A stretch of 64,000 bases of DNA from assembly GCA_964035575.1 (NCBI GenBank), contig OZ037872.1, positions 558,001 through 622,000 on the forward strand, given 5' to 3'. Below are positions 1 to 64,000 of this stretch, one piece after another. The first letter of the stretch is position 1. Every line of letters begins with the position of its first letter. Both the position numbers and the translations under genes were made by a program. The stretch comes from Rhynchopus sp. YZ270_cl-10 (Eukaryota; Euglenozoa; Diplonemea; Diplonemida; Diplonemidae). The notes beneath the pieces are model-generated. The model was not told the origin of the DNA and ran no database searches. It was given only the letters and a program-made list of their open reading frames with translations.

Positions 1-608
1 ACACCAACAAACTTGTCATCAAAGATCGGACACTGCACAGGAATCACGGGTTTATGCAAAAGCTCCTCGACAGAGGCAATTGACATGTCGAAGTCTGCGT
101 GCTGCCGGTCCATCTTGTTGACAAAGGTGATGAACGGGAGCGCGTTCTGCTCTGCCTGGTAAAGCACTTTGCGGGACTGTGCCTGCACACCTTTGCATGC
201 ATCGAAGACAGCAACAACACCGTCCAGTACACGCAGGCCGCGCTCCACCTCCATTGTGAAGTCAACGTGTCCCGGTGTGTCGATGATGTTCACGTGGTGG
301 TCCCGCCACTTGATGTACGTCAGGGCACTCTGGATGGTGATGCCACGTTCACGTTCCTGCTCCATGAAGTCCGTTGTGGTGTTGCCCTCGTCAATCTCCC
401 CACGCCGTGTCTTATGCTTGCTCGAGTACAGCAGGCATTCGGTGGTCGTCGTCTTGCCCGCATCAATGTGCGCCACAATCCCGATGTTGCGAATGTTCTG
501 AATGTTCATCGCCGCCACGTCATCAGCAGCATCTGCAGATGGGTTGCTGAAACACCGCCTCGCCCATCTCACGTTCCTGCCCTGTGTAGACAAAGCTACG
601 CGCAACAT
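1..608 (-). CDS. Mitochondrial elongation factor G, N-terminal part (gene runs off the window)
   Basis: Translational GTPase that moves tRNA and mRNA through the mitochondrial ribosome. The minus-strand frame opens at an ATG at 608 and shows the GTPase motifs in order: AHIDAGKTT (G1), RERGITI (G2), DTPGHVDFT (G3) and NKMD (G4), with the EF-G/EF-Tu-type stretch EVERGLRVLDGVVAVFDA between G3 and G4. The first 34 or so residues before the conserved core are rich in arginine and serine (MLRVALSTQGRNVRWARRCF) and end in an R-x-F/S pattern, as in cleaved mitochondrial presequences. An internal ATG at 509 would give a protein without the presequence; I prefer 608. No intron is seen in this part. The rest of the protein lies left of base 1. 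Presence of a bacterial-type EF-G implies an organelle that translates. The family call is firm; the mitochondrial location is inferred from the presequence. Confidence 0.92.
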   Translation of the reverse strand, partial: MLRVALSTQGRNVRWARRCFSNPSADAADDVAAMNIQNIRNIGIVAHIDAGKTTTTECLLYSSKHKTRRGEIDEGNTTTDFMEQERERGITIQSALTYIKWRDHHVNIIDTPGHVDFTMEVERGLRVLDGVVAVFDACKGVQAQSRKVLYQAEQNALPFITFVNKMDRQHADFDMSIASVEELLHKPVIPVQCPIFDDKFVG

Positions 609-648
609 TGTGTCTGTGTCCCTAAGGATGGTGGGTGGGTGGGAATGT

Positions 649-1711
649 GAAAGTGGAACTGTTGCGAGTACAGAGATCGCATGTTTCTTGGGCCAACGAG
701 GTGGCAGACAACCGTGTATCATTACACGTCGCTGTGTTATGTTGCTCTTTTGTTGTGCAAACGAAGAAGATGGTTCAGAATTGCAGAAGCATGATAAACT
801 TATACATCAATCCGCAAAGGACCTGCCTCAGAAGAACGAGAGTGTATGATGGTAATTAAGTCTGTCATCATGTGGTGAGAGGAGCCAATGTGCAGCAGAG
901 AAGAGACATCAACATCTTGGGAAAGACAGGTACAGCTCATCCCCGCGGTGGTCGTATGGGGACGTCTGCGTTTTATTCTCCCTTTTGTTGCTGGTGTCGA
1001 AAGTGGAATTGTTGCCTCAGAAGCTTGCAACGTGGTTTGCATTCTCTTGGGCCAACGAGGTGGCAGACAACCGTGTATCATTACACGTCGCTGTGTTATG
1101 TTGCTCTTGTGTTGTGCAAACGAAGAAGATGGTTCAGAATTGCAGAAGCATGATAAACTTATACATCAATCCTCAAAGGACCTGCCTCAGAAGAACGAGA
1201 GTGTATGATGGTAATTAAGTCTGTCATCATGTGGTGAGAGGAGTCCATGTGCAGCAGAACTGATCAGAGGTGTTGTATTTATACGAAACAAAGCAACGCT
1301 CATGAAGGTACATTGCTGCACTTTCGCGAAGAGGAATCCAAATAGTTTCAGTCATCATGTTTGAAGCAAAAAAAAAAAACAAAAAAAAAACGGTCGTAAC
1401 CTTCTCTCGGGCCAACGAGGTGGCAGACAACCGTGTATCATTACACGTCGCTGTGTTATGTTGCTCTTTTGTTGTGCAAACGAAGAAGATGGTTCAGAAT
1501 TGCAGAAGCATGATAAACTTATACATCAATCCGCAAAGGACCTGCCTCAGAAGAACGAGAGTGTATGATGGTAATTAAGTCTGTCATCATGTGGTGAGAG
1601 GAGCCTATGTGTAGCAGAGAAGAGACATCAACATCTTGGGAAAGACAGGTACAGCTCATCCCCGCGGTGGTCGTATGGGGACGTCTGCGTTTTATTCTCC
1701 CTTTTGTTGTA
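649..1711. repeat. Three-copy ~360 bp repeat upstream of EF-G
   Basis: A GC-richer unit recurs with starts of its shared core (GGCCAACGAGGTGGCAGAC) at 691, 1050 and 1410, so the period is close to 360 bp. The first and third copies continue into a shared tail ending near 990 and 1711; the second copy leaves the pattern near 1255 and is followed by about 150 bp of unrelated A-rich sequence. Copies are nearly identical by eye, so the amplification is recent. Each copy keeps short open frames on both strands, but they match nothing I know and are probably incidental. The array sits directly 5' of EF-G and may carry its promoter. Confidence 0.85.
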
Positions 1712-3832
1712 CATTATTGGACTAGTGAAGTTACCACCTGTGCTAGCTGCACATTCCGAAAAGTCGGCATCTGTGGAAATTACTTCACGCTCGTTCACAT
1801 GAACTGAACTGGTTAAAAGGATTGTTGCATGCACTTTACTTCAGAGACAAAACAATAGATGAAGGAGGAGTTTTGTTTTTTAAAACATCTTTTTAATTTT
1901 ACTATTCAATTGTTTGTTTGCCTTTTTTTGTTTTTCTGCCTTTTTGCGTTTTTTTTTTCTGCAGAAAGCAAAAAAAATAAAAAAAGAGAAAAAAAAATGG
2001 GGCTGTAGGGATGTGTTCAGGTGAACCAGCAAAAGAAAAACTGCAAAAGAAAGAAAAAAAAAACGGGGTAAAAAAAGAGAGGACGGTGGGCAAAAAAAAA
2101 AAGTTAAAATATAAAATCAACAACAAATAAAAAAAAATGCCCGTATCCTTTTTTTTCTGTTTTTTTTTTTAATGTTTGCTTTGAAAAAAGTTTGTTTGTT
2201 TTTGTTTTTTTTTTTTTTTTTTTTTTTGTTTTTGCGTTATTTTTTTTGTTTTTTTTTTTCCCCCAGCGTATTATAAAAAGAAAGTACATTACCCAAGGTC
2301 CTGCATTCTCTCTCTATACACACTGGGGTTTTTTCAAAATGTTTTTTTGTTTTTTATTTGGTTTTTTATCTTGTGAGAAATCTTCGAAAAAAAAAAGGGG
2401 GGGATACGGTGGGTTGAAGCTTGTTATCCTTGAAGACTCTTGTATTTTCATGCACGTTGCACAAGGTGACAACCAAGTTAATCCGAGACAACAGTAAGAG
2501 ACGGGAATTGGGGGGGAATTCTCCTGGGTATGAAATAGTGAGGAGAACAAGAAACTTCAAAAACCACTCATGTTTGTTTGTTTGTTTTACAACCACAATA
2601 AAAATGCTTGTGGAGGAAGGGTGAGGGGGGAAGGGCTTGTGTGAAAAAAAAAAAATGTTGGACCACGTGTACAATACCCATGCTCCTTTTTTAATCACCT
2701 TTTTTCTTTTAAAAATTTTTGCTACATTTTGTTGCCGCTGGACAGAGATAGAGCGTCGAAGCTGATTTGTTTCCATAAAAAAAAAAAAAAACAAAAAAAA
2801 AAATTAAAATAAAACTAGATTTCTTCACATTTTTTTTTTTGTCATTTTTGTTCACCTGAGTACTTTTTCTCTCTTCTTCTCTACGCCCCCTTTTTTGGAA
2901 TTCAAAAAATCTTTTTCAAGAAGAAGAAAAAAAGCTCAGGTAAAACAAAAAGAGAGGGGGAAGGGGGAAGAAATGGATATACCATGAGGTACACTCCTTC
3001 TCTTTGGGCATGGATGGGGGTCGATTTTTTTCCTGGAATGTGCACATTTTTTTTTTTTTTTAAATTTTGTGTGTATGTGTGGAGCGGGTCACTGCATCTA
3101 TCACCGAAAACTGGCTTTTAACAGCAACCCTGTGTTCTTTTCTCTAACCATACTTCTTCCCAAAAAAAAAAAATTGTTTCATATACTAACTATTCTACTG
3201 AATAGAAGGTATAATAGGGTGCACTAAAAGCACCCAAAACAAAAAATGTATTTTCTATTGCATATCGCGAAAGAAAGCAAAAAAAAACGGGCTAATCAAA
3301 ATTGGGTGAACAGATAAGCGCTCTTGTGCAGAACACAAAACGACAATCTGATTTTTTTAAAAAAAGGGGGGGTAAGTTAAACTGAAGGGGTGAATAAATG
3401 TACACAATTCCTTTTTGTAAAAACACAGCACAAAAAAAGACATCCCAGTTTCGACAAAAAAACGGTTTACGAGAAGAACGTGAGGGAGGAAGACCAGACT
3501 GGGATCAAAAATTTGAGAGGCGGTGGTGAAATGGGTACGGTTATATATTTACAGTGTTTGATGCTGTCTCTCTCATTATTTTTTTTTTTAGATATAAAAA
3601 ACCTTTGCAAGACCAAACCAAAAAAAGGGGGAGGTTGGGGGAGGAAACAAAGAGAAAAAAAAAAAAGACAAGACGCCTCGGGAAAAAAAAAATCCTCAGT
3701 TTCTTCCAACTGTCTGGTATGGGGTAGTATCTCAGACCCTCCACTCCTCCCCCACGCAACTCTCAGACACCACTTCCACGCAAAACTATCCTACACGATG
3801 GTGTGCACTGTGCAACATGGTGAACGCGTTTC
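1712..3832. other. AT-rich spacer
   Basis: Dominated by runs of A and T, with long T tracts near 2200-2260 and A tracts near 2770-2800. I see no gene. A degraded member of hairpin family 3 (AGTG...CAC type) may lie at 1713-1765. Confidence 0.6.
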
Positions 3833-4486
3833 TTACTTGCCTGCCTCGTCCTTGCTGCGGCCGTCATCACCCTTGGGAGCGTTGGACTTGATCACCTGTT
3901 TGCGTTAAAAATTATTTTGGTTTGAATATAACACACAGCCTCAAAGCTTAATTGGTTGTGTACTTTCAGGAGAACGGAAAAATTTTTAAAAGGGTGTAAA
4001 AAAAGGTAAACAATGTGTTTGAAAGTGCGAATAAAACACAAAAAATGTATTGGTATAGACAAGGAGGTTTGAAAGTTTGTTTGTTTTTATTTTATTTTAT
4101 AGACAAGGGACAAGACAAACCTCACGCTTCTTCTCGGAGATGTTCTGGTTGACAATCGAGGCGAGGGGCGAGTTTTGGTTATTCAAGTCGAACTCGCGGA
4201 TCGCGATCTCCTTCTGTGTGGGACGCACACACCCGACGGCCGACTGTAATTGTTCCTCGGTGAGCTGGCTGACCATGGGCCCAAGCTGGGTCTGGTTTTT
4301 TTTGAGGGTCTGCAGGATGGCGGTGAGCTGGTCGTCAGTCATGGCCTCAATGGCGGCCTTGATGTGCTCCGGGGGCACTTTCTCTATCTGGGTGGGGGTG
4401 ATCTTTGCTGCTGCGTCTTGCAAATCCTGCTTCGTAAGCTTCTTCAGCTCCTCGCGGATGTCATGGGGTTGCACGGAGGTCGACAT
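3833..4486 (-). CDS. Hypothetical helical protein, two exons, 142 residues
   Basis: Exon 1 is 4121-4486 (ATG at 4486, 122 codons) and exon 2 is 3833-3895 (20 codons and TAA). The 225 bp intron starts GTTTGT, a departure from the GTATG donors used elsewhere here, and ends in CAG; both exons join in phase 0. The protein is short, charged and mostly predicted helical, with repeated patterns of the type 'L-T-x-x-Q-L' (KKLTKQDLQDAAAKI, TDDQLTAILQTLKK, VSQLTEEQLQSAV), suggesting two or three similar helical hairpins. No signal peptide or membrane segment is visible. The tail (KGDDGRSKDEAGK) is lysine and aspartate rich and probably disordered. I do not recognise the family and assign no function. 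The coding evidence is the GC-rich third positions and the clean splice to a stop. Confidence 0.75.
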
Positions 4487-4616
4487 TATATGTCCTTTCT
4501 TACCTTCTTTCTTTCTTTGTACTTTTTTGTGTTTACAAGTAGAAAACGCTGTCGGGAGGGGTGTGGATGAGGTGGTGTGATTGTAGTATAAGTTGAAAAA
4601 CAGCCATTCGTAAACA

Positions 4617-4690
4617 ATGTATCATGGGTGCCGACCGGGGTGCACAGAGGGTGGACCCCCAAGCAGTCCTACATCCATTTTCGTGGTTTA
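4617..4690 (-). repeat. Hairpin family 6 copy
   Basis: Plus-strand sequence around GTGCACAGAGGGTGGACCCC followed by CAGTCC and TACATCCATTT matches a copy at 28706-28777 that has GGGTAAACCCC in the same place, so the short G/C stem is kept. It lies in the spacer 5' of the hypothetical gene. Function unknown. Confidence 0.5.
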
Positions 4691-5000
4691 CATCTGATAT
4701 GATCTACTCCCGCTTCCAATCAGACGAATGAAAGGATCATTGAAGATAGTGTCATGAAGAAAATTTGTAAGGTAAAGGTGCTTCTCATATACTTTTTCTA
4801 AAGAAGGTGGCGTTGATAACTGCAAACACCCCCCATCCCGCCGCTGACATTTCCGTGGTGCTATCGGAACCCCACCACCCGGAGTGTTGTTTTGCTCTTG
4901 GGAGCTGCTGACAGGAAACCTGCAAGCAGGCAGGTTGAAGAGACGCGGTTCCTCAACCCTATTGAGAAGCCTCTTTTTTACTTTCAACGGATGTCATGTA

Positions 5001-5132
5001 CCGTATTCGTAAATATGTTCGACCGTACTAATGTTCGACCGTAAATATGTTCGACCGTAATAAAGTTCGTCCTTTTCAGGATTTTTCTGGAAGTTCGTCC
5101 TTTTTTACGGTCGAACATTTTTACGAATACGG
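5001..5132. mobile_element. Tc1/mariner-like MITE, 132 bp
   Basis: Terminal inverted repeats start CCGTATTCGTAAATATG at the left and end CATTTTTACGAATACGG at the right, and the element is flanked by TA on both sides (4999-5000, 5133-5134). The motif GTTCGACCGTA recurs inside. No coding capacity. The TA duplication points to Tc1/mariner-type mobilisation; family assignment is inference. Confidence 0.75.
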
Positions 5133-5186
5133 TAATTTGGTAAAGGGGAAGTGATCAAGAAGATGGGGGAAAACGTAGGGTGTTCT

Positions 5187-5255
5187 GTTTTTTGTTGTGT
5201 CGACAATCACCTGCTAGTGCAGGATCTGTACTCAATGTCGCCCGAAGGCTTTTTT
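5187..5255 (-). repeat. Hairpin family 2 copy (UUCG type)
   Basis: On the minus strand: GCC, UUCG, GGC forms a tetraloop hairpin, followed by the shared core ACATTGAGTACAGAT, an inner perfect stem CCTGC/GCAGG, and GTGATTGTCG, which closes with CGACA upstream. See the finding on this family. Confidence 0.6.
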
Positions 5256-5377
5256 TTTTTAAATTCGGCGAAAAAAAGAAGAGGGAAATTAGGTCCAAAG
5301 AGAAAACACCCTCTTGTGTGAGGGGTAAGGAGGTAAACATTACGTTTTCTTTTTTGCTACCCTTTTTTGTCAAAGGA

Positions 5378-5379
<2 letters not shown>

Positions 5380-5411
<32 letters not shown>
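5380..5411. repeat. (GA)n microsatellite
   Basis: About sixteen GA dinucleotides in an A-rich spacer. Confidence 0.95.
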
Positions 5412-5413
<2 letters not shown>

Positions 5414-5459
5414 GAAAGACATCAGTTTAAACATTTTGTGTAAAAAAATGTATGTTTTA

Positions 5460-6770
5460 AAAAAGGGGGAATGTCAGGTATTTTTTTGGGGTGGGTTTCA
5501 CACCCCATATCTCTTTCTTTGAACGCTTCCGATGGGAAGGAGGGCTCACGTGCACAACACAGCTTTGTTTTTGCTGTCATTGTTGCAAGTCAAATGCCCT
5601 GGGCCACTAAGTCGTGCAAAGTGGTGTATATAGCATCGGTGCTAGCATCCACACCAAACAGAAAAACGAATAATAATAATAAATGAAACAATCTCATTTG
5701 CAGAGAGAAATAAATCACCATTCCTTTTTTTGCTGTCTGGAAAAATAGTAGTTAAAACGTGCTAAAACGCATCTCAGTCGAGCTCATGCAAAGGGTGGGA
5801 CGTGGGTGTTCCGTACCGTAAGAGAACGGAGGCGGTTCACAACCGCTCGGCGAATCACGCGACCTCTTGAGACCCCGGCCTTTTTTTAACGGCCAAGAAA
5901 CTAATATGATTTTGCACGTACTACCGTGGGAGCACAGCGGGGACCCTAAGGGCAATCATGGCTCAGTTCATAAATGCACACATTGCCATCCAAAAAATAT
6001 TTTCATATTCACACACACACTCCCAGAAAACCCCTTTTTAAACCATCGAATTCACAGCTCTTCACATCGTATATCACCGGACAAAAAAAATTAAATAGTA
6101 GTTACAGGCCCCTCCGACGGACCAATCACCACTATACAAGCCCGGATCAAAGCACAATTTAAATTTGTTTTTGAAAAATTGTTGGAATAGTGCAGTTGCC
6201 ACCTGTGCAAGCTCCACTGTCTGTTTTTTGAGATGACATATACCACGCCATTTGCACAAACACTCATTTAAAAAAAAAGAAAAGAATCGTTTGCAAGATG
6301 AACCTAAGCCTCGCAGTGCTTAGTCACCAAAAAAAAATACAAAGACTGGTTAAGAGCAGAAAGACGGCTTGCCGCAATTAAAAGCCTGCATTCGTGGGTA
6401 TGAGGGGGGAGGAAATCGGCATTCGGTAAAACCGACAGTCAGTTTTTGAAGCTGATCATCAGTCCCCCTTGATCCGATTTGGTTTGTACAAAGAGAGGCA
6501 AGCAACCCACCTGAATGTGTAATAAGTATTTATTTAAAAAAAAGGGGGGTTTTTTTTTGGAACATTGATAAATATTAGTCACCGCCTGAGTGACATCTGC
6601 ACAAGGGGGGTGTTTTTTTTTTTTTATATTTATTTTAATCAAGGGAGAAGGAAGGGAACGGGAGGTAGCGAGATAGGGAAGGGAGACACAATAATATAGT
6701 TTCAGGGGGAGTGTGTGTTGCCCAATAAAGACAAAAAAATAAAAGGGGGGACAACTGCTTCTTCATTCCT
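5460..6770. other. Spacer with GC-rich patch and two hairpin-family copies
   Basis: No gene found. 5755-5960 is a GC-rich island with a perfect GCGGTT/AACCGC stem near 5832-5846; I tested it for a tRNA-like fold and found none convincing. A family 3 copy lies at 6173-6232 and a family 1 copy at 6290-6329. Confidence 0.5.
6290..6329 (-). repeat. Hairpin family 1 copy
   Basis: Plus-strand pieces GATGA, CCTAAGC, CTCGCAGT, GCTTAG, TCACC; read on the minus strand the inner stem CTAAGC/GCTTAG is perfect and the outer stem pairs with one G-U. Confidence 0.65.
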
Positions 6771-6773
6771 TTA

Positions 6774-6817
6774 CTACTGGCTTTCAAGCTCCTTCTCGAT
6801 TGCGTCGATCATGTAGG
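6774..6817 (-). CDS. Possible alternative last exon of the TPR gene
   Basis: Minus-strand acceptor TTCCCAAACAG is followed by an open frame that reads YMIDAIEKELESQ and then TAG TAA. It enters in phase 1, which is exactly the phase left by the donor at 7159. Spliced there it would replace the 6959-7038 exon and give a 389-residue protein ending PYMIDAIEKELESQ. It could instead be a decayed duplicate exon or belong to an unrecognised gene. Confidence 0.4.
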
Positions 6818-6958
6818 CTGTTTGGGAAGTGTTTTGTTGTATTGTAATGTCAGTTTTCAGTCAAAAATTCGGTAGAAAAATGCTCGAGAGACTCGTTTCT
6901 CTTTGCTTGTTGCTCAAAAAGACATATAAACGGGAGGGGGTAAAATAAAGGTTGTTTG

Positions 6959-9434
6959 TTACTCGCTTCCACTCTGGGGATACGCAGACGCGCGACTTTT
7001 CACGAGGGTATCGAGCATTTTGTCAATGTGCGTGTTTACTATAAAAAAAAATCAGAACATATCACTTTAAAATAACGTTATTAACGTTATCGATAACCAC
7101 CATAGTATAGATTGAAGATATTTTTCCGGGAAAAGGGGGGAAGGGGGAAGGTCACATACGAATAGGCGCATCGGGCTTCGACTCCAATACTTTCGCGACC
7201 AAAGTATCAAGGTAGCTGTAGGGGGAAAGGAGGGTGGAAGAATTATCAAATGCAGACCTCAATCAACTCACAACAGAATAAAACACAACCCGAAAAAAAT
7301 TTGGTGAGCTTAAAACCTTGACCCCCAAAACAGAAAGACAGCAGAGTGCTGTAAAGACAGCATTTAAAAAAGGACATACTGTGGGATTTCATGGCGACCG
7401 AGGTATTCTCTGGCTAGGGTGAGGTAGATGTCCTTTCTCATCATTGACGCTTCCTCTTCTTCAGGGTCTTGCGCAAGGATGTGTGCAAGCTCTGAGTTGG
7501 CTTCTTCGAAACGGCCAAGGTCAGCGAGGATGGCGACCTTTGCCTTGCGGAGCGTGATGACAGAGGGTGCGTCGACACCTGGGGTGGCCATCTCGGTTTC
7601 CTCGTGGGGCGGGTCGCTGATGGCAGCGTCGAGTACACTCAGCGCCTCGTCGTCGTTCTTCTCGTTTGACAACACAAACGCCTTGTCACGAATCAACAGC
7701 GCCTTTGGATGCAACTTCATCACTATCTCAATCACCTCCAGCGCATCCCCATCCCTCCCGTCTGTCCGGAACGCCCGAATCAAGCTCTCATATGCGGCCA
7801 CAAACGAAGCATTCGACTCAATCGCATCCTGGTATGCCCCAATCGCCTCATCCACATTCTCAAGACTCATGAAGATGTCCCCCCGTGTCCCGTGTGCAAG
7901 ATGTATCCGTTCGCAGCCAAGCTTAATCGCAGTGTCCACCGCTGCCAGCGCCTCCTCGTATTTTTCAGCCGTTTTGAGGAGCTCTGCGTAGTACAGGAAC
8001 AACCGTCCCAACGCAGGTCCCTGGCCCTTCGCTTCCGATCCAAGCTGTGTGGGAGAAGGTGTTGTGGTTTGGTTACAAGAAATGGGCATGTGGCAAGCTG
8101 ACATAGGGTGACAAAAACATAAGGTTTAAGATGGTCCTCTGTGAATACTCATTATTATTCGAAATATCGGAACAAATGCCTGGTAATAAGGAATTTTTAA
8201 GAGTTGATAAGATTGTAGCTAAGCTCAAATAAGGTGTGTGGGGGAGGCATACCAGCTCAGGTCCGGACAGCCCTTCGCGAAGGCGTTCTTGGAAAGGTTT
8301 CAAATATTGTTCAACTTGGGGGATGGCATCCTCGCAGCTGTGGCCTTCTTCGAGCTGTGGGGTGGTATGGTGTAGGTGAGACGGCAATGCAAAGGTGTTT
8401 AGATAACAGATGAAAAGTAATACGTTAACTCTTAGTGAACGATAGTCGGGGGAAAGTTACTTGTGTCTCTTCGTGTTGTTAAGTTTCGTGTTGCATTGAA
8501 GCATCCACACCGGGTAAATAAAACTGGGAGAGGGGGAGATGCCACTAAGAATCATACCTCGACCGCCTTTAGCCGCATTAGTTCCGAAAGCACTTTCTTG
8601 TTGATCATCTGGTACTTGTCAACGGCCTGGACGTAGTGCTCTCTAGCCTCCTCCGGCTCCTGAAGCGGTTATCGTTTGTATTTTGTTTTGAAAAATTTGC
8701 TATTAGTGTATAACACAAAATTTTGGTTGATTATAGACAACTAGATGGCGGCCATTTTTCCTTCACAGAATCCTTAAAATCTTTTATGGAAAAGCAAATA
8801 GAAGGAGTACGCTTTGCAGTAGGAGGTCTGCACAAATAAGAAAAAGTCAAAAAAAAATGGGTGTCTTGAGTCTGGCAGAGTCGGCCAGACCACCATGACA
8901 TTGTATGTAAACTATTTTAAATAATGGACATACCTCAATGCCCGTCAGGATGTCGCCCACAGCGTCCATGCACGCAGCCACCTCGAACGGTGGAGCCACC
9001 TCAAGCTTGCATTGGAACAGACGCAATGCACCGAGCATGTAATCTTTATCCCACATCTCGTACCCATCTGAGAGCGGCTTCCGCCCGAGCTGTGTTGATG
9101 AAAAATGCAAAATATGAATACATAATGCAACAAAAGATAGAGAAAATCTTGACCACACCCCCTCAAAGACCACGGTCGGATAGGGGGTGGGCAACGCTCC
9201 GTCACTTATAGGATATGCTCAGGGAAAGAGTACCAATTATCCACACATGGCAATCTCAGAGAAAACAAAACAGTGTTACAGTCAGGGGATCGAAGTTGTA
9301 ATAAAACGGGTGGTTTTTTGTCCCCGAACCAATTTTATTTTGCATAATCAAGGGGAATTTGTACGGGTGAGAGAAACTAGCAATCATACCCGATCTATCA
9401 TCGACTCCGTGCGAATCCTACTCGCCTTCGCCAT
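6959..9434 (-). CDS. TPR-repeat protein, seven exons, 401 residues
   Basis: Exons (5' to 3'): 9390-9434, 8934-9089, 8558-8659, 8253-8354, 7380-8044, 7160-7215, 6959-7038. All donors are GTATG and most acceptors end CACAG or CAG; phases agree throughout and the frame ends in TAA. The central exon encodes consecutive tetratricopeptide-like helical pairs: about residues 150-200 (LFLYYAELLKTAEKYEEALA), then IHLAHGTRGDIFMSLENVDE, then repeats with 'A-x-x-Y/F...A-L-x-V-x-x-x-A' spacing up to LGRFEEANSELAHILAQDPE. TPRs act as protein-binding scaffolds; the partner is not deducible. No signal peptide or membrane segment; the N-terminal 120 residues are helical and not recognised. A second possible last exon lies at 6774-6817. 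The ORF's apparent N-terminus at 8104 is intron sequence. Confidence 0.85.
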
Positions 9435-9585
9435 GTTGCCTTAGTGCTGCCTCCTGTCGCTTTGTGTAGAATAGCCCCCCCGCCTTTGTTGTATACTGTG
9501 TACCTACTGGATGTTGTGTGTCACTCTGTTGGTGTTAAAGTGGTGTGTACCGTAGGGTTGGTGGGGAAACTGTTTCTCTGCAATT

Positions 9586-9651
9586 CCACCTGATTTTTAC
9601 CCCGCATATAGGGCCGTATGCGCGCCTATACGCGGGGTCAAAAGTAGGTGG
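9586..9651. mobile_element. CCACCTG-type foldback MITE, 66 bp
   Basis: Inverted ends CCACCTGATTTTTACCCCGC and its near complement, with GTATAGGC-like inner sequence. Same family as 24273-24378 and 41045-41112. Confidence 0.65.
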
Positions 9652-9659
9652 AATATGCA

Positions 9660-11160
9660 CAAAAAAATTTTTTAAAAAGGGAGGATGTCCCTTAATTTGC
9701 TATTGTTTTCTAATACTTTTTTCTCAAGCTTAAAATATCAGTCCCCGCTCACCCCAATTTCTGCTTTTTTGCAACTTTTTATCGAAGGGTTTGTTTTTTT
9801 TGCTTTGTTATCGTCCCTTTTTCATCACTCTGTTTTAATCAAACCTCCCCTTTTCCCCCCATCATTTGCTTTCAACGATTGTTATTGGGGCAGGAATTAT
9901 TTTTCCCCCCTCCCCAATAATGCCATATCCTTTAAAATAGGGCCTCTTTTAAAAAAGGGAAAACGAACAGAATCACACCCTCTCTCTCTCCTCCCCTATC
10001 AGTCTCGAGAAAAAAACTGACACAAAAATCGAAGGAGAACATATTGGTGAGATGAATCTAAGCCTCTCTGTGCTTAGTCACCTTTTTTTTTTTTAAAAAA
10101 AAATGGCAAGTTTAGTACCTGGGTGGGCTGAGATCTGGAGGTGTGAAGGGATGCGATGCCCTTTGGGGGGAAAAAAAAACAAAAAAAAGAGAGAGAGTGA
10201 AGTTGAAAGTGCAAAATGCCTCACCATTTATTTGGTGGACACAGGCACTGGTAGGAAGAGTTCACGCAGTCTTCCCCCTCTCTCCCCCCCCCCCCCAAAA
10301 AAAAAAAGGCAAACCCAAGCATGTATCCTCATTGAAAGGTCATGCTGTCTTAATTGGGGGCGTGGGGGTCGCAAAGGTTATGGGTAACAAAATATATATC
10401 GAGCTCACAAGCTCGCGTATGAAGGGGGAAATCCCGTTTTTGTTTTTTTTTTTTTTTTTTTTTTTTTGTGTGCTTTTTTGCTTTTTTTGCTTTTTTTATT
10501 GGGGAGTGGGTTGTTATGGAAGGTAGGGAAAATAAAAAAAAAATATGGTCAACTGCGTCCCTCTTAGCCCAATAAGCGTGAACTCATTGGGTGGAATCTG
10601 AGTGGAATTTTTCGGACAGGTCCCAGAAAAAAAGGGGTGGGGTAGCGACACTACCTTAATCGGCATATTTGCGGAGGAAAAATAACCTTGATAAGAAAGA
10701 TGAATGTGCCTCTTGGGTGCATGCATCTTAGCCTCATCAAGGATTTCCCAAAATAAAATAAAAATAAAATAAAAGATTAGCCACGCCGCTTTCATCCAAA
10801 TAGGACCATCCCCATCTTAGCCCTTTTATTTTTGGGGGGGAAAATGGGTCAGCTTTTTTTCTTTTCTTGTCCCTCTGTTACTTTTTTATTGTATCCCCTT
10901 TTCTGGAAACCTTTGCTTTATATTTTTAAAAAAAATAAGAATTGTGGCAGTATCCTCTCCCTTTCATCGCCATGCAATGTTGTCGTTTATTTCCTCGTCA
11001 GACGATTCCTGTTGGGGTTTTGTTGTTTGATAAATTGTTGGAGTAGTGTAGTTGTCTCGGTTGTGTTGCCCACAGTTGTGCAATCTCCACTTTCTGTTTG
11101 TAGTATCAGCAATCACCCTGTCCGAGGACGGATTATGTACAAAGTCGCCCGAAGGCTAAT
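9660..11160. other. Spacer between the TPR gene and the helicase, with hairpin-family copies
   Basis: A/T-rich with no gene seen. Contains a family 1 copy at 10048-10083, a family 5 copy at 10203-10257, a family 1 variant with a GTGC stem at 10695-10732, a family 3 copy at 11027-11099 and a family 2 copy at 11100-11163, the last two back to back. Confidence 0.6.
10203..10257 (-). repeat. Hairpin family 5 copy
   Basis: On the minus strand AGTGCC pairs with GGCA...GCACT around an inner stem CCACC/GGTGG, then TTCAAC. The inner stem differs in sequence but not in pairing from other copies. Confidence 0.55.
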
Positions 11161-11163
11161 AAA
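11027..11163 (-). repeat. Adjacent copies of hairpin families 3 and 2
   Basis: 11027-11099 is family 3 (minus-strand AGTGGAG and CTACACT arms, then CCAACAATTT); 11100-11163 is family 2 (GCC UUCG GGC tetraloop hairpin, then a GTCC/GGAC inner stem and GTGATTG). Lies at the 3' end of the helicase gene. Confidence 0.6.
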
Positions 11164-11341
11164 TTTCAAAAAAGCTTAAACTTGGATTGACTAATTGAGT
11201 GGTTTGCAGATTTTTTTGTGTTGTAAATTTTTGGATTAGACAGGATGAGCTCCCACCACTAAGAAAATTTAGTGCTATCTTGAATTAGACTTTGACACAC
11301 AGCCTTTCTTTTTGTCTTTGAAGGAACAGGGGCTAACATAC

Positions 11342-14300
11342 CTCGACAAGTGGACCACGTTGCCTCAAGGCGGCGTAGGCGTCACGGATGATGCCTCCGG
11401 GGCCTTCCCCTTTGACGTCGGGCACTTCGATGTCCCCGCCGTCTGCATGCACTACTGTGGGGGCAACCATGCCTGGACCCATCATAGGCTGCTGTGGCTG
11501 CACGTACGGCTGTGGTGATGTGATGGTTGAAGACGATATCATTTTTGACATTTGAAAAAATAAAATAATTGCTTGTATCAAAACTGACTAAAGGGGGAAC
11601 TTTTATGCCCCAGTGAAGTATGGTGGTTTGGAAAAAGGTGGCGATTGATCGCGTGTGTGGCAATGATTGAGCGCAACTGCTGCAGGCTCTCGTCGCAAGC
11701 AACCGCAACTGCTTGGGGAGGTGGTGTACCTGTGCTGCAAGCAGAACATTGCAGTAGTGAACAGCTGTGATAATATATTGTCCTACTTTGCTGACGTGCG
11801 GAAGACGCACCCCTGCAGGAGTTCCTGGAACAAGACGTGAGCTACACGGCATGTCTGCGTATCGGAAGTGCTGAGGGAGGACTTCGTGATATGTGGGCGG
11901 CATCTCCGGGACCGAGCAGTGTACCGCTAATGGCATCCCATGGATATGGTTGTAAGTTGCCTATCTGCATGGGTTTGTTGCGGCTTTGTCTATGTCTGCT
12001 CACTCTGAAGCGACAGTTGAAAGGCATTTTAAAGTCCTTTCGGCTGTGCTTAACAAACGGAGGGCATGAAGCGAGGACGGAGGGCGAGGTGGAGGTTCCG
12101 CATGCATTTTGAGACGGGTCATAAACCCGCGCCATTTTTGACGTGACCGGGCAGGCATACGGAGAGCACACTGCGGAGGACGTGGCGGGGCTCAGCGCAG
12201 ATACCTTACCTTACTACGTGGCCTTTGATGGGCAAAGCGCATGATGGGGAACCGCTGCTACCTTTTATGGATGTCACAACTAAAGAAAAGTTTGCAACAT
12301 GATCCTAAGCCTCTCCTTGGTCACCTTCACATTTAAAAAAAACCTCATACCATTCCAGGAGGGTGCGAATAGGCTGGGTGCTGTGCAGGAATGACGTACC
12401 CTCCAGCGACCTGAACAGGCACGCTGGAGTACCCTGCTGCCATGGCGACCTGTGGGGGTGCTGCGCGCTGGCCCCAGGCGAAGTTGTGCATATAATCTGG
12501 GTAGACGAAGTTTGGGTTGACGTTCTCGTGCATCGCGTACTGCGGCACTGCCTGTGGGCCGACAGCAGCAGCGACACCTTCGGGTGTGACCTCTGAGACC
12601 CCCGGCTGCATCTCGTCTTGCGGAATGACACCCGAGGGCTTGAACATGCTGACTTCCTCTAGCGGCATCGACATCAGCATCTCTGTCGGCATCGCAGTTG
12701 GGTCGCGCATCGCATTCCACATCTGCGTCATCAGGTCCACACGTGCGCGCAGAAGAGAGAAGCCAGGCCCGCCCGATGCCTCGCTTGTTTGTTCCTGAAG
12801 GGGGGATTGAATTCATTGAAAACAATGACTTATTTGAAAGATGGAGAAAGGAGGTGAAGAAAGCATCATAAACTGTAGTTGTTGATGCAGGCGTCTCCGA
12901 CTAATCCACGTATCCAGATGAAAGCACAACACCCCTGCGGCCAATAACAGAAAGTGTAAAAAAGAGGTCTAAAAGCTCATAAAGCTTGGAGACTCGCGCA
13001 AAAGATGCCCGCAAGGGATGGCCCGCGCAGTGCGTAGGAGCAAAGACATACCTGCAAGAAGTTCACGAAGGTCACGTCGTCCATCATGCTGTGCTGGCGA
13101 CGGTACTTCAGCGCTGCAACGCAGTTGCAGAACTGGCCTCTGTGAAGGGTGGAAAGGGGAGGTGCGTTGTTAACACAGCACTACTACGTAGGAGGGGTGC
13201 TGGGAAGAGGTTAAAAAAAAAATGCAAAACGCATCGCCGGACACGTGCACTAATTTATCCGCGTAACAACCAAACCCTACCCGGTCAACTGTTCTTTTGT
13301 ACGCCACATAAGGGAGATATCATTTTCGTTGAATGCCACACGTGTTAACTCTTTGGCGAAAGCGATTTAAGGAAATGGGAAAGGAGAAATAGTCCACGTT
13401 GGCTATTCTGGTCTTCTACTAACACTACACACAGACCGCCTCTGGAAGCATACCTGAACTCAAGAACCAACGACGACGCTTGTGCGGGACAGCGGATGCG
13501 CTTGAGCACACCGTTGATGGTGACACCGAAGGCCCTGTAGGTGCCCTGGCTGTCCTCAAGCAACTGGGAGTTGTACTTGATGACAGGGTAGAGCATGAGG
13601 AGGAGGAGGAGGAACTGCGAGTGTGCCATGGTCTGCTGGATGGCGACAGAGTTGCGCCCTTCGTTGATGGTTATCGCAACAGGGACGACGATCTGCCCAA
13701 GACGCCACGGCGTGACAACGGAGGGGATGTGGCTGTTCGGGTACGTGGAGGCACGCTTCAGGAACAGCGGCATGCCCAACTCTCGGTTCTGCTTGCGCGA
13801 CTCGTTTCGCACTTCACGCACCTTGACTGCGTTCCCTGCAAACGTCACGCAGATGAGCCACAACACAATAGGCTGATGCACCTTCAGCTGCTTCTGCAGT
13901 GAGACAGCGTCCACAATAGCACCCTCACCACCAATATACGACTGGCAAGGGAAGAACGAACGCAGCTCGTTGTGGAGATGCACCACCAGCTCGTCGATCG
14001 CCACAAGCCGCTCCAGAGAGACACACATCTCCTCCGCCCACTGGTCCAGCTCCTGTCCTGCAATGGACTTTCGCTTCCACTCCAAGAAGACAACAATGCA
14101 GGCAACAAGATCTGACTCAGACGTTCTGCAGAAGAACTCCAGCGAGCGGTGTGTGCGCTCCTTCGACTGCGCCGTCGCCTCGAACGTGGCACCCGAGATG
14201 AGGTCAGGGTTCTCTTCTTCGCCGCTCTGCGATATTGTGACGAAAGGGATTGCTGTCTGCACGATGGCCGCACAGATGATGCTGATTGTTTCCAACCCCA

Positions 14301-16113
14301 ACGTCAGCCCGTAGAAGATGAGCATCCCCGACTGCACACTCACCGGCAGACGCTGCAGGATGAGGCCCAGGAAGGACGGCATGAAACGCTGTGTGTCGGA
14401 CTCCATCTCAGGGTTCTCCTCAATCGCCGCATCGATGATGTCGCGGGACCAGGCAAGCGCACCGTCATCGGCTTGGGTGGGCACGATGGCACCGAGCTCC
14501 ATGAGCGCACGCAGGGAAATCTTTATGGACTCATCGATTGGCGGGCGCTTGCACAGCGAGTAAAGCGACTTGGGCGAGGCGCACACCTGCAGAAGGTGGA
14601 GCGTGAGGTCGTCAAGCCTGCTGTTGCAGATAGGTGGGCTGGGGTACTCCTCGAGCATGTCTGCGTACTCAGCGGGGAGAAGCGAGAAGTAGAACCCCTG
14701 CTGCGTCCTTCCCACACGTCCCTGTCTCTGCTGCACAGAGCCCTTGGAACACCACTGCTGTGCAAGCTGCGGGTACAACACAGTTGACTGCTCCGCACGG
14801 TCAATGTATGGCCGCTTCACAAGACACGCGTCAATGACAAAGACCACGTCCGGAAGTGTGATCGACACCTCCGCCACGTCTGTCGCAAGGTAGATCTTTT
14901 GCTTCCCAGGGATGCTGCTCGCAATCTGCTGCTTGATCCACGACAGCTCGACACTGCCGTGCCAAGGGATCGGCCAAAGGCGGTGGGAGAGATGCACCTC
15001 GGCCCAACGGCGCAGCTTGCTGACAGCCGCACGACCGGGGAGGAAGACGAGGATAGAGTGCGTGAGGCTGCTCTCCTCGACAATGAGTTTGATGAGTTGC
15101 TGTGCCACGTAGATCGAGTTGTCGTACATCTGTGGGTTCACGATGGTCTGGTTGAACGTGGCCGGGCGGCGCAGTGCGGCCCCCGTAAGCGTGCTGGCCT
15201 CCTCGAGGTAGTACTCGTGCACAACGTACTTCTGCTTGTCATTCGAGTACAGCCCCCACGACAGGCCGCGGAAGTAGTGTTCCCACTCCTCTGCGTTGAT
15301 CGTTGCGGACATGAGGATTAGTTTGAAGCCCTTCGACTTTCCACGCGGCTTCTGCAGGAGGAGCTTGAGCAGTGCTACGAGCACCTCGATCTCGGGTTGT
15401 CTCTCGTGGAACTCGTCGATGATGATGTGCGAGAAGGGCGGCGCCATTCTGTTGTTGAGGAGGTGCAGCAGCAGGGTGTAGGACGTCATGTACCACAGCC
15501 GTGTGTGCTTGCCACCGCGCCTGTCACCTCGGATCCAGTAACCGACCTCACCTTCGCCTACCTGTGTGGTGCCGTCCCCACAGATGCCTGAGACTGTCTC
15601 GGCAAGACGGATGGTGGCGGTTCTGCGTGGCTGTGTGGTCACGACACGGAAGTCTTCGTCCGACTCCATGATGGCCTTGGGCACGAGGGTGCTCTTTCCA
15701 CTGCCGGTCTGTGTGTTGATGAAGGTCACATCGTGCTCAGAGATTACCTCCAGCACTGCCTTGATGTCCAGCGAATCGACGTCTGCAGGCGAGTACATCA
15801 GCTGCTTCTGTCCCTCGAGGCGGGAGCGGAACTCCTCTCTAAGCTCCTCCTGCGGGGCGACGGGCTTGGTTGGCTGGTAGACGTGGAGGGGGGGATGGCT
15901 TCTGCGTTGGTGTGTGCCGTTTGTGCTTGCGGAGGAGTCGGTGCCGCGCCGCTTCATGAGAAGGCTGCCACGCGACTGCTGTGCGGGCAGGTGAGACAAC
16001 GGGGTGTTAGAGGACGTCTCGGACCCGCTGAGGTCGCTTGCGGGGTGGGGGCTCTCGTCGCGCTTCTGCTGCCGTGGCACGCCCGGGGGCGTCACCTCCA
16101 CAAGGCCCAACAT
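11342..16113 (-). CDS. DEAH-family RNA helicase with Met/Pro/Gln-rich C-terminal extension
   Basis: ATP-dependent RNA helicase of superfamily 2. Exon 1 (13454-16113) carries TQTGSGKST (motif I), TQPRRTATI (Ia), DEFHE (II, phenylalanine where DEAH has alanine), SAT (III), LVFLPG (IV), ATDVAEVSITLPDV (V) and QRQGRVGRT (VI), then the helicase-associated and OB-like regions. A GTATGC donor at 13453 ends it in phase 2 and joins 13052-13139 in frame (RGQFCNCVAALKYRR), then 12351-12794 and 11342-11509, giving about 1120 residues so far. The added region is rich in M, P, Q and A and looks disordered. A further GTATGT donor at 11341 demands a last exon; 11166-11258 is one candidate (30 residues and a stop) but is AT-rich and weak. 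Start: the open frame extends to a TTG at 16212 with no ATG, so I use the first ATG at 16113; an unseen upstream exon is possible. Cellular role unknown. Confidence 0.82.
11964..12067 (+). pseudogene. hAT transposase C-terminal remnant inside helicase intron 3
   Basis: Plus-strand frame reads HGFVAALSMSAHSEATVERH and continues FKVLSAVLNKRRA, matching the dimerisation-domain pattern of hAT transposases (S-x-x-S-E-x-x-x-E-R-x-F ... R-R). It lies antisense inside the unusually long 841 bp intron (11510-12350) and ends at a stop. The rest of the 11640-12250 GC-rich patch may belong to the same insertion but is not readable as one frame. Confidence 0.5.
12288..12327 (-). repeat. Hairpin family 1 copy in helicase intron 3
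   Basis: Plus-strand CCTAAGC, CTCTC, then TTGGTCACC; the inner stem is partly lost here (GCTTAG replaced by CTTGG). Close to the intron's 5' splice site. Confidence 0.5.
12870..12931 (-). repeat. Hairpin family 4 copy in helicase intron 2
   Basis: Plus-strand GATGCAGGC, CTCCGACTAA, CCACGTATCCAGATGAAAGC; same order of blocks as at 17611, 54185 and 56293. Confidence 0.55.
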
Positions 16114-16286
16114 CCCTGCAGGGCCACTGGAGCCTCGCTCCAGCTCGGCATCGACCGACACAGGGGACGCCACTTCGCCACCTCCCAGTGCGTACCCGCA
16201 CTCAAGACTCAAAGATGGGGTTCAGATAAGGGGGTGGGGGGGCTGTGCCAAACTGATGTCTGTAGGGTATGTTGTGAAAAAAGGTG

Positions 16287-16295
16287 GTTTGGCGT
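16287..16295 (-). promoter_or_regulatory. Shared motif ACGCCAAAC upstream of the helicase
   Basis: Plus strand GTTTGGCGT. The same nonamer lies just upstream of the next two genes in the array (21409-21417, 22573-22581). Candidate core-promoter or initiator element. Confidence 0.35.
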
Positions 16296-17536
16296 AAACA
16301 GCCTTTTATGAAATCAAACTAGGATCATACCGAAGGAAAGCATTGGAGCTAGAGGGAAACGTCGTTTGTTTAATGACAGGAATTGCACCAGAATCACTAA
16401 CAAACTGGGGATAGGGCACGAAGGAGGGCAAATTTGCCAACCTGCCCAACATTGCCAAGGAAGAGCACCCTTCTTCATCAGGTTTCAGAATTCATAATGT
16501 CTCTTGCGTTGTTACTCCTTGGTGTCTCCTCATGGCCCAGAGGCTGCACAGCACAACAAACGGAGTAGTGGCTCAATGGGAGAGATAGTGCTGCTGCGTG
16601 GCACTGCGTTGTCAACCCAGATGACTGAAGTTCTAGGAACTGTCCCCAGAGTAAGAAGCCATCTAACGCTGAACATAGCATAAAACAGACCCACCCCATA
16701 TAAACGGCGGAAAAGGTGGAGGGAGGGGGTAATCATTTTTGTGTCGGGTTAATAGAAACGTTTGGCCTTTCTTGCCTCCCTTTTGTTACCTGTGTTTTCC
16801 CCACCAGCCTCGTGTTTTTTTCCCCAAAAGACAAAACCGATGTCTTTCCCATTTATAAAAACCGTTGTTTTGTTTTTTTTTTTGTTTGCCAGGGACCCAG
16901 ATAGGGTTTCGGAATGGGGCAGGCCCATTTCACAAACTATATCGGCCCTAGTGTTTTGAAATCAGGTTTGGGCAACCTCCCCCTGTGTGGAAGATCACCC
17001 TGGTTCGTTTTTTTTTTTTTTGTGTTTGCTTTTTTGTTTGGGAAGGCTCGTTTTTCCATTTAATGTTACAAAGTAACAATAAAGGGGGGGGAGGGGGTCC
17101 GACCGAAATCCGGGGAAAAAACTTTTTTTTTTGTAACAATGGCGGGAAAAAGTGGCTTTTTCCAACAACAAGAACTTGTCCATTTCGGCAGATTGACCCC
17201 ACCACAGTGCGGACGGATTCCGGAAATGCAAATGCGGGTGTTTTCGGATGTGCACGTCCACTGCGCCTTGTTGTTACAATAAATGAAAATTCGGAAAAAC
17301 GGTTTTTCCGTGTAACATAGGGGGTGGGAGGGGGGGGTCACCGGGAAAAATGGTTTATTGTTACTTTGTAACATTAAAAGGAAAAACGAGCCTTCCCTTT
17401 TGTTTTTTTTGTGTTTGTATTTATATCTCCAGCCACGCGGTTGAAAGCGGGACTGAAATTGCGTTTAAAGAAACCTTTACATCGTTTGGATCAGTGGCTC
17501 TATGTTGTCACAACAAACGCCATACAAAATAAAGAA

Positions 17537-17672
17537 AAGTTTATAAGATGACCCTAAGCCTCTCTTTCTTGGTCACCTTGATCACATTCGTTATCGCGGA
17601 GCAACAGCTGTGAAAGTGAAGTTATTAATGCAGGCACCTCCGACTGACGTAAATAAAACTCGAATAGATGGA
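17537..17672 (-). repeat. Chain of hairpin families 1, B and 4
   Basis: Family 1 (17537-17579), then a short module ATTCGTTATCGC...CAACAGCTG (17586-17611), then family 4 (GCAGGCACCTCCGACTGACG). The first two modules occur in the same order at 28533-28603, showing that the blocks form a larger unit. Confidence 0.6.
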
Positions 17673-18456
17673 CCGGGCTTCACAAGGAAAGCCGAGTTCA
17701 CTCATCCACGATATTAGTAACTTTTTTTCCATGACGGCTCCCCAATAATTGGGTGGAGCCAGACCGCTTCTTTTTAAGAAAAGGTTGGTAAAGACGATAA
17801 CGAAGCCGTTCTTAGTTACCTCAAAGCCTTCCCCTTTAAAAGAAGCTGAGCAGCAAATGTGGCTTTGTTACCACGCAACACATCACTGCCACCCCTGCAA
17901 AAGAATCGATTGGACTCACAAAAAAAAACCCCCCCCAAAAAAAACGCTCTCAAAAAAATTCGAGAGCATCCAAAGGGGGAGGGCAAGGCCACTCCATTTT
18001 ATATAAAATTCTTTTGCATCTCTCGCTTTTTGACAAAAAAAAACGGGAGCGGGTGTACTGGGTTTAATGAAAAAATTGGTTTAAAAAAAGGGGTGGGAAT
18101 GGGGGAAGAAATCGACAATACACGGTGGCTTCGCTACTGTGGTAACAAAACAAAAAATGATAACAAACTCGACTTTGTTGCGTAATATGCTAACAGGAAA
18201 AATCATGTGTTGCTACCTTGCTTGGTCCCATATAGTAAGAAGCCCACCGTGTTGTAAAGAAAGGATTGTAAGATAACGATGTCTCGTGTGTTTAGCCACC
18301 CTTGCAAATAAAACCTCTCTCGTACGTATCGATAAAAAATGTATTAAAGTTTTCGTCAGCACAATTTTTTTTTTTCCTCTTTGAATGAGGGCTAGAAACA
18401 CACTCTCTATGAGTAGCAGTTTTTTTCCTCAACCATTTTTGTTTTTTGTTTTTTGT

Positions 18457-18520
18457 TTCAACAATCACTGTACACCTACATGGTATAAAGATCTGTACTC
18501 AATGTAGGCCAAAGCCAATG
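18457..18520 (-). repeat. Hairpin family 2 copy
   Basis: Minus strand GGC UUUG GCC hairpin (stem flipped relative to GCC/GGC copies), core ACATTGAGTACAGATC, then GTGATTGTTG. Confidence 0.6.
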
Positions 18521-18739
18521 TTCATTTTTTCTTACCATCATTTTACACACAGACCTAAGAAAACCACCAAATTTTGCCGCCGTCGACACAAAAAAGTCGG
18601 AGCAAACAAACCTTGAGGGTTTTCTACATTTGTTTTGTTTAGTTACAGACAAGAACCCAGTTCTGCCCACTGCGTTTATTTAAAAAAAACCCCACCCATT
18701 TGCGAAAAGCTTCCACTCACTTTACTCCTTATAAAAAAG

Positions 18740-19464
18740 CAGGGGAGGAGCTTGGGGGTTAAATCGGGTCAGATTGACCCGATTTCCTTCGGCCCCATGG
18801 AAAAAAACGGGTCAGGGCAAAAAAAAAAAAAAAACTATAGATTTTTGAGGGAAAAAATCCAAAAAATAGGGTACTCTACTTGTTGCATGAGGGGGTCTGA
18901 GAAGGATGAGGAACTGCTATGTGACCCCACCGCGACGAGCACGAAGCTCAATGAAGGCAGAATGCCCTCAAACGCGCGCTCCACCCCGATCAAACCCGAA
19001 CCCAAGAGGGATGCCGAACTCGACCTAGCCGTTGGTTACTGGCGCGAGCTGACGATCCAGATATTGGATCAACTCGCTGGGTGACACACCAAAAGAGGGG
19101 CTCAGACAGTGACAAGTGTTGCCGGGGATACGGAACGCCCTCCGACGTTTGCTCGAAGGGGACACCTGCCCAGAGAGAGTACCTGACCTGGCGAGGGCCT
19201 ACGCACACATTCCACACCTCCATTGCGCAACCCTACCTTGATGACCTCATCGCCAGTGTCAAGGGCAACATGCATTCCGCGGGGATGGTGCAACATTTGT
19301 GTATCATCAACGTGTAACATTTTGTGACACGCGCCTTCTCATTCTGCATGTGTTTGTCTTCACAGGAGCTTTTCCGCCGAAGGCGGAAAAGCTCGGGACC
19401 TGACCCGATTTAACAGAATTTGACCTGATTTTGCCCCAAACCCATATTCCAAGCTCCTGCCCTG
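18740..19464. mobile_element. hAT-type element, 725 bp, with perfect 8-bp target duplication
   Basis: Ends CAGGGGAGGAGCTTGG and (inverted) CAGGGCAGGAGCTTGG; subterminal AAATCGGGTCA is also inverted. Flanked on both sides by TAAAAAAG (18732-18739 and 19465-19472), the 8-bp duplication typical of hAT. Inside, 18890-19320 is a GC-rich patch with short open frames (plus strand, ending at 19084 and 19317) that I cannot identify; no transposase motifs are visible, so it is probably non-autonomous. Confidence 0.85.
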
Positions 19465-19597
19465 TAAAAAAGGATGCAAAAAAAAAAAAAAACCTACCCC
19501 CCCCAGAAATATTGTACAACCATCACAATACTTACTTCTTTTTTTTTGCCTAAAAACACACTTTATTTTTCAGAAGTTTTTTTGAATTCTCTGTTTT

Positions 19598-21379
19598 TTA
19601 ATATCCTCTTCCTGCAGGGATTCCGCGGCCCTTTCCTCCCTTTGCTCCCGCTCCTCCGACAGGGGCGCCACGGCCGACAGGAAGGCCACGTCCTGCTGCT
19701 GCTGCTCCTCCTCCGTTTGCAGCCACTCCTGCCGCAGGGAACCCCCTGCCTGCAGAGCCAGCAGGGAAGCCACGTCCTGCTGCAGTAGGTGGGGTTTTTG
19801 CTGGTGTTGGCGCGCCGCGGCCGACAGGAAGACCACCACCCACCGGTGCACCACGGCCAACAGGGAGACCACGTCCTGCTGCAACAGGTGCACGCGACGC
19901 AGTGGGTGGCGCGGAGTACTGCGAAGGCGGCATGCTCCCACGCTTCTGTGCTGTCGGCGGTGCCCCCAACCCCACCCCACGCCCGGCAGAGATCACATTG
20001 CCACGCCCCTTCCCCTTCCCGCCAATGGGTGCGCTGTACCCACCTGCGCTGTATCCACCACCAGCACCACCACGCTGTCCACGAGCAGAGATGATTCCGC
20101 TCCCCTTGCCTCCCTTGCCCCCCTTAAACCAGGTGGGGTAGTGGTGAGAGAAGTCATGCCCACTGTGTGGAGGGTTGCGTGCCAAGTCCTCCTCGGTGGT
20201 GACACCTTCGCCGTTGATGTTGATTGCGTGCTTCTTCTTGCCGCCTCTGTCTGCGGAGTCGAAGGTGACTGTCTCGCCCTGGCGGAGGGCAAGCTTGTAG
20301 CGCGGGTCGTCGTTCGGACGGTCCTTGTCCTTCGCTGCGATAGGGAAGCGGGCGAAGTAGACGTCCTCCACGTCCTTCTTTGTGTTCCCGCGGATGAACC
20401 CAAAGGCCCCCTCGGAGTCCCACATCACGACCTCGCCGGTCAGAGCGCCCGCTTCGCGCACACCATACCCGGTCACCTCAGTCGCCAGTCTGCGGCCAGA
20501 CTTGTGCTTTGAATCCTCCGTCTTGACAAGGACGATCTCACCCACAGCAAGGCTTCCACCGTTGATCACTGCTTGCGGGATGTACACGATCGAGGCATCG
20601 TCACCACGCTTGGGTGTCTTTCCGCCGGTCAAGATGACGGCAAGACCGTAGTGGCTGGAGGGAGAGAAGTTGAGTACACGGGCACGGTCCTGTCCCTCCT
20701 CAAGCTTCTTGGTGGAGGACGGTGCAGGCTTGCCGCTGTAGGCAAGTGTCTGGAAGTAGCGGTTGTTCTCCGCAACACGGTCCGCTGCAGCGTCGCCAAA
20801 CCCAAAGGACTGCAGGTTGTAGTAGTTGCAGTTGAGAATGTCCGACGTGCTGTGCACACCGTGCTCCGCAAGCTCCTGCAGGAAGTCCTCATCCGCGTCG
20901 ATGCCCAAGTCGTAGAGAAGCTCCTTCAGCGAATCACCGTCCTTGATGATGCCGGGACCACTGACATTGATCGCGCAGAGCCCAGACTCGTGGTTTTTGT
21001 CCACAGTGTCGTAGGTGACGACACCGCCGAGCTTCAGCTGGCAGCCCTCCCCGACGTCGGAACGGTGCACAAACGTCTCCTCCTCGGTGTTGTGTGCACG
21101 CAGGAATCCGTACCCCTTGGCGTCGTGCCAGCGCACAACCATGCCCTTCGTGGACCCGTTGCGCACACCGTCTCCGGTGCACGTCTCGGCAGCAAACTTC
21201 CCAGTGTCCCCACGCTCCTTGTAAGTCACCTCAACAACTTCGCCCTCAATAAGCGAACCCCCATCAATAATAGACGCGTTCACGTACACGTCCTTTCGCT
21301 CGGATTTGTCGTCAGAGCGGAGCTTGACAAACCCAAACCCGCGGGAGCCATCCCAACGTGTGACAACTCCAAGTGGCAT
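19598..21379 (-). CDS. Protein with four cold-shock-like domains and an RG-rich tail, 593 residues
   Basis: Likely single-stranded nucleic-acid binding protein, probably an RNA chaperone or translation regulator. Intronless; ATG at 21379. Four OB/cold-shock-like repeats: residues about 1-75 (GVVTRWDGSRGFGFVKL), 78-150 (GMVVRWHDAKGYGFLRA, ETFVHRSD), 233-310 (degenerate, GLAVILTGG) and 313-396 (GEVVMWDSEGAFGFIRGN, VYFARFP). Repeats 1, 2 and 4 keep the RNP1-like G-F/Y-G-F core; repeat 3 has lost it. Between 2 and 3 is a helical stretch (LLYDLGIDADEDFLQELAEH) of SAM-like size. From residue 400 the tail is disordered, with GGKGG, RGQRGG and repeated GRGLPVGRGAP blocks, a typical target of arginine methylation. 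No targeting signal is seen. The nonamer ACGCCAAAC lies 30 bases upstream of the ATG behind an AT-rich TATA-like run. The product name is by domain only. Confidence 0.9.
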   Translation of the reverse strand: MPLGVVTRWDGSRGFGFVKLRSDDKSERKDVYVNASIIDGGSLIEGEVVEVTYKERGDTGKFAAETCTGDGVRNGSTKGMVVRWHDAKGYGFLRAHNTEEETFVHRSDVGEGCQLKLGGVVTYDTVDKNHESGLCAINVSGPGIIKDGDSLKELLYDLGIDADEDFLQELAEHGVHSTSDILNCNYYNLQSFGFGDAAADRVAENNRYFQTLAYSGKPAPSSTKKLEEGQDRARVLNFSPSSHYGLAVILTGGKTPKRGDDASIVYIPQAVINGGSLAVGEIVLVKTEDSKHKSGRRLATEVTGYGVREAGALTGEVVMWDSEGAFGFIRGNTKKDVEDVYFARFPIAAKDKDRPNDDPRYKLALRQGETVTFDSADRGGKKKHAININGEGVTTEEDLARNPPHSGHDFSHHYPTWFKGGKGGKGSGIISARGQRGGAGGGYSAGGYSAPIGGKGKGRGNVISAGRGVGLGAPPTAQKRGSMPPSQYSAPPTASRAPVAAGRGLPVGRGAPVGGGLPVGRGAPTPAKTPPTAAGRGFPAGSAGRGFPAAGVAANGGGAAAAGRGLPVGRGAPVGGAGAKGGKGRGIPAGRGY

Positions 21380-21408
21380 GGTGTGTGTGTTTCGTCTGTG
21401 GGTTTTGT

Positions 21409-21417
21409 GTTTGGCGT
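21409..21417 (-). promoter_or_regulatory. Shared motif ACGCCAAAC upstream of the cold-shock gene
   Basis: Thirty bases upstream of the ATG, preceded by TATTATAATATTG on the gene strand, in TATA-box position. Confidence 0.4.
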
Positions 21418-21529
21418 TTTATTTCAATATTATAATATGCATGTATGTCTAGGGGGGAATAGTCTTGTACATCACGTGGTTAGAAACATGAAATTAGAAT
21501 GGGGAAACGTGGTTAGGACACCCCCTTTC

Positions 21530-22561
21530 TCACCCGGTTATAACCAGGCTGCTGTCTCGCTCGAGCATCTTCGCGACCGCACTGTCCGCCGCTGCTACCT
21601 GAGCGACGCCTTCACAGTGGCGGCAGACCCAGGCACAGTAGCGCGCACACCAGAGGACGGCGTCACGCCTGTCACGCGCTGCGAGGCCTTCTGATAGCTC
21701 TGTCGCCGCATCTGCCTCGTGGTCGCAAGCAAGGCTCTCCATGGCGCTGTAGGCACTTTCTGTGGAAACATTCTTGGCCACCATGTACGTCGCAAACCGC
21801 ATGTGGCCCCACACCGACTCATGTGCAGGCCGCTTCGCTACCATCATCTTTGCTTCGTTCATTTCCGTCACAACAAGCGCTGCAAACGCATCGTCGGCCA
21901 TTGACTCCCCCAAAAAGGTCAGCACCGATTGCAATGACGACAGCGCAGAATGGTCGGACGGACGCCCCACCGAAAACGCACGCAGCAAGGGGATGACCGA
22001 CAGCCGCTGCTGCACTGTCGTTGCCGGGAGGGTCACAACGTTGTAGATATGCGCCCAGCCATAATAGTTTCGCGGGTATTTATCGCAGCAACGCAACGAA
22101 AGAGCCAGCTCCTTGTCAAAATCAAAGACCGCACAGCAGTGGTCCACATGATGCTGCAGCACCAACCAGCTTCGGAACCTCCAAGCACCAGCACTCTTTG
22201 GCTTCCTGTGGAGGGCAAGCTCACAGAGACGCCACGCGGCAAGACAGCGCTCCTCCCTCCCCTCTTCCCCCGCAGTCAGAGAACGTTGTACATCGGCCCA
22301 GCCTGGCTCATAATCTGGGTGGATCAGGAGCATTGCCTCCCTTGACACTGCAGCCCCGGAACGAATCCTCTGTGCACACGTCGTGGCTATGGAGCGGGTG
22401 ACCCCTGGAGGCAGCCCCACGACACATCCCCCTGCCTCGGGCACCTCGGCCACCACCACCCCTTCGGCATATTCTGCAAAAGGTGCTTCTTCGATCTCAA
22501 CCAAGTCGTCTCGTGCAATGGCTGCACAGAATGCATCGTAGTGTGCTACATCGCAAGGCAT
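21530..22561 (-). CDS. Protein prenyltransferase alpha-subunit repeat protein, 343 residues
   Basis: Contains PPTA helical hairpin repeats, the building block of farnesyl-, geranylgeranyl- and Rab-geranylgeranyltransferase alpha subunits and of PTAR1. Four repeats can be read: PKSAGAWRFRSWLVLQH, YPRNYYGWAHIYNVV, RPSDHSALSSLQSVL and HESVWGHMRFATYMV; the W-x-x-R core is clear in the first, weaker later. The alpine N-terminal 80 residues are acidic and not conserved as far as I can tell. The real start is the ATG at 22561; the open frame runs 27 bases further to a TTG with no support. Intronless. Length is near that of farnesyltransferase alpha (about 330-380), but the degenerate repeats favour a PTAR1-like member; I cannot decide between them. 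It lies 150 bp upstream of the cold-shock gene, same strand. Confidence 0.78.
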   Translation of the reverse strand: MPCDVAHYDAFCAAIARDDLVEIEEAPFAEYAEGVVVAEVPEAGGCVVGLPPGVTRSIATTCAQRIRSGAAVSREAMLLIHPDYEPGWADVQRSLTAGEEGREERCLAAWRLCELALHRKPKSAGAWRFRSWLVLQHHVDHCCAVFDFDKELALSLRCCDKYPRNYYGWAHIYNVVTLPATTVQQRLSVIPLLRAFSVGRPSDHSALSSLQSVLTFLGESMADDAFAALVVTEMNEAKMMVAKRPAHESVWGHMRFATYMVAKNVSTESAYSAMESLACDHEADAATELSEGLAARDRRDAVLWCARYCAWVCRHCEGVAQVAAADSAVAKMLERDSSLVITG

Positions 22562-22572
22562 TGTGGATTGGT

Positions 22573-22581
22573 GTTTGGCGT
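22573..22581 (-). promoter_or_regulatory. Shared motif ACGCCAAAC upstream of the prenyltransferase-repeat gene
   Basis: Twelve bases 5' of the ATG; shares 13 bases (AAACGCCAAACAC) with the copy before the cold-shock gene. Confidence 0.4.
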
Positions 22582-22855
22582 TTCCCAAAATTTCTGGAAG
22601 AGGGGAATTTTTTGAAAATGGTTTTTGTGCCGTGCGCTGCTTATATTACGGCTTAATTAAGATGGATAGTGGGGTCCACCCTAAAGACACACCCATAAAT
22701 ATCTGTATGGAAGGAAATGGTGCTTCAAAGAGATCCATGAAAATGTTAAAATTGTTGACTTTTTTTTTTTTTTTGGTTGAGGACGAGAAGACGGACCAGA
22801 ACCAGGGGGGGGCGAGGGTCTCCATGGGATTTCCCAAGGGGGGGCGGTGTGGGAT

Positions 22856-23171
22856 TCTGGGGAAAGGGGAAAGGGGAAAGGGGAAAGGGAAAGGGGAAAG
22901 GGGAAAGGGAAAGGGGAAAGGGAAAGGGAAAGGGGAAAGGGAAAGGGGAAAGGGAAAGGGAAAGGGAAAGGGAAAGGGAAAGGGAAAGGGAAAGGGGAAA
23001 GGGAAAGGGGAAAGGGAAAGGGAAAGGGAAAGGGAAAGGGAAAGGGAAAGGGAAAGGGAAAGGGAAAGGGAAAGGGAAAGGGAAAGGGGAAAGGGAAAGG
23101 GAAAGGGAAAGGGAAAGGGAAAGGGAAAGGGAAAGGGAAAGGGAAAGGGGAAAGGGAAAGGGGAAAGGGAA
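22856..23171. repeat. (GGGAAA)n array, ~316 bp
   Basis: Imperfect hexamer array with occasional GGGG units, purine-only on the plus strand. Starts about 300 bp upstream of the prenyltransferase-repeat gene. Long frames through it are artefacts of the repeat. Confidence 0.95.
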
Positions 23172-24272
23172 ACAACACTCGAGCATTGTACTTCCATTTT
23201 CTAGCGTTATGCAAGGGGACAAGGTAAGAGAAAAAAAAAGACATTTTTTTTTGAGGAAGAGAAGGAGAAAAGAGAGAGAAAAATCGCTCTCTTGTAGAGG
23301 GGGAAAAATCGTGCAATTAAGAAAGAAAAAAAGGTGGGAGGATGGGGAGAAGGAGGAGAAGGAGAAAAGAAGTGGGCAGTGAGAGAGTGAAACAAAAAAA
23401 AAAACAAAAGGGGTGGGAGTAGGTTAAGAGTAAAAGCAACTCTTTTCTCCCCCCTTTTCTCATCTCATCTCACTTTTCTTTTCTCTCAGTTATCCCTCTA
23501 TACACCTACACCTATTTTTTCCCTTCAAAAGTCACGTAACGCACAGCCTCTACGTAATTTGTCTTCCCTTCTCCCAAAAAAAATGAATTTCTCTTATAAG
23601 CCGCCTTTTCTGGCCACTTTTTGTGAAAACGGAAAAACAAATACCACGAGCATTTTGTGTTTCTTTTTGTGAAACCCCAGATTTAGTATACACAAATGGC
23701 CTTAATATCCTGGTAAGTCAAGCAAAAAAACATAACAACAAACTCGAGCTTGTTATGTAAAAAATTGCAAAAAAAAAAAAAAAAAAGCAAAAAAAAAAAA
23801 AGCTTGTTACTTTGCTTACCAGAGTTAAGGTTCATCGCGTAAACAGCACCGAGGATGCGCTCCACATTACCTTCGTTTGTTTGTTTTGTTTTTTTTTTCT
23901 TTTTTTCTTTTTTTTTTTTTGTGAACGGGAAATGAGGGGATGGGATTGGAGTGGTGAACAAGAAAAGACCAATAATATATAAAGATATACTAACAAATTA
24001 AGACGTTTTTTTGGTCCGTTTTTTTTTTTTTTTTTTTTTTGGGCAGAATTTTTGGCGCAGCCCCGCCCCACAAGAAGAAACACAGAGGGAGGGAGATCGA
24101 AAGGGTTCAGGAAGAAGTATCCCCGAACGCACAAAAAAAAAAAAAAAAAAATGGGGGGGAGGTATAGCAATATCACAATGTCCCCCTCTTCCGTGTTTTT
24201 TATTTTATAATTATTTGGCTTCCTGAATATTATTTTTTTTTCCACTTTCTCTTATACGAGAGAAAGGAAGTA

Positions 24273-24378
24273 CCACCCGTTTTTTACCCCACGTATAGGC
24301 GAGCACAGGCCACGTACAGGACCGTCTACGGTCCTATCCGATCCAAAACGTGCCTAAACCGGGGTAAAAATCAGGTGG
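24273..24378. mobile_element. CCACC-type foldback MITE, 106 bp
   Basis: Left CCACCCGTTTTTTACCCC and right GGGGTAAAAATCAGGTGG are inverted repeats; inner GTATAGGC and CCTAAACC also nearly pair. Second inner hairpin GGACCGTCTACGGTCC. Confidence 0.65.
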
Positions 24379-24676
24379 AAATGGGGGAAAACATAAAAAA
24401 ACAAAAGAACGCTGTGGGAGTTAGCGTGCCCCGCATAATAGAAGAGGGGGAGAAAAAAAAAGTTTATAAGATGACCGTGCTTAGTCACCTAGATCACAAA
24501 AAAAAAAAAAAGGACGCCACTCAATTGAGTCGTTGCATGTCAAATGGTGATTTTCTCGTCATGGAAGTTTTGTACCATTTTCCTGAGACGGCCACCTATG
24601 TCTCAATCACTTCCAAAAAAGGGGGGATTTTTTAAGATGAACCTAAGACTCTCTATCAAAAAAGAAGAAGGGGAAA

Positions 24677-24722
24677 AGTTGAAAGTGCAAATGCCTTTCG
24701 TTGGCGGACACAGGCACTTTAA
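24677..24722 (-). repeat. Hairpin family 5 copy
   Basis: Minus strand AGTGCCTGTGTCCGCC, AACGAA, AGGCA then TTTGCACTTTCAAC. Confidence 0.55.
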
Positions 24723-24822
24723 AAACAATGTAACATGAAACACAAAGCCCTCTCATATCACGAAACGAGAGGGCTTGAAAAAATGAATGGTACCTCTCAT
24801 GCGGATCTAACGACAACAAAAA

Positions 24823-24865
24823 GGGTTTATAAGATGACCCTAAGCCTCTCGTGCTTAGCCACCTT
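24823..24865 (-). repeat. Hairpin family 1 copy (consensus-like)
   Basis: Plus strand GTTTATAAGATGAC, then CCTAAGC, CTCTCGT, GCTTAG, CCACC. One of the best copies, equal to 28533 and 37140 over the whole motif. Confidence 0.75.
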
Positions 24866-25397
24866 CAAAAAGGGGGTGAAGTAGATAGTGCACGCAGACA
24901 CTGAAAAAATAATAATAAAAAGTTGGCCATAGAACCTAAGCCTCTTTGCTTAGCCACTAAAACCATTTTATGCGAAGCCAAAAAAATGAAAATAAAAAAA
25001 GGTGTCACTTTGTCGTTCCCTCACCCCGCCTTTGTAGTTTGATGCGTTGACGCTTCCACACACACTATCTCTGTTGGGTGGTGGTGTTGCGGGGCACGGT
25101 TGGGGGTGAGTGAACGACGTTGACACTTTCCGCTCACAAAGTAGTGTGCGTGGAAAAAAAACTGACACCCCCCCTCCCCACATCATCCCCAAGGCTAGAC
25201 GTTTTTTTTTTTTGAAACAAAAAAAGGTTGTTGTCTTTTCATTTTTTTTCTTCCATCTTCTTCTCTCTCATGGAGACCAACACACCCCACTCCATGCAGT
25301 AGCACCAAACACCAGGGTTTTGTAACAACCGTAGGGGAGAAAGGCACCAAATAAATCACGTTTTTTTTGTTCGTTTTTGTCAAATTTTGACAAAATA

Positions 25398-25649
25398 CAG
25401 GGTTTCCGCTGTAAGCTCTTCTAAAACTGAGTTGGGCTAAGTCCAAAAAATGACCCCAAAAAAAGTGGTCGATATTTTTGGTCCTGGGTTTCTCAGAGAG
25501 TAGTGTGTAGAAGATGGATGAAAACCGCCGCCCCCTTTTGAAATTGGGCCAACTTAGCCCAATTTTTTTGGGGTGTTTTTTTTCCCTCAAGAAGCTGGAA
25601 TTTGGGCTAAGGTGGTTTTTTCCCCCAACTTAGCTCCGCGGAAACCCTG
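25398..25649. mobile_element. hAT-type MITE, 252 bp
   Basis: Ends CAGGGTTTCCGC and GCGGAAACCCTG are inverted, with inner AGCT also inverted. Flanks ACAAAATA and CAAAAATA agree at six of eight bases, compatible with an aged hAT duplication. No coding capacity; sits 3' of the M3 peptidase gene. Confidence 0.7.
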
Positions 25650-25743
25650 CAAAAATACTGAAAATATGAAATAGGCCAGCGGGCACCGTCCGCCGTTTCC
25701 TATTTGCCAAAATTTGCATTTCAATCTGATGCCCCCATCCTTT

Positions 25744-28212
25744 TTAACAATCGACCCCACGGGACCGGAGGAAGGGGGCATGCGAGGGGTCTCTCCCAAG
25801 GAAACCTTTCACGAGGGACATTGCAGGACGGAGACCACCTGGCGCGAGGACAGTGCTGCGGAACTCTTTGCCAAGGGCGCTGCTGGCGGAGCGTTCCTTA
25901 GCAAAACGGGAGCAGTACATATCGGTACTGAGAACTTCTGACCAAAGATAGGAGTAGTACGCGGACGGGTAGTGGTCTGTCACATGGCAAAAATTGCGCA
26001 GGAGGTTCCACCCTGTGGGGTTCGAGATAGCGGAGAAACGTGGTCGCAGCTCATCTATGAGCGACTGCGCCTCGCTGGCGTCAGCAGGCGGGTCGGTGTG
26101 CAGCTTCAGGTCCAGATAGCTCAGAAAGATATGGTTCGCAGTATCCATACTCGCAGCAACGTGTCTGCTCCCACGGATCTGCCCTATCAGCTTATCTGGC
26201 AGGCTCTCCCCCGTCTCAAAGTGTCGAGACAAAGTCTGCAGCACATCTGCCTCCCAACACCAATTCTCAAACATCTGGCTCGTCACCTCCATGTAGTCGC
26301 GAGGACACTTCGCAAGGCGTGTCATATTCCCGTCACCTTCCGCACAAAGCCCATGAAGGCCATGACCCAATCTGAGAGTGATGTGATAAAAAAAAAGAAC
26401 CAAAAAAAAGATATGAGATGAATGGCGTACTCTTTTCATAATTGTCGCACAAAGACTGTCTTAATTTTGGCGTCGTGGAAAGATGTGGTAATTTATGCGT
26501 GTTTTTGTCGTTGGATTGCACAGAGTAGTGATGGAAAGATTAGCCCCCAAAGGAAGCGGGTGGTGGGGAAAAAAATCATACTCATGGAAAAACGTGACGA
26601 CCTCCCTGTGTCGGAGGAGGACCTGCGCGGCTGTGTGCGGGACGGTGTGGAGGTTTGCAAGCATAACTGCCGCAGGGCCTACCTCGTTAAGACGCTTGCG
26701 GATGAAGAACATTGCAGCGTGGGCATACTTGCCTTGACGGGGATGTAGCTGCAGTGGGAAATGTTGATATGAATCAAAGAAAAAAACCTTTTAGGAGATG
26801 CCCCCTCTTACATAGACACAAAATAAAGAAATCTTGAAAGATCAACGTGCCCCTCGTGCACCTATACAATGATGTAATAATCTGTTGGCATACCCCATGA
26901 GAAATATAATTTGTTAACAAAAAACAAGAAAACTTGACAAATAAACACTAATACAGAACCATCCCTTTTTCACCCCAAAATTTTGAGTACTTCACTAGAG
27001 ACATACGTCAAGGTATAGCTTCCCCACGCTCTTCCCTGTGTCCGCATCTGTGATGCTAAAGAGACGCACCTTCTCATGCCAGGAGTCGAACCCGCTTTGT
27101 GGGACCTCGGCAAAGTGGAGGCCGAGGATGCCGCCAAAGAGGGTGAAGGTGGCGCTGACGACGTGGTCGAGGGGGAAGTAGGGCATGATCGCACGCTCGT
27201 CGATGCCGTGCTCGGCTTCTGCGATGCGGTTTGTGAAGAACGCGACATCCCAGGGGTGAATCGTCCCCTCCACACCACCACCACCACTGCCCTCATGCCT
27301 CACCTTATACTGCACCATACGCTCGTACTCACGCCGTATGGAGGGCTCCAGGTTCGCGTGCAGTTCTTCTAAAAAGCGCAACGCATGTTCTGGTGTGCCC
27401 ACCATGCTTGTCTCGCATGTGTAATGTGCGTATGATGCATACCCCAACAGCCCCGCCAACTCTTTCCGTAACTGTACTAATTCTACCATCAGCTCTAGGT
27501 TGTTTGAGTAGCAGCTTTCCCGCGCCTCGGAGATCCGTTTTCGTGTTCCCTCGACGGAGCAGGAGGAGATGATGGGCATGACGTCATGGTAGCGTACGGA
27601 GACGCTGACCTCTCCTGGGGCAGTGCGGTGTGCGTCCACGAAGGCAGCTCCGACACCGTCCAGCTCCTCGGGGCGGAATGTGAGGATGGTTTGGTCTTGC
27701 CCGACGTTTGCGTTGTATTGACGGCAGAGATCGGTTTCTCGACGTCTTAACGCTTCGAGTTGGACTCTCTGCGTCTCGCTGAGGTGCAACCCGGAGCGAC
27801 GAAAATCCCGTGTAACTGCGGACAAAAAATGCGCCTGGGTGGGAGGGAGCGGGGAGGTTAGGGTACGTTGGTAGCGTTGCACGGTGTTATAGACGTCACA
27901 GCGGGTACGTCCTTTGCGGCGGAGTTGTTTTATGCTTGCCCCTGCTCTGCTGGCGGCCATGCGGATGGTGCTGTTGGGGCTGCAGTGTTGGAGAAATTTT
28001 GCCTCGCAGACTAAAGGATTTGTTTTAAATGCGGACGAAGTGACCAACGGAAGAATAACATTCTCATACGTCAGCTCCTCATCAGACAACGACGCAATCC
28101 GGTCCCACTCCAGCTCGGTCTCTGCCGTCAGCCGCTCCACCCGCTCCCGCACCTCCCCTTCCTCCCGAGGCCATCGCAACGCATCTCCATCTACAACCAC
28201 GCTATCGCACAT
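25744..28212 (-). CDS. M3-family zinc metallopeptidase (thimet oligopeptidase/neurolysin type), 666 residues
   Basis: Cleaves short peptides, usually in the cytosol or mitochondria. Three exons: 27007-28212 (402 codons), 26582-26748 and 25744-26371, joined by a GTATGT and a GTATGA intron in phases 0 and 2. Splicing creates the family signature YLD|LHPRQGKYAHAA and, across the second junction, FFHE|LGHGLHGL, so the zinc motif HELGH is itself split by an intron. The third zinc ligand region follows (YMEVTSQMFENWCWE, E in the expected place). The C-terminal third (FAKERSASSALGKEFRSTVL, LGRDPSHAPFL) also matches the family's substrate-closing region. Length is close to the usual 680-700. No clear presequence, so probably cytosolic. 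ATG at 28212 is the first in frame. Intron 1 holds a family 1 hairpin variant (26833-26868). Confidence 0.95.
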
Positions 28213-28532
28213 CCATAGGTCCGCGCAACAAGGCGCACATGAACGCGAACCGCTTTGAACCCCTATTGTTTGTAAAATGGTATCGTCTTGTTATTGGAAT
28301 TAAAATAAGAAGGGGAAGAGGGGAGGAGGAGGAGGAGTTAAAACTAGAGAATAATAAGGAAAACAAGAGTGAAAAAGAGTTCGTGTATAAATATGGATGG
28401 TGCGCGCGGGTCGGGCAAACCTGTGGGGGGATAAATATTGTTGATTTGTTGGGTGTGGGTGGGGAGGCGGTGAAGGCAGGTTAGTCTCCATCGTGTGGTA
28501 GCTGGCTTTTCGTGAAGAAAAAAAAGAAAGAA

Positions 28533-28777
28533 GAGTTTATAGGATTACCCTAAGCCTCTCGTGCTTAGCCACCTTATCATATTCGTTATCGCACAGCATC
28601 AGCTGCGCTGGCTTCCACAAGTTTGTTGTCAGGGATGGTGTCATTTCCCCAGCCGGAGTTCGTAATTTTGAAAAAAAGTTTAAAATACAAAACCCTTTCG
28701 TGGATAGTGTATCTTGGTGATGGGTACATAGAGGGTAAACCCCCCAACGATGCAGTCCTTCGTACATCCATTTCGAC
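28533..28777 (-). repeat. Hairpin families 1, B and 6 in series
   Basis: Family 1 at 28533-28573, module B (TTATCGCACAGCATCAGCTG) at 28576-28603, then about 100 bp later family 6 at 28706-28777 (GTGTATCTTGGTGATGGGTA, GGGTAAACCCC, CAGTCC). Confidence 0.6.
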
Positions 28778-29387
28778 AACAAATGAATAAGTTTCATGAC
28801 AATCCTGTACACCATAACCATCAACTAAATGAGGTTAAAACATCATTCCCCCCAGCCTGACGTCGCGATGTTTGAGCATAGTATAGTGCTCGAACATGAG
28901 CATGGACACAAACGCGCATGCGGCAAGATGAAAAATGAAAAAATGGGTGGGGGTGGACGCGACTTTTTGTTTTGTGTAGTTTTGCTTTTTTTGTTTTTTT
29001 TGTTTTTTTGTTTTTTTTTTTTGTGCTTCTTTTTTATTGCTTTTTTTGTTTTTGTGTAGTGTGTTTTTTTTTTTTTTGTGTTTGTATTTTTTTTTTATAT
29101 TTTTCTTTTATTTTTTTTTTTTTTGTGTTTTTTTGTTGTGTTGAAAAACTCAGGTTGGTGATCGCGAAGGCACCACGACAATACGCTTCACAAAATAAGA
29201 CACCTCCCCTTTTTTTTTGACAAGCTTTTCTTCAGGAAAGAATCAAACCAAGATGAAGGGAATCAAAGAACAAGTGAGGGAGGGGAGGGGGCGGGGGGAG
29301 GCGGGGTTTTATTAGGGCTGATAGGGGATGCACAAAAAAAATGACGCTGAATATCTTCGTGCTTATTTCGTTCTTTTTTTTTTTTTT

Positions 29388-29503
29388 GAAGAATTTTTAG
29401 AATAGTGTAGTTGCCACCCTTTTCAAACTCCACTGTCTTTTTTTGAAAAACTTGGTTGTATTAGTGTAGCCACCCCAGAGTGTACTCCACTATATGTTTT
29501 TAC
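29388..29503 (-). repeat. Two adjacent hairpin family 3 copies
   Basis: Minus strand AGTGGAG...CTACACT arms occur twice (arms near 29404-29434 and 29462-29490) with different inner sequence, so the outer stem is conserved while the loop varies. Confidence 0.55.
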
Positions 29504-29869
29504 CCCCCCCTCCGACATTATTCACATCACTAGCTTTGTGGAGACAGGAACGGGGTTTCTTTTGAAGATATCGGTCAAAAAAAAAATTTGCAAGATAGAT
29601 GACCTCTCATCATCAGATCTGAAGAAAATATGCGCTGGGTGGGTAGGGGGGGGTAATTTGCATTTTTAGAAACAACGCTTGAAGAAGGGGGGTGTGTGTG
29701 AGGAGATGTGCACGCCTTTCACTACTGTGTTGTTGTTGTTGTTGTTTGTCTTTTGGTTAATGTTCAAAAGACATTCGAATTCAGTATTTCTCTTTGGTTT
29801 TTCCATTGAAGGGTTCTGAGCGATCAAATCTTTCTTGGACATACATAGCCACAAAAGAAAATTAAATTA

Positions 29870-30273
29870 GGGCACGGTAATTTTTATTTTTGGTAAGCGT
29901 CTGCGTGCGTACTTTTTTTTTGAGATTCCAGGGAAAAAAATTATGCAGAAAAAAAAAAATATAAGGGGGGACCCTCAATAACTCAACAATGTATTTTAGG
30001 TAAAAAATGTACATTTTTCAGCGCAAATTGACCCCATCACAGCACACACAGACTCCTGAGAGCCGAAATCAAAAAAAATTCTCCCCGATTTTTTGTGGGC
30101 AAAAATTGGTGGGAAAATATTTTTGGTACCTGTATTTCCCCCACTATAATTTTCCTCTATAATTTTTTTCACCACTCATAATTTTTTTTACTGTATAATT
30201 TTTTTTTGCGTGCGTGCGTACTTTTTTTTGAGAAGTGGTCTGACGCTTACCAAGAAAAAAAATTACCGTGCCC
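29870..30273. mobile_element. PIF/Harbinger-like MITE, 404 bp
   Basis: Ends GGGCACGGTAATTTTT and AAAATTACCGTGCCC are inverted, followed inward by GGTAAGCGTC and its complement. Flanked by TTA on both sides (29867-29869, 30274-30276), the three-base duplication of PIF/Harbinger. No coding capacity. Confidence 0.8.
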
Positions 30274-30866
30274 TTACTCAAAAAACCATTCAAAAAAAAA
30301 CATTAATTTGCTAATTGATTACGTGTTGGTAACGTCTCGCTTTGCGAGTGTGAACCTCCACGCGGTTGTTTGTTGAATCGGTCCTCTTGTGGGGAAGTCA
30401 GGAGAAAGATATGGGTCGATTTCAAAAACCCCCCCCCCCCCCCCCCCCAGTGATGCAAGGTGGGTTTTTTCGATGGGTTTTTATGCGGGTTTTTATGGGT
30501 TTTTTTGGGTTTTTTCGGGTTTTTTCAAAACCAGTTTTCTCGGGTTTTTATGGGTTTTTTGACTTTCTGGTTTTTGGTAGGGTATTCGTGAATTTTTACA
30601 CTGGCGGTATGCTTCCCAGCACACACAAGTGCATAGAAAAAATGCCTTGGTAAACATGTAATGTGTGGTGGTCAAAAGTGTAAAATTCCTTCGCCAATTG
30701 GTTTTTTAGGTGTTTGTTATACCTGGAGAATATGGTCAGATCACTCATCATACCACCTGTAGTATGGTCACACACAGGACCAGACCCCGAAAACACCACT
30801 TTTTCAGGCCATTTTTGACCTGAAAAACCACTTCATACAGGCACCAGCCAGTTTTACTGTATTAAT

Positions 30867-31433
30867 GTGGGCAGTGAAGCTGCCCAGCACGCACCCTCCA
30901 TTTTCAGCCAAAAGAGTGTGTCTTTGGACACCCACGGCAAAGGACAACAATGTGTATCGCCACTATTCTGCCTCATTGCGGTACCAACCTGCATTTTTGG
31001 TGTTTTAGGCGGTGGCCCAAATTTACAAAGAAAAAAACGAAAAAACCCACGAAATCTACACAAAAATCTACATTATCACAGCCCAAAACGCAACAACATG
31101 TACGAAAATCAGGAAAACACACAAAATCTTCAAAAATTCACAACATTGCACCGCTTTTTGGTTTGCGTGACGAAAGGAGCACGCGCTGGTAACACTCATT
31201 GCTCACCGAGAAGATGGTGTCACCGGGGTTTTTTGGGATTTAAACGTGGGTTACGTGGTACTGCAGTGGAACCACCCATGGTTCTTACACCGGAATCGCG
31301 TTTCCCACCCCACATACCTGGGTATGGACTCAAAAAACCCACCAAAAGAGGTGAAACTCCAGGTGAAAACGCCTGTTGTAGCTGTAGGTGCACACATAAC
31401 AGAAGGTTTATACACGTAAACTCACGGCACTAA
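30867..31433 (+). other. Unidentified open frame inside the transposon-rich spacer
   Basis: 188 codons, plus strand, rich in Arg, Cys and Asn. Cys/His spacing in the last third (CCSCRCTH) is not a zinc finger I recognise. It may be transposon-derived or chance. Confidence 0.2.
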
Positions 31434-31905
31434 AATTGTTCAGAAACCGTATAGAACGTCTGACTTAGAAGTCAATTTTAGGTGGCTTAAACTCCACCAA
31501 AAAAAATGTCCGACCCCGCATTTTTTTCGGATCGCTCCGAAAATTCATATTTGCGATGTTTTGAGCAAAAAAAATCACACTCCACGCCCCAAAAGCAAAA
31601 TATAGTGCGGTGGGTTTTTTTAAGGTTTTTTTGGTTTTTTTGGGTTTTTTGGGTTTTTTTGTTTGGGACCCTGGATTCCTGCATCACTGCCCCAGTGTTC
31701 CTAATTTTGCGTTTAAAACGTTTAAAACGTTTTAAACGTTTTAAATTATTTAAAACGCGTTTTAAACTGTTTTAAACGTTTTAAACGTTTTAACTCGAAT
31801 AAAAAACGGGTGACAGTTCTGCACAAAAAAACGTAAAAAATGTGGGGGGAATTTTTCGAATTTTTTTTTTCTGTATCAAAAATCATAGTTTTGGTGCATC
31901 TGGGG

Positions 31906-32207
31906 TCAATTTAGCCTGGTTTTTCTTGGTTTCTCCTGCTAACTTGTTTCCTGTACGGTACCCTAATGAGTGCGCTAAAACCTGGCTGATCAAGCGCTTG
32001 GTGCCAGCATTTGATGTGTCAAAAATTCCCAGCGGGTTCCAGATGGGTAACAGGGTACTTAAGGCTGAGTATGACAGGGTCATGGTTCCTGTGAGAGCAG
32101 CCCTAGCAAAGAGCCTGCACATCTCGGTATACGTTGATGGCTGGAAGGCGCACAACGACGAGAAGGTGTTCACCCTTGTCGCGAGGGTGCGGATGCCCGC
32201 CCTGTAA
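31906..32207 (+). pseudogene. hAT transposase fragment (central region)
   Basis: Frame ends at TAA and reads in part IPSGFQMGNRVLKAEYDRVM and VYVDGWKAHNDEKVFTLVAR. This fits the hAT/DUF659-like region: 'P-S-x-x-x-L...Y' followed by the first catalytic aspartate in 'x-D-G-W'. No BED finger and no C-terminal dimerisation region follow in frame, so it is a relic. Confidence 0.6.
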
Positions 32208-32673
32208 GCACAAAAGTTTTGGAGGAGGACTTGCACAATGCGGAGGAGATCTGCACGCACCTGCATGAGAAAAAGATAGGTTGAGTGGGCTAGTGTGTGA
32301 TGGGGACACCATGGGACACCACTGTGTCTTCTCTGTTCACAACAGCAGCGGCGGACGACCTGGAGAAGTTCATGCGGGTGGAGGACTCCCCTGGTAGAGC
32401 TGCTGCGACATCGACCAAGCTACCTGTAGGCGTCAGCTGGCTTGCCGGCGCGATAGAGACTGTGGAGGAGACGGGAGCCTATCGCCACAGCATACGCGCA
32501 CCCTTACTGGACCACGACCCCGTGTCACCGTGGGAGTGGGATCGGATCGTACGCTGAATGACGTGCTGATCACACCAGAAATACCGGGTGTCAGCAAGAG
32601 TGCCTCTGCAAGCAGCGAAGAGAACCGGCAAAGGACGGAACTGGCTCTTGCGGCTCTGCCACCCCACACGGGA

Positions 32674-32880
32674 CGCGTCTACACAGACGGATCCTTGCAC
32701 ACGGTAAACAGAACACCACGTGCTTCACTGACCACCAGACCAGCGCACCCCCACGGAGGAGTGGGGGCCATCTTCTATCACAACGACGGCTCCACTATAC
32801 CAAAGGGGGCACGCCAAGCATCCAGTGCAACACGACACTCTGCTCGGCCTATCAGGCAGAGCTGGTGGCACCTTGTAATT
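32674..32880 (+). pseudogene. RNase H-like fragment of a retroelement
   Basis: A YTDGS motif followed by HGGVGAIFYHNDGS resembles the start of the RNase H domain of non-LTR elements of the ingi/I/R1 type. The copy is broken and short; the class cannot be fixed from so little. Confidence 0.4.
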
Positions 32881-33727
32881 AGACACCATGCGGTGTCTAA
32901 TTACACCGTGCTGCCACTGAAAAGTTCAGCAAAGAGGAAAATACCACATTTTTTCGCAAAGACATTTTTTTTTTGCCTGTAAAAAAAAAAAAAAAAAAAA
33001 AAAAAAATTCCATGAAAAGCCAAAATTCACCACCGTTTTTTATTCGAGTTTAAAACGTTTAAAACAGTTTAAAACGTTTAGAGTTTAAAACGTTTAAAAC
33101 GTTTAGTTTAAAACTACACGGCGGGGTCCGCACACCCCGAGGGTCCGTAAAACGGCATGTTAGGACACTCCCTCTTTACGGAGCGTAATTACGGACCCTA
33201 GGGTCCGTAATTACGTACCCTAGGGTCCGTAATTACGTACCCTAGGGTACGTAATTACGGACCCTCCCAGGGAAAGGGACTCTCGAAAAAATTTTTTTGC
33301 CCCCGTTTAGGGCTAGTTTCGACGATTTGAGGCCATTAAAAGCAAAATTTGGCACTTTTGAGCATCTGTGGGGGTCTAAAACGCAGTTTAGCGTACCACA
33401 ATTTTTCGTGGGTTTTACCGAAAACAAGTCAATTTTTGGCCTAAAAAAAAAATTTTTTTTTTTGACATCACAAAATTGCCATTGGTGGGTCCTCCCTATG
33501 TGTCCTCAATGCTGGGCGAAAAATGCAAATATAGCTATTTTTTACCGACCAGAAAAGTCGTTTTCTGAGTGCACACTCAGAAATCACGAATCAAGAGAAA
33601 ACGACTTTTTGGGAGGTGAAAACAGGGCTTTGTTGAAATTTTCTGGCTTTGAGGAACTTTCACACACAATTTTAACGGGTTTTATCTGTGTACCTGTGTA
33701 CAGGATATTTGTTGTGAAAGACATCTT

Positions 33728-33990
33728 CCACCATGTATTGAGGAGGGTAAGACAGTGGTCGCAGTTTGTACTTGATAGCATTACAACATTTAACTTCTCC
33801 ACGGGGGTCTTGGGCCGTTCATTCGGTTATACCTTGACCAGCGGAAGAGGCCTTTTTGGTCTCTAGAATATCCGGTCTTCCCGAACGGAGGCACACTTTG
33901 TGTGTTACTACGACCTGGCAACTTCCAGCAGTAGGTTAAGTAATGCCTTCTTGTAAATTGTTGGATCATTATCTCCTCAGTGCATGAATG
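33728..33990. repeat. Direct repeat, copy 1 (other copy 35865-36131)
   Basis: About 260 bp nearly identical in both places, including GCATTACAACATTTAACTTC and GGTCTTCCCGAACGGAGG (gene-strand reading not implied). The copies frame the middle of the 3.3 kb element and could mark tandem insertions of a retroelement 3' end. Confidence 0.75.
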
Positions 33991-34225
33991 CCCCACGTGA
34001 CTGGACACTTTTGTGTTTGTCATGTGGAGCTGTGGTTGCTCTTTCACAACTTTTTTCCTTGTACCCAGGTGCCTGGGTGCCCAGACACACCACTGTACCC
34101 AGAATCCAGTCTCCCACCCAGAAAACCTACTCATACACCAGAAAAGTTGGCTACTCGACCAGAAAAGTAGCTGGGAAAAGTTCAGAAAAAGCCAGAAAAT
34201 TTCAACAAAATGCATTTTTAGGTTC

Positions 34226-34330
34226 TCGAAGACACTGGGTACTGGGTACTGGGTACTGGGTACTGGGTACTGGGTACTGGGTACTGGGTACTGGGTACTG
34301 GGTACTGGGTACTGGGTACGGGTACTGGGC
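34226..34330. repeat. (TACTGGG)n satellite, ~14 units
   Basis: Seven-base tandem repeat GTACTGG, near perfect, with a shortened last unit. Confidence 0.95.
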
Positions 34331-34544
34331 ACCCAGAGAAAGCACCATAAAAGCAGCGAAGGCGCAGGTTACGGGGAAGACAAGGTATGTAATTATGTTT
34401 AACTTTCAGTTACTAGTGAATATTGAACAAAAAAATGCCGCATATTTCAACTCGTTCGTGTTTTCAACTCGAAATAAACGCGTAATGTTCACACTATTAA
34501 ATAGCTATTTTTTTACGCACCAATCATTTTGTGTCACCTCATGA

Positions 34545-34635
34545 AATGAAGGAGGAAATAGAAACAAAGCATTTTGAACACACCTTTGCGGTTCTGGGGA
34601 TGAACCGCGCTGCAGAGCCACTCCTCACCAAACAG
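34545..34635 (+). other. Exon-like stretch in the 3.3 kb element
   Basis: ATG then EEIETKHFEHTFAVLGMNRA and AAEPLLTKQ, ending at a CAG|GT junction. Reads like real protein but I find no continuation I trust. Could be a captured exon or part of an unrecognised transposon gene. Confidence 0.2.
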
Positions 34636-35337
34636 GTCGAGGTGTGCGTTTCACCATAACCTCTCCCATGGGTTTTATCGTGTGATGAGTGTTACGTTTC
34701 TATTTGGTTCCACAGGTGCTCGTTACCGCTTCACATCATTCACCTCGCTTCACTCGGGAACCATTTGTGCCGCAGGTAACTCTTTCGACCTGTAGCGTGA
34801 AAAAAGTCTATCTTATTTCACGGCAATAAATAGCCTTTTTCATTAACCTCACCTTTCCCGACTACTACGTTTGTATACCATAACTTAATCACACCCCACA
34901 TTTACACTTATCACAGGATCGTGAAGTCTGAACTGCACCCGCGATTGCGATGAGAAGCTTCACCTCGGTCCGACATTCAACAACTCAAAATCTACCCGCA
35001 CCAATCTATTCTGAGTTTGCGGACGAAGATCTGGGGGGGAGGGGGTGGGTACACTTAGTCAGTCACTGCTATAGCCATTTAACCCAGGGAGCATAGCTAG
35101 TGCAAGAAATTCGACTTTGGAAACCTTCCGGAAAGTCTGTCCTCTGCTTCCGGAGGACTAGACACAAGAAAATATTGCGTTCCCCCAGAAAACCAATGCA
35201 CATTTCACACTCCTTGTGGGTGGTCTTGTTGCCTTTTCGTCACAGTAATTTTGGCCCAGGCATGCTCTTGAAGCATGACAATTTAGTGTGTATGGGGCAG
35301 GGTGTTGTTTTGTTCTGAATTCTCTTTGTTATAACAT

Positions 35338-35532
35338 CTAAGTCAATCGCGGGTGGTGGTTTGTGTAGCGTGAGGCACTCTTTTTAATAAACTTCCTGCA
35401 GTTGCTATGCACTGTTATTTCTTCGGATTTATCATCATACAGCGTAACATAGTGGATTAGCCTGGTCGACACAACCTTTGATAGATATGGGATAACCAAC
35501 CCCCTTCGACCCCTTGTGGGTTCACTGAACAA
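35338..35532 (-). other. Short minus-strand open frame, unidentified
   Basis: 65 codons, including VTLYDDKSEEITVHSNCRKF. The 'VH-x-x-CR' pattern recalls zinc-binding motifs in transposon-encoded proteins; not enough to classify. Confidence 0.2.
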
Positions 35533-35564
35533 GCCCTAGTGGTAGTTAAACGCGATTGACATTT

Positions 35565-35680
35565 ACATTCCTAGAGATGAAAGAACAAGACAACACTTCT
35601 GTACCCGCGCATCAAAATTGTGGAAAACTTTGCACCCCAAACACCCTCAACAACGCCCGCCAAAAGGCGTCCCTTGTTGC
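35565..35680 (+). pseudogene. LINE-like reverse-transcriptase C-terminal tail fragment
   Basis: Plus frame reads IYIPRDERTRQHFCTRASKL then WKTLHP, matching the 'R-T/x...F..R...LWN-x-LP' tail common at the end of CR1/Jockey/RTE-type LINE polymerases. No reverse-transcriptase core is seen upstream. Confidence 0.4.
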
Positions 35681-36455
35681 TGGGAGTTGGTTCTCATTGA
35701 TACACTGCACAGCAGGCATTCTTTTGAGTCCAACGCAGTTTGGCCTGTCTGCAGCGTTGCACCGAAGGTGCACGAAGACAGGGTCTGGTGGTAAATTTTG
35801 CGTCTCGCATTCCCTCAGGGGGAAGTTTAAAAACTCTTGAGCTCGGTTTGTTGTCACAGACATATTCCACCATGCATTGAAGAGGGTAAGACAGTGTTCG
35901 CAGTTTGTACTTGATAGCATTACAACATTTAACTTCTCCACGGGGGTCTTGGGCCGTTCACTCGGTTATACCTTGACTACCGGAAGATATTCTTGAGGCC
36001 TTTTTGGTCTCTAGAATATCCGGTCTTCCCGAACGGAGGCACACTTTGTGTGTTACTACGACCTGGCAACTCCAGCAGTAGGTTAAGTAATCTTTCTTGT
36101 AAATTGTTGGATCATTATCTCCTCAGTGCATGGTGGAAGACGTCTTTGACAACTAACCGAGCTCACGACTTTTTTCGGTATGTAACTTGGGATAGGCCCA
36201 CATGATCATGGTCTATCATGTGGTACCTGTGTACCACTCGGTTTGCTCCCAGGGCTTTTCGACCAGCAGTCACACATCCAAACAGTGATTTTCCCACCTT
36301 AGACCACGTAATTACGTACCCTAGGGTACGTAATTACGGACCCGGGTCCGCACTTGAGGGTCCGTAAAGAGGGTCCGTAAAATTTACGGACCCTCGGGTG
36401 TGCGGACCCCGCCGTGTAGGGCTAGGAACACTGCACTGCCCCCCCCCCCCCCCCC

Positions 36456-36998
36456 AAAAGTTCTTTTTTGTCTTTTTCATGAAAAAGGCAGTTTTTTTGC
36501 AGTCTGAGGTCCGGAACCGCCCCAAAAACGATTTTCTGGGAGGTTTTGGGAGGTTTTGGGGCGAAATGGACCTTTTTTGACCATTTTTATGGTATTTTTA
36601 GGCTGTTTTTGGCCCTTCTTCTTACACAGCCTATTGGGGGTCAAAATAGCTATTTTTGACCAAAAAACACAATTTATTTGACGCCAGGAGGCCTCCGTTG
36701 GCCCAAATATATCCCAAAAATGGGCTGTGAGCCCAATCCGACCTGTTTTGGGCACATTTGGCACTTTTCTTGGTGCTTATTTGATGTTTTTTGGTCAAAA
36801 ATAGCTATTTTGACCCCCAATAGGCTGTGTAAGAAGAAGGGCCAAAAACAGCCTAAAAATACCATAAAAATGGTCAAAAAAGGTCCATTTCGCCCCAAAA
36901 CCTCCCAAAACCTCCCAGAAAATCGTTTTTGGGGCGGTTCCGGACCTCAGACTGCAAAAAAACTGCCTATATCATGAAAAAGACAAAAAAGAACTTTT
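36456..36998. mobile_element. 543 bp near-perfect palindrome (foldback element)
   Basis: Arms of about 215 bp (36456-36672 and 36785-36998) around a ~110 bp centre; bounded by C17 on the left and G15 on the right. Transcribed from either side it would form a long hairpin RNA. Confidence 0.85.
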
Positions 36999-37139
36999 GG
37001 GGGGGGGGGGGGGTTTTGAAATCGACCCATATGTAGAGAAAGGGGAGGAGGGGAAACAGAAAGGTAAATGGGAACTAAAAAAAAAAAAAAAAAAAGGAAT
37101 TGCAATCATGGACCATGACGAAAGCAAAAAGAAAAGAAA

Positions 37140-37226
37140 AGTTTATAAGATGACCCTAAGCCTCTCGTGCTTAGTCACCTCATCATAAAACTTGTAAGAC
37201 AAATGTGCCTCACGTGCACACATCAA
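37140..37226 (-). repeat. Hairpin family 1, both stem types side by side
   Basis: 37140-37180 has the CTAAGC/GCTTAG stem; 37190-37226 has the TGTGC/GCACA stem and loop ACGTGAG. Adjacent copies with different stems and similar loop. Confidence 0.7.
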
Positions 37227-37781
37227 AAGAAAATAAGGGGTGAAAAAGAAAAAAGACTCAGTTGTGTAAATTGACCATTTTTGGGGAATTTTTTTTTTGT
37301 TCTAAATGGGGGCAAATCAAAGATAATGTTCTTGAAAAAGAACTTGAACCCGTATTTTTAAATTATGTTTTTTGTTTTTTTTCTGTTTTTGTCTTTTTAT
37401 CTGAGGAGTCCAGCCCAGAACTAAATTTCTTTTTTTTTTTTTTAGTTGATATTTTTTTTGGGGGAGAAATGCAAAAAAAGGGAGAGGAAAAAAAAAGGGG
37501 GGATACTCAACCTGACACTGCGCCTAACTCTCAAACCTAAGAAGCAGCATATTTCTATTCAGAAGGGAGGGTGTAACAAGAGAAGCCTTAAGACGAATAC
37601 CAACTCTCTCTCATCCACCTTACAAAGCCATCTCTTCACACCCCCCTTGCATTTCCATTCCCTCCCCTCCCCTCGTGTTACTTTTTTGGAAAAAAAAAAA
37701 GAGGGGGTGGCTGAGTCATATATTCTGCATCAAACAGGACCCAAACAAAACCAGATCAACAAAAAAATCTCCCTAGTACTA

Positions 37782-39341
37782 TTATGTACGTGTTGGGGTA
37801 GATTTCGGTCCGCTGATGGGTTTCCATGTTGTTTGTGGTTTGGCAAGCTTCGCTTCTTCTCTGCGGCGACGCTCCTGCAGCTCTAAGGGGTCTTCTTTGT
37901 ACTCAGGGAAGGGGCTGATGGTGCAGTTGAAACCCTTTTTACCGGGGGAGGAGGGTTTGAAGGCGACGGGGACGGTGCGGATGACCTTCTTCTCGTGGTC
38001 CTTCTTGGGAGGGAGAGGGCGGTCGAGTGAATAGATCTTGCTGCTCCCTTGCTCCGTCTTGTCGAAGGTGCCGCCACCCCTGCTCGATGCCTTAAACGCC
38101 CCGCCAATGTGCTTCTGTATCGCGTGTCTCTGCTCCTCGATAGTTCTCTTGTGTTCAGCGTCGAACGGATCGCTCTGGTACCTGTATGGGTCACCAATGC
38201 AGGTGTCGGTGATGCCGTGGGTGCCCTTCTTGCATGTGCCGGTCACAATATTCTTCGGAATTGCCTTAACCTTTTCTGGAAGTTCGCCCTGTGGTGTTGG
38301 GGGTAAAAATGGCTAGTATGATTGGTGCGGTATTGCAAAAATTGAGAAGATGTAAAACAATAAAGTTGGTGATGTGCCCTTATCTGGACTTTCAAAAAAA
38401 GAGAGGCTGAATGTGCAAACACCTTCGGTTGCCCCCCAGAGAGCAATTTCATGTTTAGTTTAAGATATTCTTTAAACTACAGAAACTTGTCCAACGATGT
38501 GCCCTCGTCGCTATACCGTAAAAATATTTATTCTGGGCTGTAACTATTCTGAGACAGAAGTATACTGGACCGGAACAAAACTGGAACACTTGGGGTTTTT
38601 GGGGGTGTCCCAGTTTTGTTCCGGCCCAGAACAGTTCTGTTGGGGTAGAATTTTTATCCCCATTCCCACCCCACCCAGGTGCATAGTGCATCTTTGGGCA
38701 AAAAAAAATCGTCGCACTCCTCGTTTTTTTTGACAAGGCACGGATACCCCCCCAAAACAATGCTGGTACGGAACAAAACTGGAACAATCGACGATTTTTT
38801 GGGGTGTTCCAGTTTTGTTCCGGCCCAGAATAAATATTTTTACGGTAATCACTCATATCATAAAAAGAAAAGTTTATAAGATGATACTAAGCCTCTCGTG
38901 CTTAGCCACTTTAAAAAAGGGGGTTGAGAACGTTGAGAGACATACCCGCTTCACCACATCGTACTCTGTCTCGTGTTTGGGGCGTTTTTCGGAGGATACG
39001 AAACAACCGAAGTAGTTTCCAGACCCGCACGACTTCTTCCCTGGGGAGGTGTACTTGAAGCCGTCGGGGGTGATCTTCCTTTTTTCTTGGGAGAGGCGGT
39101 ACTTCTTCTCGTGTGTGCCTGGGTCTACGTACTTGTCGCCTTCATGTATGCTCTTGAAGCGTCTGTCGAAGGTCACATCTGGGCCCTGGCCCTTCTTTCC
39201 TGGGGATGACGAGAAGCCCTTTCCCTTGTAGCGGTCATTCGTTATCGCCTTCTTGTCATACTCGTCGCCAATAGATATGTAGGAGGGCATCCCAAAGACA
39301 CCAATCTTCTCCATCGCCGTGGTGCTCACAGTTGCGCTCAT
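37782..39341 (-). CDS. CFAP96: CFAP96 (C4orf47-type) ciliary protein, 300 residues
   Basis: Cilia- and flagella-associated protein of the UPF0602/C4orf47 family. Two exons, 38946-39341 (132 codons) and 37782-38288 (168 codons and TAA), joined in phase 0 by a 657 bp GTATGT intron. Family marks: MEKIGVFGMPSYISIGDEY near the start, FKSIHEGDKYVDPGT, several 'SPGKKG' boxes (SSPGKKGQGPD, TSPGKKSCGSG, SPGKKGFNC), PYRYQSDPFDAE and FPEYKEDPLE near the end. Length matches the family (about 300). No signal or membrane segment; it decorates axonemal or centrosomal microtubules in species where it was studied. Its presence is good evidence that this organism builds a flagellum. Start: ATG at 39341; another ATG nine codons later (MEKIGVFG) is equally possible. 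The intron carries a MITE and two hairpin-family copies. Confidence 0.88.
38397..38441 (-). repeat. Hairpin family 5 copy in the CFAP96 intron
   Basis: Plus strand GGCTGAATGTGCAAACACC, TTCG, GTTGCC. Confidence 0.45.
38516..38845. mobile_element. Double-hairpin MITE, 330 bp, in the CFAP96 intron
   Basis: Ends CCGTAAAAATATTTATTCTG and inverted copy, flanked by TA (38514-38515, 38846-38847). Two inner hairpins each built on GGAACAAAACTGGAACA and its complement. Ends begin CCGTA like the 5001-5132 element, so the two may share a transposase. Confidence 0.8.
38870..38911 (-). repeat. Hairpin family 1 copy in the CFAP96 intron
   Basis: Plus strand AGTTTATAAGATGATACTAA, GCCTCTCGT, GCTTAGCCAC; lies 35 bp inside the intron's 5' end. 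Confidence 0.7.
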
Positions 39342-40867
39342 TGCAACGAAGAGGGGGGAAAAAAACAACTAAAAACAAAGCTCTTCCGAGCTGGGAAACC
39401 AAACACAAAAAAGGGGGGGTACTAAGTTTGCTCTAAGGGATGGGGGAAGGGGAAAGTGTGTGATCAACACTGAGAGTTCTGGGAGGGGGGGTTGTGCGCC
39501 CTAGGGGAAATGGGGAAGCGCGTACTCACTATGGAGGGGAAGGGGGGTGTGTGGTTTGGTTTCCTGTAGGTGGGTTGGGTTGGGAGACGGGAGACGGGAG
39601 AGGGAAGGGGGGAGTTATTGAGTGATCAGCGGGGGTTGTGGAGAACGGCAAAAAAAATGATTCCTTTTTTTTTTGTGGTTTTCAACTGAGCCCCCCCCCC
39701 CCTCCCACCCCTTTCACTCTAGCTGAGGGAGAGTTTGAAAAGGGTGCCTTTTTTTTTTTTTGCATATTTTGTTTTGGCGTCACATTTTGAACCGGGGAAG
39801 GCTATCTTATTTTTTTGATCAAATAGAAGTGAAATTCTATTATTTCAGACATTTTGAACCGGAGGAGGCGGGGAAGCCGGTTTTCTCGACCCCCTCCACC
39901 CTCCGTCACGTGGCCTTTCTTTTTGCTTAGAAAGGGTGAGTGTAGAACTTTGGTTTGGTAATAAGTTTTTCCCCCCTATGCAATGGTATTTTATCCTCAC
40001 CCCATTTTCCCCTTCCCAGCAAAAATAGGAAAGAGAGAGGTAGTTTTTTTTTTTGATAAATTGTTGGAGTAGTGTAGTTGCCTCGGTTGTGTTGCCACAG
40101 TTGTGCAATCTCCACCGTCATTTTTTTTTTTGCAAGAATGAAAACCATGCACCTCTTCGCTTGATAGCCACCTAACACAAATCGGTTATAGCAGAGCATC
40201 AGCTTGTGCGGCTGATGCTGTACGAGAGAGGTGGGATCATTCTATAAGGGGAAGGTCTACCAGAATATCCATAATTTCAAAAAAATCGTTTGAATAAATG
40301 GGTATTTGGTCTCCATTCGTTGAGCCAAAGAGGGGGGGAGTCTTGTAAAGAGTAGCACCCTTCAGAACAGAGGCAAGTGAAAACCAATAAAAAAAATAAA
40401 TAAGGGAGGGAAGGAAGGCATGTGTGTGTGGGGAAGGGGAGGGGAGGTTGCAAAAAGAGAAGTTGAATTGTGCAAACGCATCGCCGTTCATCGGGGGGAC
40501 CGTAGGGCACTGATTTTCTCCATGCGAAAAAATAGAAATCTGACTTCAGGATAATGACAAAGTGAAATAAAACAAAAAAAAAAAAAAGCTTTGATTTCGT
40601 TTATCTCTCTGCAAAGTTTGCGATTTTTTTTTTTTTTCTGTATGAGTTTCTGTGAAGTGTGGTAACAAATACTGAATAGAAAAGAAAAAAAAAGCAATTT
40701 GCAGGCACCTTCCGCCAAAATTCTATTTCCTCGTTGTCAACAAACTTGAGATGAATATACCTCGCGTACATACCACATATTTTCTGTGTTATCGAGGGTG
40801 GTTTTGTTCACTTTCCTGTTGCCAGGAGGGCTACTTTCCTCATCAGCGTATAGTGTCCAAAGCAAAG

Positions 40868-41010
40868 TTGATAGTGCAAGCGACTCTACGACGCAGGCAC
40901 TGTACTTTGACGTTCAAAAGAAAGAAGAAAAAAAAAATTGAATGCACTCCCTTCGTGCACACATCCAACAGGCTAGATGAACCTAAGCCGTCACGGTGCT
41001 CAGTCACCTT
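40868..41010 (-). repeat. Hairpin families 5 and 1 in series
   Basis: Family 5 (minus strand AGTGCCTGCGTC, GTAGA, GTCGCTTGCACT), a GTGC-type family 1 variant, then a family 1 copy with extra CGT/ACG pairs next to the loop. Confidence 0.55.
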
Positions 41011-41044
41011 AAAAAAATACGGAGACATTGAAATCCCTTTACAC

Positions 41045-41112
41045 CCACCTGATATTCACCCTGAGTTGTACCGGAAAACACCGGCAAAACTTAGGGTCAA
41101 AAAAGCAGGTGG
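41045..41112. mobile_element. CCACCTG-type foldback MITE, 68 bp
   Basis: CCACCTGATATTCACCCTGA paired with TTAGGGTCAAAAAAGCAGGTGG-type right end; inner CCGG hairpin. Third copy of the family. Confidence 0.6.
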
Positions 41113-41580
41113 ATGCATTCCTGCAGTACCCTCCGTACAAAATCTTATGGGGATCTTGTAAACAAATTCCCTGCAAAGAAAAAAATGAGGGGGGGGGAAA
41201 GGGGGAGGGGTTCACAACGACGCAATGGACAGCCACTTCTTGGGAGAGGAATATCAAAAAAAACTGCGCTTCGCTTTCTTTTTTTCATTGGGTCGGTTCG
41301 CATAGAGCTGGCAGGACACGTGGTCCCCAAGCTTCATGAGGCAACACGGTTGTCATCGCAAGGGGGTGCAGTTTTTTCTTTTCTTTTTGATATTCTAAAA
41401 ACGGTCAGCCACCACAGAGTGCTTTTATCTCCAATTTGTGGAAGCTTCCGATTTGTAACATCGACAAAAAAGTGAAGAGAACAAACCTTTTCTTTTGTGT
41501 AAAAATGCACACAAAAACACTTCAAAGGGGTTCCAGAGAGTGCGATAAAGAAAAAGAAAAAAGGGTTGTTGAAAAGAAAA

Positions 41581-42069
41581 ACAAGTAATTGCTATCGGGA
41601 AAAAAAACGGGGTGTGCTGTGGAACTCCACCCTATAGAAATTATCTACAACACACCCAGCACTCTGCTCAAGCAAAAACAACAACTTTCATTCAAACACC
41701 CAGCACTCTGCTCTTCAGCAGGTATGTTAACGCTCTTCGTACGCTGCCAGACCCACTGGACGCCTGCATCTGATGAAACGTTCAAGAAGGGGGGCTGTCC
41801 TCTTCATCCAGCACCATCTGATCGATAGCGTTGTTGGACGTCGGCTCGGCAGGCTCGGCGTGTTCCAGCTCGTTTTTGTCCACAGGGTCCCACGCAGTGT
41901 CGTCGTCGTTGGAGCAGTGTGGAAGAAGCACAGAATGCACAGACGACAACACGTCGATCACACCAGGCACATCAGCACCTACAGCAAATCGCCAGGATGC
42001 TATGGTGGTTTCGAAAATCGCGCGGAGTTTTCCACAGCACACCCGTTTGTTTTCTTAGCAATTACTTGT
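41581..42069. mobile_element. 489 bp inverted-repeat element with an exon-like minus-strand frame
   Basis: Ends ACAAGTAATTGCTA, then GGGTGTGCTGTGGAA, both inverted at the right end. The minus strand from 42042 to 41782 is GC-rich and open (VPGVIDVLSSVHSVLLPHCS, later ELEHAEPAEPTSNNAIDQMV, stop), acidic at its end like the tail of a real protein. Probably a transposon carrying a transposase or captured-gene fragment. Confidence 0.6.
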
Positions 42070-42074
42070 TCTTG

Positions 42075-43400
42075 TTGTTATTGTAATTTTCAACCACCTT
42101 CCTTCAACCCTTGTAGGATCAGTCTTATTTTTTTTCGCGAAAATATGAAATTACATATTTCAAGAGAACAAATTAAAAAGGGTCCTTATTTGCATTTTTG
42201 GGCTCCGCCCGTGCAGTGGTGGGGTCAATCTCGAAAATTGGACAATTTTTTGACCACTTAAATTTTGAGAAATATGAGCCCGGTTGCTTATACGTGGGGC
42301 CCATTTTTGGCCAAACTTTTCCTCAAAATCTGGTTTTGTAAAATTGACCCTTTACTCCCCCCCCACATCGATTTCAATACTATACCTTACTTCACCTACG
42401 GTTACCCTTACAGGGGGGGTGAAGGAAGGTAGGTTGAAAAGATGAACATAAGCCTCACAGTGCTTAATCACCTTTAAGAGAATGGAAACGCTGACCATTA
42501 TTTTTATGTTTTTTTTTTTATAATATCTAGTGGGGAGGATATAGTGAATGGGAGGTGGGAAGGGGGGGTGAAAAATAAACAACAACAGAATGGGGAAATC
42601 ACATATTTCAAAAATAAAAAAATTTTTTTGGCAACGTTTTGTGTCTCTTTGAACAACAGGTTGTCACCTTTCAAAAAAAAGGGTTTTGCAGGATGAACCT
42701 AAGCCTCAGCGCTTAGCCACCTTGAAAAATAACGGAGACTCTCTCTTGTCCCTTTTCCCCCCCTTTGGGGAGAAGAACAAAACACACACACACACACACA
42801 CACACATTTTTTCCTTTTTGAGAACTCTTGGGATCAGCTACTAAATATAAACAAATTTTGATAGGGGTAAGGGGGGTAGGGGGGATGAGGGACACTATAA
42901 AGAGCGCAAAATGCAAAAAAAAAAAATAATAATAAATGTTTTGTAAGACGGAACACTAGCCTCGCTGTGCTTACCTTACCAAAAATAAAATGAAAAAAAA
43001 ACTAACACCTCCCCGAGGCTCTCTACAATGTGAACATTAACCAAAAACTTCACACCAAAGTATGACTCTCACTCACACCTCTGGCGAGCGCACACTTCGG
43101 CACAGCGCTTGATTGTTCCCATCTGACACACATTCTCTACAAACAAAAAAAGGGCGATAAAGCGCTCTGTGCTTAGCCACCTTCAAAAAGAAAACATACC
43201 CTCTGGAGGGTGTGTTGCGAATACACTTACAAGTACAACAAACAATTTTTTTTTCTCCCCTTTCTTTTGTCCTCTATAGCAGCAACCAAACCCCTTTTTT
43301 GTGTCAGGATCCAATTCAAGTTTCAGTATCACCCGAAGGCTAGAATTCCGCGGGAAATAACAACATGGATTGCAGTTCTCTCCCCCCCCCCCCCCCCCCC
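42075..43400. other. Spacer with four hairpin family 1 copies and a (CA)n run
   Basis: Family 1 copies at 42437-42473, 42683-42723, 42940-42980 and 43152-43183, all one orientation and about 230-260 bp apart; a (CA)n run at 42783-42807; a family 2 copy with GCC UUCG GGU at 43300-43350. 42180-42355 has weak inverted ends AAAGGGTC. No gene. Confidence 0.6.
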
Positions 43401-45820
43401 TAGGGGGTCCGACTGTGAGTAAAATGACCGTACCAAAAACTCATTATTAAACTTCTGGTCATTTCCAAGGCAATTGCGGGTGAAAAACACCCTCAGAGTG
43501 GGTCACAGGGGGCCTGTGGGCCGAAAAACGACCCAGAAGCCACCCCAGAATACAAAAAAATGGAAAAAAATAGTGAAAAAACGGCTTTTTGGCGGTTTTG
43601 GCCATTTTGGGCAAAATAGCGGTTTTTCAAGAAAAAACCAAAAAAACGGTTATTTTTTGACATCACAAAACCTCCTTTGGCACAAATATACCCCAAAAGT
43701 GGCCCGTGAGTCCATTGCAACCTGTTTCGGACGTATTTGACACTTTTGCAAGTGTTTTTTTGGTGTTTTTACATCAAAAAAACGGTATGGAAATGGTATG
43801 GCAATGGTATGGCAGCCACTCCGGCATGCTGTTTGACCCATATAGGGGTCAAGAAATGGCCAAAAACCCCCGAAAAAGGACCCTGGGAGCCCAGATAGTT
43901 CCAAATTTCCACCACATCCCCACCCAAACACCGCAAAAACACGACAGAAAATCGTCTTTAAAAACACACTTTTTTCAAAAAGGTCATTATGGAGCCTGTC
44001 TGACGATAGCGATTTTTCAAGAAAAAACCAAAAAAACGGCTATTTTTTGACATCACAAAACCTCTTTTGGCACAAATATGCCCCAAAAGTGGCCCGTGAG
44101 TCCATTCCAACCTGTTTTGGACATGTTTGACACTTTTGCAAGTGTTTTTTTGGTGTTTTTACATCAAAAAAAAATGGTATGGCAATGGTATGGCAGCGCT
44201 CCGGTAGCATTCCAGCATGCTGTTTGACCCATATAGGGGTCAAGAAATGGCCAAAAACCCCCGAAAAAGGACCCTGGGAGCCCAGATAGTTCCAAATTTC
44301 CACCACATCCCCACCCAAACACTGCAAAAACACGACAGAAAATCGTCCTAAAAAACACACTTTTTTCAAAAAGGCTATTATGGAACCTGCCTGATGACCT
44401 TTTTGAAAAAAGTGTGTTTTTTAAGACGATTTTCTGTCGTGTTTTTGCGGTGTTTGGGTGGGGATGTGGTGGAAATTTGGAAAGATTGGGGTTCCGGGGG
44501 TCCTTTTTCGAGGGTTTTAAGCACAAATATGGCCGAGAATGTGGTCGGAGCAATGGTGGCAGTGCTGTCCAAGGACCGTCCAAGGATTTTTTGGGGGTGT
44601 TTTTCAGCGTGAAAACACCAAAAAAACACTTGCAAAAGTGTCAAATATGTCCAAAACAGGTTGCAATGGACTCACGGGCCACTTTTGGGGTATATTTGTG
44701 CCAAAGGAGGTTTTGTGATGTCAAAAAATAACCGTTTTTTTGGTTTTTTCTTGAAAAATCGCTATTTTGCCCAAAATGGCCAAAACCGCCAAAAAGCCGT
44801 TTTTTCACTATTTTTTTCCATTTTTTTGTATTCTGGGGTGGCTTCTGGGTCGTTTTTCGGCCCACAGGCCCCCTGTGACCCACTCTGAGGGTGTTTTTCA
44901 CCCGCAATTGCCTTGGAAATGACCAGAAGTTTAATAATGAGTTTTTGGTACGAAATTTTATACACAAGTCACGTATGGCAAATGATAATATATTATGCGC
45001 TATTATGAGATCTCATAATACATGTGATATTATGCGCTATTATGTGCTATTATGCGCTATTATGCGCTATTATGTGCTATTATGCGCCAATTATGCGGCG
45101 TTATGCGCTCATTATGTGCCGTACCCCCCACCCCCCCACCCAAAAAAAGTCGCTCAGAAGTGGTCAAAAGTGCCCAAAACCGGGCGGAATTCGATTTTGG
45201 GGTACAAATGGGCCTATGGTGTGGTTTTTATTGACTTCAGGGGGTTTTCTTTGATTTATTACCTACTTCACGTTTTTTGACGGCTTAAGATACCTTGGGT
45301 GGGAAAACCTTTGGTACCAGGTGCTTGACACTTTTTGAAACATGGTTCTAAGTTCCACCAAGTCCCTCTAAACACCCCGAAACCGCCTGGGTACCCCTCG
45401 GGATAGGTTCTGGGGTGAAAATATGTGGCTTTGGGGGCTTTTCTGGCCCCTGGCTCACACTGAGGCGTGATGGATGTGTGAGTTGCTCTATCTACGAGGG
45501 GTGGGCAGGTACAAGTTGTATGTACATTTTTGAAAAAAGCAGATACGGGGCTTCTTGAGGCTCAAAACTGCTCAAAACCGGGCGCAGATGGATTTTTGGA
45601 CATCTGAGGGTGGTATTTTCTGGTTTGGGGCATTGGGGTAGGGCACATAATGAGCACATAATAGCGCATAATCATTATGCGCTATTATGTGCTATTATGC
45701 ATTATGCGATTATTATGAGCGCGCATAATAGCGCATAATGATCTCATAATTTATTATGAGATCTCATAATAAATTATCATTTGCCATACGTGACAAGTCT
45801 ATTAGGAGTCGGACCCCCTA
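43401..45820. mobile_element. Foldback element inserted in a C tract, carrying a nested MITE
   Basis: Ends TAGGGGGTCCGACT and AGTCGGACCCCCTA, flanked by C19 and C15. Arms 43431-43775 and 44608-44951 are a near-perfect ~345 bp inverted repeat; inside, 43796-44040 and 44176-44395 are direct repeats, partly inverted again at 44386-44500. The right terminus is split off by the 44970-45792 insertion. No coding capacity seen. Confidence 0.8.
44970..45792. mobile_element. 823 bp MITE with 6-bp target duplication, nested in the foldback element
   Basis: Ends CACGTATGGCAAATGATAAT and inverted copy; ACAAGT on both sides (44964-44969, 45793-45798). Subterminal arrays of ATTATGCGCT/ATTATGTGCT at 45000-45120 and inverted at 45645-45780. 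Younger than its host element. Confidence 0.85.
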
Positions 45821-46100
45821 CCCCCCCCCCCCCCCTGACGTCATATTGACACAAATGGGAGATGGATAAAAATAAGGGGGGGCAAAGGGGATGGTAAAGA
45901 TTGTGCACCAGAGGCTACCGCTACTCACTGTATGTAGTGGGAAATACAGGCCCCCTTCTTTGTGACGTATACACGAGAAGTTTTTTTTTTTTCTTTCTGG
46001 ACCCAAGGACAGGTGACTACAGTTATTCAGAACAAGAAAAAAAAAAAAATAAGACCACATATTTGTGCGGGGGGGGCTGTCCAAAAAAAAGGAAAAAGAA

Positions 46101-46142
46101 AACTTGTAAGATGAATGTGCCTCTCGTGCACACTCATCTTTA
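46101..46142 (-). repeat. Hairpin family 1, GTGC-stem type, perfect copy
   Basis: Minus strand outer AAGATGA/TCATCTT and inner TGTGC/GCACA both pair fully around loop ACGAGAG. Confidence 0.75.
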
Positions 46143-46917
46143 AAAAAATTGGTATTCGGCACGCCCAAAATCTTTGCAGCAAAGGAGAAATTTCCTCGTT
46201 TTTTTTGTGTTCCAGAGAAAACCTATTTTTTGCTTTCTGTACATAAATATAATATTATCAACATCGTTTTTTTTTTTGTTTGTTTTTTTTGGTTTTTGAG
46301 AGAGGGGGAATTTTTTTTTTTGTTGCTGTTGTGTCGACAATCACTTTACGCCAATCCTGGTGGGTAAATATCTGCACTCATTGTCGATCAAAGACTATGC
46401 TTTTTGGTTTTGGTTTTGTTTTTTTTTGTTTTTGTTTTTTGTTTTTGGTTTTTTTTTTTTTGAATTTTTGTTTTTTTTTTTTTTATCACAGATTGTATCA
46501 GGCTCTCCGCTAGGATTTCCGATTTTGAAAATATTCTGTTGATGGTCCACGTTGGTGGGGTACATGCTTGCGCCGCAGGCGCACGGTACGCAACTTTTTT
46601 TTTTACCAACGCCCGATTTTGACTTTTTTGGGACGTTTGAGCACTCACCTCTCCATATCTTCTTCTCCTGAGCTTTTTTGACAGGTAGAACGGGTCTGAA
46701 CCACTTAGCAGAACTTTTTTTTTTTTTCTTTTTTTCCCCATTTTCAAAAAGTTCTGTTGACAATCAACAGAACTTTAGTACCTAGCGGAGTGCCTGGATT
46801 GTATTTTGGGGGTGAGAGAAAGAGAGAGGGTCACAGAACTTTAATCAAGCCTGCACACATTGAAGCGTTTCCTCTCACTTCCTTCACAGATTGTTTTTGT
46901 TGTTTTTTTGTTTTGTT

Positions 46918-46985
46918 TTTTTGTTTTTGTGTGTCCAAACTGGGTAAAGATTTATACTCAATGCAGGCCGAAGCCTTCTTTTTTT
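46918..46985 (-). repeat. Hairpin family 2 copy with flipped stem
   Basis: Minus strand GGC UUCG GCC, then TGCATTGAGTATAAATC. Compared with GCC UUCG GGC at 5187, the base pairs are reversed in order yet still pair. Confidence 0.6.
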
Positions 46986-47550
46986 TACAATAACATAGAT
47001 GGTTGAGGAAGGGGAGGGGGAACAGGCAAAAAAAAAACATCAAGGCACAAGCAAATATTTTGCATCCTCAAAAATTAAAAATAAACGGGATATAACAATG
47101 GAAAGGGAAAGGGAAAGGGATAAATATGGGAAATAACACACAATTTTTGAGAGGGGCTTTTGGGGAGGTCTGGGAAAAACGACAGGATATTGTTTGTGAA
47201 ATACACTTTTTTTTCCAAAATAAAGGGAAAGTAACACTACCACTGCCCGTTTCTCCCATGTGATCATCAACTTTTCTGATTTTAAATCAATACATTTTTC
47301 TTCTTTTCCAACACACAGATTTTTTTTTTGGCCCAGTCTTCTGGTTCACGTACGTAGAAGCAAATATGGGATGTGAACAGGGTGAAGGATAGCTTCTTGT
47401 ATTTCTTTTTCCTTTTTCTTTGGAAGCCTTCGGCAGGCAGCACATCGCAAAAAGAAAAAAGCAAGAATATTTGAAAAAAAAGAAAAAAAAAAAATCAAAA
47501 ACAAACCAACAGAAGACACAAAGGAAAGTGAAAGCAAAAAAAAAAAATCT

Positions 47551-47552
<2 letters not shown>

Positions 47553-47627
<75 letters not shown>
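47553..47627. repeat. (CT)n microsatellite abutting the retroelement
   Basis: About 37 CT units ending exactly where the DIRS-order element begins; a second (TC)n run abuts its other end. Confidence 0.95.
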
Positions 47628-47630
<3 letters not shown>

Positions 47631-48034
47631 ACACGCTTTAGCGGAGCAGCTTCGCTGCGTGTTGGGAGATCTTTGATAGAGACTACCGTCCTTTTGATTT
47701 GACATGGCACGCACACTGCTATTTGGCAGAATATTTATTTGATTTTCCTCAGGCTTTGTCCTGGTTGGCCGGGGTCCGTTTATGTTTCAGTCTCTACCCT
47801 CACCAAATCACCACACCATCTTCATCAGATTTTTTGTTGGAATTTGTTTTGGGTTGTTTCGGCTTCCACATTCGCCCCCCTCATCTTTTTGTTCCCCCAC
47901 ACACGATTCTTCGCTTCGCATCCATCTTCTCGTCCCCTTCCAAGCCACCTAGACGCCTCGGTAGTGTGCAGCCTGCTGGGACATATACACCACCTTCGAC
48001 TCCGCCTTCTCCACCCAGTGCACCCCTCGACGCT

Positions 48035-49288
48035 ATGGCCACAGCACACATCACCGATTGTGCTACGCTGTTGGCGGCGTTCGAGGCGCAGACGACGAGC
48101 CAGCACGACTGGTCGCCTCCGGATGCGGCCCTGCGTGCGCTGGGCGTGGAAGAGGGCTCCCCTGCGCTGGTGGGACGCAAGATCCAGTTCGCGGATCTGG
48201 CGCGGACGATGCGGGCCCTGGATAAGGAAGTCGCCCGCCACACCGGCGTCCAGGGGCCAGAGCAGGTGACGCGGTTGGCGATTGTGTCCGCCATCCTCGT
48301 CCTCCTCAAGGCGGAGGTGACGGAGGCGAACAGCGCGATGTTCTCAGAGGGCCAGCGCATGTCCCTCACGCGCCTGGTCGGCACCCTCACGGTGCTGTCC
48401 ACGGTGCTGGGGGACCCCGAGACCCGGTCCCGCCTCAGCGGATCCCGCCCCCCCGCCACCACCGCCGAGACGCCGGTTTTGCCTCAACGTGAGGACAGCC
48501 CGGAGGCGTCCATCCCGCGCGAGCAGCAGCCGCAGCAGCCGCAGCAGACGCAGCCGGCGGCGGACAACGCGCGGATCGCGCAGCTGGAGGCTGCGATGAT
48601 GGAGTTGGCGGCAGCGAAGCGGGAGGGGGACGCGCGGCACGAGCTCCTGTGCCAGCAGCTCAACGCGGTCAGGGACGGTGGTGCGCCTCCTCCGGCAGCT
48701 GCAGCATCGGACTTCCTGGCGCAGTTACGGGCGGCGATCGGCACCGGGGCAGCGGCGCCTATGCAGGTGGAACAGCCGGTTATGGGGACGGACGTGGACG
48801 TGGTGGCACGCAACCCGAGACACTGGGTGGATTTTTGCGCCGACGCCGACCACTGCGCCGACGCTCTGGTGCAGGCCCTGAAGAGGCGCCTGCCTACCGA
48901 GGCCGGCGACGCGCAGGACGGGGCCCGCTTCGCCGTTGATGTGGTGGGTCTGTTGCTGCAGCAAGCTCCCTTGGAGGCGGTGCTGAGAAAGCTCGATGAC
49001 AGTATCTCCTTCTGGCAGTTGAGGGCGAGTTGTGGGAGGTCGGGTGCGGTCGCCTTCCGCGACAAGGTCTGGACGGCGGATGTCGTGCCGAAGGACCGGC
49101 AGGCGGCGGTGGCGGCGGCGCACGCAGCAGGGCGTGGTGCGAAGTCCGGGCACGGGGGTGGCCGGGCCGGGCAGGCGTACGGGGGTGGCAACGGGGGGGG
49201 CCAGGCCGCGCAGCCGTACGCGCCGGGAAACGGTGGTGGCAGAGGCCGAGGCGGGGGAGGGCATTGGCGCGGTGGTCAACGCAAGTGA
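48035..49288 (+). CDS. DIRS-order element, gag-like frame
   Basis: About 417 residues from the ATG at 48035. Alanine- and glutamine-rich, with a helical middle and a glycine/arginine-rich C-terminus, as in nucleic-acid binding ends of gag-like proteins of this order. First frame of the element. Confidence 0.75.
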   Translation: MATAHITDCATLLAAFEAQTTSQHDWSPPDAALRALGVEEGSPALVGRKIQFADLARTMRALDKEVARHTGVQGPEQVTRLAIVSAILVLLKAEVTEANSAMFSEGQRMSLTRLVGTLTVLSTVLGDPETRSRLSGSRPPATTAETPVLPQREDSPEASIPREQQPQQPQQTQPAADNARIAQLEAAMMELAAAKREGDARHELLCQQLNAVRDGGAPPPAAAASDFLAQLRAAIGTGAAAPMQVEQPVMGTDVDVVARNPRHWVDFCADADHCADALVQALKRRLPTEAGDAQDGARFAVDVVGLLLQQAPLEAVLRKLDDSISFWQLRASCGRSGAVAFRDKVWTADVVPKDRQAAVAAAHAAGRGAKSGHGGGRAGQAYGGGNGGGQAAQPYAPGNGGGRGRGGGGHWRGGQRK

Positions 49289-49423
49289 CGAGAGCAGGCG
49301 GCAGCGCGCGTTACGCTCTCCCTCCCACCACCCTCCCCCCCCTCTCCCCCCCCTCTTGTTTTTTCTTCCCCCCCCCCACGGCCCTCCCCGCCAAAACACA
49401 CATCCGCCGAGTTTTCTTCCGAA

Positions 49424-50419
49424 ATGCTGCTTCAGGCTTTGCGCAAGCCGAAGAAGGGTCTCGGGGTGGCGAGGAGGAAGGAGGTGGACGACTGCGTGTT
49501 CCGCCTTCGCGACGGCAAGCAGGCCGCGCGCGCTTTGGCCCATCTTGTCCCGTGGGACCAAGCGCACACTTTCGACGTGGGGCCCCGAGCAGCAGGCACC
49601 CGCGACTGGCTGCTCCGAGCGTTCCGGCAGTTCGCCGAAGGGGAGACCGAGACCACGCCTCCCGACCAGACGTTGATTCGGTTCGTCTGGGGTCGCCTGC
49701 GCGGAGCGTCGTCCCTCTCCGTGGCCGACTACTGCGGGCGGCTGCTGAAGGCACTGGCGGCCGAGGGGGAGACGGGATACCGCACGCGCCGGGTGCTGGC
49801 GGTGAAGCGCGCGCTGACGCGTTTCGGGACGTTGCTGAGGCCGAGTCAGGCGCCGCCGGTAGACGTGGACGCGGTGATGGACGTGGTCGAGGCTTTCGGT
49901 CGCGAGGGGGCCGAGCGCGAACGGGCGTTTGTGGCCTTGGTGTGGATGGCACGGGCGCGTATGGCGGACGCACGATACCTGCTGGTGCGCGACCTGGTGG
50001 AGGTGACAGACGAGGGCGCGACGGGGCTGGAAGTCGCCCTGAAGGAGAAGCAGCAGAAGAGCTGGACACCCGTGGTGTATTTGCCACCCGGGACGCTTAC
50101 CCAGTACGTGGTGGAATGGGCACGCGCGCGTCGCTTGGCGGAAGGACAGGACGCGCCGTTGTTTGCAGCGACCGAGACGCAGTACCAGCGCCTCATGCGT
50201 CGGGTGGTGGGGGCTCTGCCGGCAGGGTCCTGGGCGCACTCGCTTCGCAGGGGGTCAGCGCAGGCCCTGCAATCCTGGGGGATGAGCGTGGACGGACTGA
50301 GGGACGCGCTGCGCCACGCGTCATCCAGAACGACGGTGCGTTACCTCATGCGTACGGCGCCCGAGGCTCGCAGGAAGGCACGCTCGACGCTGGACGTCCT
50401 GCAGGAGCGGCCGCTGTAG
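49424..50419 (+). CDS. DIRS-order element, tyrosine recombinase
   Basis: 331 residues. C-terminal half has the tyrosine recombinase layout: an arginine in the RMADARYL region, HSLRRG (H-x-x-R), and a late H...Y pair. In this order the enzyme integrates the circular DNA intermediate without target duplication. Confidence 0.85.
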   Translation: MLLQALRKPKKGLGVARRKEVDDCVFRLRDGKQAARALAHLVPWDQAHTFDVGPRAAGTRDWLLRAFRQFAEGETETTPPDQTLIRFVWGRLRGASSLSVADYCGRLLKALAAEGETGYRTRRVLAVKRALTRFGTLLRPSQAPPVDVDAVMDVVEAFGREGAERERAFVALVWMARARMADARYLLVRDLVEVTDEGATGLEVALKEKQQKSWTPVVYLPPGTLTQYVVEWARARRLAEGQDAPLFAATETQYQRLMRRVVGALPAGSWAHSLRRGSAQALQSWGMSVDGLRDALRHASSRTTVRYLMRTAPEARRKARSTLDVLQERPL

Positions 50420-50421
50420 GT

Positions 50422-52125
50422 TGGTTGTTCCGGGGGTTGGACGGGTACCCGTTGGGGGAGTATGTGCGTGACGAGGGGGATGACGTGGTGGAGGCGGATG
50501 TTGAGACGTCTGCGGCGCCTCCGCATGTGCTCTTGGATGATGTCGCTGGGGTCTGGGGTGGCCCATCTGGGGTGAAGCGGCAGGTGCTTGACTCATTCCC
50601 GGCGGGTCTGATTGATTTGGGGGCGCTCCGCCGACTGGTACCGGCGAAGGCCAGGTTGTTCGCAATGCTTGACGACATTGCGACTTTCCGTGCGCAGCTG
50701 ACGGGGTCTGGGGTGTCGATGCCGGGCCCGCCCTCCAAGCTCCAGGACGGCATGTTGGCGGCGTGCGTGGGTAGTGGGATTTTGCGCACGGAGAAGCGAG
50801 CTTTCCCGTCGGTGTGTGGGCTGTCTGTGTTTCCGCTGGCGAAGACGAACGGCAAGATGCGTCTCATCGTTGACGCACGGCCGTTGAACACGGCGATGCA
50901 CTCCCCGCCAAAGTTCAGCCTCCCTACACCATACGAGCTGTCGGAACTCATCCTACGCGGGGGCGCTACGCATGCAGTCGTGGCGGATTTTAAAGGGTTT
51001 TTCTGGCAATTCCCTTTGTCCGCGGAGGTGGGGCAGTTTTTTGGTGTGCGGCAGGGTGCGCGTCGCATGCAGCTTACCCGCATGGCGATGGGGTGGTCGT
51101 GGGCGGCGGTGATTGCGCAGGAGACGTCGCTGGGGCTTCTCGGGGATATGGCGGGTGTGTGTGCTGCTGCGTGGATAGACGACAACCTCATTTTGGGGAA
51201 GTCGGCGGGTGAGGCGTCTGCGCGGCTTCGGGGGTTCCTGCGCAGAGCGGACGAAGTTGGCGCTGAGGTGAACCGCGAGAAGTCGACGCTCACTCCGGTA
51301 CAGGTGTGTACCTACGCAGGGATTGAGTGGGATTTGCGGGGGCGCAGAATGCGGCTGCCGGGGGAGTGGCGTCGGAAGGCCCGTGTCGTGATGGACGTAT
51401 TGCTGTCGGCGTCGGGTCCCTCGCTGCGCGAAGTGTGGAAAGGTATCGGGGCCGTCATCTGGGCGACGTATGCGATGGGGGACCGGTTCTGCGGGGTGCC
51501 GGACATGTTGGCGTGGATTCGTGCGCGGGGCGCCGAGGTGTCTGCGGGCGCGATTGACTGGGACGACCAGGTGCAGATCTCTGCGGGCATGCGGACGGAC
51601 TTGCGTGTGTTTGTGGAGCGGCGATTGGTGCCGGATGTGTGGCGCGTCCCCAGGTGGAAGCTGTCGCCGGAGGAGGGGTGTGACACGGTGGTGTGGTCGG
51701 ACGCGTGCCCCGAGGGGTGGGGGTTTATTGTGCGGACGCTTGCTGGCGGGCGCGCTTTCAGGAAGTGGGGCACGTGGTCCACGGTCGAGGATATTTTCAT
51801 TTTGGAGTTGCGGGCGATGGCCTGGGGCGTGCTGCATGCTGTACGTGGTGGCGCCCGCAGGATTTTGGTGGTGGGGGACAACGCCGCGGTGGTTGCTGTG
51901 CTGGAGAAGGGCCACTGTGCAGTCAGGTTAGGGAACACGGTCTTGGAGCGCCTGTTTCGGGTCACTGACGGGGCGGGTGCGGGCATGTTGTCGCGCTGGA
52001 TCGCGACGGACCGTATGCCGGCGGACGAGCTGTCGCGCTGGGGTACCGCTGGGCAGGACTGGGCCGACCCCCCGTCGGACGGCGTGGTGGTCGACGGTGG
52101 CGGTTTTATGTGGTCGGACGAGTGA
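50422..52125 (+). CDS. DIRS-order element, reverse transcriptase and RNase H
   Basis: Reverse transcriptase core with the aspartate pair in AAWIDDNLILG (about 51165-51200) and an RNase H domain (VWSDACPEGWGF, ELRAMAWG, GDNAAVVAV). The start of the protein is not decided by the sequence: the same frame stays open far upstream, overlapping the recombinase frame, as is usual for overlapping frames in this order. Confidence 0.85.
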   Translation, partial: WLFRGLDGYPLGEYVRDEGDDVVEADVETSAAPPHVLLDDVAGVWGGPSGVKRQVLDSFPAGLIDLGALRRLVPAKARLFAMLDDIATFRAQLTGSGVSMPGPPSKLQDGMLAACVGSGILRTEKRAFPSVCGLSVFPLAKTNGKMRLIVDARPLNTAMHSPPKFSLPTPYELSELILRGGATHAVVADFKGFFWQFPLSAEVGQFFGVRQGARRMQLTRMAMGWSWAAVIAQETSLGLLGDMAGVCAAAWIDDNLILGKSAGEASARLRGFLRRADEVGAEVNREKSTLTPVQVCTYAGIEWDLRGRRMRLPGEWRRKARVVMDVLLSASGPSLREVWKGIGAVIWATYAMGDRFCGVPDMLAWIRARGAEVSAGAIDWDDQVQISAGMRTDLRVFVERRLVPDVWRVPRWKLSPEEGCDTVVWSDACPEGWGFIVRTLAGGRAFRKWGTWSTVEDIFILELRAMAWGVLHAVRGGARRILVVGDNAAVVAVLEKGHCAVRLGNTVLERLFRVTDGAGAGMLSRWIATDRMPADELSRWGTAGQDWADPPSDGVVVDGGGFMWSDE

Positions 52126-52406
52126 TGTCCTTAGATTATTCTTATTTTAGATTGCCTTCTGTTTTTTCTTCCAGCTTTTCATTAAAGCTGTTTCCCTGCC
52201 CTGTTTTTTGTCCGCTGTTTTTTTGCAGTGGCTTTTGGTTTTATTTCTGGATGCCTGCGCCCGCTGAGGCTTGGTGTCGTATCATTGGTTTTTTTGTTCA
52301 CTCCGCCTTTTTTCTGGGCCCTCGGGGGTCCTGTGTTTTTGTTTGTAGTTGGGATGGATGCTCTCGTGGCCTACGGGTTTAAATATTCTACGTGACGGTG
52401 TCAGGA

Positions 52407-52915
52407 GGTTGTTTCGGCTTCCACATTCGCCCCCCTCATCGTAGCGCCTATTTCGAGATAAAAGTATCCCCCTTCCCTCCTCTCCGTTTTCATCATTGCT
52501 GTTCGCCCTTCGCGGGTCTTTTAGGTACTCTCTATCTATCTCAGATCTCCCTGAAACACGCTTTAGCGGAGCAGCTTCGCTGCGTGTTGGGAGATCTTTG
52601 ATAGAGACTACCGTCCTTTTGATTTGACATGGCACGCACACTGCTATTTGGCAGAATATTTATTTGATTTTCCTCAGGCTTTGTCCTGGTTGGCCGGGGT
52701 CCGTTTATGTTTCAGTCTCTACCCTCACCAAATCACCACACCATCTTCATCAGATTTTTTGTTGGAATTTGTTTTGGGTTGTTTCGGCTTCCACATTCGC
52801 CCCCCTCATCGTAGCGCCTATTTCGAGATAAAAGTATCCCCCTTCCCTCCTCTCCGTTTTCATCATTGCTGTTCGCCCTTCGCGGGTCTTTTAGGTACTC
52901 TCTATCTATCTCAGA

Positions 52916-52922
<7 letters not shown>
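52407..52922 (+). repeat. Right-hand repeat block B1-A2-B2 of the DIRS-order element
   Basis: B1 and B2 are 113 bp direct repeats around A2; the last 33 bp of A precede B1. Confidence 0.9.

Positions 52923-52999
<77 letters not shown>
52919..52999. repeat. (TC)n microsatellite abutting the retroelement
   Basis: About 40 TC units continuing directly from the end of B2. Confidence 0.95.
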
Positions 53000-53003
<4 letters not shown>

Positions 53004-54646
53004 ACTCTCCGCTTCTCCTTGGCATTTCAGTCAGCTCTGCAAACGACTTACCAAAGACATTACAAGAGAAAGAGAAATATGTGAAATTGAACATGCACCA
53101 CAAGAAGGCCCCGCTTCAGCAAAAAAAAAATAAACACTGAATGTCCTATATGACCCACTCCTGCACCCATATTGTTTTATTGTATCGACCCCCACAAATA
53201 GGTGTGCTCTGTACTCAATGTTAGGATACAGACACACCTAAAGGTGTTTTTTGTTTTGTTTTTGTTTTTGTTTTTGTGTTACTCTATATACTATCAACCC
53301 ATTGGAGTAGATGCTTTATTTCTATTTTTTTTTTTTATTTTTTTTTTTTTTTTGAAATATTTGCTCTGTACGAGTCTTTGACACTCAAGGATGCCACACT
53401 ACACATTTTTTTTTTTTGTATTGTTTTGTTTTATTTTTTGTTTGGGTTTCCCCCGGTCCGATTCTTCAGCACATCGCCTACCGTCTCTGTAAAGGTACAA
53501 AAAAATAGATAATTGGGGGAATGAAAATTTGATAAGAGGAGCCTGAACCTAAGCTGAAGCTTCTCTGGCTCATTCGAACAGTAACGATACCCCTGTCTGC
53601 TTCATCACCGCAAACTGACATCATTGGGAAAAGGCCCCTTTATGAAAGAAGGCAGAAAAAGTTTATAAGAACCCAAGCCACTCATAGTTAGTCATCTTTC
53701 AACGAAAATCAACAACGCTGCTCCTGGTCATGCCAAGTGAACACCAGGGCACCTCTCTCCCAATCCTGAAACCGACAATTTGTTTCAGATAGCACTGCTT
53801 TCACCAGCTGTACCGGGGCAACCACACTACAACCCCCTGACTTGACTCATACAACGACGTACAACGACAATACAAAGATAAGGCATGACCCCACAACAGG
53901 GTTTGCATTCCATGGCAAGATTAAACCCCTTCTTATTAACTCCCTTTTGTGAGCTGAAAGGAGTACTGTGTCCACGCCATCCTCTCTCACCATGCTCCCA
54001 TACGCGGTGCACATGACACTTCTGGCTAAACTTCTAGACTTAGTAATTATGTATCAGAAACTATCCAATGAGCTTCCACATAAAGAGCAGCGTTGAAATA
54101 CAAAGCCCTCTCGTGACAGTGTACCTTGGTACAATGACCGGTTGTACCGGTCGGGAATAAAGAGATAAGTGTTGCTAAAGATAAATTGAAGATATTAGTG
54201 CAGGCACCGACTGACCCACGTACAATGCCGCCTGAAATAAAGGCACCTAAAAGGTCTCGATTTAGATCAATATTTTGAAAGGACCCCCTAGCAAAATGAA
54301 GCCCCATATCCATCCCCAATTCAAGGCCCACATACGTAAGAGTAACGCTGGTCGGTTCCCAAATCACGGTTGTAGCGAGGGCTGTGAAGAAGAAGGTTGT
54401 CAAAAAAAAAAATGCGTCAAAACAATCTGAGACTACAAAAGGGTTTGTGAAAGAGGCTTTTTTAAACGCCTTACTCTACAATTTTGCAAGGAAGTAAGAT
54501 GATTTTTAAAAAAAATGACAAAAATATGCAAAAAATTAAAGGTGAACCCCTCACCCTCCTAAGACGCCTTGAAAGATGGGTCTTGCAACCCGCCTCTCAC
54601 ATCCTCACCAAAATGACAAAAAAGACTACCTAATAAAATGGCATAC
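53000..54646. other. Spacer 3' of the FCP1-like gene
   Basis: Holds hairpin-family copies: family 2 at 53155-53230, family 1 at 53539-53580 and 53658-53700, family 6 at 54090-54165 (with GACCGG/CCGGTC) and family 4 at 54185-54235. The unfound last exon of the FCP1-like gene should be here or just 3' of its donor. Small open frames at 53827-54012 and 54047-54403 are not recognised. Confidence 0.5.
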
Positions 54647-55851
54647 CTGGTGCTGGTGGTTGGGTTGTTGACCTCGAGCCAGTAGCACTCGATGTAGTCA
54701 CCTCTGTCTGTGGGCACCCTTCTCCTGCTGAGCATGGGGCACTTGGAGAGGTACTCTGGGACGCTCATGCCGCTGGAGACGAGGCCCTTGATGAACTCGG
54801 TCATCCTTGGGATGGTGCTGTCGGGGAGCTCACCCCCTTCGTAGTCCTGCACGAGCACACCGTTTTCTCTGTTGCTTCTGATACAGTCCGGTGTGTTCTC
54901 GATGATAAGTGTCTTGTCAAGGCTGCGTCCAAGCAGACTGAGGTCCTTCTGGTATCCTGCCTGCCCGGTGAACCACTTGCTGTGACGGTAGATGCAATGC
55001 TTGATTGCATTGTTTTTGTCAATGTTTGCGAGCACTGCCTGAGCATATGCGCGGAGACCTGCTGTCCATGCAATCGCCTCCGTATCACGCCCGATGTAGT
55101 CAAACAACTCATCCACCCCTGGACGAGCGTACAGCGGCCCATCCCTTGCATAGATCAGCGTCTCATCCAGATCCAGAATGATTGAGTATTTTCCGTAGTC
55201 AGCGGCGGCCTGCTGTGGGATCATCATGGTACCGGGTTGGCCAAGCATGGAGGGGGCCCTACGCATTCTGCTTCTCGGGGAGAGCCCGTTGTAGTCCTCA
55301 CGGAAGGAGGTTCCTCTGACACGCTGGCGTGGTGTTCCTGTAGGAGAACCGTACCTTTGCCCTGAGGTTGGGGTGCCTGCAGTTCCGTAGACCCCTGAGT
55401 TGAAGGAGGCAGGGTGGTTGATGGCGGTTTTGGTGGGAGTCGAGAGGCCCACCCCTTGGGAGGTGGAGGGGACGTAGCCGAGGCCGGACTTGAAGGAGGT
55501 TGCGCCGAGGTTGTATGGGTTGTCCTGCAGGATGGAGGGACGTTCGCGGAGGCCTGCTCCGGGGCGGTCGCTGTAGGGGGACTTTGGTGGGGTGGTCTGT
55601 CCAGTGTATCTGTAGTCACGCTCCATGGAGAGTGGAGACGTTGTCCTAAAGCTCGGCCTTTCCTTCAAAGGAGACCCCTGATGCTGAGTCGGCGACGTCG
55701 ACCGTCCGCTGTACAACCCCGCAGTCGGCGAGGTCCCGTACACACCACCACCCGACCCCGAACGCGATCCGTACCCTGTTGGAGAAGGCGGGCGGTACCC
55801 TGTTGCCGAGGCGCCATACGCCCCTCCATAGCTGTACCCACCGCTTCTCAT
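54647..55851 (-). CDS. FCP1-like HAD phosphatase with long disordered N-terminus (3' end unresolved)
   Basis: Protein serine phosphatase of the FCP1/SCP (NIF) branch of the HAD superfamily. ATG at 55851. Residues 1-210 are low-complexity, rich in G, S, Y, P and T with many SP/TP sites, probably disordered and phosphorylated. The catalytic domain follows: IILDLDETLIYA (motif I, DxDxT variant with nucleophile Asp), YARPGVDELFDYI, AIAWTAGLRAYAQAVL (motif II threonine), KDLSLLGRSLDKTLIIENTP (motif III region; the usual second acidic pair after 'LIIENTP' is replaced by DCIRSN). A clear CAG|GTATGC donor at 54647/54646 ends this exon in phase 2, so the last residues (after STTSTR-type region) lie in another exon; a short exon starting after GATGTGAGAG near 54597 (ending LGG and TGA) is one weak candidate. 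Substrate unknown; similar proteins act on RNA polymerase II tail or other targets. Confidence 0.82.
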
Positions 55852-57162
55852 TGGAGCTGCTTTAGGGGAGAAGGGGGAAAAGAGAGAGGGAGAGGGAGGG
55901 GAGAGAGAGGTGAAAAAAGAAGAAAAACCTTGTGTATATTTATCCTTTCGTTCGTTATCAAAAACGGCTCGTGTTTGGATAATTCTGTGGGTTGGTTGGT
56001 GGAGGAGGAGGAGGATGAGGAGGAGGGAGGGGGAGGGGGGATAATCTCAGGGGGGGGATATATGGGGGATGTATGGAAGAATTAGAAGGGTTGTTTTTGT
56101 AGTGCAATGCCGAGAAAAGAGGGGAGAAGAGGAGGAGGAGGAGGGGGAGGGAGAAGGAAAAAATCAACACGGTTGTTGGTTGAGGTGTCTAGTAGGAAGA
56201 GAAAAAAAAAAACTGCGTGGAGATCACACGAAGAAAACAAAAAAAAAGGCGAGGTGACTGCACATTGTCAATTTATCAAAAAGAAGAAGAAAAAAGGAAT
56301 AGTTATTGATGCAGGCACCCCTCCGACTGACCCTACTCTACCAGCCATCCGGATGAGAGCACGGAAAAAAAAATCTGTACGCTCCACGTTGGTCGGTCGG
56401 ACCTTGCAAAAGAGTGTGCGTCTGCGCGCTACACTTTGTTGTGATTTATTTTTTGTCTTGAAATATTATTTTTTTGGCTGCCACCTTGTTTAAAACCCTT
56501 TTGCTCTTCTCTCCAAAAAAAGACTTGGTTGTATTAGTAATACTCAATACATCTTAACAGAAAAATGAAGATATAGACCAAGCTTTTTAAAAAAAAGAAC
56601 GCCTACATTATAATAGACCACTAAAAAAACGAGAGAATGAAGTTTAAACAAAGTGCCTTTCACCAAAATAAAATAAAATAAAAACTTCTCTCCAAAGATA
56701 AAATACCTCTGTGAACCTATCCTTCTCTTGGAAGATACATACCCTGGAATATACATAATTATACGAGTGTTTTTGAAAGGGAAAAAAAAATGCATAGGGT
56801 GTGCACCGGGTGGGGGAAAGACACCCTTCGCACACTCCCACCCACGATACGTTTTGTTATCGGCAATAATTTTTTGAAACATAAAAAAATTGTCAGATGA
56901 ATATGCCTATTGTGCACACACATCTTTCAAAAAAAGAGAGAAAAAAAAATGGACAAAATGAACCTAAGCCTCGCGTTGCTTAGGAATCAAAAAAGAAATA
57001 AAGTATGGAATAAAAAGGGTATTGTGCAAACTACTCCGCTTGGTCAAATTGAAAACAGAATTTTTGAGAGGAGGAGAAAAAAAAATACTGCCCAAGATGC
57101 AGAGAGCTGCAAAAAGCGTAGCAGACGTGGTACTTAAAAAATAAAAATAAAAATAAAAATTT
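55852..57162. other. Spacer 5' of the FCP1-like gene
   Basis: Purine-rich GGA/GAG runs at 55860-56160. Family 4 copy at 56293-56362, family 1 GTGC-type at 56892-56930 and family 1 at 56957-56987. No gene seen. Confidence 0.55.
56293..56362 (-). repeat. Hairpin family 4 copy, longest
   Basis: Plus strand TTGATGCAGGCACCCCTCCG, ACTGACC, then CCAGCCATCCGGATGAGAGC. The ATCCGGAT and CCAG/CTGG parts can pair. Confidence 0.5.
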
Positions 57163-59022
57163 GGTGTGGCTGAAGGGGTCTGATTCGCACTTTTTCCGCA
57201 CTTTTTGAGCACTTTTTCCGCACTTGTTCGCACTTTTAGCTTGTAGGCTTGCTGACTGTCTTTGCCAAATACACAGGCACACAGGTACACAGGTACAGGT
57301 ACGGTAGGTACCCACAGAATACCGTGTACCTACACAGGTACACAGACACAGTCAGCAAGCCAACATTGTAAAAGTGCGAATAAGTGCGGAAAAAGTGCGA
57401 AAACCGTACCTACAGTACCTACAGTACCTACAGTACCTACAGTACCTACAGTACCTACAGTACCTACAGTACCTACAGTACCTACAGTACCTACAGTACC
57501 TACAGTACCTACAGTACCTACAGTACCTACAGTACCTACAGTACCTACAGTACCTACAGTACCTACAGTACCTACAGTACCTACAGTACCTACAGTACCT
57601 ACAGTACCTACAGTACCTACAGTACCTACAGTACCTACAGTACCTACAGTACCTACAGTACCTACAGTACCTACAGTACCTACAGTACCTACAGTACCTA
57701 CAGTACCTACAGTACCTACAGTACCTACAGTACCTACAGTACCTACAGTACCTACAGTACCTACAGTACCTACAGTACCTACAGTACCTACAGTACCTAC
57801 AGTACCTACAGTACCTACAGTACCTACAGTACCTACAGTACCTACAGTACCTACAGTACCTACAGTACCTACAGTACCTACAGTACCTACAGTACCTACA
57901 GTACCTACAGTACCTACAGTACCTACAGTACCTACAGTACCTACAGTACCTACAGTACCTACAGTACCTACAGTACCTACAGTACCTACAGTACCTACAG
58001 TACCTACAGTACCTACAGTACCTACAGTACCTACAGTACCTACAGTACCTACAGTACCTACAGTACCTACAGTACCTACAGTACCTACAGTACCTACAGT
58101 ACCTACAGTACCTACAGTACCTACAGTACCTACAGTACCTACAGTACCTACAGTACCTACAGTACCTACAGTACCTACAGTACCTACAGTACCTACAGTA
58201 CCTACAGTACCTACAGTACCTACAGTACCTACAGTACCTACAGTACCTACAGTACCTACAGTACCTACAGTACCTACAGTACCTACAGTACCTACAGTAC
58301 CTACAGTACCTACAGTACCTACAGTACCTACAGTACCTACAGTACCTACAGTACCTACAGTACCTACAGTACCTACAGTACCTACAGTACCTACAGTACC
58401 TACAGTACCTACAGTACCTACAGTACCTACAGTACCTACAGTACCTACAGTACCTACAGTACCTACAGTACCTACAGTACCTACAGTACCTACAGTACCT
58501 ACAGTACCTACAGTACCTACAGTACCTACAGTACCTACAGTACCTACAGTACCTACAGTACCTACAGTACCTACAGTACCTACAGTACCTACAGTACCTA
58601 CAGTACCTACAGTACCTACAGTACCTACAGTACCTACAGTACCTACAGTACCTACAGTACCTACAGTACCTACAGTACCTACAGTACCTACAGTACCTAC
58701 AGTACCTACAGTACCTACAGTACCTACAGTACCTACAGTACCTACAGTACCTACAGTACCTACAGTACCTACAGTACCTACAGTACCTACAGTACCTACA
58801 GTACCTACAGTACCTACAGTACCTACAGTACCTACAGTACCTACAGTACCTACAGTACCTACAGTACCACAGTACACAGTGTTCAACTTTTACAAGGTGG
58901 GGAAAATTTTTTTGGGGGGCTGATTCGCACTTTTTCCGCACTTTTTCCGCACCTATTCGCACTTTTTCCGCACTTTTTCAGCACTTTTCCGCACTTTATG
59001 CTCCCCCCCGTTCAGCCACACC
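57163..59022. mobile_element. GGTGTGGCTGAA-type element carrying a 9-bp satellite, 1860 bp
   Basis: Ends GGTGTGGCTGAAGGGG and CCCCCCCGTTCAGCCACACC are inverted; both are followed inward by tandem CGCACTTTTTC blocks. A small relative with the same ends sits at 59667-59820. A palindrome GGCTTGCTGACTGT/ACAGTCAGCAAGCC with GTACCTACA-like seeds precedes the array. Confidence 0.8.
57407..58864. repeat. (GTACCTACA)n satellite, 162 units
   Basis: 1458 bp, exactly 162 x 9, with no variant seen by eye. Five of six frames are open because the unit contains a stop only in one frame; these long frames are artefacts. Confidence 0.95.
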
Positions 59023-59194
59023 ATAAAAACGTTTTTTTTTTTTGGATCAACAAAAATCACGGTTTGCCCCGCATTTTTTTTTTTGGTGCCTTTACATGGT
59101 GCGTTGTACGCCCGGAACGGTCCTGCAACAAAAAAAAAGGGGGGAAATAAAATCAGAGGTTCGAAAAAACTCGTTAAAGCGGGGGGGGCCTGCT

Positions 59195-61947
59195 TCATTT
59201 GAAGTTGAGTTGCTTTGCGATTGTCTCCATGTCCTTGTCACCTCTCCCTGACACACAGATGATGATGTGCGCATCTTGCGGAAGAGACTTTGCGTGCTCA
59301 ATTCCTTTCATGATAGCGTGTGAAGACTCCAGTGCGGGCAGTACCTGTGTTGGGAAAAAGGCGTTTTTTAAAAAAAAGAGGAATATCAGAAGGTGCCATT
59401 TGACGCATCTGAGTGTGTGCAACTATCAATTTGCAGGTTGATCGTCGCATATTTTAGGCAGTTTTTATTACCATTGCTGTCATTTAAGTTGGGTTCTACT
59501 TGTAATTTTTTGGTCGTGGCATTTTATATTGGATTCAGATGCTACAATTTGAATATAACCAAAACCATAAAAGCCTTACATGTTACCTTTTCTTGGGGGT
59601 ATATGGAAGGTCTCACATGCTACACTAATCCATCAAATTTCAAAAAATAAGAAAAATACAAAGAATGGTGTGGCTGAAGGGGGGTGTTTGTCTGAAAGTT
59701 GTTGTTTTTGTTTGTGCTCTTTTTGTTTTGGTGGTCTTTAAAAATGTACTATTTGCTTTTTTGTCTGAAGGGGGGTGATTCGCACTTCTTGCGTACTTTC
59801 TGCCCCCATTCAGCTGCACCAAAGAACTGAAAACTGCAAACGACATACCCCTTCGGTCTTTGCAAGGATCTGGAATCCCTTTAACGCCTCCTCATCTTTG
59901 CAGGGGATGTACCGCGCACGGCCGATGTCTGTTGTTGTTTTTTGAAAAAAATGAAAAAAATGAAATTGAAGTTAACACCGCGCAAAGGCACCTCTGAGAT
60001 GCCGAACACGTACAAAAGAAAGAAAACCCTTTAGAACAATGATAACCACACACACACTCCTCAATATCTAAGACATCGAAACTAAGACAAACGACGTGCA
60101 CGCCGCAGGCAACGTCGCAAAACCCGAAGGCCCACTCATCCCTCTCTCCATTTACAATAGCATCCTGCACTCATCTGCAGGAAATCATTGCACAAACATC
60201 TCCTATACAGCTGGAGCTACTCAAACATCAGTCTACAACCCACGAAAACCTCAAGACACTCCATATGCACAGGAGACTCTTTTCACATACCTTTCAGGAA
60301 AGAATGCTCCGGCCCCACTCCAGGGTAATCGAGCCCTGCAGAGACAGAGTGTGTTTCAGACACCTGCCCATCCTCGGTTTGAAGGAGCTGTGTCTTGGCA
60401 CCGTGCAGCCACCCTGTGGTGCCGTGCGTGAGGGTGGAGGAGTGGAGTTCTCCTGTGCCCCCTGCTTCGACACCAAGGAGTTCTACATCGGTGTCGGAGA
60501 CGAATGCGTCGAACATGCCGATACAGTTGGACCCACCCCCGACACAGGCCACGACACAGTCGGGAAGTTTCCCAGTTTTCTCGAAGAACTGTCTCCGCGC
60601 TTCCGTCGAGATAACCGATTGGAAGTCCCGCACAATCGTCGGAAAAGGGTGCGGCCCCACCACACTGCCAATCAAATAGTGAGAATCAGGGTTTGCCGCC
60701 CAATCCCGAAGCGCCTCGTTCACTGCCGCATTCAGAGTCCTATTCCCGCTGGTGGCAGGCACAACCTTTGCCCCCATCGACTCTATGCGAAGAACATTAA
60801 GACGCTGACGCTGTGTGTCCTTCTCCCCCATGTAGATCGTTCCGTTCATTCCGAATAATGCGCAGGCAGTCGCAGTCGCAACACCATGCTGCCCAGCGCC
60901 GGTTTCCGCAATAATCCGCGTCTTCCCCAACTCCTTCGCAACCAGGGCCTGGCCAATCCCGTTGTTAATCTTATGCGCACCTCCCATCAGCAGATCCTCA
61001 CGCTTCAGCCAGATGTGCGCACCCTTCCCCTCTGGCGCCTCGGAGCGCACCAACGCTGTGAGCCGCTCTGCGTCATAGAGCAACGAAGGCCGTCCACTGT
61101 ACTCCGCATTCCATTTGAGCACAGTCTCCTGAAAGGATTTGTCCGCCTGAAGCTCAATGTACTTCGTCTCCAGCTCGAGAAGGTTTGGCATCAAAATCTC
61201 TGGAATGAATTGCCCCCCAAACTTCCCAAAATACGACGGCAGCTTCTGCCTTACTGCACGCGCCAGCCTCCTCACCAAGACCCCATCCTTTACCCCATCA
61301 ACCTCGGCACCAGAAGAGATGTCAAGCACATCCACTCCTGGCACCTTGCGAGCTTCATCGACATTCTCCATGTTGATCCCCCCTGCAAGAAACAAAGGCA
61401 GCCCATTTCCTTTGTACCCCGAAAGCCAGGTCCAATCAAATGAAGCGCCGGTACCACCAAGCTCTCCTTTGACCTTGTTGTCGATGCAGACGGCCTTGAT
61501 GAGGGGGTGGGTGGGGATGGTGATGTTGTCGACGTCAACTTTGTCAGCGACGCTGACAGAGAAGATAACGGTTTTGACAGAAAGTGTCGGCGCAATAGTG
61601 TCAAACTCAGCAGCACTGTATCCGTAGAGCTGCACACCATCAAGGTTAGTTGTGGACGACACTGAGTTGATGTATTCCACCTCCGCAGCAAGCGTCGTAT
61701 GCGCAGAGTGTCCAGAACGCTGGAAAATTCCGAAAACCAAAGGCAAGCGCCCCCAAACAGCATCCGGAAGCCCTGCGTGTTCGTGGCAAATGCGGGCCAT
61801 CTCAGTCACCTCAGCCACGTTGTTCCCCATATACCGCTTGCTCTTCTCCGCAAACACAACACCAAAAAAGTCAATCCCCTCGCGAATCCCATTCACAACC
61901 TGGTTCCGGGTTTTCAACCCACACAACTTCATTTTTCTTGCAGCCAT
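59195..61947 (-). CDS. TrpF-TrpB fusion: phosphoribosylanthranilate isomerase and tryptophan synthase beta, 628 residues
   Basis: Exons 60291-61947, 59849-59928 and 59195-59344, all with GTATGT donors and phases 1 and 0; the frame ends TGA. Residues about 6-225 are a TrpF-like TIM barrel ([42 protein letters not shown]), which isomerises phosphoribosylanthranilate. Residues about 235-628 are TrpB, which condenses indole and serine using [39 protein letters not shown] (the lysine of HKIN binds PLP), [14 protein letters not shown], the phosphate loop [11 protein letters not shown], and, built by splicing, [19 protein letters not shown] and [14 protein letters not shown]. No TrpA is attached or near, so the alpha subunit must be elsewhere. 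The ATG at 61947 is the first after an unlikely AT-rich leader; no plastid or mitochondrial presequence is evident. Intron 2 holds a MITE. Confidence 0.95.
59667..59820. mobile_element. GGTGTGGCTGAA-type MITE, 154 bp, in TrpF-TrpB intron 2
   Basis: Ends GGTGTGGCTGAAGGGGGGTG and CCCCCATTCAGCTGCACC inverted. AAAGAA stands on both sides, a possible imperfect target duplication. Confidence 0.7.
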
Positions 61948-62505
61948 TTTTATATTGTGTAGCCTAAGGGGTTTATGTGGGAACCTATAGAAGAGACAAA
62001 AAAAAAAAACTTCGATTTCTGGGTTATTACAGCTTTTTGCAGGTATTCTGGACACAGAGTTTTGTTAGGTCTTGCAAAATGGTCACTCCCGACTCACGCA
62101 TGAGTTGCGAGGTGGGTGGTAAAACCATCGCTGTGTAGTGTTCATGATGGGGAAAAGTCAGGTATTTGGATGAAAAGACAGTAGTTACACACAGCAAAAA
62201 AAAATTGTTGATAACAGTTCGGTAAAATCCGAAGCCTTTGTCGAGGGGGGGTGGTATACAAGAGGGAGAGGGAAAGAGGTCGTATTGTTGGTGGTTAGCT
62301 GAAGACTGAAAAGGTTTTGAAAAGGCGCAAAAAAAAGCCCATTTTTATTAGCTTCTTTTTAATACCCTCGGTGTTCCATGGGGTAGACAAAGAAACATCA
62401 AACAGCGTGACAGCCGTTCCATGCTTTTAAAAGGTATAGGGGGGGGGGGTAAGTCTTAGGTCTCCCGGTAAGGGTTGTTTTCGTTCATTGAGAAAGGAGG
62501 GGCAA
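61948..62505. other. Spacer between TrpF-TrpB and the NTF2-like gene
   Basis: About 560 bp, no gene and no recognisable repeat; presumably the promoter of TrpF-TrpB and the 3' UTR of the next gene. Confidence 0.5.
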
Positions 62506-64000
62506 TCATTCCGCCTCCTCGTCCCTCAGCCATCGCATGCAGTCCTGCACTATCCAATATCTAGTCTGTGGAGGTGGTTGGGTTGCGGTAATAATATTCG
62601 TACATCAGATCGCCGTGATGCACGTTTTCACGTTTTCACGTTTTCACGTTTTCACGTTTTCACGTTTTCACGTTTTCACGTTTTCACGTTTTCACGTTTT
62701 CACGTTTTCACGTTTTCACGTTTTCACGTTTTCACGTTTTCACGTTTTCACGTTTTCACGTTTTCACGTTTTCACGTTTTCACGTATTACTCAATATATT
62801 TCTAAAAACTTAATGTGAAACACAGGCCGGGTTGTCAAACCCCAGAGCACATGCGATTGATATTCACACATAAGAGGTTACGCAGGATCGCAACGCCAGG
62901 CGACGTTAAAAAAAAAAGGTGCAGAAAAACACCACATTTATTCCAACCCCTGCTTACATACCGCATCCCCTTCCTCTCTCCATATGACAAACTGTTGATG
63001 AAACGCTCGTGTCACAACGTCGCCATATTTGCAGGACCCGTGCACGGAGACAAGGATGTGTTGCGCATCCTGCATGGGTTGCGCGTCAAGGGTGGTGATA
63101 GCGTGCTTTGTAGAAGGCCTGTGCAGGGTGGTGTTTGACGGCAGTGTTTTGGGCAATTCATTGCAGAATATCCAAGAGAGAGATACGTTGAAAGTACAAA
63201 CATCTCGCCAAAGACAACTGTGAACGTCGGTCTTTTACAAGATAAATGCTAGTCATTTTTTCATTTCATGAGGAATTCACAAAAACCGCAAGATGCCTTC
63301 CACCAGATCCAACCCACCAGAACGAAATGCTTTTTTGCGTAAATGAGACATCCGGTTCTGGTCTACCCCCCACATCCCCCACCCCCCACCCCCCACCCCC
63401 ACCTCACCCCCCTTTCTAACGTTTGCACATACATGCTCTCGATGTAGCCGTGAAGCTCGTTTGGTGTTAATGTGCGTCCCTGCCATGTGAGCGAGGCGTC
63501 GGGGTGAAAGAGGGTCGCAAGCTTTGCACGCTTGGTGCCGTCTGCAGCGGTCTCAAGGCGCCGTGAGGTGTCCCAGTAGTTGTAGTAGTGGTCCTTCAGG
63601 AGCTCAGCTGCCTCCTTGCAGACGGTCTCTATCAACTGCTCCAGCTTCACGGCCTCCGTGCCAAGCGCGGCCATGGTGTGTTCGGTAGGTCCGTTGAACA
63701 ACTGTTCCGCAACAGACCCCTGGAAGGATGTAGAGGGGAACAAATCAGAAAAGATGCAAAAAAAAATATATATACAAAAAATGCAGACATTTTTTAACTT
63801 AAAGTGTTATAGTGGGGAGACCGATCCGTTGGCCGGAATAGCGCTCTCCTCGCTGACATTGTAAAGGCTCTGCTTAATGTGGTCAAGGTCCATGAGGGTG
63901 GAGTTGAACATCTGAAGGAAGTTGGTCTGGTTGATGTGGATGTTGTTGTTGTGCTCTGATGTTTTCGCGTTGTTTTTGTTCCGGGCTTTGCCGTGGCGGA
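62506..64000 (-). CDS. NTF2-domain protein, NXT/p15-like (5' end outside the window)
   Basis: Exons seen: 63822-64000 (partial), 63433-63719, 62962-63118 and 62506-62565; phases agree and the last ends TGA. The NTF2-like fold starts about YYNYWDTSRRLE, then LATLFHPDASLTWQGR, the exon junction ESM|PSTKHAITTLDAQPM, SVHGSCKYGDVVTRAFHQQF and RYWIVQDCMRWLRDEEAE. This order fits p15/NXT1, the small partner of the mRNA export receptor NXF1, better than NTF2 itself. Unlike p15 (about 140 residues) the protein has an extra N-terminal region rich in Asn, His and Lys (RHGKARNKNNAKTSEHNNN) with helices (FLQMFNSTLMDLDHIKQSLY), continuing off the window, so it may be a larger NTF2-domain protein. The donor after 63822 reads GTCTCC instead of GTATG; all others fit. 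The 63119-63432 intron has a family 5 hairpin (63186-63226). Confidence 0.82.
62622..62785. repeat. (GTTTTCAC)n satellite in an intron of the NTF2-like gene
   Basis: About 20 near-perfect 8-bp units within the 396 bp intron 62566-62961. Confidence 0.95.

Follow-up and report, generated by a model that had tools for sequence, protein, structure and literature searches.

Along a 64-kb stretch of DNA from Rhynchopus sp. YZ270_cl-10 (the window), a short hairpin with a conserved loop is repeated many times on one strand. This raises the question of what the hairpin is, how it was spread, and why its copies point the same way. The preliminary description had proposed a functional RNA with two kinds of stem, groups 1 and 2, which are called classes 1 and 2 here.

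Hairpin copies in the window and in the genome

The motif was present at all 17 places listed in the preliminary description, each of which was printed; those at 53658, 10695 and 26833 were degenerate. The single-strand layout was borne out by a two-arm scan of the window. With at least 20 of the 28 arm letters, 16 matches lay on the minus strand and none on the plus strand, and each of five shuffles gave none. At least 19 letters gave 16 minus and 2 plus matches (shuffles 1-3), and at least 21 letters gave 12 minus and 0 plus matches (shuffles 0, 0, 0, 0 and 2). Among the 16 matches, the one at 13850 was discounted, being inside a helicase ORF, and the one at 24457 has lost its loop. Furthermore, a covariance model (R1) built from 47 class-1 copies, 12 of them from the window, gave 16 matches at E<=0.01 in the window. 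All were on the minus strand, and one (46096) was a class-2 copy. Rfam gave no match in the whole window at the gathering score, in agreement with the earlier statement that no family with this loop was known.

The copies in the window are all on the minus strand. The class-1 tail hairpins, with their R1 scores, lie at 6283..6332 (57.1 bits), 10037..10086 (57.0 bits), 12284..12329 (51.0 bits), 17533..17581 (63.2 bits, preceded by about 30 nt from the LINE A 3' end), 24819..24867 (65.6 bits), 28529..28577 (57.7 bits), 37135..37183 (65.8 bits), 38866..38914 (60.9 bits), 40962..41012 (36.7 bits), 42427..42476 (55.8 bits), 42678..42725 (49.2 bits) and 56943..56992 (43.3 bits). The copy at 38866..38914 is in an intron of a CFAP96-like gene, the flanking ORFs being both CFAP96-like. 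Directly 5' of the hairpin at 28529..28577, the LINE A 3' end (the ORF end) is represented by about 95 nt at 28576..28670. In addition, class 1 was represented by degenerate hairpins at 24916..24962 (25.3 bits) and 53655..53700 (27.4 bits), and by a remnant without the loop at 24456..24493 (33.4 bits). Class-2 hairpins lie at 37196..37226 (score 21), 46096..46142 (33.0 bits, an exact match in the genome-wide class-2 search) and 56894..56926 (score 25). Degenerate ones occur at 10697..10729 (score 23) and, recognised by sequence, at 26836..26870 in an intron of a peptidase M3 gene, where both flanking ORFs are Peptidase_M3. A third class, found in this analysis, has tail hairpins at 10202..10249 (LINE B type, score 27), 24684..24718 and 40873..40901.

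The genome-wide pattern searches covered 152 Mb in 126 contigs. Class 1 was found 1457+1482 times with up to three mismatches and class 2 180+158 times, with a control of 0 in both cases. The hairpin core had no match in IMG/VR. Spliced-leader RNA arrays mark this genome as that of a diplonemid, a single-celled flagellate. The outer stem can form a perfect palindrome, which was found at 491 places against 6 in the control, as would be expected of DNA-level palindromes or chance inverted repeats. However, the antisense strand of the common form contains A-C mismatches, near-identical copies occur by the thousands, and two of the classes are LINE tails, as described below; the chance that this explanation is right is negligible.

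RNA fold and pairing

The claim that G-U pairs favour the fold of the gene-direction strand held for typed consensus-like copies. The minimum free energy of class 1 was -13.7 kcal/mol for the sense strand and -7.9 kcal/mol for the antisense strand, and that of class 2 was -15.5 and -11.5 kcal/mol, respectively. The sense RNA had the more stable fold in all three classes. Moreover, two features beyond the preliminary description were seen: the predicted folds allow a GNRA-type tetraloop, C(GAGA)G, to form in the loop, and the hairpin has a conserved AUAAACUUUUCUUU tail on its 3' side.

Both stem arms differ between classes 1 and 2, as had been claimed, and different stems mean different LINE families. 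Compensatory change within class 1 was not confirmed. Both-sided changes were found in 4 of 13 pairs, while the shuffles had a mean of 2.2 and 68 of 500 reached 4. In the covariation check on the 47 class-1 copies, the observed score was reached by 161 of 500 shuffles, and RNAalifold gave no consensus fold for the class-1 alignment. Transitions were counted in 55 of the first 95 rows, seeded rows being dropped; 49 kept the pair and 26 broke it. When the A/G subfamily site was excluded together with the G-U pair, in which either transition preserves pairing, 28 kept and 26 broke the pair. The class-1 copies decay about neutrally. The idea of a structured RNA in the gene direction was therefore retained, whereas that of a free-standing functional RNA held by compensation was abandoned, since the hairpin is a LINE 3' end and its covariation is no higher than in shuffles.

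The hairpins might still be selected cis-elements of polycistronic pre-mRNA, acting in processing, stability or polymerase processivity, with the LINE origin as mere history. Such exaptation would suit the near-absolute sense orientation, the better sense fold of the three classes and the location of copies in introns and intergenic stretches; Leishmania SIDER2, as outlined in PMC5509151 and PMC2323293, promotes mRNA decay. However, neither the covariation nor the transition counts given above point to selection on pairing, and inspection of the window by eye showed no constant position with respect to genes. This explanation was considered quite improbable.

LINE tails as the source of the hairpins

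Class 1 was shown to be the 3'-terminal stem-loop of an APE-type LINE (LINE A). An intact LINE A ORF of 1462 aa (L073:829-5214, minus strand) encodes a reverse transcriptase domain (RVT_1, 5.3e-24) and an apurinic-type endonuclease domain (Exo_endo_phos, 1.9e-13), and the best solved relatives of the protein were human LINE-1 ORF2p chains (8e-20). The ORF ends ten bases before the hairpin, and the 3' order is the stop codon, CGAATATGAT, the hairpin and ATAAACTTTTCTTTT. Rfam gave no match to this locus up to an E of 5. A protein search with the C-terminus fetched, among the matches listed, six LINE A loci (L067-L072, L067 being the source of the query itself). Similarly, class 3 was shown to be the tail of LINE B, which encodes about 1476 aa and whose RT-region matches had 56-58% identity; its fetched 3' ends (L074-L077) consist of the stop codon, 13 nt and the class-3 hairpin. 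A conserved 3'-terminal stem-loop thus follows the ORF in 6/6 fetched loci of LINE A and 4/4 of LINE B. By analogy, class 2 is probably also a LINE tail; its upstream pattern gave three places only, and no parent LINE was found with it. The end of LINE C, fetched with its surroundings as a 1300-base stretch, contained none of these hairpins.

Other origins were also considered. A spliced-leader or snRNA origin was rejected, the 3' part of the SL RNA being unlike the hairpin by eye. A branch-point/splice-acceptor module (AUAAAC followed by pyrimidines) was dropped, as the downstream AG was irregular by eye. Among titles and abstract beginnings, with few subscription journals represented, no paper on tail hairpins of diplonemid LINEs was recognised.

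Most copies examined consist of the tail hairpin alone: in 74 of 85, LINE sequence is absent on the 5' side of the hairpin, leaving solo tails of about 50 nt. In side-by-side copies, the LINE A sequence upstream is common and the 5' ends are, by eye, sharp and different; the 25-mer directly 5' of the hairpin in these copies occurred 222+199 times genome-wide. Copies truncated at the 5' end with a common 3' end are thus present, together with an excess that starts at the hairpin base. When only the tail served as anchor, 9 of 21 unseeded copies began at the hairpin base or a single base outside it, another 6 reached further out, and 6 fell short of it. Pure 5' truncation would be expected to give graded lengths, so that a further, putative step is required to account for the excess at the hairpin base. 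Three tests for target-site duplications, in T-rich surroundings, gave none above permuted flanks (in one of them, the best z was 2.9 among 240 combinations).

Very probably, then, the hairpins are the RNA tails of diplonemid APE-type LINEs, spread genome-wide by target-primed reverse transcription. The stem-loop would be recognised by the LINE protein, as in the stringent type. Reverse transcription would begin in the U-rich tail and would mostly terminate at the stem-loop base. ZfL2-1, ZfL2-2 and UnaL2 are LINEs of the stringent type, in which a 3' stem-loop tail is recognised (PMC4176376, as outlined there). As in these elements, the LINE RNA of the diplonemid ends in a stem-loop plus a simple tail, and the stem-loops differ among the LINEs of one genome. 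In contrast, recognition by the ORF2 protein is putative here, and the solo tails and strict orientation are features of this genome that do not appear in the part of that account drawn on here. The same source describes SINEs sharing a LINE 3' tail, and as in that case the short tail-sharing copies outnumber the LINE. Unlike SINEs, the copies have no shared head. A SINE with a pol III-derived head was accordingly rejected, because the 74 copies carry no extension and the upstream flanks of the printed copies differ from one another.

Orientation relative to transcription

Nearly all copies checked lie in the direction of polycistronic transcription, as was shown for the sampled copies. The hairpins of the window gave 16:0 in the two-arm scan. 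Where orientation was decidable on the map of hairpin places among the matches listed, LINE A was sense in 16:0 (18 of 34 places undecidable and dropped) and LINE B in 19:0 (22 of 41 dropped). Class 3 was sense in 43:1 among the matches listed, with 56 of 100 places undecidable and one discordant place at C26:33937. On a map that also included LINE A and B, LINE families C-E were sense in 17:5, after 6 of 8 C, 7 of 16 D and 17 of 28 E places were dropped as undecidable. The DIRS elements were sense in 43:9 among the matches listed (83 of 135 places undecidable). The orientation of LINE A, LINE B and class 3 is therefore stricter than that of DIRS or LINE C-E. Under a looser rule, 36 of 122 LINE places agreed, 2 were discordant, 38 were undecidable and 46 lay on contigs with no mapped hairpin.

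Of the 22 loci that did not overlap and reached a coding score of at least 25, a cut chosen afterwards, 21 had the hairpin in agreement with the coding strand; L025 was dropped for its overlap with L024, and L029 was the sole disagreement. Single loci are weak, because the highest coding scores among reversed sequences were 65, 38, 29 and 28. Per-locus orientation is circular for most loci, which were picked for their hairpin; the window, bystander copies, class 3, the LINE ORFs and the coding strand are exempt. No orientation count is given for class 2, since its copies are near-palindromic and the antisense matches are mostly mirror images.

The sense orientation might stem from selection against antisense copies, acting for example through antisense RNA or unwanted signals for splicing or polyadenylation, rather than from the mechanism of insertion. 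Other mobile elements are indeed mostly sense: besides DIRS, pairwise matches of other repeats in the same loci gave 289 in the same and 97 in the opposite orientation, and class 4 (the CAACTACACTACTCC repeat) gave 14 plus and 2 minus. Class 4 was first taken as a two-strand control; being mostly sense, it cannot serve as a clean one, and the DIRS elements, likewise used as a control, share this bias. SIDER2 in Leishmania 3' UTRs is 82% sense according to the portion of PMC11520807 used, and an RNAi gene set is described for Diplonema in that of PMC10161547. However, the sense orientation looks equally strict in the roughly 50-nt solo copies and in 4-kb LINEs, long open frames are present in antisense copies of DIRS and LINE D, and the DIRS element of the window is opposite to the recognised genes. 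As the sole cause, selection is possible but was thought to fall somewhat short of even chances; as DIRS is also mostly sense, selection may contribute to the bias. A strand asymmetry in target tracts was rejected as a cause, being too weak to account for the bias: polypyrimidine tracts of at least 10 are nearly balanced between the strands (205 vs 162), and the ratio for longer or mixed tracts is at most about 2:1.

Replication-fork direction might set the orientation instead of transcription, both running outward from the same interior point of the chromosome. Among 49 contigs with at least two places of the three classes, among the matches listed, 34 were '-+', 10 '+', 3 '-', 2 '+-+' and none '+-', as this explanation would predict. 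However, at an extra switch on contig C2 the hairpins, LINEs and coding strand change together, and at L029 a minus hairpin lies by a weak minus-strand ORF within a plus arm. Neither case separates the two fully; the fork explanation was regarded as unlikely.

We infer that transcription-linked insertion of stringent-type LINE tails is the best reading. Priming of the first strand would be almost entirely restricted to the transcribed (template) strand, so that the copies would come out sense. A bolder proposal is put forward tentatively: the LINE machinery would for the most part copy nothing except its 50-nt recognition hairpin, a solo-tail retroposition, and its insertions would be almost confined to the template strand in transcribed chromatin. 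Leishmania SIDERs are about 0.5 kb long, carry a 79-nt signature (Pr77, at the 5' end) and are about 4:1 sense in gene clusters, as summarised in PMC2323293, PMC2424063, PMC2689281 and PMC11520807. Like them, the hairpins are degenerate retroposon fragments across euglenozoan polycistronic units and mostly sense; they differ in being about 50 nt, in being a 3' hairpin and in being nearly all sense, the SIDER bias being milder. An orientation bias linked to transcription is also described for human L1 in the part of PMC5717806 used, where transcription-coupled repair is proposed to prevent template-strand insertions, those that take on the orientation of the gene. The bias in the diplonemid has the opposite sign, as its copies are sense.

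An apparent new RNA family has thus become a readable record of retrotransposition. It is unusual in that most copies examined are the tail hairpin alone and nearly all those checked follow the transcription of the chromosome. The hairpin copies provide a cheap strand map of the chromosomes, which suggests that many of them are transcribed outward from one interior point. If the solo-tail, template-strand proposal is true, each insertion would be a record of transcription direction, and the polarity of every chromosome arm could be read from copies numbering in the tens of thousands. Should insertion prove to be coupled to transcription, diplonemids would offer a natural system in which to study this coupling.

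Hairpin classes and their genomic setting

The assembly comprised 152 Mb in 126 contigs, including the window (C40:558001-622000), and its source is, judging from clustered spliced-leader RNA genes, a diplonemid. Searching with what we take to be the diplonemid spliced-leader pattern gave 751 matches within 3 mismatches genome-wide (control, 3), clustered at C1:1351987-1504597 and on C2, C3, C9, C11, C13, C22 and other contigs, in both orientations. The leader was 39 nt long and ended 3' in CAGTTTCTGTACTTCATTG, directly followed by GTATGG; a U6-like gene adjoined one cluster by eye. For Diplonema papillatum, the part of PMC10161547 consulted describes a 39-nt leader exon, trans-splicing and unidirectional gene arrays.

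In the window, 12 ORFs on the minus strand were scanned with Pfam, and 11 were recognised (EF-G, TPR, helicase, cold-shock, prenyltransferase, peptidase M3, CFAP96, NIF phosphatase and PRAI-PALP). The last, at 60283-62064 (-), was a phosphoribosylanthranilate isomerase fused to a PLP-dependent (tryptophan synthase beta-like) enzyme. Among the plus-strand ORFs, 2 of 23 scanned were recognised, both in a DIRS-like element (47642-52130, +; RVT_1, 1.5e-10; Phage_integrase, 3.5e-05, below its cut-off). This element, with a reverse transcriptase (RT) and a tyrosine-recombinase-like ORF, lay opposite to the recognised genes, and its RT had at least 135 scored matches genome-wide. In addition, the 9-mer GTACCTACA occurred in 163 tandem copies at 57406-58875, and a 360-bp tandem repeat (2.7 copies; no Rfam match) at 686-1648.

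The hairpin of the preliminary description was borne out by the copies printed from the window. Its group-1 consensus on the minus (sense) strand was AAGGTGR CTAAGC A C[GAGA]G GCTTAG, about two unpaired bases, TCATCTT and then ATAAACTTTTCTTTT. A two-arm scan at a chosen cut-off found 16 group-1 copies on the minus strand and 0 on the plus strand; 2939 places matched within three mismatches genome-wide, and extrapolation from the window density (16 per 64 kb) would give of the order of 38,000 copies, degenerate ones included. At least two hairpins sat in introns of recognisable genes, at 38866 (CFAP96) and 26836 (peptidase M3). At another locus (L007:1501-1650, -), a hairpin lay by eye directly 3' of an apparent ankyrin-type reading frame, which might run on into it.

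Group 2 had the same design as the other classes. A third class was found through strand-biased words and the printed flanks of hairpin loci, with the motif AGTGCCTGCGTCC...GAGGCGTTTGCACT followed by YTCAAC and pyrimidines. In the sample it occurred 23 times in sense and 0 in antisense (reversed control, 2), and with the cut relaxed the counts were 43 and 16 (control, 11); one variant had 519+503 places genome-wide (control, 0). All three classes folded better in sense than in antisense.

LINE origin of the hairpins

Printed side by side, some group-1 copies shared progressively longer sequence 5' of the hairpin, with sharp and differing 5' ends, a pattern that LINEs with 5' truncation should show. 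Following the longest such stretch led to the C-terminus of an ORF and, by protein search (at least 122 matches), to LINE A, whose intact 1462-aa ORF on C40 carried APE endonuclease and RT domains. Ten bases separated its stop codon from the group-1 hairpin, and stop codon and hairpin followed each other in all six loci fetched by this search (the query's source locus included). Likewise, in all four 3' ends fetched for LINE B (ORF of about 1476 aa; RT about 57% identical to that of LINE A), 13 bases lay between the stop codon and the class-3 hairpin. The group-1 and class-3 hairpins are therefore LINE tails. For group 2, a parent LINE was looked for by upstream pattern and at the end of the further family LINE C, and was not found. 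On C6, by eye, a 5'-truncated LINE A copy (L064, L066) seemed to sit in the terminal part of a gene whose tandem relatives adjoined it.

The hairpins, better explained than at first reading, are best taken as a known kind, the tails of stringent-type LINEs. In that type, according to the part of PMC4176376 consulted, the protein recognises a 3' stem-loop; by analogy, the LINE proteins of this genome would recognise theirs.

Stem differences and solo tails

A free-standing functional RNA kept by compensated stems had been proposed. Between classes, both arms indeed differ while remaining paired, which separate LINE families would be expected to show. Within group 1, however, covariation was not beyond shuffles, and pair-breaking transitions were about as common as pair-keeping ones, with a subfamily site and a wobble pair set aside. 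Single copies, by their sequences, decay like dead insertions. The case for a maintained RNA was therefore not supported.

LINE letters were absent upstream of the hairpin in 74 of 85 copies (seeded and bystander). With a tail-only anchor, 9 of 21 unseeded copies began at the hairpin base or one base beyond, 6 extended further and 6 ended short of it. Furthermore, three class-3 copies of the LINE-B variant (L014, L032, L059) all started in a T-run, with an identical GTC between it and the stem. Ordinary 5' truncation should give graded lengths, whereas copies starting at the hairpin base are in excess; RT may therefore tend to stop at the base of the stem-loop or, alternatively, a small tail RNA may be the template.

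Orientation relative to transcription

The window hairpins were co-oriented with the genes. The hairpin was on the coding strand in 21 of the 22 loci that did not overlap and reached a coding score of 25 (a cut chosen afterwards); the exception, L029, held a second, minus-strand hairpin beside a weak minus-strand ORF. The same hairpin was the only one of 102 model matches (E<=0.01) to oppose its locus, the loci being mostly chosen for holding a hairpin. Along contigs, the strand of the three classes switched about once, from minus to plus, among the places listed: the 49 contigs with at least two such places read '-+' (34), '+' (10), '-' (3), '+-+' (2) and '+-' (0). This strand map points to outward transcription from a single interior point on many contigs. 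An extra switch was seen on C2 and C26.

At decidable places, ORFs agreed with the hairpin map 16:0 for LINE A and 19:0 for LINE B. The comparison elements were less strict, at 17:5 for three further LINE families (LINE C-E; Fisher p = 0.006) and 43:9 for DIRS elements (p = 0.010), p-values that serve as a guide only because copies within one family are not independent. Some antisense copies occur among these LINEs, whose long open frames are of 1747 aa (C8, C39, C41), 1668 aa (C3, C7) and 1597-1617 aa (C4 and C96, many copies on both). Other repeats of the same loci gave 289 pairwise hits in the same and 97 in the opposite orientation.

Under target-primed reverse transcription, a copy comes to lie in sense when priming takes place on the template strand; the simplest mechanism would then be that this strand is preferentially accessible to LINE insertion while it is being transcribed. 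Two rival explanations of the sense bias remain, namely selection acting against antisense copies and orientation set by replication direction. In the parts of the literature consulted, Leishmania SIDERs also have a sense bias, but a milder one (PMC2424063, PMC2689281, PMC11520807), and human L1 has the opposite bias, attributed to transcription-coupled repair of template-strand insertions (PMC5717806). What is unusual in these LINE tails is their solo copies and their near-absolute co-orientation with transcription.
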